Origin: a virus
Reading direction: 5' to 3' (one strand)
Virus record (IMG/VR): IMGVR_UViG_3300009159_000244
Location: 1 to 28,115 of that record
Length of the DNA stretch: 28,115 nucleotides
In this document: piece by piece, positions 1 through 28,115 of the stretch
Numbering within the stretch: position 1 is the first letter of the stretch
How the letters are laid out: the number at the start of each line of letters is the position of its first letter
Translations under genes and position numbers: made by a program
Notes under the pieces: generated by a model
The model's input: only the letters and a program-made list of their open reading frames with translations
What the model was told of the DNA's origin: nothing
The model's database searches: none

Positions 1-291
1 GGTATGCAAGAGATGGTAGACCTTAGAGAGAACCTTAACGGTAAGTTCGTTAGAGAGATAATAAGCCAACCATATAAGAAGTATCACCTTCATGGTAGAG
101 ATGTTAATAGAAAGAATAGAGTGTCAACCTTCATCAAAGAACATAGTCAAGGTACCTATTTAATATTAACTAGTAGTCATGCTCTAGTAAGTAAGGATGG
201 TGAGATGTTAGATAATAACTCAGTAGGTTCAGGTAAGGCATTTGTTAATAGAGCATTTAAGATAGAGCCAGTCATTACCTTCCAACCTTAG
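1..291 (+). CDS. Possible C-terminal part of a papain/C39-like cysteine peptidase (5'-truncated)
   Basis: The frame is open from the first base of the window, so the gene probably begins upstream; in-frame ATGs lie at 4 and 13. Counting from the ATG at 4, residues 41-88 hold an FIKEHSQGTYLI segment, then a His (about residue 59) in SSHALVSKDGEMLDN, ending in AFKI. This layout (hydrophobic strand, His, DG turn, D/N) resembles the C-terminal half of small phage papain/C39-like proteins, whose Cys would lie upstream of this window. There is no signal peptide and no membrane segment in the visible part. The family call rests on pattern memory only. If wrong, this is a phage protein of unknown function. 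It is followed by a non-coding GC-rich stretch. Confidence 0.4.
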   Translation, partial: GMQEMVDLRENLNGKFVREIISQPYKKYHLHGRDVNRKNRVSTFIKEHSQGTYLILTSSHALVSKDGEMLDNNSVGSGKAFVNRAFKIEPVITFQP

Positions 292-472
292 TAGGCTACA
301 AGGGGTAGATGGAAAAAGTTGACCCCACCCGCGGGCAGTCGACGGCACTTGACCTCACCTGCGGTCACTTGAGGGCAGTCTAACACCACCCTAATTACAG
401 CTGTTATCACGGTATATGCGATATAGCGGAGCGGTGAGTGACGAGCCACGCCCGGGAGAGTTTTTAAACAAA
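292..472. other. Non-coding GC-rich island between accessory genes
   Basis: About 180 bases with no convincing gene. A + strand frame is open from an ATG at 416, but its first part is GC-rich and unlike the following protein, so translation probably starts at 473 or 485. The island holds the 30-nt tandem repeat (319-380) and a second GC-rich patch at about 425-456. It could be a structured RNA, a protein-binding site or a remnant of an inserted element; the sequence alone does not decide. Confidence 0.4.
319..380. repeat. Imperfect 30-nt tandem repeat, two units, GC-rich
   Basis: The 16-base core TTGACCYCACCYGCGG occurs at 319-334 and again at 349-364, exactly 30 bases apart. The heptamer GGCAGTC follows the first core (at 334-340) and reappears at 374-380 after the second unit. 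The unit includes the palindromes CCGCGG and GTCGAC. The stretch is far richer in G and C than the genes around it and contains no convincing coding frame. Confidence 0.6.
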
Positions 473-484
473 ATGAACATATAT

Positions 485-694
485 ATGAGTAAAGAGTACA
501 AATTAGTAGAAGCCAGTAATATTGGGGTTATCGAAATGTTAATTAACGAAAAGGTTAATCAAGGATGGACCCCTCATGGCGAGTTATCGGTACAGCAGGT
601 ATTAAATTGCGCCCGTTACACTCAAGTAATGGTACGCGAGAAAAAAGACATTAACGAAGTATCAGATAACGGTAAACAATTATTACATGGATAA
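485..694 (+). CDS. Small DUF1737-like protein
   Basis: 69 residues starting MSKEYKLVEAS. The pattern 'Y-K-L-V-E-A, then a helix with E-x-x-I-N-E-K, then Q-G-W-T-P-H-G' followed by a strand ending QVMVRE matches the small DUF1737 fold found in bacteria and phages, whose biochemical role is unknown. The frame is open further upstream to an ATG at 416, and another ATG is at 473. I chose 485 because the conserved fold begins there and the upstream part is encoded by the GC-rich island. The stop overlaps the start of the next small gene (ATGGATAA), which suggests coupled translation. Confidence 0.6.
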   Translation: MSKEYKLVEASNIGVIEMLINEKVNQGWTPHGELSVQQVLNCARYTQVMVREKKDINEVSDNGKQLLHG

Positions 695-797
695 GAAACA
701 AAACGACGATCAAATACATTTATTCCTAGGTATTTGTCTAATTGCATTAGGACTATCGCTATTAGCTAATACGGTAATAGATTTATTTTTCAAATAA
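687..797 (+). CDS. 36-residue single-pass membrane peptide
   Basis: The short frame begins at ATG 687, overlapping the last eight bases of the DUF1737-like gene, and ends at TAA 795-797. The N-terminus is charged (MDKKQNDDQ) and is followed by a hydrophobic helix of about 22 residues (about residues 11-35, rich in L, I, A and F) ending FFK. This is the shape of a small inner-membrane peptide. The overlap implies coupled translation with the upstream gene. No family is recognised. A holin-type, anti-host or superinfection role would be a guess, since peptides of this size carry no diagnostic motif. Confidence 0.5.
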   Translation: MDKKQNDDQIHLFLGICLIALGLSLLANTVIDLFFK

Positions 798-808
798 GAA
801 CTTCTCAT

Positions 809-1069
809 ATGGAACCGCTAAAACGCATATCGGCCCGCGAGGCAGAATCTCTAATAGAGTTGAGTATATATGATAGCAAAGTTTGCACAAAGGCAATCGC
901 ATATACATTAACGGACATTAATGAAGGTATTTATCCAGCATCGTCCTATGGGACGGCCTGGCAAGAAGTTACCTATTATGGAGATGAATCCAGTATTAGT
1001 GATAACCCTCTATCTCCCTTGGAATTCATGTATAAGGAATGGGATATGAAGAAAGACGTTACTTGTTAG
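809..1069 (+). CDS. Hypothetical 86-residue protein with an 'REA' N-terminal motif
   Basis: No family is recognised. It starts MEPLKRISAREAESLI and is acidic overall. The N-terminal segment resembles that of the gene at 1120 (K-[KR]-[IL]-x-x-R-E-A-x-x-[ML]-I), pointing to a shared small domain or an old duplication. Codon use (several CGC/CGT arginines) differs from the AGA-dominated structural genes downstream, which suggests accessory origin. No Shine-Dalgarno sequence is seen. It lies 11 bases after the small membrane peptide. Confidence 0.55.
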   Translation: MEPLKRISAREAESLIELSIYDSKVCTKAIAYTLTDINEGIYPASSYGTAWQEVTYYGDESSISDNPLSPLEFMYKEWDMKKDVTC

Positions 1070-1107
1070 AGAGACTGGGGAGGTGAAAGGGAATCTAATG
1101 CCTAATC

Positions 1108-1119
1108 CTATTTATTAGT
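1108..1119 (+). promoter_or_regulatory. Late-promoter-like motif CTATTTATTAGT
   Basis: CTATTTATTAGT abuts the ATG at 1120. It is one of eight occurrences of the CTATTTAT(T/A) element in front of genes in this window. If it acts as a -10 element, the transcript would begin within or just after the start codon. Confidence 0.4.
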
Positions 1120-1398
1120 ATGTATAGAATGAAGAAATTAAAGGTACGCGAGGCGGGGGATATGATCGCATCTAATCCCTATAATCCTAATAAGGAGTTA
1201 ACTATCATCGACGTTATCGCTATGGAACTAGAAAAGCTATCGTATAATGGATCGATACTGCCTGTTATGTATAGCCAAGCACTCGACCTGGCTAGAGGAC
1301 AGAAAAAAGTGATTAATAATATATATAGTAGGAATGGTCGCGACATCAAACCCATTATCATGCTCCTCCTCCGTCAAGTCCGTAATCGCCTTAAATAG
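1120..1398 (+). CDS. Hypothetical 92-residue protein with an 'REA' N-terminal motif
   Basis: Unrecognised. It begins MYRMKKLKVREAGDMI, sharing the K-x-x-R-E-A-x-x-[ML]-I signature with the gene at 809. The rest is helical (LTIIDVIAMELEKL and MYSQALDLARGQ) and the C-terminus is basic (LLRQVRNRLK). The start at 1120 directly abuts the late-promoter-like motif; ATG at 1129 is an alternative. CGC/CGT arginine codons recur, as in its neighbour. The basic C-terminus could bind nucleic acid, but this is not demonstrated. Confidence 0.55.
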   Translation: MYRMKKLKVREAGDMIASNPYNPNKELTIIDVIAMELEKLSYNGSILPVMYSQALDLARGQKKVINNIYSRNGRDIKPIIMLLLRQVRNRLK

Positions 1399-1410
1399 CT
1401 ATTTATTAAT
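1399..1410 (+). promoter_or_regulatory. Late-promoter-like motif CTATTTATTAAT
   Basis: CTATTTATTAAT runs straight into the ATG at 1411, overlapping the end of the previous gene's stop region. It is identical over all 12 bases to the copy at 3122. Confidence 0.45.
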
Positions 1411-1986
1411 ATGGAAGGTTTAGAGCAATTCTTTAAAGGTAAAGATTTAGGTTATGCAAGAGATCCTCGTACAATGGCTTATGCTAAGCTAAAGAAGAAT
1501 ACTCAAGGAATGGATCGAGAGCAACTCGAAGCATTTATTAATGCAAACCTAATGATACCTCATAGTCAATACAAAATGGCTTTGGGTAATTTAATTCAAT
1601 TTTTAAAAAAACAAGATCAAATGAGTAAATTAAACGAAGTTAAACAATTTCAAAAGATAGCAGGCCTTATAAATGAAAACTGGCATCCCGATGATCCTGC
1701 AGGCGTAGATATGGATGATATTGAAGATAAGGATCCTGAAGATTTTGATGATATTTCGGAAGATGATTATAGTGAAGATCCTTCTTCTGATATGGATGAT
1801 GAAAGTCAATCTGGTGATACTAGTGCAATGAATATTAACGAAGAGGGCGAAAGCATCACAATAGATATTCCTGAAAATACGGATTACAAGGAACTAGCAA
1901 AAGCTGTAGCTAAGGTACTAATTGATGATTACGGTGCACATAACTACAAACCCTTCTTACAGGCTTTAATATCAGAATTGAAATAG
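1411..1986 (+). CDS. Hypothetical acidic protein, likely late-expressed
   Basis: 191 residues with no recognised family. The N-terminal 90 residues are helical and mixed-charge. Residues of about 95-135 form a strongly acidic, low-complexity Asp/Glu/Ser segment (repeated D-D, E-D, D-P), and the last 40 residues are again folded-looking (DYKELAKAVAKVLIDDYGAH). This helical domain, acidic linker and small domain layout is seen in phage scaffold, neck and head-accessory proteins, but no motif decides. It has its own CTATTTATTAAT motif and is followed by a clear terminator at 2008, so it is probably a single-gene late transcript. Confidence 0.6.
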   Translation: MEGLEQFFKGKDLGYARDPRTMAYAKLKKNTQGMDREQLEAFINANLMIPHSQYKMALGNLIQFLKKQDQMSKLNEVKQFQKIAGLINENWHPDDPAGVDMDDIEDKDPEDFDDISEDDYSEDPSSDMDDESQSGDTSAMNINEEGESITIDIPENTDYKELAKAVAKVLIDDYGAHNYKPFLQALISELK

Positions 1987-2007
1987 TAATATAAACTAAC
2001 ACATTAG

Positions 2008-2032
2008 CACCCTCTTTACGAGGGTGTTTCTA
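2008..2032 (+). terminator. Rho-independent terminator
   Basis: The stem CACCCTC (2008-2014) pairs with GAGGGTG (2020-2026) around the loop TTTAC and is followed by TTTCTATTT. It is a seven-pair GC-rich hairpin directly after the stop at 1986. The T-rich tail runs into the next late-promoter-like motif at 2030, so the terminator and the downstream promoter are fused back to back. Confidence 0.75.
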
Positions 2033-2050
2033 TTTATACATATATAAACT
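2030..2050 (+). promoter_or_regulatory. Late-promoter-like motif CTATTTATAC
   Basis: CTATTTATAC lies 21 bases from its first base to the ATG at 2051, followed by an AT-only leader. It sits immediately after the terminator hairpin, as expected for a fresh transcription start. Confidence 0.4.
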
Positions 2051-3121
2051 ATGTACCGTTTGATAATAGAACATATCGCAAAACAAGTCTTTAGAGAGGT
2101 TCATACTCCTACTAAAGCTAAGCAAGAGTTACTTTCCTCGAAAGAGCATGGAAGTAAATTCTTACCTCTTTCAGATCCGCACCGTGTAGGTAATCCCGGT
2201 GATATTACAGATAAGGATTTTAAAGAAATTTTAAAATCGGTTTTTAAGATAAAAGATAAGGATATTGACCCTATAGAACCGGGCCCTGATAGTCCGAGCA
2301 GTAAATTTATGTCTTACCGATTTCCGTATAAGGGAAAAATGACTACATTAATATTAGCGGGTAAGGGTAAGGAAAAGATAGAAAGACAGGAAAGAGGATT
2401 AATAGCGGCAATTAACTCTATTGAAGGAGATAAGACTCTTGTATTTAAAAATAAAACTTTAAAAGGAGTTACTAAAATAAATAAAGCTACGCAAAAGGGA
2501 GAGGGTTATACTGCACAGCCTTATGCAGATTTAGATTTAGTTATTCAAGGTAAAACAGTAAAGATATCAGCTAAGGGACTTGATTCTCCTTCTTTAGGGA
2601 GCGGTGGACTTACCGGTCTTGATAATATAAATAATCCTGCTATTAATAGCTTTATTAAAGAAGCTTATGATAGATTAGCAGCAGATTATCGAGAAATAAT
2701 TGATAGAGATCCTAGATTAAGGGGACGAGATTTAAAAGGTAATAAGCTGTTTAGGGATTACTATGCTGTAATACCTCCAGAAGTAGAAATTCCTATCTTA
2801 AGGGGTACAAAGTCTATGGGCGGACCTATAGACTACATGTACATAGGTAGTATGGATGTCGGTATTGAGGTAGAGGGTAATACGATTACTATTGACGGTT
2901 CCTTATATACATTAGAAGAATTTGTTAATCAGGGAACTCCTCTTTATATAAGAATCACTAAAAGAAAAGGACCTTGTTACTTTACGACTGAAAGAAATAC
3001 TAAGCTCAAAAATATAGACGTACCTAAGATATTTGCAATCAAACCTGATGGTAGCGGACAAACTCAATCTAGACTCTTCGTTACTAATCGAGCTACTAAA
3101 AAGAAAGACTATCAATCTTAA
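2051..3121 (+). CDS. Hypothetical protein with a possible PD-(D/E)XK-nuclease-like core
   Basis: 356 residues, unknown. Residues 109-125 form a helix with Glu 111 and 114 (ERQERGLIAAINSI). Residues 158-176 read Y-A-D-L-D-L-V-I-x-x-K-x-V-K-I-S-A-K-G: an acidic strand, a turn, then a strand ending S-A-K. That order (E in a helix, D on a strand, x-x-K on the next strand) resembles the PD-(D/E)XK nuclease core, with the usual second acid replaced by Ser 173. A glycine/serine-rich loop follows (SLGSGGLTGL). The C-terminal 100 residues look like a beta-rich domain and end basic (ATKKKDYQS). It could be a nuclease or virion protein using the same fold; catalytic activity is uncertain. Late promoter and terminator motifs precede it. 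Confidence 0.5.
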   Translation: MYRLIIEHIAKQVFREVHTPTKAKQELLSSKEHGSKFLPLSDPHRVGNPGDITDKDFKEILKSVFKIKDKDIDPIEPGPDSPSSKFMSYRFPYKGKMTTLILAGKGKEKIERQERGLIAAINSIEGDKTLVFKNKTLKGVTKINKATQKGEGYTAQPYADLDLVIQGKTVKISAKGLDSPSLGSGGLTGLDNINNPAINSFIKEAYDRLAADYREIIDRDPRLRGRDLKGNKLFRDYYAVIPPEVEIPILRGTKSMGGPIDYMYIGSMDVGIEVEGNTITIDGSLYTLEEFVNQGTPLYIRITKRKGPCYFTTERNTKLKNIDVPKIFAIKPDGSGQTQSRLFVTNRATKKKDYQS

Positions 3122-3133
3122 CTATTTATTAAT
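3122..3133 (+). promoter_or_regulatory. Late-promoter-like motif CTATTTATTAAT
   Basis: CTATTTATTAAT begins one base after the previous stop codon and abuts the ATG at 3134. All 12 bases match the copy at 1399. Confidence 0.45.
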
Positions 3134-3379
3134 ATGATTAAACTATCTGAATTAATACAAGTAAAGCATCCTGAAAATACTCAATACCAGGTAGGAAAGA
3201 CTTTCAACGACCCGAGTGGTATGTTCGAAAATGGCGATCAGGTAGGTAAGATACATCAAGCGCTTATCGGAAGAGAGTTTCAAACACTTGAAGATATTAA
3301 AAAAATGTGCTCTAGATTAAGACAGTCTGGATTTGCACAATCAGATATAGACCAATTCTTAAGATCTTACATACTATAA
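3134..3379 (+). CDS. Hypothetical 81-residue protein
   Basis: No family is recognised. It begins MIKLSELIQVKHPEN and has an extended, Gly/Asn-containing middle, then two helices (IHQALIGREFQTLEDIKKMCSRL and FAQSDIDQFLRSYIL). It is preceded by a late-promoter-like motif and is separated from the next gene by one base, so the two are probably co-transcribed and translationally linked. Confidence 0.55.
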   Translation: MIKLSELIQVKHPENTQYQVGKTFNDPSGMFENGDQVGKIHQALIGREFQTLEDIKKMCSRLRQSGFAQSDIDQFLRSYIL

Positions 3380-3380
3380 T

Positions 3381-3968
3381 ATGGATAATTTTAACTTAAA
3401 GCAATACCTTTTTGAATCTAGAGTAGGTATGTACTCAAAAGCAGTGCTTAATGAGTCTGCTCTATTAGATGCTGAAACTCTAGGAAAGGAAATTGCTAAA
3501 ACACATCCTGAGTTAATTAGATATTACCACGACGGTGAAGGTAAGAAGTTTCAAGATGCTATCTTTACATATGCCGGAGAGATGTTACAAGGTGCGGGTA
3601 TTCCTTTACAAACAGTTAGAGGGTTAGCTTACGATACGACTTGGGCATTAGATCTAGTTAATGGTGTTAAAGATGCGTTAGAGCATGAAAATTTAGAAGA
3701 AATGAATCCTTCTGCTTTAGGAGCGCCACAAGCTGCTGCTGATGCTCAGATGCAGCAGCAAGATGATCAAAATGGAGATGAGGTAGATAACGCTAGTATG
3801 GGATTAGAAGAGGAGAATCCGATAGAAGCAGCTTACGGTAATGTAGGTTCTGTAGATAATGCTAAGCCTGCTGAAACGGGTATAAGTAAATACTTGGACA
3901 TAGTTCGTGCTCATGATTGGTTTCATCATTTCTCTGATGATCATAATATGGCAGAGAGGTCAAGCTGA
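3381..3968 (+). CDS. Hypothetical virion-type protein, N-terminal part of a frameshifted gene
   Basis: 195 residues in this frame. It has an N-terminal helical domain (about 1-110), then a Gln/Asp/Glu/Ala-rich low-complexity linker (about 115-150), then a segment ending DWFHHFSDDHN before the frame degenerates to MAERSS and stops. In the +1 frame the sequence continues smoothly from base 3949 (WQRGQADKDNLKAL). W-x-R-G-Q directly after an SDD-H-N segment looks like one continuous helical domain. The intended product is therefore probably about 251 residues, made by joining at about 3945-3951. No function is recognised. Confidence 0.55.
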   Translation: MDNFNLKQYLFESRVGMYSKAVLNESALLDAETLGKEIAKTHPELIRYYHDGEGKKFQDAIFTYAGEMLQGAGIPLQTVRGLAYDTTWALDLVNGVKDALEHENLEEMNPSALGAPQAAADAQMQQQDDQNGDEVDNASMGLEEENPIEAAYGNVGSVDNAKPAETGISKYLDIVRAHDWFHHFSDDHNMAERSS

Positions 3969-4137
3969 TAAAGATAATTTAAAAGCTTTATATAGTACTT
4001 TAACTCCGGACGAAAAACAGCAAGCAATGGATGCTTTTATCGATAAGTACCTTCAAGTATATAAACCAGATCAATTTCCAACTGCAGCAAACAACGTTAA
4101 ATACTTAACTACAAATACTTTTAAAGGTGCTATCTAG
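3907..4137 (+). CDS. C-terminal part of the frameshifted gene at 3381
   Basis: The meaningful sequence starts at Trp 3949-3951 and reads WQRGQADKDNLKALYSTL, followed by a helix and a lysine/tyrosine-rich tail ending NTFKGAI. The upstream residues of this frame (a run of Ile and Met) are just the out-of-frame reading of the preceding gene, and the GTG at 3907 is unlikely to be a real start. It is best read as the C-terminal domain of the protein encoded from 3381, shifted by +1 (or -2) at about 3948. The cause is not decided by the sequence: an indel in the genome, an assembly error or programmed frameshifting. Confidence 0.45.
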   Translation: MLMIGFIISLMIIIWQRGQADKDNLKALYSTLTPDEKQQAMDAFIDKYLQVYKPDQFPTAANNVKYLTTNTFKGAI

Positions 4138-4177
4138 GGAAAGTTGGAAGTATGAAAAAAAGTTCATAACTTCTTTA

Positions 4178-4202
4178 AATACTAATAAAGTATTCTTCTT
4201 TT
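4178..4202 (+). terminator. Probable Rho-independent terminator
   Basis: AATACT (4178-4183) pairs with AGTATT (4189-4194) around AATAA, followed by CTTCTTTT. A second small hairpin, AAGTT-CAT-AACTT, lies just upstream at about 4160. The stems are AT-rich, so stability is modest, but the location after the stop at 4137 and before a differently organised cluster fits. Confidence 0.45.
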
Positions 4203-4239
4203 AAGAAATAAAAAGAAAGAAAAAAGAAAAATAAAGGAT

Positions 4240-4560
4240 ATGGAAAAAGTAATTGTTTTGGGACTACGTGGGTGCGTTCATTGTAACGCACTATCTAACT
4301 CCTTAGAGGAGCAAAAAATTCCCTTTGAGTTTAGAGATGTAGATTTAAAAGAGCATAGCGCTATTGCCGATAGAATGGAGGCTTTACTAAAGACTAACTC
4401 TTATCCAATTATTATAATTGAAAAGTTAAATGGTGCTAAGTACCTCTACTTAGTAAATACTTTAGATGAGGCAAAGGAAAGTCCTATAAGCTTTGCAACT
4501 AAAATAGGATGTGTATCTACCGATTCGATGGTAGCAATAATTAAGAAATATTTAAAATAG
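4240..4560 (+). CDS. Glutaredoxin
   Basis: 106 residues with the thioredoxin-fold start EKVIVLGLRGCVHCNAL: the redox motif C-V-H-C is at residues 12-15, followed by the usual helix, then FEFRDVD. The cis-proline position is in SYPIIII (Pro 56), followed by the Gly-containing strand. Cytoplasmic thiol-disulfide reductase; in T4-like phages glutaredoxins supply electrons to ribonucleotide reductase, which is not in this window. The central dipeptide V-H is unusual compared with the common C-P-Y-C. The leader ...AAAGGATATG is one of the few places with a weak Shine-Dalgarno-like AAAGGA. It opens the cluster that leads to the late sigma factor. Confidence 0.8.
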   Translation: MEKVIVLGLRGCVHCNALSNSLEEQKIPFEFRDVDLKEHSAIADRMEALLKTNSYPIIIIEKLNGAKYLYLVNTLDEAKESPISFATKIGCVSTDSMVAIIKKYLK

Positions 4561-4565
4561 ATAAT

Positions 4566-4742
4566 ATGCGATACAAAGCACTGGTTTCAAGAAAATTAGA
4601 TGAGTTAAACAACATCCTCCTTGGTTTAAGCTCCCTCTTAAGTCATAATCCTACTAGAGAGCAAATAGAGAATCAAATCGAAAAGCATAAGAGTAAGCTT
4701 GAGGAGATTCAAACCTTAATTAACGCCGAACAAGAAGCTTAA
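4566..4742 (+). CDS. 58-residue coiled-coil peptide
   Basis: A short frame from ATG 4566 to TAA 4740-4742, five bases after the glutaredoxin stop. The product is almost entirely helical: SRKLDELNNILLGL, then EQIENQIEKHKSKLEEIQTL with heptad-spaced Ile/Leu, so a two-helix coiled coil is likely. No family is assigned. Tight spacing places it in the same transcript as the glutaredoxin. Confidence 0.5.
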   Translation: MRYKALVSRKLDELNNILLGLSSLLSHNPTREQIENQIEKHKSKLEEIQTLINAEQEA

Positions 4743-4797
4743 AATAAAGTTGGTTCTTTAATTCCTGGTTCATATATTATAGATAAAACCATTTTAT

Positions 4798-5568
4798 ATG
4801 CTATCAGCAGAACAAATTCAAGCTAATTTAGGGCAATTTTACTCTAATATTGAGACTTATATTTCAGAACCTAGAACTACTAAGTTACTAGCTTTATATC
4901 AATCTCAAGAAGATAATCTAGCATTCGCACCCGCTTCTTCTAGATCTTCTTACCATAATGCATTCCCAGGCGGATATGTAGATCACGTAAATAGAGTAGT
5001 AGAAGCTGCTTTAAAGGTGACTAAGTTATGGGATAATATGGGTGCTACTATTAACTTCACTACAGAAGAGTTAGTATTCTCAGCAATCAATCATGATTTA
5101 GGTAAATTAGGTAGAGATGGTCAACCAGCTTATCTTCCTAATGATTCAGAATGGCACGTAAAGAACCAAGGTGCTATCTATAAACCTAATACAGAATTAC
5201 CCTTCATACCTATTCAAGATAGCTCACTATTTATATTGCAGCAAGCAGGAATAGAACTTACATTTAACGAATGGGTTGCAGTTAAGACTCACGATGGTTT
5301 ATATGATGATGGAAATAAAGCTTATTTACTTTCTAGTCAAAACGAATCTAAGATGAGATGTTCATTACCTCTTATCTTACATCAAGCAGATATTTTAGCT
5401 GCTAGAGTAGAGTGGGAGAAAGAATGGATTGATAAAGTAGGATTACCTACTAAGAAAGAAGTTAAAGCCTCTACACCAACACAGTTTAAACAGAAAGCCG
5501 AGTCTGCTAAATTAGCGAATGTAGCTAAGGGAAATCCAGGATTACTAAACGCATTAAAAGGATTATAA
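4798..5568 (+). CDS. HD-domain phosphohydrolase
   Basis: 256 residues with a complete set of HD-superfamily metal ligands in order: His 53 and His 63 (SYHNAFPGGYVDHV), His-Asp 99-100 in NHDLGKLG, His-Asp 165-166 in KTHDGLY, and His 195/Asp 198 in LHQADIL. These enzymes hydrolyse phosphomonoesters or phosphodiesters, commonly nucleotides. The small size and lack of a GYP or RelA-type signature make a nucleotide phosphohydrolase more likely than a signalling enzyme, but the substrate is not visible. The C-terminus is lysine-rich. It is separated from the next gene by one base (TAATATG), so it probably belongs to the operon that ends with the sigma factor. Confidence 0.8.
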   Translation: MLSAEQIQANLGQFYSNIETYISEPRTTKLLALYQSQEDNLAFAPASSRSSYHNAFPGGYVDHVNRVVEAALKVTKLWDNMGATINFTTEELVFSAINHDLGKLGRDGQPAYLPNDSEWHVKNQGAIYKPNTELPFIPIQDSSLFILQQAGIELTFNEWVAVKTHDGLYDDGNKAYLLSSQNESKMRCSLPLILHQADILAARVEWEKEWIDKVGLPTKKEVKASTPTQFKQKAESAKLANVAKGNPGLLNALKGL

Positions 5569-5569
5569 T

Positions 5570-5842
5570 ATGATATTAGGATTAATTATGCTATTCATTT
5601 GGATAGCGACTGTTGTAGGTTGGGTTATTTACAACCTCTTTAATAAGAATAGAAAATTAGAAGTCACTGTTCTTGCTCAAGCTAATTTTATAGCAGGTTT
5701 ACAGCAATTGATTGGTGAATCAGATAAAGCACTTAAGAATCTTGATGATAAGATTTGGATGGATAGTGATAAAGAATTACAGACGGTATTTCAAAATCTA
5801 AAAGCAGTCCAAGAGGGCTTAAATCAATTTAATAAGCGATAA
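5570..5842 (+). CDS. Small membrane-anchored coiled-coil protein
   Basis: 90 residues. An N-terminal transmembrane helix (residues 1-22, LIMLFIWIATVVGWVIYNLF) is followed by a basic stop-transfer (NKNRK) and then a helical cytoplasmic or periplasmic tail with heptad-like hydrophobic residues. The last base of its stop codon is the first base of the next gene's ATG, so translation is coupled to the late sigma factor. Function is unknown. A role in tethering or in a membrane-linked step is conceivable, but it could simply be a co-transcribed small gene. Confidence 0.6.
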   Translation: MILGLIMLFIWIATVVGWVIYNLFNKNRKLEVTVLAQANFIAGLQQLIGESDKALKNLDDKIWMDSDKELQTVFQNLKAVQEGLNQFNKR

Positions 5843-6615
5843 TGGTTGAAGATATTTTCAAAGTCGAAGAAGCGGAAGTTACACTTACAAAGGATGGAAA
5901 AGTTAGAAAGAGAAGGCCAAAGAAGTCGATAGACTATTTTACCCTAGATACTCAACAAGCTATTCTTGATTATAGATTAGAAACCTCTACTGCAATTAGA
6001 AATAAAATATTTAATGAAAAGATTTACTACGCGTTTTATAAGTTGGCTGAAAATATCATTCATACTTTTAAATTCTACTACACAGAAGTAGATAATATTA
6101 ACGAATTGAAGCATGAGGTAATTGCTTTTTTATTAGAAAAACTACATTTATATAATCAAGATAAAGGTAAAGCTTATTCTTATTTTGGTACTATCGCAAA
6201 ACGTTATTTAATTGTTTATAATAATAATAACTACAAACGATTAAAAGGTAAAGCTACTGTTGAAGAAGTAGATACAGATAAGACGATTACAAATGAGTTA
6301 CTATTAACTCAACCAGATCATTTTGAAGAAGTTAATTTTATTGACCTATACATTAAAGAGGTTGATAATAACCTTTTAGATCTTTTTCCAAAACCACAAG
6401 AAGCTAGAGTTGGAGATGCTATTTTAGAACTATTTAAGAGGAGAGAAAATATAGACATCTTTAATAAGAAAGCTCTCTTCATATACATAAAGGAGATTAC
6501 TGACGCTCCTACTCCCGTGATTACTAAGGTAATAAAAGTTCTAAAAGAGATTTACAGAGAAATGCATAATCAATATCTTGAAGAAGGTACTGAAATTGAC
6601 ATTTATTCAAGCTAG
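5842..6615 (+). CDS. 55: Late-transcription RNA polymerase sigma factor (gp55-like)
   Basis: 257 residues. The basic N-terminus (GKVRKRRPKKSIDYFTLD) is followed by a sigma-region-2-like core at about 55-136, with helices around NELKHEVIAFLLEKLHLYN, then D-K-G-K-A-Y-S-Y-F-G-T-I-A-K-R-Y. That 'sharing of a YF-x-TI-x-(R/K)' segment is the hallmark of T4 gp55-type late sigma factors in T4-like and cyanophage genomes. T4 gp55 is shorter (185 residues); this one has an extra C-terminal helical portion (about 150-257). Known role: it replaces the host sigma factor and directs RNA polymerase to late promoters, with the sliding clamp as activator. The start overlaps the previous stop by one base (TAATG). 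The recurring CTATTTAT motifs are its likely targets. Confidence 0.75.
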   Translation: MVEDIFKVEEAEVTLTKDGKVRKRRPKKSIDYFTLDTQQAILDYRLETSTAIRNKIFNEKIYYAFYKLAENIIHTFKFYYTEVDNINELKHEVIAFLLEKLHLYNQDKGKAYSYFGTIAKRYLIVYNNNNYKRLKGKATVEEVDTDKTITNELLLTQPDHFEEVNFIDLYIKEVDNNLLDLFPKPQEARVGDAILELFKRRENIDIFNKKALFIYIKEITDAPTPVITKVIKVLKEIYREMHNQYLEEGTEIDIYSS

Positions 6616-6632
6616 CTATTTATTTAAAATAG
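6616..6632 (+). promoter_or_regulatory. Late-promoter-like motif CTATTTATTT with dyad
   Basis: CTATTTATTTA begins right at the end of the sigma-factor gene and 21 bases before ATG 6637. CTATTT (6616-6621) and AAATAG (6627-6632) are inverted repeats around ATTTA, so this copy also forms a dyad. Confidence 0.4.
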
Positions 6633-6636
6633 TACT

Positions 6637-6999
6637 ATGAATCTCGATTTTGAATTATACGACGGAAAAAAGTATTCTGATCTAATACAAGATGTAATTA
6701 AGAACCATAAAAATAAGCAATCCCAGATTAAAACATTAATCGGGAACCTTACTGAAATGGTAGATGATGCAGGAACCGCTGTAATTATGGTTCCGTTAAT
6801 TAAAGAGTATTTAGAGATAGATGTTAAGAATGATGACGCTCTTGTAAAGCTTGCTTCAATATTACAGAAAGGCGGACAAGCAGGAGCTGATGCTAGCCAA
6901 GGAGGTTTAAGTGATAAGGATCTCGAATTACTGTTTAGTGATATTCAAAAAACTACAGTAGAAGAATTACAGATAAAGGAATTACCTTCAAGTAAGTAG
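6637..6999 (+). CDS. Hypothetical 120-residue protein heading the spike cluster
   Basis: Unrecognised. It is mostly helical: KYSDLIQDVIKNHKNKQSQIKTLIGNLTEMV, then MVPLIKEYLEIDVKNDDALVKLASIL, with a glycine/alanine-rich linker (GGQAGADASQGG) before the C-terminal helix. No signal peptide or membrane segment. It has its own late-promoter-like motif and is one base from the spike-like gene at 7001, which suggests a structural or assembly (chaperone-type) role in the same complex, though nothing in the sequence proves this. Confidence 0.55.
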   Translation: MNLDFELYDGKKYSDLIQDVIKNHKNKQSQIKTLIGNLTEMVDDAGTAVIMVPLIKEYLEIDVKNDDALVKLASILQKGGQAGADASQGGLSDKDLELLFSDIQKTTVEELQIKELPSSK

Positions 7000-7000
7000 T

Positions 7001-7951
7001 ATGGCAGATAATCAATCTTTTTCGCAGTTTATGAATTCTCTATCTCCGTTTGGAGGTGGAGGAGTTGGAAATGCACCTATACTAGCACGTGTTGCACACG
7101 TAGTTCAAGGGCCTTATTTTGTAGGAACCAGTATACCAGATCCCTACTACGATAATCCTACAGATATAAGCACTATAACCTTTCAGGTAATTAACTCAAA
7201 TCAAAGCTCTACCCTAACAAGCACTGGTAACGTTACTGCAAAACCTATAAACTCAGCATTTAAACAAGTACCTATTGAAGGAGAGATAGTATATGTAGTA
7301 CCTGGTCCTAGTGTAGATATGAATGAAAATGCGCAGCGCCAAGACTTTTATTATTTTCAACCTTATAATATATGGAATGCTGCTAATAATAACGCCTTTC
7401 CTAATATGCAAGACTACGGTGCTTACATAAACAGGATTCTACGTACCTACCAAGATAGTATGGGTACAAAGCAAGCTACAAATACTTCTGTAACTAGTTC
7501 CCTAACTTTTCCTCTAGGTCCAAATTTTCCTGAAAAAGCAGATGTTAAGACTTTAAGACAATTTACAGGTGATGTAACTTTAGAAGGAAGATGGGGCAAT
7601 TCAATTAGATTCGGATCTACTACAGCATTAAACGGATATGAAAATAACTGGTCAGCTACTGGATCTGCTGGAGAGCCTATTACTATTATAAGAAATGGAC
7701 AAGGTAAGCAAGCTAGTACTAAAGCATGGTTTCCTACTGTAGAAGATATTAATAGAGATCCTTCTTCTATATACTTAACTGCAGGACAGAAAATACAAAT
7801 TGATGATTTATCGAATTTTAGTTTAGCAAGTTTAAGTGTGCAAGTAGAGGTTATTAAAACAAACGCTATTCCAATTCAACAACAATTAACAAGCACTAAT
7901 ACTCTTTCTCTTCGACAACAAGATGAACGTATTAGTGAATTTAATAAATAA
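7001..7951 (+). CDS. Baseplate hub/spike-like structural protein, N-terminal part
   Basis: 316 residues. It is beta-rich: an N-terminal stretch NAPILARVAHVVQGPYFV leads into an OB-like segment with PIEGEIVYVVPGPS. The second half holds T-G-D-V-T-L-E-G-R-W-G-N-S-I-R-F-G, then GEPITIIRNGQ and DPSSIYLTAGQKI. These features recur in phage hub or spike proteins that combine an OB-like domain with a beta-helix-like region. The frame stops at TAA 7949-7951 just as the repetitive spike section should begin; the next gene (7953) continues it. A function in the central baseplate spike is inferred from the layout and neighbours. A puncturing-lysozyme domain, as in T4 gp5, is not seen. Confidence 0.5.
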   Translation: MADNQSFSQFMNSLSPFGGGGVGNAPILARVAHVVQGPYFVGTSIPDPYYDNPTDISTITFQVINSNQSSTLTSTGNVTAKPINSAFKQVPIEGEIVYVVPGPSVDMNENAQRQDFYYFQPYNIWNAANNNAFPNMQDYGAYINRILRTYQDSMGTKQATNTSVTSSLTFPLGPNFPEKADVKTLRQFTGDVTLEGRWGNSIRFGSTTALNGYENNWSATGSAGEPITIIRNGQGKQASTKAWFPTVEDINRDPSSIYLTAGQKIQIDDLSNFSLASLSVQVEVIKTNAIPIQQQLTSTNTLSLRQQDERISEFNK

Positions 7952-7952
7952 A

Positions 7953-8381
7953 ATGTATACACCTCAATTTCCATATTTAAGCAATCAAGCTATTATAACA
8001 TCAGGAAGAGTAACTATACACTCTTACGATGATTTTATCTTCTTGTTTGGTAAAAAAGGAGTAGCTATTTCCTCTCCTAGTACATTTACTGTAGACGCTA
8101 ACGAAAGAACTATTATAGCTTCTCGTCATATAGAATTGGGTTATCACGCAGAGACAATAGGAGAGCCTATAATGCTCGGTAAAACTACAGCGCAACAATT
8201 AGGACGTTTATTAGATGCTATTGATAATTTAAGTAAAGCTTTAAATACATTACAGATAGGAGAGATGGATACTGCTGTTCCTTTAATTAAACAAGCTTCT
8301 ATTGTTTTAAGTAGTACAGCTAAGAATGTAAAAGCACAGCTAAGTACTAGCTGCTTATCTAAAACTACATACACTAGGTAA
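7953..8381 (+). CDS. Spike-like beta-repeat protein, probable C-terminal part of the gene at 7001
   Basis: 142 residues from ATG 7953, two bases after the previous stop and in the +1 frame. It starts with strand-turn repeats (NQAIITSGRVTIHS, then FIFLFGKKGVAISSPSTFTVDA, then RTIIASRHIELG) like the stacked turns of a spike beta-helix. A helical tail follows (LLDAIDNLSKALNTL...). In comparable phage proteins I recall this segment being continuous with the LTAGQKI region of the upstream gene, so the two are probably one product split by gene fission, a frameshift or an assembly error. An alternative start upstream at 7923 overlaps the previous gene. The last base of its stop is the A of the next ATG. 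Confidence 0.5.
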   Translation: MYTPQFPYLSNQAIITSGRVTIHSYDDFIFLFGKKGVAISSPSTFTVDANERTIIASRHIELGYHAETIGEPIMLGKTTAQQLGRLLDAIDNLSKALNTLQIGEMDTAVPLIKQASIVLSSTAKNVKAQLSTSCLSKTTYTR

Positions 8382-10330
8382 TGAGTAATAGTAAAATTTT
8401 ACCCCCACTAGGAAAAGCGGTTGCAACTTCTGCAAACGCCCTCGGAACACTTCAAGTAGGTATAGATAAAGTATTATGGGGAAGTGATACTCCAACAACA
8501 AAAGCAACCGCTAAATACGATCCAGTATCTGGATCTTTAAAATATACTTCTGTACCAAGAACACCACCTACTCCTCCAAAAAATGCTATAGAATCCTTTG
8601 CACAGTCTGGTCTATTCAATGCACTCGATCTTTTAAATTCAGTAGACTTATGTAATATACTAACATATCTTACCGATATGACCTCTTCTAGCAAAAAAGC
8701 CCGTAAGCCAAAAACTGAATGGACTGCTGCTGAAACCGCCCTATACGCTCTTCAAGATGCTGCTGCACAAGTACAAACACAAATAGATAAGTATACAGCC
8801 TTTCCTAATGTTTTTATCGGATCATATGTAGGAACAGGACCAAACGCTGTGCCAATTGATCAAGCCGTATCTCAATCAGGAGCACCAAAAGACGGAGGCT
8901 CTCAAGTTACTGCCTACAATACATACTTTTTGATGCAAGCGATTAAAGATTCTTTTGATCTTTCTGGACAAAGCACTGGTTCTATATTTAATGCACAAGA
9001 TGCAACCTTATTATCTACAGTACCCGGACTTGGCGGTAATTTAAATTTTATAGATGATTTTATAGGAACGGTTAATAAGTATAGTGATTATAGAAATATT
9101 CCTAATACTGAATTACAAAAAATAGTAAATCAAATAAATCAAATCAGATCTGTATGCGTTACTATTCAGAACTTAGATTTTAAAAACGCAGCAGCTTTAG
9201 TAGGTAATTTTTTAGGAACCGATATTAGAGCTCAAATACAGAGATTAGGAGAGTTTATAAATCCTACTGGTATTATAAAAGAATTAAAAGGCATTAATAA
9301 TTCACTTCAAGCTTTTATTAGAATTGCACGACAAGTACAAGGTGTTTTGAGCTTAGGTCAATTTTTAATTAAACTAGCCTTAGTGTTTAATAAAATATTC
9401 GAATTTGTTCAGCAGTTTATTTTAAACTCCCCTCTTCCTGCAGCATTAGCTCCAGTAGGTGCTATTAGTAGACTTGAAGCAGCTAGAATAAGAGCTAAAG
9501 ACGAAACCGACGGAGTTAGCGTTCTTTTAAAGACTATTAATTCTCTCCTTGAAGTAGCTGTAAATTTTATAAGGTATATTCTTGCAAATACTAATGAATT
9601 AATTGGAAGATTGAGTATAATACTTGCTAATCTTGAAGCATGTGAAGCAGTTAAAAACTCAGACGTAATATCTCAACTTCAAGAAACTAGGAATAATTTA
9701 ATAGCTTTACAAGATCAATTTAAAACTTATATAACGCAATATGACTCTAAAACAGATATAAGAAGTAAAATGTTTGGAGTATATGATATTAGAGTAGTAG
9801 ATGAGGAATTAACTGATAGAGCGGTAACAAATAAAAGAAGAAGGGGAATAGCACTAGATATAAGCGGTCAAATAGTAGCTCAGTCAGATCTAACTTTCGC
9901 AACAAATACATCAGTAATTATAGCAGAAGTACAGCATAAGCTAATGGCTCTTGGATTAGTTAAATCTGGAGTAGGCTTAATTGATGCAGCAACGTTAGGA
10001 ACTATTGCAACTTCTATTAACTACTTAGATAGCAATGATGTAGCAGAAAATGATTTGAATATAGGTAAATCTGCAAAAGATAGCGCAGCTACAGCACAAG
10101 CTTTAAATATATCCACCTTTATAGATAAAACACCTGGAGGACAGGCATTTAGACAAAAATCAAATGAAATAATGGATGTTTATACCGCTAATGCAAAACA
10201 GCAAGCTAGCGGACAGAAAACGAGCACAAGTAATGGAGCTGGATCTAGTGCAGGAAATACGCAGAATATAAACAAAGTAGGGTATAATAATATAGGGCTA
10301 AATAACAAAGACACTAAGACACTAAGATAA
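8381..10330 (+). CDS. Large helical virion structural protein
   Basis: 649 residues. A Ser/Thr/Pro-rich N-terminus (about 1-75, including PRTPPTPP) is followed by long alpha-helical sections with few charged motifs. These include a hydrophobic helical stretch around residues 315-360 that is amphipathic rather than a clear membrane span, and a helical section to about 475 (LQETRNNLIALQDQFKTYIT). Near 490-530 is a compact segment with NKRRRGIALDISGQIVAQ. The C-terminal 80 residues are low-complexity and Ser/Asn/Gly/Gln-rich. Position directly after the spike genes and before the wedge operon points to a baseplate or tail structural protein. No named family is recognised, and a tape-measure role is possible but not supported by repeats or length. 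Confidence 0.5.
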   Translation: MSNSKILPPLGKAVATSANALGTLQVGIDKVLWGSDTPTTKATAKYDPVSGSLKYTSVPRTPPTPPKNAIESFAQSGLFNALDLLNSVDLCNILTYLTDMTSSSKKARKPKTEWTAAETALYALQDAAAQVQTQIDKYTAFPNVFIGSYVGTGPNAVPIDQAVSQSGAPKDGGSQVTAYNTYFLMQAIKDSFDLSGQSTGSIFNAQDATLLSTVPGLGGNLNFIDDFIGTVNKYSDYRNIPNTELQKIVNQINQIRSVCVTIQNLDFKNAAALVGNFLGTDIRAQIQRLGEFINPTGIIKELKGINNSLQAFIRIARQVQGVLSLGQFLIKLALVFNKIFEFVQQFILNSPLPAALAPVGAISRLEAARIRAKDETDGVSVLLKTINSLLEVAVNFIRYILANTNELIGRLSIILANLEACEAVKNSDVISQLQETRNNLIALQDQFKTYITQYDSKTDIRSKMFGVYDIRVVDEELTDRAVTNKRRRGIALDISGQIVAQSDLTFATNTSVIIAEVQHKLMALGLVKSGVGLIDAATLGTIATSINYLDSNDVAENDLNIGKSAKDSAATAQALNISTFIDKTPGGQAFRQKSNEIMDVYTANAKQQASGQKTSTSNGAGSSAGNTQNINKVGYNNIGLNNKDTKTLR

Positions 10331-10348
10331 TAAAAACATAGCAACCAA

Positions 10349-10361
10349 ATATTTATAACAT
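10349..10361 (+). promoter_or_regulatory. Late-promoter-like motif ATATTTATAACAT
   Basis: ATATTTATAACAT abuts the ATG at 10362. It shares the TATTTATAA core with the copy at 19397 but lacks the leading C. Confidence 0.35.
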
Positions 10362-10793
10362 ATGGCAAATTCAGACGCACTTAGAAAATTAATCCGCGAA
10401 GAGGTTAGAGCTGTATTCCAACAAGAATTAGCTGGAATCCTAAAAGAAGCTATTATAGCTAATAAAGGTCAGCAAACTATCGTAGAATCGACGAGACCTA
10501 TAGCAAAACCAGCTACTCCTGCTACTATGAACAGATCTGTACCTAGACCTATCGCCCCTGTATTATCCCCAGGCAATCCATTGAATAGCCTACTTGCCGA
10601 GACAGCTCAATCTATGACTATGGATGAATTCGGTGATTTAAATGGTGAGGGAGTAGAAAAAGACGTTCCTATTGTAGAATCAGTAGGAGAAATGTTTGCA
10701 TCTGCAAAAGGAAGATCTAATCTAGAAGCAATTCAAATTAATGCAGTTCCTGATTTTACTCACATGATGGCGAAAATGGGCATAAACGAATAG
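10362..10793 (+). CDS. Hypothetical 143-residue protein at the head of the baseplate wedge operon
   Basis: An N-terminal amphipathic helix (residues 1-35, SDALRKLIREEVRAVFQQELAG) is followed by a long Pro/Thr/Ala-rich extended region (about 45-80) and a short C-terminal segment (NAVPDFTHMMAKMG). This looks like a small oligomerising helix plus a flexible tail, common in virion accessory proteins. It lies five bases upstream of the gp25-like gene and behind its own late-promoter-like motif. No homologue is named. Confidence 0.55.
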   Translation: MANSDALRKLIREEVRAVFQQELAGILKEAIIANKGQQTIVESTRPIAKPATPATMNRSVPRPIAPVLSPGNPLNSLLAETAQSMTMDEFGDLNGEGVEKDVPIVESVGEMFASAKGRSNLEAIQINAVPDFTHMMAKMGINE

Positions 10794-10798
10794 TATAA

Positions 10799-11212
10799 AT
10801 GGCATACGGTTTAAAGCAAATAAATGTACTTGACTTAAGATCCTCTACAGGAGTTGGGGTTGCTTTGCCATTTAATACACCTGCTGTTTTTCAGACAGTA
10901 TATACCACACAAGAGCAGCTAAAGTATAATATGATTAATTTCCTATTAACTAATAAGCGCGAAAGGATTTTTAATCCAAATTTTGGAGCAGGAATAAGGG
11001 ATAAGGTTTTCGATCAAATTAGTCAAGATACTATAGATAGCTTAGATGTACAAATAAGAGCAGGAATAGAGGCTTACTTTCCAAATGTAACAATTACACA
11101 GTTAACTTTTAAAGGAAGTCCAAATGAGAATTTACTTTCAATTCAGTTTTCGTATAGTATAAAAAACACAGGCGTAACCGATAATATAATACTAGATTTA
11201 AATGGCCAATAA
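10799..11212 (+). CDS. 25: Baseplate wedge protein gp25-like
   Basis: 137 residues of the GPW/gp25 family. Typical features are QEQLKYNMINFLLTNKRERIFNPNFGAGIRD (the helix, then the 'GER'-like turn and P-x-FG, at about residues 38-70), a helical SLDVQIRAGIEAYFP, and a final beta pair (LSIQFSYSIK). gp25 lies in the inner baseplate and initiates sheath assembly. The family was once thought lysozyme-like, but it is a structural protein. The next gene starts inside the last 11 bases of this one, as in many tail operons. There is no Shine-Dalgarno sequence before the ATG (TATAAATGG). Confidence 0.85.
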   Translation: MAYGLKQINVLDLRSSTGVGVALPFNTPAVFQTVYTTQEQLKYNMINFLLTNKRERIFNPNFGAGIRDKVFDQISQDTIDSLDVQIRAGIEAYFPNVTITQLTFKGSPNENLLSIQFSYSIKNTGVTDNIILDLNGQ

Positions 11213-13064
11213 GAATATAACATACCTAAATAAAGACTTTTCTACTTTTAGAGCAGCGCTAATTGAGTACGCTAAAGCTTATTATCCTCAATCCTATAAC
11301 GACTTTTCTACATCATCTCCTGGTACTATGTTTATTGAGATGGCTTCTTATGTCGGGGATGTATTATCTTTTTATCTAGACAATCAAGTTCAAGAAAACT
11401 TTTTAGAATACGCTAAGCAAACTAATAATTTATACACTTTAGCTTACATGATGGGTTATAGACCTAAAGTAACTTCTGCAGCAATGGTTACCCTAGATGT
11501 CTATCAACAAATACCCGCCTCCGGTTCAAATTACGATCCCGATTTTAGTTACGCAATGATTATTGAAGAGGGAATGCAAATTAGATCTAATATTAATAGC
11601 GCAAATTATTTCTACTGTCCTAATAGAGTAAATTTTAATTTATCTTCTTCTATTGATCCGACTGAAATCTCAGTATATACAACATCTGGAGGAAATCCAG
11701 ATACCTATTTACTTAAAAAATCTACAATTGCAATGTCTGGTCAAGCAAAGAGTACTAGCATTTCTTTTGGAGCTGCTGAGAGATTTCCAATAAGAACATT
11801 ACAAGATAGTAATATTATAGAAATACTTAGCATATATGATCAAACAACAGGATTTAGGTGGTATGAAGTCCCTTATTTAGCTCAAGAATTTATTTTAAAT
11901 CCTGTAACAAATACAGCTTTACTATATCCACAGCTATATCAAGAAGCAAATCAAGTTCCTTATATACTAGAAAAACTTCCAGTACCTAGAAGATTTGTAT
12001 CTAGATTTACTGCTAATAATATACTAGAATTAGAATTTGGTGCAGGTATTCAATCTGCCTCTGGTTCAATTCCAAATCCATTTAACGTAGGTATCGGAAC
12101 AGTTAACGGTATCGATTTATTAAATACAGCATTTGATCCTACAAACTTTGTAGTAAATCAATCTTATGGTCTAGCTCCTGTAAATACAAACTTAACGGTA
12201 AGTTATTTAGTAGGCGGAGGTGCTGGAGCAAATGTAAATACAAACGAGTTAACTAATATTATTGTTGCAAATACTAGCTTTCCTAATACAGGAGTTCCTT
12301 CTATACAAGCTTTAACACAAACTACCTTAGCAACTAATAATAACACTCAAGCAGTTGGGGGAGGAGATGGAGATACTCCAGACAGTATTAGATTAAATAC
12401 GCTTGCTAAGTTCCCATCTCAGATGAGAGCTGTAACACAGCAGGATTATTTAGGAACTGTATTAGGTATGCCGCCAAAGTTTGGACAAGTAGCAAAAGCT
12501 TATGTAACAAAAGATGCTGCTTTATTCTCTCAGTACTTAAGAAATGAACCAGGCGAAAGAGATCCTCTTGCAACTTCTATTTACTTACTAAGCTACGATA
12601 CAGACGGAACTTTTATAGACCCAGGACCAGCTTTATATCAAAATATACAGACTTATTTATCTGATTATAGAATGTTAACAGATACTATTTTATTAAAACC
12701 AGCTTATATTATTAACATACAAGTAGGCTTTGATATTATTATAAGACCAAACTATACTTCAAGAGAGGTAATCGCAGCTTGTTTAGTTGCATTAAAAGCA
12801 TATTTTGCAAGAGAAAATTGGCAAATAAATCAACCGATTATAATGTCTGAAATTTACACTTTACTCGATCAAATAGCGGGTGTACAGACAGTTCAAAAAG
12901 TAAATATTAGAAACATAGCAGGAACAACATCAGGTTATTCTCAATATAGTTATGACATATCAGGCGCAAGCTTGAACGGAGTTATTTATCCTTCACTAGA
13001 TCCAAGTATCTTTGAAGTTAAATACCCGGACACAGATATTCAAGGACGCATAGTAACAATGTAA
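11202..13064 (+). CDS. 6: Baseplate wedge protein gp6/J-like
   Basis: 620 residues, near the T4 gp6 size (660). The N-terminus carries DFSTFRAALIEYAKAYYP (about 12-30), then SPGTMFIEMASYVGDVLSFYLDNQVQENFLEYAKQTNN (about 39-76). This is the clear J/gp6 signature (gly-x-met-x-ile-glu...D-x-LSFYLD-x-Q). A long beta-rich middle and a C-terminal domain with GVQTVQKVNIRN follow. In the T4 baseplate, two gp6 copies clamp one gp7; the same arrangement is known for P2-type tails. The start overlaps gp25. Confidence 0.85.
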   Translation: MANKNITYLNKDFSTFRAALIEYAKAYYPQSYNDFSTSSPGTMFIEMASYVGDVLSFYLDNQVQENFLEYAKQTNNLYTLAYMMGYRPKVTSAAMVTLDVYQQIPASGSNYDPDFSYAMIIEEGMQIRSNINSANYFYCPNRVNFNLSSSIDPTEISVYTTSGGNPDTYLLKKSTIAMSGQAKSTSISFGAAERFPIRTLQDSNIIEILSIYDQTTGFRWYEVPYLAQEFILNPVTNTALLYPQLYQEANQVPYILEKLPVPRRFVSRFTANNILELEFGAGIQSASGSIPNPFNVGIGTVNGIDLLNTAFDPTNFVVNQSYGLAPVNTNLTVSYLVGGGAGANVNTNELTNIIVANTSFPNTGVPSIQALTQTTLATNNNTQAVGGGDGDTPDSIRLNTLAKFPSQMRAVTQQDYLGTVLGMPPKFGQVAKAYVTKDAALFSQYLRNEPGERDPLATSIYLLSYDTDGTFIDPGPALYQNIQTYLSDYRMLTDTILLKPAYIINIQVGFDIIIRPNYTSREVIAACLVALKAYFARENWQINQPIIMSEIYTLLDQIAGVQTVQKVNIRNIAGTTSGYSQYSYDISGASLNGVIYPSLDPSIFEVKYPDTDIQGRIVTM

Positions 13065-13068
13065 TAAA

Positions 13069-14313
13069 ATGGCAGTATATAACATATTCGCATCAGCAGA
13101 TGCAACACTTTATTCTCTATACCCTGTAAAAAATACCGGTAGAGACCCTATACTTGAAGTATCTGTTAAAAACTCTCAAGATGGAACAAGATTTTTGTAT
13201 AGAAATCCTATCACAGAGAATCCGTATTACACTTACGATTTAGCCGAAGCAGGAAACTATTCAACCTCAGACGCTTTTTTTCCTGGACATGATGTTAGAA
13301 GATCTGTATTACAGTTTTCTGATAAAGATATCAACCTATTACAAACTTTTGCAAGTCAGTCTATAAGCGGTGCATATCAAGCAAATTTACAATTATATTT
13401 AGCGACTGCACAAAATTTAAGTACAACTTATTCTCTTGATGTATTTCCTATCTCACAGTCTTGGTGTATGGGTACAGGGCAATATGCTCAAGTACCTCAA
13501 TCTGTAAACGGAGTATCATGGACGTATACTTGTACGTCTGCTAGCTCTCCTGCATGGGTTACAGGCGGAGGTACATGGAATAATATACCAGCATCTCAGA
13601 GCTTTGATTATATGTCAAATAAAGATATTAATATCGATATAACTGATATTATGACTGGATGGTTTTCTGGTTCAATCCCTAATAACGGACTAATCGTTAA
13701 ACATCCTCAAGAAGTAGAAGATAATCCAAATTCGTACATAGACTTAAAATATTTTTCTGTAGATACGCATACTATTTATCCTCCTACCATACAATTTAAA
13801 TGGGATGATTCTTATTTCTATCCTCAAAATTATAATTATGTTTTATCGGATCAAATAACAATTACCCTTGCTAATAATCCTGGACAGTTTTTGCAGGGAG
13901 ATAATTATAAAATGAGATTATCTACAAGACTAACTTATCCTCCTAGAAAATTTACAACATCTTCTGTTTATTTAACCGATATGATTTTATCTAAAAATAC
14001 TCTTTGGGGGTTACAGGATGTAAAGACCGGCGAAATGATAGTTGATTTTGAAGATCCATATACAAGAGTAAGTTGTGATAGCGTAGGTAACTATTTTAAT
14101 TTAAATACTAGCGGATTAGAGATTAATAGATTTTACCGCGTTTTAGTTAGAACTAAAATATACTCTACAAAGTACGGTCCATTATCTGTCTATAATAGCT
14201 TTCAATCAATATATGATAGTCTAGCTAGGTATAGCCCGGACGAGTTAGAGTTGTTGCCAGCAGAAGTAGTCACATACAGCGGGCAGAATTTAGTATTTAA
14301 AATTGTAGCATAA
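13069..14313 (+). CDS. Baseplate/tail structural protein with a DNRLRE-type beta-sandwich
   Basis: 414 residues. Residues about 1-230 show the pattern of a DNRLRE (CBM-like) domain: an initial 'DATLYSLYP' strand, RRSVLQFSDKDI, then ANLQLYLATAQ, LDVFPISQSWCMG, WVTGGGTWN, DINIDITDIMTGWFSG, SIPNNGLIVKHP. Such domains are known in cell-surface and phage adhesion proteins. The remaining 180 residues are another beta-rich domain (RVLVRTKIYSTKYGPLSVY). Position between gp6-like and a large gp7-like protein suggests a baseplate-attached component rather than a free fibre. Start GTAATAAAATGG, four bases after the gp6 stop; no Shine-Dalgarno. Confidence 0.55.
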   Translation: MAVYNIFASADATLYSLYPVKNTGRDPILEVSVKNSQDGTRFLYRNPITENPYYTYDLAEAGNYSTSDAFFPGHDVRRSVLQFSDKDINLLQTFASQSISGAYQANLQLYLATAQNLSTTYSLDVFPISQSWCMGTGQYAQVPQSVNGVSWTYTCTSASSPAWVTGGGTWNNIPASQSFDYMSNKDINIDITDIMTGWFSGSIPNNGLIVKHPQEVEDNPNSYIDLKYFSVDTHTIYPPTIQFKWDDSYFYPQNYNYVLSDQITITLANNPGQFLQGDNYKMRLSTRLTYPPRKFTTSSVYLTDMILSKNTLWGLQDVKTGEMIVDFEDPYTRVSCDSVGNYFNLNTSGLEINRFYRVLVRTKIYSTKYGPLSVYNSFQSIYDSLARYSPDELELLPAEVVTYSGQNLVFKIVA

Positions 14314-14660
14314 TGTCAGAAGAAGTTAAATTAATAAAAGAAGTTTACGGACGTAATACTTACGTAACGGTAATAGATACATCTTTTAGTGAATTATATA
14401 GTCCTGTTACTGCTTCTGTACAGCCAGGCATAAATACTTCGGTTGAATTATTCTTCGATGCATATAACGCACTCTTTTTTCAAATACCAGCTACTGGAGA
14501 ATTAAACTCTCACGAGTACTTAGTAAGAAGAAGTACAGAATATTTAGGCGGAGGAGTAATGACCGATACAGAAAAAGCTTATATTGAAGAGATAAACTCT
14601 TTAAGGCAGCAATTGCTAGAAGCAAGTACGGATTATTTAAATGTAAATAACATAGTTTAA
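14313..14660 (+). CDS. Small baseplate-associated protein
   Basis: 115 residues, unrecognised. Beta-strands (NTYVTVIDTSF..., TASVQPGINTSVELFF) are followed by a helical C-terminus (TDTEKAYIEEINSLRQQLLEAS) that could form a coiled coil. One-base overlaps (TAATG) tie it to both neighbours, so it is translated with the DNRLRE-type gene before it and the giant gene after it. This tight coupling is the main reason to infer a role in the same wedge complex. Confidence 0.6.
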   Translation: MSEEVKLIKEVYGRNTYVTVIDTSFSELYSPVTASVQPGINTSVELFFDAYNALFFQIPATGELNSHEYLVRRSTEYLGGGVMTDTEKAYIEEINSLRQQLLEASTDYLNVNNIV

Positions 14661-17600
14661 TGGAAATAGTAAATGTATCCTATATTGGATCTAAAGATCA
14701 GTATCAAAGCTATGCACCACAAGATGTAGCTCTGATTAATACTAATTCTATTACCGGAAATTACGGTAGCTTTGGTGACTATATAGAGTATTTTATAAAA
14801 GATTTAAACGGTAGAGTTTTAAATGCCGAATATTATGCAACACAATATCAGCTAAATGATAGCGTTGTTGATCCTATAACGCGTACAACGACTCAACTCT
14901 ACCTAGATCCAGAAAGAGATGCTAGAGCTTTAGGTTATGATAGAGGAATAGTTAATGTTAAGTATAATTTCTTTAACGCAAAACTACTCTCTCTACCAGA
15001 TCCATCAGCGCATTTTTGGATTAAAGAAATTTCTACTTCTGGACTTGAAATTAAAGCTGCCAGACAAGGAGTAAGTAATAGTGAGCTTCAAAGAGCATTT
15101 ACACAGTTTAATAATGAATTATCAGCCGATCCATATTACCCTACTTTCTATTTAAATTTCGGTGCAGATATACAAGTAATAGGTGTAAATGCAGTATACG
15201 TAGAGGAAGATGGAATTGGGTATATTATTTTTAAGCTATACGAACCCTTACCTGTTGAATTTAATGTTAAGTCTACCTTCTGGGTAGTAACTACAGTTGC
15301 AGATTCTGCAGAATTTAATGTATCTATTAATGTTATAGCAGAAAAAGCTGTAGATAGTAAAGCTATTAAGGGACCCAACTATAAGGTCTCAGTAAATAAT
15401 AAAGTGGGTCAAACCACACCATACTACTCTTACGAGTCTCTACTATTAACTTCCGTAACTTCATCTTATCAACAGTTACAATCTTTAATGCAAGAGAAAG
15501 GTATTGAGATTAACGTTGACTATAGCGAGTTTGCAAACTTTATACACTTTTCTTCTGCTACAGAAAGATTATATAATTTCGTTTATAAGGTACAATTAAT
15601 TGAATCTGCTTCTGCAGGCTTAAACGAACCTAATACCAGCACTGCAAAAGTACTTTTACAAAATCAAATAGATACTACTATTACCAATTTTGATGGATAC
15701 GAGTATTACCTATATTTTGATTCCGCTTCAACATCATACCCGAAACAAACCTCTACACAACCTTACCCGCTTTACTCTTTAACTTCTTCACAAGCCGTAA
15801 ACTGGCTAGGAAGTCTTGATATCGCACCTAATGGCCCGGCTACAATGAGTATGTACTGGTCATCTTCGTACTATGACGATCAAAATAAAGACTTGTTACT
15901 GTATGCAACTCCTGCCTATATAACAGAAGATCCCGCAAATGCCCCTTACCTTGTTTTCTTAAACATGATAGGTCAACATTTTGATAATATTTGGATTTAT
16001 ATAAAAGATATAACCAATCACTACTCTGCAGAAAATAATCCATTTATAGGTATTTCGATGGAGCAGGTAGCAGATGCATTAAGAAGTTTTGGTGTACAAT
16101 TATACACTAATACAAGTATTACAGATAATATCTACTATTCTCTACTCGGATTAAATCAAACAGGATCTTCACTACCAGTTACTTCAAGCGCCTATTCTAT
16201 AAGCAATGTAGCAAGTAGTAGTATCTATCCTTTATCTGGAAGCGCTTATTTAAGCTCTTCTCTATCCTTGCCTCCTTTTGGTGAAGAAAAAATTAATAGG
16301 TATGTAATATCATTCGTTACAGGATCTAATCCTTCATCTAGTTTTGCTACCCTTCCTGCATCTCAACTTCAAGGAGAGACTTATAAACGTCTCTACCATA
16401 ACCTCGCTTATTTACTTAAGACTAGAGGTACAGAAAGAGGCGTAAGAGCTCTAATTACTACGTTTGGTATTCCTGGCGATATTTTAGATCCGCATGAATA
16501 CGGAGGTTATAATATCTACCAAGTACCAGGTATTCAGGAAATAAGCAATACAAAAATTATTACCGGAAGCGTTTTAAACATTTCTAGCAGTCTTTTATCT
16601 CCGTATACTACAATTCAATATTACCAAAACAATCAAGATAAGACTTCTAATACTGTAGAGGTTGGCTTTTCACCAGCAGACTCTATTAACGCAAGCATTA
16701 CATCTTCAGGACTTGTTACTTCTTCTACACAACCCGGGTATTTTAATATTATGCAGCTTATTGGTGCACCTAATTTACAGTACTCCAGTTCATATATCCC
16801 TCTTGTTAACTTAGCAAATACTTATTTTAGTGCTGAATATACAAGTAAGTATAATGTTTGGGATTTTATTAGAGTTATAAAATACTATAACAACTCAGTA
16901 TTTAAAATGCTAAGAGACTGGATGCCTGCTAGAGCTTCTGCTACAACAGGTATTGCTATTCAATCTCACATGCTTGAGAGAAACAAATACCCAAGACATG
17001 AACCTACTTATACAATACTTTCTGGATCTGCTCAAATTAGAATGGTTACTATTTCCGGATCTGACGGAGGCGCAGTTCAAAACGATACCTACTATGTAGA
17101 AGCAATACCAGTACAGTATCAATCAAACTCGGTATATTTAGGAAATGCTTCTGGAACTATCTACATGAGCTCCTCTAATAATATTCAAAAATACACAGGG
17201 GAATTTAGCGGTAGTACTATAGCTGCAGATTATACTTACTTCACTCAAGAAGAGGTTTCTTCCTATATCTACCCTTGGACATCATCAGTTGCTACCTCTA
17301 CTGCAGGAGGCAATATAATGTTCTTAACATATTCGTTAAGTCCGACGTTAAATAATATTACAGGCAGTGTTATATCTCAAAGATTCTTAGAGTTAGACTA
17401 TAACAGCAGTCAAGTTACTCCAGTAAACTTTGGATTAGTTACACAATCTCTATCACAAAGTCTTGTAATTGGTAACATATCTCAAAGTATGCAACCTTAT
17501 TCTCAGTATGCACAGCTACAAGACTACAATTATTACCTGCCTTCAACAGTAAGTATTCGTTATAGCGGTTCTTATTTGAGAGGTACGGGTTATAATACAT

Positions 17601-19372
17601 GGAGTGTTGGGGATATTTCATACGGTACTGATCCTGTAATTAATTATTACAGTAGTAGATTAGGACTGTTTACACAAATTCAATCTAGTTCGTTTATACC
17701 TGGAGTTGTTAATGCAAGCTTAGGATATCTAGCAGATGTTTCAGGCGGTCTATTTGAATTAAACCAAAATAATAGAAACTGGGTTGATCTTCAAAACATA
17801 TTTGTAGCAGGAACTAACTTAACTATTAAGCAATTTGATAATAAAAAGTATAGTAATCAAGTAGCTACAGACGGTATAAAAACTATTTACAATAGCGGAT
17901 ATAATTACACTCCTCAACTCTATTTTCAATCTCAATCAGATAATGTTCTCTACTTCCAATATACCGGAGATTCAAGTATAACTAGCTTTATAGCTTCTTT
18001 AACCGGAACACCAAACTATAATATTAGCGGAGCTGCTAGTCCAGTCTATCCAGTAACAGCTTTAACAAATACAGCAACTAGAGCAGGAAGTGTGTATAAG
18101 ATCTTCGATATAGCGAGTCCATCAACATATTTTTCACCCGGTAATGCAACTAATTTCCCGTCCTATTCTGCACCGCAAGCAGGACAGAGAGAGTTTACCG
18201 TGAATTTAGGAGTAAATTTTGAATTTACAGATCCTTCTGTAAGTCCAACTAGCGGATCTTACGATTTTGGAGCTTACTTAAATGGGAGTCAATTAATAGG
18301 AAATGTACAATCTATTAATTTTACTTCTAGTTATACACCAGCTACAACAGGCACCGGCTCAATTAACAGCCCCGGTACAGCGAATGTAGATTCCGGCTTT
18401 AACTATAATTACCAGACTAATTACGGTACATTTACGGGACCATTTCTTTTAAATGGAAATCCTACCGTATTAGGAGATTCTGGTTCAGTCTTAGTAGTAG
18501 ACATTTATACATGGAGACAAGGAGGAGTTAATATCACTGCACCACTAGTAACTTCTAATACCGGAGCTACAGTTACCGGTGTATATCCTGAAGATACAAG
18601 TGCAACGCCGACTCGAATTCAACAAATTAGTAGTGCAACAACAATACCAGCTAGTAGCATAAGTACAGCAACTAAAACTATAAGCTACACAACATCTCCA
18701 GTAACTGTTGGTGTAAATGAGCCGGTAGTATTTAAATTTACACAAGGAGGAATGTCTAGCGCAAATTACACAGCCTCCCTTACTAGTAACAGTAGCTTGA
18801 CTGTAGGAACTATTGCAATAGGTGCAGGCGGATATCCATATGCAACAACACAGTCTGGTTACTTTATAAGCAGCTTTGCAAATCTCGACGGGAATTACTC
18901 TAGTATAACGCTTAGTTCAAACCTAGCTCAGTACGGAGGATACCAATTTGTACCATATTTCATATCAGCTTCCGTTACCTATAGTAGCAGCCTCTATACA
19001 AGATATGGAGATGTTAATACAAATTTCTTACCTCAAAATGGGGATAAGGTAATTCTAATTGATAATTCAGGTATTTCGCAAGATCTAGACGTTTATAGCT
19101 TTTCAGGCGATACTATTATTGTAGCAGGAGATATACTTTCTAACTGGGTAATTAATCCATCTTTAGTTAAAACTTTTTTACTATTAAAGAAGTATAATGA
19201 CGAACAAAACGTTATATTAACGTTTAATAAGCCGCCAGGTGCAACATCTTACGGATTTATTATTCCGGAGACTATAAGTCCTACAGTAGTAAATAACATT
19301 AACACATTACAGGCTAATGTACAGGCTCAATTATTATCAACTCAGGCTTCTGCCAATATCAGTACCCTGTAA
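14660..19372 (+). CDS. Giant baseplate wedge/tail protein with a gp7/gpI-like segment
   Basis: 1570 residues, by far the largest gene here. Residues about 573-615 read LYHNLAYLLKTRGTERGVRALITTFG, followed by DILDPHEYGG. A helix followed by [K/T]-R-G-T-x-x-[GA]-x-R-x-L-x-x-x-[FG] is the hallmark of the P2 gpI family, whose counterpart in T4 is gp7, partner of gp6. The region about 730-790 (VWDFIRVIKYYNNSVFKML, then LERNKYPRHEP) is helical and also occurs in long phage tail proteins. N- and C-terminal thirds are beta-rich and Ser/Thr/Tyr/Asn-heavy, as in tail fibres, so this may be gp7 extended by fibre-type domains. It immediately follows gp6 and partners, matching the wedge order. Confidence 0.6.
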   Translation: MEIVNVSYIGSKDQYQSYAPQDVALINTNSITGNYGSFGDYIEYFIKDLNGRVLNAEYYATQYQLNDSVVDPITRTTTQLYLDPERDARALGYDRGIVNVKYNFFNAKLLSLPDPSAHFWIKEISTSGLEIKAARQGVSNSELQRAFTQFNNELSADPYYPTFYLNFGADIQVIGVNAVYVEEDGIGYIIFKLYEPLPVEFNVKSTFWVVTTVADSAEFNVSINVIAEKAVDSKAIKGPNYKVSVNNKVGQTTPYYSYESLLLTSVTSSYQQLQSLMQEKGIEINVDYSEFANFIHFSSATERLYNFVYKVQLIESASAGLNEPNTSTAKVLLQNQIDTTITNFDGYEYYLYFDSASTSYPKQTSTQPYPLYSLTSSQAVNWLGSLDIAPNGPATMSMYWSSSYYDDQNKDLLLYATPAYITEDPANAPYLVFLNMIGQHFDNIWIYIKDITNHYSAENNPFIGISMEQVADALRSFGVQLYTNTSITDNIYYSLLGLNQTGSSLPVTSSAYSISNVASSSIYPLSGSAYLSSSLSLPPFGEEKINRYVISFVTGSNPSSSFATLPASQLQGETYKRLYHNLAYLLKTRGTERGVRALITTFGIPGDILDPHEYGGYNIYQVPGIQEISNTKIITGSVLNISSSLLSPYTTIQYYQNNQDKTSNTVEVGFSPADSINASITSSGLVTSSTQPGYFNIMQLIGAPNLQYSSSYIPLVNLANTYFSAEYTSKYNVWDFIRVIKYYNNSVFKMLRDWMPARASATTGIAIQSHMLERNKYPRHEPTYTILSGSAQIRMVTISGSDGGAVQNDTYYVEAIPVQYQSNSVYLGNASGTIYMSSSNNIQKYTGEFSGSTIAADYTYFTQEEVSSYIYPWTSSVATSTAGGNIMFLTYSLSPTLNNITGSVISQRFLELDYNSSQVTPVNFGLVTQSLSQSLVIGNISQSMQPYSQYAQLQDYNYYLPSTVSIRYSGSYLRGTGYNTWSVGDISYGTDPVINYYSSRLGLFTQIQSSSFIPGVVNASLGYLADVSGGLFELNQNNRNWVDLQNIFVAGTNLTIKQFDNKKYSNQVATDGIKTIYNSGYNYTPQLYFQSQSDNVLYFQYTGDSSITSFIASLTGTPNYNISGAASPVYPVTALTNTATRAGSVYKIFDIASPSTYFSPGNATNFPSYSAPQAGQREFTVNLGVNFEFTDPSVSPTSGSYDFGAYLNGSQLIGNVQSINFTSSYTPATTGTGSINSPGTANVDSGFNYNYQTNYGTFTGPFLLNGNPTVLGDSGSVLVVDIYTWRQGGVNITAPLVTSNTGATVTGVYPEDTSATPTRIQQISSATTIPASSISTATKTISYTTSPVTVGVNEPVVFKFTQGGMSSANYTASLTSNSSLTVGTIAIGAGGYPYATTQSGYFISSFANLDGNYSSITLSSNLAQYGGYQFVPYFISASVTYSSSLYTRYGDVNTNFLPQNGDKVILIDNSGISQDLDVYSFSGDTIIVAGDILSNWVINPSLVKTFLLLKKYNDEQNVILTFNKPPGATSYGFIIPETISPTVVNNINTLQANVQAQLLSTQASANISTL

Positions 19373-19396
19373 CACTGAAAACTTTTAATTTTTAAA

Positions 19397-19409
19397 CTAT
19401 TTATAATAG
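19397..19409 (+). promoter_or_regulatory. Late-promoter-like motif CTATTTATAATAG
   Basis: CTATTTATAATAG is itself an inverted repeat (CTATT-TAT-AATAG) and lies 27 bases before ATG 19424, followed by an A-rich leader. It opens a new transcription unit after the giant wedge gene. Confidence 0.4.
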
Positions 19410-19423
19410 AAAAACAATAAAAC

Positions 19424-20092
19424 ATGGGATATTTAAATAACACATCGGTTGTTGTCGACGCCATTCTTACCGACAAAGGCAGACAGTTGTTAGCACAAAA
19501 CGACGGATCTTTCCAAATTACACAGTTTTCACTGTCAGATGATGAAGTAGATTACACATTATACAACCCGAATCATCCTTCAGGCTCAGCATTTTATGGC
19601 GAAGCTATTGAAAATATGCCAATTATACAGGCTTTTCCGGAGGCTAATGAGATTATGAAGTATAAGTTGATTACTCTACCAAGAGGAACAGCTAAACTTC
19701 CAGTAGTAACCGTTGGATACAACACTATTGTATTGAAACAAGGTTCTTCTCTTTCTCTTACACCTCAAACATTGAATTATTTAGGTGCAACTTCTACTTT
19801 CGAACAGTCTGGATACGTTGCAACAATAGGAGACGTAAGAACAATGTCTGCATTTAACGGTGTAGGTATTACAACTCCTAATGCAACTGCATTAAACGCT
19901 ACAGGAACCACTACAGTAGGTACAAATGTATCAAAAACTGTAATAGGTACTACAATCAACTTGACTGCTACGACCGTAAACACATTGTTCGGTACAAACA
20001 CTACGTTATATACTACATTAACTGTTATAGGTCGTGATTCAGGTGCAAGAATATTAATCCCAGTTCAAATCCAACAAGTAACACAATCATAA
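19424..20092 (+). CDS. Tail-tip/structural protein with 'ILTDKGRQLL' signature
   Basis: 222 residues. The N-terminal 80 residues hold VVVDAILTDKGRQLLAQNDGSFQITQFSLSDDEVDYTLYN, a pattern I recall from virion proteins of large phages (I-L-T-x-K-G-R-x-L-L-A, then F-x-x-x-D-D-E-x-D-Y-x-L-Y-N). The C-terminal half is a Thr/Asn/Val-rich beta domain with a short repeat-like set (TATTVNTLFGTNTTLYTTLTV). No enzymatic motif. Behind its own late-promoter-like motif and five bases from the next structural gene. The precise virion position is unknown. Confidence 0.6.
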   Translation: MGYLNNTSVVVDAILTDKGRQLLAQNDGSFQITQFSLSDDEVDYTLYNPNHPSGSAFYGEAIENMPIIQAFPEANEIMKYKLITLPRGTAKLPVVTVGYNTIVLKQGSSLSLTPQTLNYLGATSTFEQSGYVATIGDVRTMSAFNGVGITTPNATALNATGTTTVGTNVSKTVIGTTINLTATTVNTLFGTNTTLYTTLTVIGRDSGARILIPVQIQQVTQS

Positions 20093-20096
20093 GAAT

Positions 20097-21188
20097 ATGT
20101 CATTTACACAGTTAAATCCCTCAGATTTCGTAGTAAGTTCCGATGCTATTACAGCTCCAGCATGGAGCTCTAACGTACCAACTCTTACTAGCTTTTATAC
20201 AGCTTCATCTACCGTAACCACTACAGTAAGTGCAGGTGCATATTACTTAAACGTATTACAACAACAATACGGAACTAACGGTGCAGCAGTTCAATTTGCA
20301 ATTGCATACGGTAACATTAACGGCTCAGGATCTCAATGGTTAAACAGTCTTGTACCAGGAGTTTCTCCTTCTTTAACTACATACAACCAGTATCAAACTT
20401 TAGTTTACGGACCAGAAGTAACAGGCTCTCAAGGCTTCAACTTCGGTGGTGCTGCTTTAAGATCTCCAGATATTTGGGTTCTTAATATTGATAGAAATAG
20501 ATACAAGCAAAGTTTAATGCCAGGTACTTTTACCTTACAATTAAAGAATGGTAACAACTGGATAAACATTTGCGACAATAGTAACGATTCTTCTGTTATA
20601 AATTATTTAGATTGCGGTAGAGTATTTAACTTAGTTTCTGGATCTTATGGTAGAGCAGCTAATGTAACTGTATCTGGATCTACATTAGGACCAGGCTATA
20701 CAGCTTCCGGATCTTACGGATACTACTTACCAGATATCGGAACCATAATTTTAAATCCAGGTGCATTAGCATTAGCTCCAGTAAGCGGTGGTATCAGTAT
20801 TTCAAGAGACCTTTCAAGTAATCCAAGCCTACCTTATAGTTCTTTAAATAATACTTACCTATATCAAGCAATTTCTGCAAGCGGAACTATTCCAACAACA
20901 GGAAGCTTACCAGGATTTCAATTAAATTCACAAGAAAATGTATCTTCTGATTACGTTTTTATAAGAATTGGTAACTCACAATATAATTACTCAACAAACC
21001 CAACGTTTACTTCTGGATCGAGCGGTGCTGTACTTTATCAAACAATGGTTTATAGTCCACAAACCTTCCCTACAACAGTCGGATTATATAATAATAACAG
21101 TGAACTTCTAGCAGTAGCTAAATTATCACAAGCCTTAGTTAAAGATTTTACAAAAGAAGCATTAATTAGAGTTAAGTTAGATTGGTAA
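20097..21188 (+). CDS. Tail structural protein, likely fibre- or tip-associated
   Basis: 363 residues, Ser/Thr/Gly/Tyr/Asn-rich and beta-dominated. It opens MSFTQLNPSDFVVSSDAITAP, a phrase I associate with virion proteins of T4-like marine phages. The middle holds GFNFGGAALRSPDIWVLNIDRNRYKQSLMPGTFTLQLKNGNNW. The C-terminus is a short amphipathic helix (VAKLSQALVKDFTKEALIRVKLDW). It sits between the 'ILTDKG' protein and the first Thr-Pro-rich fibre. No catalytic motif. Confidence 0.5.
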   Translation: MSFTQLNPSDFVVSSDAITAPAWSSNVPTLTSFYTASSTVTTTVSAGAYYLNVLQQQYGTNGAAVQFAIAYGNINGSGSQWLNSLVPGVSPSLTTYNQYQTLVYGPEVTGSQGFNFGGAALRSPDIWVLNIDRNRYKQSLMPGTFTLQLKNGNNWINICDNSNDSSVINYLDCGRVFNLVSGSYGRAANVTVSGSTLGPGYTASGSYGYYLPDIGTIILNPGALALAPVSGGISISRDLSSNPSLPYSSLNNTYLYQAISASGTIPTTGSLPGFQLNSQENVSSDYVFIRIGNSQYNYSTNPTFTSGSSGAVLYQTMVYSPQTFPTTVGLYNNNSELLAVAKLSQALVKDFTKEALIRVKLDW

Positions 21189-21200
21189 TAATAAAATAAA

Positions 21201-22601
21201 ATGAGTAGAGCATCAAATAGTCTTTTAGTTTCTGATGTAACAGCTACTCCCATTAAACTTAAGTACTCTTCTTCTTATAGTAATACTACTATATGCGATT
21301 CAGGTATTTATGCACAAAGTGGGTTAAATGGCCCCGTTACAGTAACAGGCTCAGTGCCGCAAAGAACTTTGCGATATTGGTCTATTAGACATTTGTTCTA
21401 TTCTAACTTCTTGACTGGTAGTTATTTGACTACAACCTCTAGCCTAGATAATTTCTTACAATCTACAGCAGCCTCTGGAACCTTCGAAGGAAATACTACT
21501 TTATCTGCTTCAACTGATTTACGTTATTTTCCTACAGAGTCTCTTTCCAAAGTCAAAATTATTAATATTCCAAAAAATACTTTTGGTGAAAAAGTTTCTA
21601 GAAAAAGCTTTTTTTTAACTGGAAGTGGCTATGCTATAGCAGATGATGGAAACGGGAACGTATATGATACCGCCACAAGAGCACACGTAGGTAACATTAT
21701 TTATCCTCAGGGATTTGTAGTTATCACCAATCCAGACTACTATTGTGCAATGGATGGCGGCCCCTTTACATTCCCCAAGACTTACGTTTTTGATATATCC
21801 GATAATCCAAAGACTTTTAACCCTATTACGGATGCACAACCCGATTGTGCTCCTGTCGATACCTCTACCCTAACCTTAATAACTGCTTCTGGATGGTTAT
21901 TTCCTAGTAGTAGTCAAGATAATTTAGGTAATGTTACACTTAGTTCAACCGATACGCTATCTACTAGAGTCGGTTATTATAGAGATTACTATACCGTTAA
22001 GTCTACTTACTGTGCTTCATCTGATAAGCAACCTATTAATCTTAAACTAATTGACTGTACGATAGTAGGACTAACAGCTTCCTTTATTTCTCCTACCCCA
22101 ACTCCTACACTTACTATAACACCTACCCTAACACCTACCGATTCACCTACGCCAACACCTACCCTAACTGCTACATATACTCCTACACCAACAACAGGAT
22201 CCCTAACTCCAACTCCAACGATTACTCCTACATTAACCACAACACCAACTTTAACAGTAACACCAACTCAAACTATAACCCCTACTCTAACCGTTACCCC
22301 GACTCCAAATACACCTGACCCAGACTTTACAACACTTTATGTAGCCTCTCTTAAAGCAAACGCTTGCGATGAGGTTAATTACCAGTATACTATTCCATCT
22401 CATACTTATACAGGCACTAATAACTTTTGTAATTGTACTTCTTTAAACGGTGCTAATGTAGTAGGTATACCAGCAGGAACCTATTGGCTACATGAACAAG
22501 GAAATACAGCAGGCGCAAGACAGTTTACTAGGGGAGTCGGTCCGGGAATAACATTAATGACAGCAGTAAACGGAGCAGATGGAGGATGTACAGTATGCTA
22601 A
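21201..22601 (+). CDS. Tail fibre-like protein with Thr-Pro-rich linker and Cys-rich tip domain
   Basis: 466 residues. Residues 1-295 form a structural domain with a segment S-K-V-K-I-I-N-I-P-K-N-T-F-G-E-K and, later, VGNIIYPQGFVVITNP, which I recall in phage tail proteins. Residues 298-370 are a low-complexity linker of T-P-T and T-P-T-[ILT]-T units. Residues about 372-466 are a terminal domain with several Cys (NFCNC, GCTVC) and a Gly-rich stretch, presumably the receptor-facing tip. The linker would make a stiff, extended rod. Thr density makes it a possible O-glycosylation target. There is no Shine-Dalgarno sequence before the ATG (AATAAAATG). Confidence 0.6.
   Translation: MSRASNSLLVSDVTATPIKLKYSSSYSNTTICDSGIYAQSGLNGPVTVTGSVPQRTLRYWSIRHLFYSNFLTGSYLTTTSSLDNFLQSTAASGTFEGNTTLSASTDLRYFPTESLSKVKIINIPKNTFGEKVSRKSFFLTGSGYAIADDGNGNVYDTATRAHVGNIIYPQGFVVITNPDYYCAMDGGPFTFPKTYVFDISDNPKTFNPITDAQPDCAPVDTSTLTLITASGWLFPSSSQDNLGNVTLSSTDTLSTRVGYYRDYYTVKSTYCASSDKQPINLKLIDCTIVGLTASFISPTPTPTLTITPTLTPTDSPTPTPTLTATYTPTPTTGSLTPTPTITPTLTTTPTLTVTPTQTITPTLTVTPTPNTPDPDFTTLYVASLKANACDEVNYQYTIPSHTYTGTNNFCNCTSLNGANVVGIPAGTYWLHEQGNTAGARQFTRGVGPGITLMTAVNGADGGCTVC
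22092..22310 (+). repeat. Thr-Pro-coding low-complexity repeat (linker of the first fibre)
   Basis: About 220 bases of short ACN-CCN-type units encoding T-P-T, T-P-T-L-T and similar. Codon choice among ACA/ACT/ACC and CCA/CCT/CCC/CCG varies freely from unit to unit, so the DNA repeat is degenerate while the protein repeat is well kept. Confidence 0.7.
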
Positions 22602-22656
22602 TAAGTAAAAGTTAAAATATATAGCTATAATAAACATTAGAAACACGCTGTTAAAA

Positions 22657-22683
22657 CTATTTATTAAATATATTATATAATAC
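22657..22683 (+). promoter_or_regulatory. Late-promoter-like motif CTATTTATTAAATA
   Basis: CTATTTATTAAATA starts 27 bases before ATG 22684 and is followed by an AT-only leader. It marks a separate transcription unit for the long Thr-Pro fibre. Confidence 0.4.
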
Positions 22684-25584
22684 ATGTCTCAACTTTACTA
22701 TATACAGGCTCAAAGCGTTGGAACTTCATGCGATTTATTTACTGTAACTTATTCAGAAACAGGAAGTCCAACACAATATCCAGCTTTAAATTCTAGCAGC
22801 GGAAGCTTAAATCCTGTAGATAGAACCCAAATACTTAACGGTTTTAATGCATTAATAGGGGACGGAAGCGATTATATATACATTATTAATTACGGCGGAG
22901 ATTGTGCTGGATATACTAATATCATTAATGTTTCAGGCGTAACTCCAACACCTACTCCAACAATTACTCAAACGATAACCCCAACCCTAACTAGAACACC
23001 AACACAAACCATAACACCAACCCTAACCGTAACTCCTACCTATACCCCTACCATTACTCCAACAATAACTCCAACAATTACTCCTACCTATACTATAACT
23101 CCAACAATAACTCAAACAATAACTCCAACAATTACTCCTACCTATACAATAACTCCAACAATAACTCAAACAATAACTCCTACAATTACTCCTACTTACA
23201 CAGTTACTCCAACACCTACAGTTAATAATATTACCATGTACTCTGGTATTTCTGTAAATGCCGCTTGTACTAATACTACTTCATCGGTTTATTACTACCA
23301 AGGTAATTTCGCAGCAGGAGTAACACAATTATTTACCGACGTTAATTTAATAAATGTAGCTCCTGGTACTATAGCTTCTCCAAGATATTATTTATATAGT
23401 AGCGTAGTATACATGATTAACGATAGTGAAGGACATATTAGTGCAACAACCTATACTTGTCCAACCCCTACTCCAACAATTACTCCAACATCAACAATTA
23501 CTCCTACCCTAACTGAAACTCCTACACTTACACCAACAATCACTCCTACATTAACCATAACACCAACACTTACACCAACAATAACTCCAACATTTACACC
23601 AACCTCTTTACCGCCAGTAGTCTTATCTTTATCAGGAAGCTGTGATAATATTGGAACTTATAAAGGAAAGGTAACAGCTACATTTAGTGGTGGAACTGGA
23701 GGTGGATATGAAATTCAAGCAGGTTATGCTGGAGTATACAGTACTTATACTGCTGCATCATCTCCGTTTACAATTACATATCAAGATGCACCTTATAATG
23801 CTTCTACAGGATTAAGAAATACAACAAGCGGATCAGATGTATTTACAGTGCAAGTTAAAGATTCAGCAGGATCAGTAGATAATGAGATTATTTCTATAGG
23901 CTGTGATTATCCTACACCAACACCAACAATTACAATTACACCAACGATAACTCCAACTTCAACAATTACACCTACAATTACTCCGACAGTTACACCAACT
24001 CCTCTAGCTTATGTAGTATTCCAAACTGACGCGACATCAGGTCCAAGTAACAACGGCAGGTATATAACAGCAGACGATGCTTGCCGATTAGGCACTGCTT
24101 TAACTGCTAAGTATACAACAGCACCAGCTACCGAACCTACAATAAACGCAATTTGGTATAACGATATTGCATTGACTTCTCCATATGATGGCGGAAGCAA
24201 TTATCATTTAGTAGCCCTATCAGGTACTCAGTGGGCAGTTCAAATTGGAGCATTAGGCGTAGTTAGTGCAGTTGTATTATGTAGCAGTCTTACACCTACA
24301 CCAACTCTAACTCAAACCATTACACCAACAATAACTCCTACATATACTCCAACTATAACACCAACCATTACACCAACAATAACTCCTACATATACTCAAA
24401 CTGCTACTCCAACCCCTCTAGGATACACAACATTCCAAACTGACACGACATCAGGTCCAAGTTTAAATGGTAGATACATAGCAGCAGATGATGCTTGTCG
24501 ATTAGGTACTGCATTAACAGCTAAGTATACAGCTCCTAATACTGTAGCACCTACAACAAGTTCAATCTGGTATAATGATACTGCATTAACTTCACCTTAC
24601 GATGGTGGAAGTAATTACCATTTAGTAGCCTTATCAGGTACTCAATGGGCAGTTCAAATCGGTACACTTGGTACTGTTAGTTCAGTTGTATTATGTAGTA
24701 GTCTTACGCCTACACCAACTCTAACCCAGACAATTACTCCAACATTAACAATAACTCCAACTTATACACCAACAAGAACTCCAACATTAACAATAACACC
24801 AACAATTACTCCTACATATACTCAAACAATTACTCCAACATTAACAATAACTCCAACTTATACACCAACAATTACTCCAACATTAACAATAACTCCAACA
24901 ATAACTCCTACATATACTCAAACTATTACTCCAACATTAACAATAACTCCAACACATACTCCAACGATTACCCCAACAATAACACCAACCTATACACCAA
25001 CAATAACTCCAACCTTTACACCAACTCCTCTTCCGCCAGTAGCTTTATCTCTATCAGTAGGCTGTGATAACGTCGGAACTTATTTAGGAACTGTAACAGC
25101 TACATTTAGTGGAGGAACAGGAGGTGGATATGAAATTCAAGCAGGATACGGTTTACCATATAGCAGTTATACAGCAGCTACCTCTCCTTTTGTAATAACA
25201 TATCAGACATCACCTTATAATGCTTCTACTGGTTTAAGAAATACTACAGGTGGATCGGATATCTTTACAGTAAGAGTAAAAGATTCAGCAGGATCAGTAG
25301 ATAGCGAAGCAACCTATATTACATGCACTTATCCAACACCAACACCAACAATAACTCCAACAGTAACTCCAACACCTGCAGTAGCTTGTACAACCTGGAC
25401 TGTAATTAATCTTAATGAATTTGGATTAGGAGATTATGTTAACTATATAGATTGCAGCGGTACTCCTCAATCTCAATATATAAGCGCAGGTGGCCAATTT
25501 GATATTTGCGTAATAAATACAGATACACCTACCATGACCGACGGAGTTGGATCAGTTAGTAGTACTGGAGTTCCTTGTACTTAG
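22684..25584 (+). CDS. Long modular tail fibre/adhesin with Thr-Pro linkers and duplicated domains
   Basis: 966 residues built from folded modules joined by T-P-T-[IYLF]-type linkers. Order by residue: N-terminal domain 1-86; linker 87-179; domain 180-259; linker 260-308; domain A1 309-408; linker 409-440; domain B1 441-536; linker 537-578; domain B2 579-673; long linker 674-782; domain A2 783-882; short linker 883-898; C-terminal domain 899-966. A1/A2 (opening PPVxLSLSxxCDNxGTY) and B1/B2 (with RYIxADDACRLGTAL) are near-copies. No catalytic motif is visible. A role in host-surface binding is inferred from modular design and position before the glycosyltransferases. No Shine-Dalgarno sequence. 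Confidence 0.65.
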   Translation: MSQLYYIQAQSVGTSCDLFTVTYSETGSPTQYPALNSSSGSLNPVDRTQILNGFNALIGDGSDYIYIINYGGDCAGYTNIINVSGVTPTPTPTITQTITPTLTRTPTQTITPTLTVTPTYTPTITPTITPTITPTYTITPTITQTITPTITPTYTITPTITQTITPTITPTYTVTPTPTVNNITMYSGISVNAACTNTTSSVYYYQGNFAAGVTQLFTDVNLINVAPGTIASPRYYLYSSVVYMINDSEGHISATTYTCPTPTPTITPTSTITPTLTETPTLTPTITPTLTITPTLTPTITPTFTPTSLPPVVLSLSGSCDNIGTYKGKVTATFSGGTGGGYEIQAGYAGVYSTYTAASSPFTITYQDAPYNASTGLRNTTSGSDVFTVQVKDSAGSVDNEIISIGCDYPTPTPTITITPTITPTSTITPTITPTVTPTPLAYVVFQTDATSGPSNNGRYITADDACRLGTALTAKYTTAPATEPTINAIWYNDIALTSPYDGGSNYHLVALSGTQWAVQIGALGVVSAVVLCSSLTPTPTLTQTITPTITPTYTPTITPTITPTITPTYTQTATPTPLGYTTFQTDTTSGPSLNGRYIAADDACRLGTALTAKYTAPNTVAPTTSSIWYNDTALTSPYDGGSNYHLVALSGTQWAVQIGTLGTVSSVVLCSSLTPTPTLTQTITPTLTITPTYTPTRTPTLTITPTITPTYTQTITPTLTITPTYTPTITPTLTITPTITPTYTQTITPTLTITPTHTPTITPTITPTYTPTITPTFTPTPLPPVALSLSVGCDNVGTYLGTVTATFSGGTGGGYEIQAGYGLPYSSYTAATSPFVITYQTSPYNASTGLRNTTGGSDIFTVRVKDSAGSVDSEATYITCTYPTPTPTITPTVTPTPAVACTTWTVINLNEFGLGDYVNYIDCSGTPQSQYISAGGQFDICVINTDTPTMTDGVGSVSSTGVPCT
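23608..23907 (+). repeat. Duplicated fibre domain A, copy 1
   Basis: Encodes residues 309-408 of the long fibre. It shares long identical stretches with copy 2 at 25030-25329, such as TATFSGGTGGGYEIQAGY, YNASTGLRNTT and VKDSAGSVD. The domain is about 100 residues, beta-rich, with two conserved Cys. Confidence 0.75.
24004..24291 (+). repeat. Duplicated fibre domain B, copy 1
   Basis: Encodes residues 441-536. It is nearly identical to copy 2 at 24418-24702 over stretches such as ADDACRLGTALTAKYT and SPYDGGSNYHLVALSGTQWA. The two copies are separated by one Thr-Pro linker, so this is a tandem domain-plus-linker duplication. Confidence 0.8.
24418..24702 (+). repeat. Duplicated fibre domain B, copy 2
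   Basis: Encodes residues 579-673. Compared with copy 1 it differs mainly in the variable segment around TAPNTVAPTTSS and at scattered positions. Both keep the paired Cys at DDACRL and VVLCSS. Confidence 0.8.
24731..24960 (+). repeat. Near-exact nucleotide repeat within the Thr-Pro linker
   Basis: A block of about 45 bases starting CAATTACTCCAACATTAACA occurs at 24731 and, offset by 96 bases, at 24827. Shorter copies of its first part begin near 24869 and 24922. Unlike the first fibre's linker, the DNA itself is conserved here, pointing to recent expansion by slippage or recombination. Confidence 0.65.
25030..25329 (+). repeat. Duplicated fibre domain A, copy 2
   Basis: Encodes residues 783-882, the partner of 23608-23907. 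The A1-B1-B2-A2 order leaves the two A copies flanking the B pair. Confidence 0.75.
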
Positions 25585-25648
25585 AAATAAAGCAATTAAG
25601 ATTTAAAATAAATTTGAAATAATAAAATAAAAAAGTTATATTAAAGTT

Positions 25649-26905
25649 ATGGCAAAGATTTTTGTTTCGATCGCATCATATAGAGATCCTGAGTTATTAA
25701 CAACTATTAGGGATTTAATTGCAAATGCTAAGAACCCTGAAAATTTAGTATTTTCAATCGCATGGCAACATTCTCCTGATGATATTTGGGATACTTTAGA
25801 TGAATTTAAAGATGATCCTAGATTTAAGATTATAGATATTCCCTATAATGAATCTAAGGGAGCATGCTGGGCAAGAAGTATATTACAAGAAAACTACGAC
25901 GGAGAAGAGTATTATCTTCAATTAGATTCTCATCACAGATTTATAGAAAACTGGGATGTAGAGTGTATTAAAATGATTAAGCAGTTAAAAAAAGCAGGGC
26001 ATAAAAAACCTCTTTTGACTGCTTATATACCCTCTTACAATCCCAATAACGATCCTCTAGAAAGAAATCAAGAACCTTGGTGGATGACTTTTGATAGATT
26101 TATTCCAGAGGGAGCTGTATTCTTTTTACCTGCAGCCATTCCAGGTTGGAAAGATATGACAGAACCTATTCCATCTAGATTTTTATCAGCACACTTTATT
26201 TTTACATTAGGTAAATGGTGTCAAGAAGTTCCTTATGATCCAGAATTATATTTTCATGGAGAAGAAATTTCACTAGCTGCAAGATCTTATACTTCAGGCT
26301 ATGATTTATTTCACCCACATAAAATTATTGCCTGGCACGAATATACAAGAAAAGGCAGAACAAAGCAATGGGATGATGATAAGACTTGGGGTGAAAAAAA
26401 TGAAAAAGCTCATAAAAGAAATAGGATTTTATTTGGAATGGAACCTGGTTGTACGCCTTGTCAAAGAAATAGTTTAGGTATTTATAATCTCGGTAAAGTT
26501 AGGTCTCTAGAAGAGTATGAAAAATTTAGTGGATTACGTTTCTCAGATAGAGGAGTACAGCAATATACTTTAGATAATAAATTTGCTCCTAATCCTATTA
26601 TAGAAGATCCTATAGAATACGAAGCTTCATTAGCAAAAGTATTTAAGCATTGTATTGATATACAGTACTCTCAAGTGCCTGAAGAAGATTATGAATTTTG
26701 GTGTGTTGCATTTGAGAATGAAGCTGGAGAAACGATTTTTAGACAAGATTCAAACGCAGACGATATTAGAGCTATGAAGAATGATCCTGATAGTTATTGT
26801 AAAGTATGGAGAACATTTCAACACGCAGAAAAACCTGTTAAATGGATAGTATGGCCATACTCTATCTCAAAGGGATGGTGTGAAAGACTAACTGGAATAA
26901 TTTAG
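25649..26905 (+). CDS. GT60-type (GlcNAc-transferase-like) glycosyltransferase
   Basis: 418 residues with a GT-A nucleotide-sugar fold: FVSIASYRDPELLTTIRDLI (residues 5-24), then YYLQLDSHHRFIENWD (88-103), where D-S-H takes the DxD/DxH metal site. FHGEEISLAARSYTSGYDLFHP (202-223) is the acceptor-side motif. C-terminally, RSLEEYEKFSGL (285-296) is typical of the bacterial and protist 'GlcNAc' (PF11397) family. Known eukaryotic members add GlcNAc to hydroxyproline (Skp1) or Thr on proteins. The C-terminal 100 residues (about 320-418) are an extra domain of unknown role. It lies 64 bases after the Thr-Pro fibre and one base before the next transferase start region. Target on the virion or host is inferred, not shown. 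Confidence 0.7.
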   Translation: MAKIFVSIASYRDPELLTTIRDLIANAKNPENLVFSIAWQHSPDDIWDTLDEFKDDPRFKIIDIPYNESKGACWARSILQENYDGEEYYLQLDSHHRFIENWDVECIKMIKQLKKAGHKKPLLTAYIPSYNPNNDPLERNQEPWWMTFDRFIPEGAVFFLPAAIPGWKDMTEPIPSRFLSAHFIFTLGKWCQEVPYDPELYFHGEEISLAARSYTSGYDLFHPHKIIAWHEYTRKGRTKQWDDDKTWGEKNEKAHKRNRILFGMEPGCTPCQRNSLGIYNLGKVRSLEEYEKFSGLRFSDRGVQQYTLDNKFAPNPIIEDPIEYEASLAKVFKHCIDIQYSQVPEEDYEFWCVAFENEAGETIFRQDSNADDIRAMKNDPDSYCKVWRTFQHAEKPVKWIVWPYSISKGWCERLTGII

Positions 26906-26909
26906 ATGT

Positions 26910-28115
26910 ATGTTAAAGTATTGTTATTATCTTAATCTAGAAAAAAGAATAGATAGAAAAGAAAATATTGAAACAGAATTAAACAAAAGCCGGATATTAA
27001 AAAATATTTACGAAAGATTTCCTGCAGTTGACGGTTCGTATATACATCCTAAAAGTCTCCCTAAAGGACTTTTAACTCAAAATGCAATAGAAAATATTCT
27101 TTCTGATACAATAGCTGCCTGGGGACTTTCTTTAACTCAAGGAGGACTAGGCGTATTAATGTCTTACCTTAACTTATTTGAACACATTTCAAAACTAGAT
27201 AGTCCAGTAATTACATTTGAAGACGACGTAGTCTTAAATGATGATTTTGATCAAGAGCTAGAACATATAATATCAGAACTGCCGAAAGATTTCGATATGT
27301 GTTATTTAGGATACAGTGATCTCCCGGTTAAACTTATAAATTATTCAGAACACTTATCAATACCAGAAGGTATGATAGTATGTTTACCTGCTTTATTAAT
27401 TTCTCCTAAAGGAGCAAAAGCTCTTTTAGAAAGACTTAAAGACTTAGATAATCAAATTGATACAGCAATATACCAACGACATAAAGGATTAAAAGTTTAT
27501 GTTTCAAATAAAAAGACCGTACAGATAAAGAATAAATTTAGAAGCGATATACAGGGTAATAATAACTGTATAAAGCATTATGAGAAACAAAATTACATAA
27601 TTACAACCCTGGCATATGGGGATTTGGCTAATGAAAATGCTAGAAAATTAGCAAAAGATTTAAAGTTTTTTAATCAACAGCTACTAGTCGTTACTAATAA
27701 AAAAGATTTTTTTACAGAATTAGATAATGTTATTGAAATTCCTTACAGTGGCTCTCTATTTTCATATAATAAAAAAATTATTTGCTTTGAAGAGGGTTTT
27801 AAACTAAAAGACGCAGTAGTATATATAGATTCAGATAGTAGAATATTTTATAAAACTTTTAATAATACCAATACTAATTTCTTTCTTAATATTGAACCTG
27901 GATTTCACTCTTCGTGGAATTGGGGTAAAATTACTAGAGAAGATAATAGATTTTTTACCAGTAAGGATGTTAGAGATAGGCTACCAGGTTACGGAGAGTT
28001 AGCCCTAAAACTATGTGAAGAGATAGAAATTAACTACGAAGACTCTCACCACTATCAAGAAGGTATTATAGTAATTTCTAAACAATTTGGGAAAGAGCAG
28101 GTCTTTTTAAATGTA
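26910..28115 (+). CDS. GT25-family glycosyltransferase fused to a second transferase-like domain (3'-truncated)
   Basis: 402 residues are visible and the frame is open at the window end. The start at ATG 26910 is chosen because the ATG four bases earlier hits a stop after nine codons. Residues 1-215 are a GT25 domain: YYLNLEKRIDRKENIE at the N-terminus, SLTQGGLGVLMSYLNLFEHI, then VITFEDDVVLNDDF with E-D-D at 104-106, and a terminal FRSDIQ. From about 229 a second domain begins (YIITTLAYGDLANENARKLAKDL), reaching VVYIDSDSRIF with D-S-D at 307-309, like a GT8/GT6-type nucleotide-sugar transferase. GT25 enzymes add sugars to LPS in bacteria and to hydroxylysine of collagen in animals. With the preceding gene, this gives at least three sugar-transferring active sites next to the fibre. 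Confidence 0.75.
   Translation, partial: MLKYCYYLNLEKRIDRKENIETELNKSRILKNIYERFPAVDGSYIHPKSLPKGLLTQNAIENILSDTIAAWGLSLTQGGLGVLMSYLNLFEHISKLDSPVITFEDDVVLNDDFDQELEHIISELPKDFDMCYLGYSDLPVKLINYSEHLSIPEGMIVCLPALLISPKGAKALLERLKDLDNQIDTAIYQRHKGLKVYVSNKKTVQIKNKFRSDIQGNNNCIKHYEKQNYIITTLAYGDLANENARKLAKDLKFFNQQLLVVTNKKDFFTELDNVIEIPYSGSLFSYNKKIICFEEGFKLKDAVVYIDSDSRIFYKTFNNTNTNFFLNIEPGFHSSWNWGKITREDNRFFTSKDVRDRLPGYGELALKLCEEIEINYEDSHHYQEGIIVISKQFGKEQVFLNV

Follow-up and report, generated by a model that had tools for sequence, protein, structure and literature searches.

The 28,115-nucleotide window analysed here is part of the genome of a T4-like phage. Its genes lie on the plus strand, and baseplate proteins of the gp25 and gp6 types were recognisable among the products. 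Among cultured phages, the nearest relative is Flavobacterium phage vB_FspM_immuto (160 kb; hereafter immuto), with 44% identity for the sigma factor and 43% for the gp6-like protein. The window had no matches in scans for Rfam families and tRNAs.

The initial annotation had listed a recurrent element ahead of genes in this stretch, and all of its sites were confirmed: seven plus-strand copies of CTATTTATW and one site, at 10349, in which A replaces C (Table 1). All eight are intergenic, lie on the coding strand, and precede an ATG by 4 to 19 nt; measured from the last T of TATTTAT, the gaps are 4, 4, 13, 4, 13, 5, 19, and 19 nt in coordinate order.

Table 1. Predicted features of the window and the genes or units that they precede
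Feature	Coordinates	Strand	Remarks
Late promoter -10 box, CTATTTATT	1108..1116	+	Heads 1120-1398; gap 4 nt; predicted leaderless
Late promoter -10 box, CTATTTATT	1399..1407	+	Lies within the 12 nt that separate stop 1398 from ATG 1411; predicted leaderless
Hairpin terminator	2006..2028	+	9 pairs, loop 5; T tail runs into the box at 2030
Late promoter -10 box, CTATTTATA	2030..2038	+	Heads 2051-3121; 8-nt leader predicted
Late promoter -10 box, CTATTTATT	3122..3130	+	Heads 3134 onward; predicted leaderless
gp55-like sigma-70 family factor, 257 aa	5842..6615	+	Weak sigma-70 matches and structure
Late promoter -10 box, CTATTTATT	6616..6624	+	Heads operon 6637-10330; 8-nt leader predicted
Late promoter -10 box, ATATTTATA	10349..10357	+	Heads baseplate operon 10362-19372; predicted start at the A of ATG 10362
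Late promoter -10 box, CTATTTATA	19397..19405	+	Heads 19424-22601; 14-nt leader predicted
Late promoter -10 box, CTATTTATT	22657..22665	+	Heads 22684-25584; 14-nt leader predicted

An additional CTATTTATW match at 5227, absent from the earlier list, and CTATTTAT at 13772 are both inside coding sequence. Altogether, CTATTTATW matched eight times on the plus strand and not at all on the minus strand. The comparison with shuffled controls that had been suggested for the element gave a divided answer: the excess over the whole window was modest (8 matches compared with 3.2 expected, a count reached by 2 of 100 shuffles), but the placement ahead of genes was extreme. [CA]TATTTAT was present within the last 35 nt of 8 of the 14 intergenic segments; 20,000 dinucleotide shuffles of such segments averaged 0.24 and never exceeded 4. 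Antisense copies in the real segment ends numbered zero. The T4 late box TATAAATA showed no excess in the window, with 7 copies against 8.3 expected. Among nonredundant sites, the information was concentrated in [CA]TATTTATW and no conserved upstream (-35-type) box was found; the distance from box to transcription start is a predicted one.

Conservation of the element in related phages

Approximately 160 related contigs were fetched with the window sigma as bait, and all 7-mers within 40 nt upstream of genes were counted in an unbiased scan. TATTTAT was the top upstream 7-mer in the close clade (92 sense versus 7 antisense, 6.9 expected) and also in the immuto-like clade, where it occurred in 156 of 966 upstream regions compared with 12.5 expected. 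When TATAAATA was found upstream of the relatives' genes, it was mainly on the antisense strand. The T4 late region, scanned in the same way over 60 nt as a positive control, yielded ATAAATA/TATAAAT; thus, the procedure finds an established late promoter and reports it in the correct orientation. No TATTTAT enrichment was detected in the examined stretches of two phages with more distantly related sigma factors, Microcystis phage Mel-JY01 and the uncultured phage LR756508, so that the box appears to be confined to the Flavobacterium-phage side of the sigma family.

Presence of the box was dictated by the downstream gene. It was carried by 113 of 114 distinct upstream sequences of 6637 orthologs and by 70 of 70 for 10362 orthologs (gap 4-7 nt), two sets that extend below 60% protein identity. 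In contrast, it was found ahead of none of the orthologs of the operon-internal genes 10799 (0/95), 11202 (0/77), and 5570 (0/88), of the sigma gene (0/32), or of 8381 (0/23). This all-or-none distribution is the pattern of a promoter at the head of an operon rather than that of a ribosome signal. Smaller sets gave 4 of 5 for close orthologs of 1120 (at least 80% identity), 5 of 5 distinct upstream sequences for 3134, and 2 of 3 for 19424. Across the 183 boxes in the 184 sequences of the 6637 and 10362 sets, the preceding base was only C or A and the following base only A or T. In 113 of 113 members of the 6637 set, an A stood 12 nt downstream of the box's first T, and A was the most frequent base at +11/+12 in the other leadered sites, which suggests that transcription may start there.

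Orientation and temporal class

Three near-complete genomes were used to examine direction. MTATTTATW was divided between the two strands in ratios of 44:7, 42:5, and 11:48, the third genome being stored reversed, such that an excess on the coding strand was seen in all three; the corresponding ratio in T4 is 13:14. Intergenic sites no more than 40 nt from an ATG numbered 29, 26, and 25 in the sense direction, compared with 3, 1, and 1 that fit only the antisense direction. The resemblance of the element to the reverse complement of the T4 late promoter, which had been pointed out from the window alone, is real. A sigma factor that reads its promoter backwards, offered as one way to account for it, is not needed: TATAAATA can be turned into its reverse complement TATTTATA by changing just the two central positions, and the sense TATTTATW is therefore the T4 box with AA changed to TT.

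In immuto, the element lies ahead of 19 of 73 genes in morphogenesis modules compared with 10 of 159 elsewhere (p = 6e-5), in agreement with its earlier description as a marker of late-gene borders. One of the sites outside these modules, at 43413, is just before the endolysin and holin genes. The box nevertheless precedes 9 of 147 genes in the non-structural part of this genome, which counts against the late-promoter reading. The genomes also contain a second promoter-like class, TTG-N20-TATATTTAG, with a spacer of exactly 20 nt in 39 of 39 cases and a two-box form like that of the Bacteroidetes housekeeping promoter; none of its 20 copies in immuto is in a late module. Because this class stays off the late modules and TATTTATW favours them, the phages appear, as judged from their sequences, to have a host-type early class and a distinct, late-biased class of promoters.

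Sigma factor and clamp

The gene at 5842 had been described as encoding a gp55-like sigma factor, a description that holds at the level of fold. The protein alone had no family match in Pfam or PHROGs, and a scan over 20 family members gave weak sigma-70 matches (PHROG, Pfam, NCBIfam). Its AlphaFold model (mean pLDDT 70) contains a sigma region 2 at residues ∼31-137 and an extra C-terminal helical domain at ∼165-248. Nearly all of the best Foldseek matches were sigma factors, none of them below E 0.001, and T4 gp55 in the open complex (7d7c_F) had the second-highest structural Z (9.8, rmsd 4.0, 105 residues). Alignment of the sigma to T4 gp55 by hhalign returned E 0.016 with a probability of only 2.8%, and there were no matches for T4 gp55 as query against the relatives, for the sigma profile against PDB sequences, or for the Mel-JY01 sigma against viral contigs. 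The proposed link to T4 gp55 is a structural one, drawn from a model, and weak in sequence. When modelled alone, the C-terminal domain (pLDDT 81.5) had weak structural matches, including Mycobacterium tuberculosis SigH (Z 4.5), and may be sigma-4-like.

The clamp was sought in the relatives, the genome of the window being a fragment. The gp45 families PF09116 and PF02916 were detected in T4 but had no match in immuto or in two near-complete relatives, and the C terminus of the sigma is unlike the T4 clamp-binding tail LDFLYE. Clamp-coupled activation in the manner of T4 is therefore not supported, but there may still be coupling to a host clamp.

Spacing to the start codon

The gaps between box and ATG were bimodal, with classes of 4-6 nt and ∼10-24 nt and almost none at 7-9. 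For a start 11-12 nt downstream of the first T, mRNAs of the 4-6 nt class would begin on or beside the A of the ATG, and on this reckoning the mRNAs from 1108, 1399, 3122, and 10349 (gap 4-5 nt) are predicted to be leaderless. At these four sites the box is ∼10-12 nt before the start codon, the distance that characterises TA-led leaderless bacterial genes, in which TANNNT is located ∼12 bp upstream (PMC3160421). All 70 of the 10362 orthologs belong to the leaderless-spaced class. In Flavobacterium johnsoniae, leaders of >10 nt are present on 87% of transcripts for which a promoter is probable (PMC6847099); as mRNAs of this species are mostly leadered, a late gene with a conserved leaderless start would be out of the ordinary.

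The terminator-then-box layout at 2006-2038 was also seen in L010, L023, and L045. Simple hairpin-T terminators were found upstream of 4/38, 1/28, and 5/86 nonredundant box sites, compared with 22/427, 3/274, and 22/995 box-less genes. Being weakly enriched, although striking in single cases, terminator adjacency was dropped as general proof.

Discussion

The enrichment, direction, position, and conservation of the box together with its late bias lead us to conclude with considerable confidence that [C/A]TATTTATW is the -10 element of late promoters in a broad clade of Bacteroidetes T4-like phages, read in the sense direction by their own gp55-like sigma, with some leaderless starts. RNA polymerase carrying the phage sigma would recognise the box with no -35 element and begin transcription ∼11-12 nt after its first T, one box serving each late unit (Table 1). 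An ATG located 4-6 nt past the box would give a leaderless mRNA, and otherwise the leader would be ∼5-20 nt. Association suggests the 5842 sigma as the reader of the box, rather than some other factor of phage or host. The literature that we searched contained no mapped 5' ends for these phages.

A sense promoter could instead be read by the host primary (housekeeping) Bacteroidetes sigma with a phage activator, the 5842 protein being otherwise employed. Relative to the predicted start, the box is in register with the F. johnsoniae -7 element TAHHTTTG, which spans T-12 to G-5 and ends 4-5 nt from the start (PMC6847099), and TATTTATW has T-12, A-11, T-8, and T-6 in common with it. The host consensus, however, requires T-7 and G-5, whereas the phage sites have A at -7 and a G at -5 in 0 of 183 ortholog sites, and the TTG of the host promoter at -33 has no counterpart upstream of the box. 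Moreover, the phages possess the host-like TTG-N20 class, which avoids late modules, and the phage has its own sigma gene. We consider involvement of the host sigma improbable.

There is a very slim chance that the box is a translation-initiation or mRNA-stability signal of the 5' leader that replaces the Shine-Dalgarno sequence. It is AT-rich and close to the ATG, and Bacteroidetes mRNAs are without Shine-Dalgarno sequences (PMC6847099), but such a signal should not be absent ahead of most genes, favour late modules, sit directly 3' of hairpin terminators in several cases, or vary in its gap from 4 to >20 nt with a near void at 7-9; the all-or-none conservation by gene led us to reject this assignment. 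Antisense transcription from gene borders, another possibility raised in the initial annotation, would have the minus-strand ATAAATAG act as a T4-like promoter, and this reverse complement of the element does match the T4 box TATAAATA where W = A. We discount this reading almost entirely, as the strand bias tracks the coding strand, spacing is tight towards the ATG that follows but loose towards the stop codon that precedes, the downstream gene sets presence, and the late operons would have no promoters.

A sense-read late promoter of this type has several points in common with late transcription in T4, which involves late promoters, gp55, gp33, and gp45 (PMC2988020, PMC7892883). Both systems use a short AT-rich box without a conserved -35 element, lying about one helical turn ahead of the start (here a predicted one), both place it at the head of late virion operons, and region 2 of the modelled sigma has a fold close to that of gp55. 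The core differs, being TATTTATW here in place of TATAAATA/NATAAATA, so the T4 box sequence is not matched. The base before the core is relaxed in each, but is A or T at -13 in other T4-like phages and C or A here. The T4 gp45 clamp was not found in the three near-complete relatives, the sigma has a C-terminal domain that T4 gp55 lacks, and the T4 boxes that we scanned end 14-28 nt before the ATG, unlike the leaderless-spaced sites at four positions in the window and throughout the 10362 set. Variant boxes are known in T4-like phages; the late promoter of Aeromonas phage Aeh1 is CTAAATA (PMC1524935), a precedent for a diverged late box that was also found in silico, although its sequence, phage group, and host are other than those described here. 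The TA-led leaderless genes likewise have a -10 box positioned for a start at the ATG, but the present case is a phage late promoter with a fixed core.

Most likely, then, the late promoter is of a known kind, but its core sequence is new, the sigma that reads it has diverged, and some starts are leaderless. In a stronger form, which we put forward tentatively as somewhat doubtful, these phages would have a widespread, clamp-free T4-like system in which a two-domain gp55-type sigma alone reads the re-specified TATTTATW and launches leaderless mRNAs of conserved late operons, including the baseplate operon. If true, such a clamp-free leaderless system would operate in hosts of a phylum without Shine-Dalgarno sequences on its mRNAs. 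The question also arises of whether late transcription can be uncoupled from the replication clamp.

In the literature searched, which covered few subscription papers, we found neither this box nor any late promoter described for these Flavobacterium phages. The box provides a testable late-promoter rule for common, little-studied environmental Bacteroidetes phages, represented by hundreds of contigs (at least 600 matches), and would allow late operons to be called from sequence. It also suggests that exchange of the two central bases can re-specify the T4 late box. Since the altered box pairs with a diverged sigma, the two could help to map the residues that read it. The conserved gene with a predicted leaderless mRNA is a subject for studies of translation initiation in Flavobacterium.

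A second promoter-like class and host-type elements

Besides the late box ([C/A]TATTTATW), the cultured relative vB_FspM_immuto (22-76 kb, L089-L090) and the related near-complete genome G001 (L230-L238) carry a further class of promoter-like element, with the form GTTGC...TTC(N)TATATTTAGGTAT. This early-type class was situated among small early-type genes, and the spacer from TTG to TATATTTAG was 20 nt in all 39 copies from immuto, G001, and a second relative, G002; none of the 20 copies in immuto lay in its late modules. G002 (L239-L247) contained a single copy, yet conserved the late box, and its early promoter may therefore be spelled differently.

In intergenic DNA, the host-type -7 element TAHHTTTG occurred less often on the sense strand than on the antisense strand (1 versus 11, 4 versus 16, and 5 versus 8; L089-L092 of immuto and L230-L247 of G001 and G002), a sequence pattern that looks as if the element were avoided ahead of phage genes. 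A perfect copy was found in the window, upstream of a glycosyltransferase gene that is without a late box.

Features of the window discussed in the text
Feature	Position	Remark
Perfect host-type -7 element TAAATTTG	25609-25616	~32 nt upstream of glycosyltransferase gene 25649
Two neighboring genes whose products contain TPT/ITPT repeats	21201-25584	
gp55-like sigma factor gene	5842-6615	additional C-terminal domain, residues ~165-248

Sigma factor and repeat proteins

The immuto homologue of the sigma factor is gp118 (L090:28174-28872), annotated as "hypothetical protein." The additional C-terminal domain is helical and conserved, and gave a pLDDT of 81 when modeled alone; comparison of this domain with solved structures yielded no clear match. 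The second of the TPT/ITPT genes is preceded by its own late box, and the repeats in its product are flanked by non-repeat segments that resemble each other.
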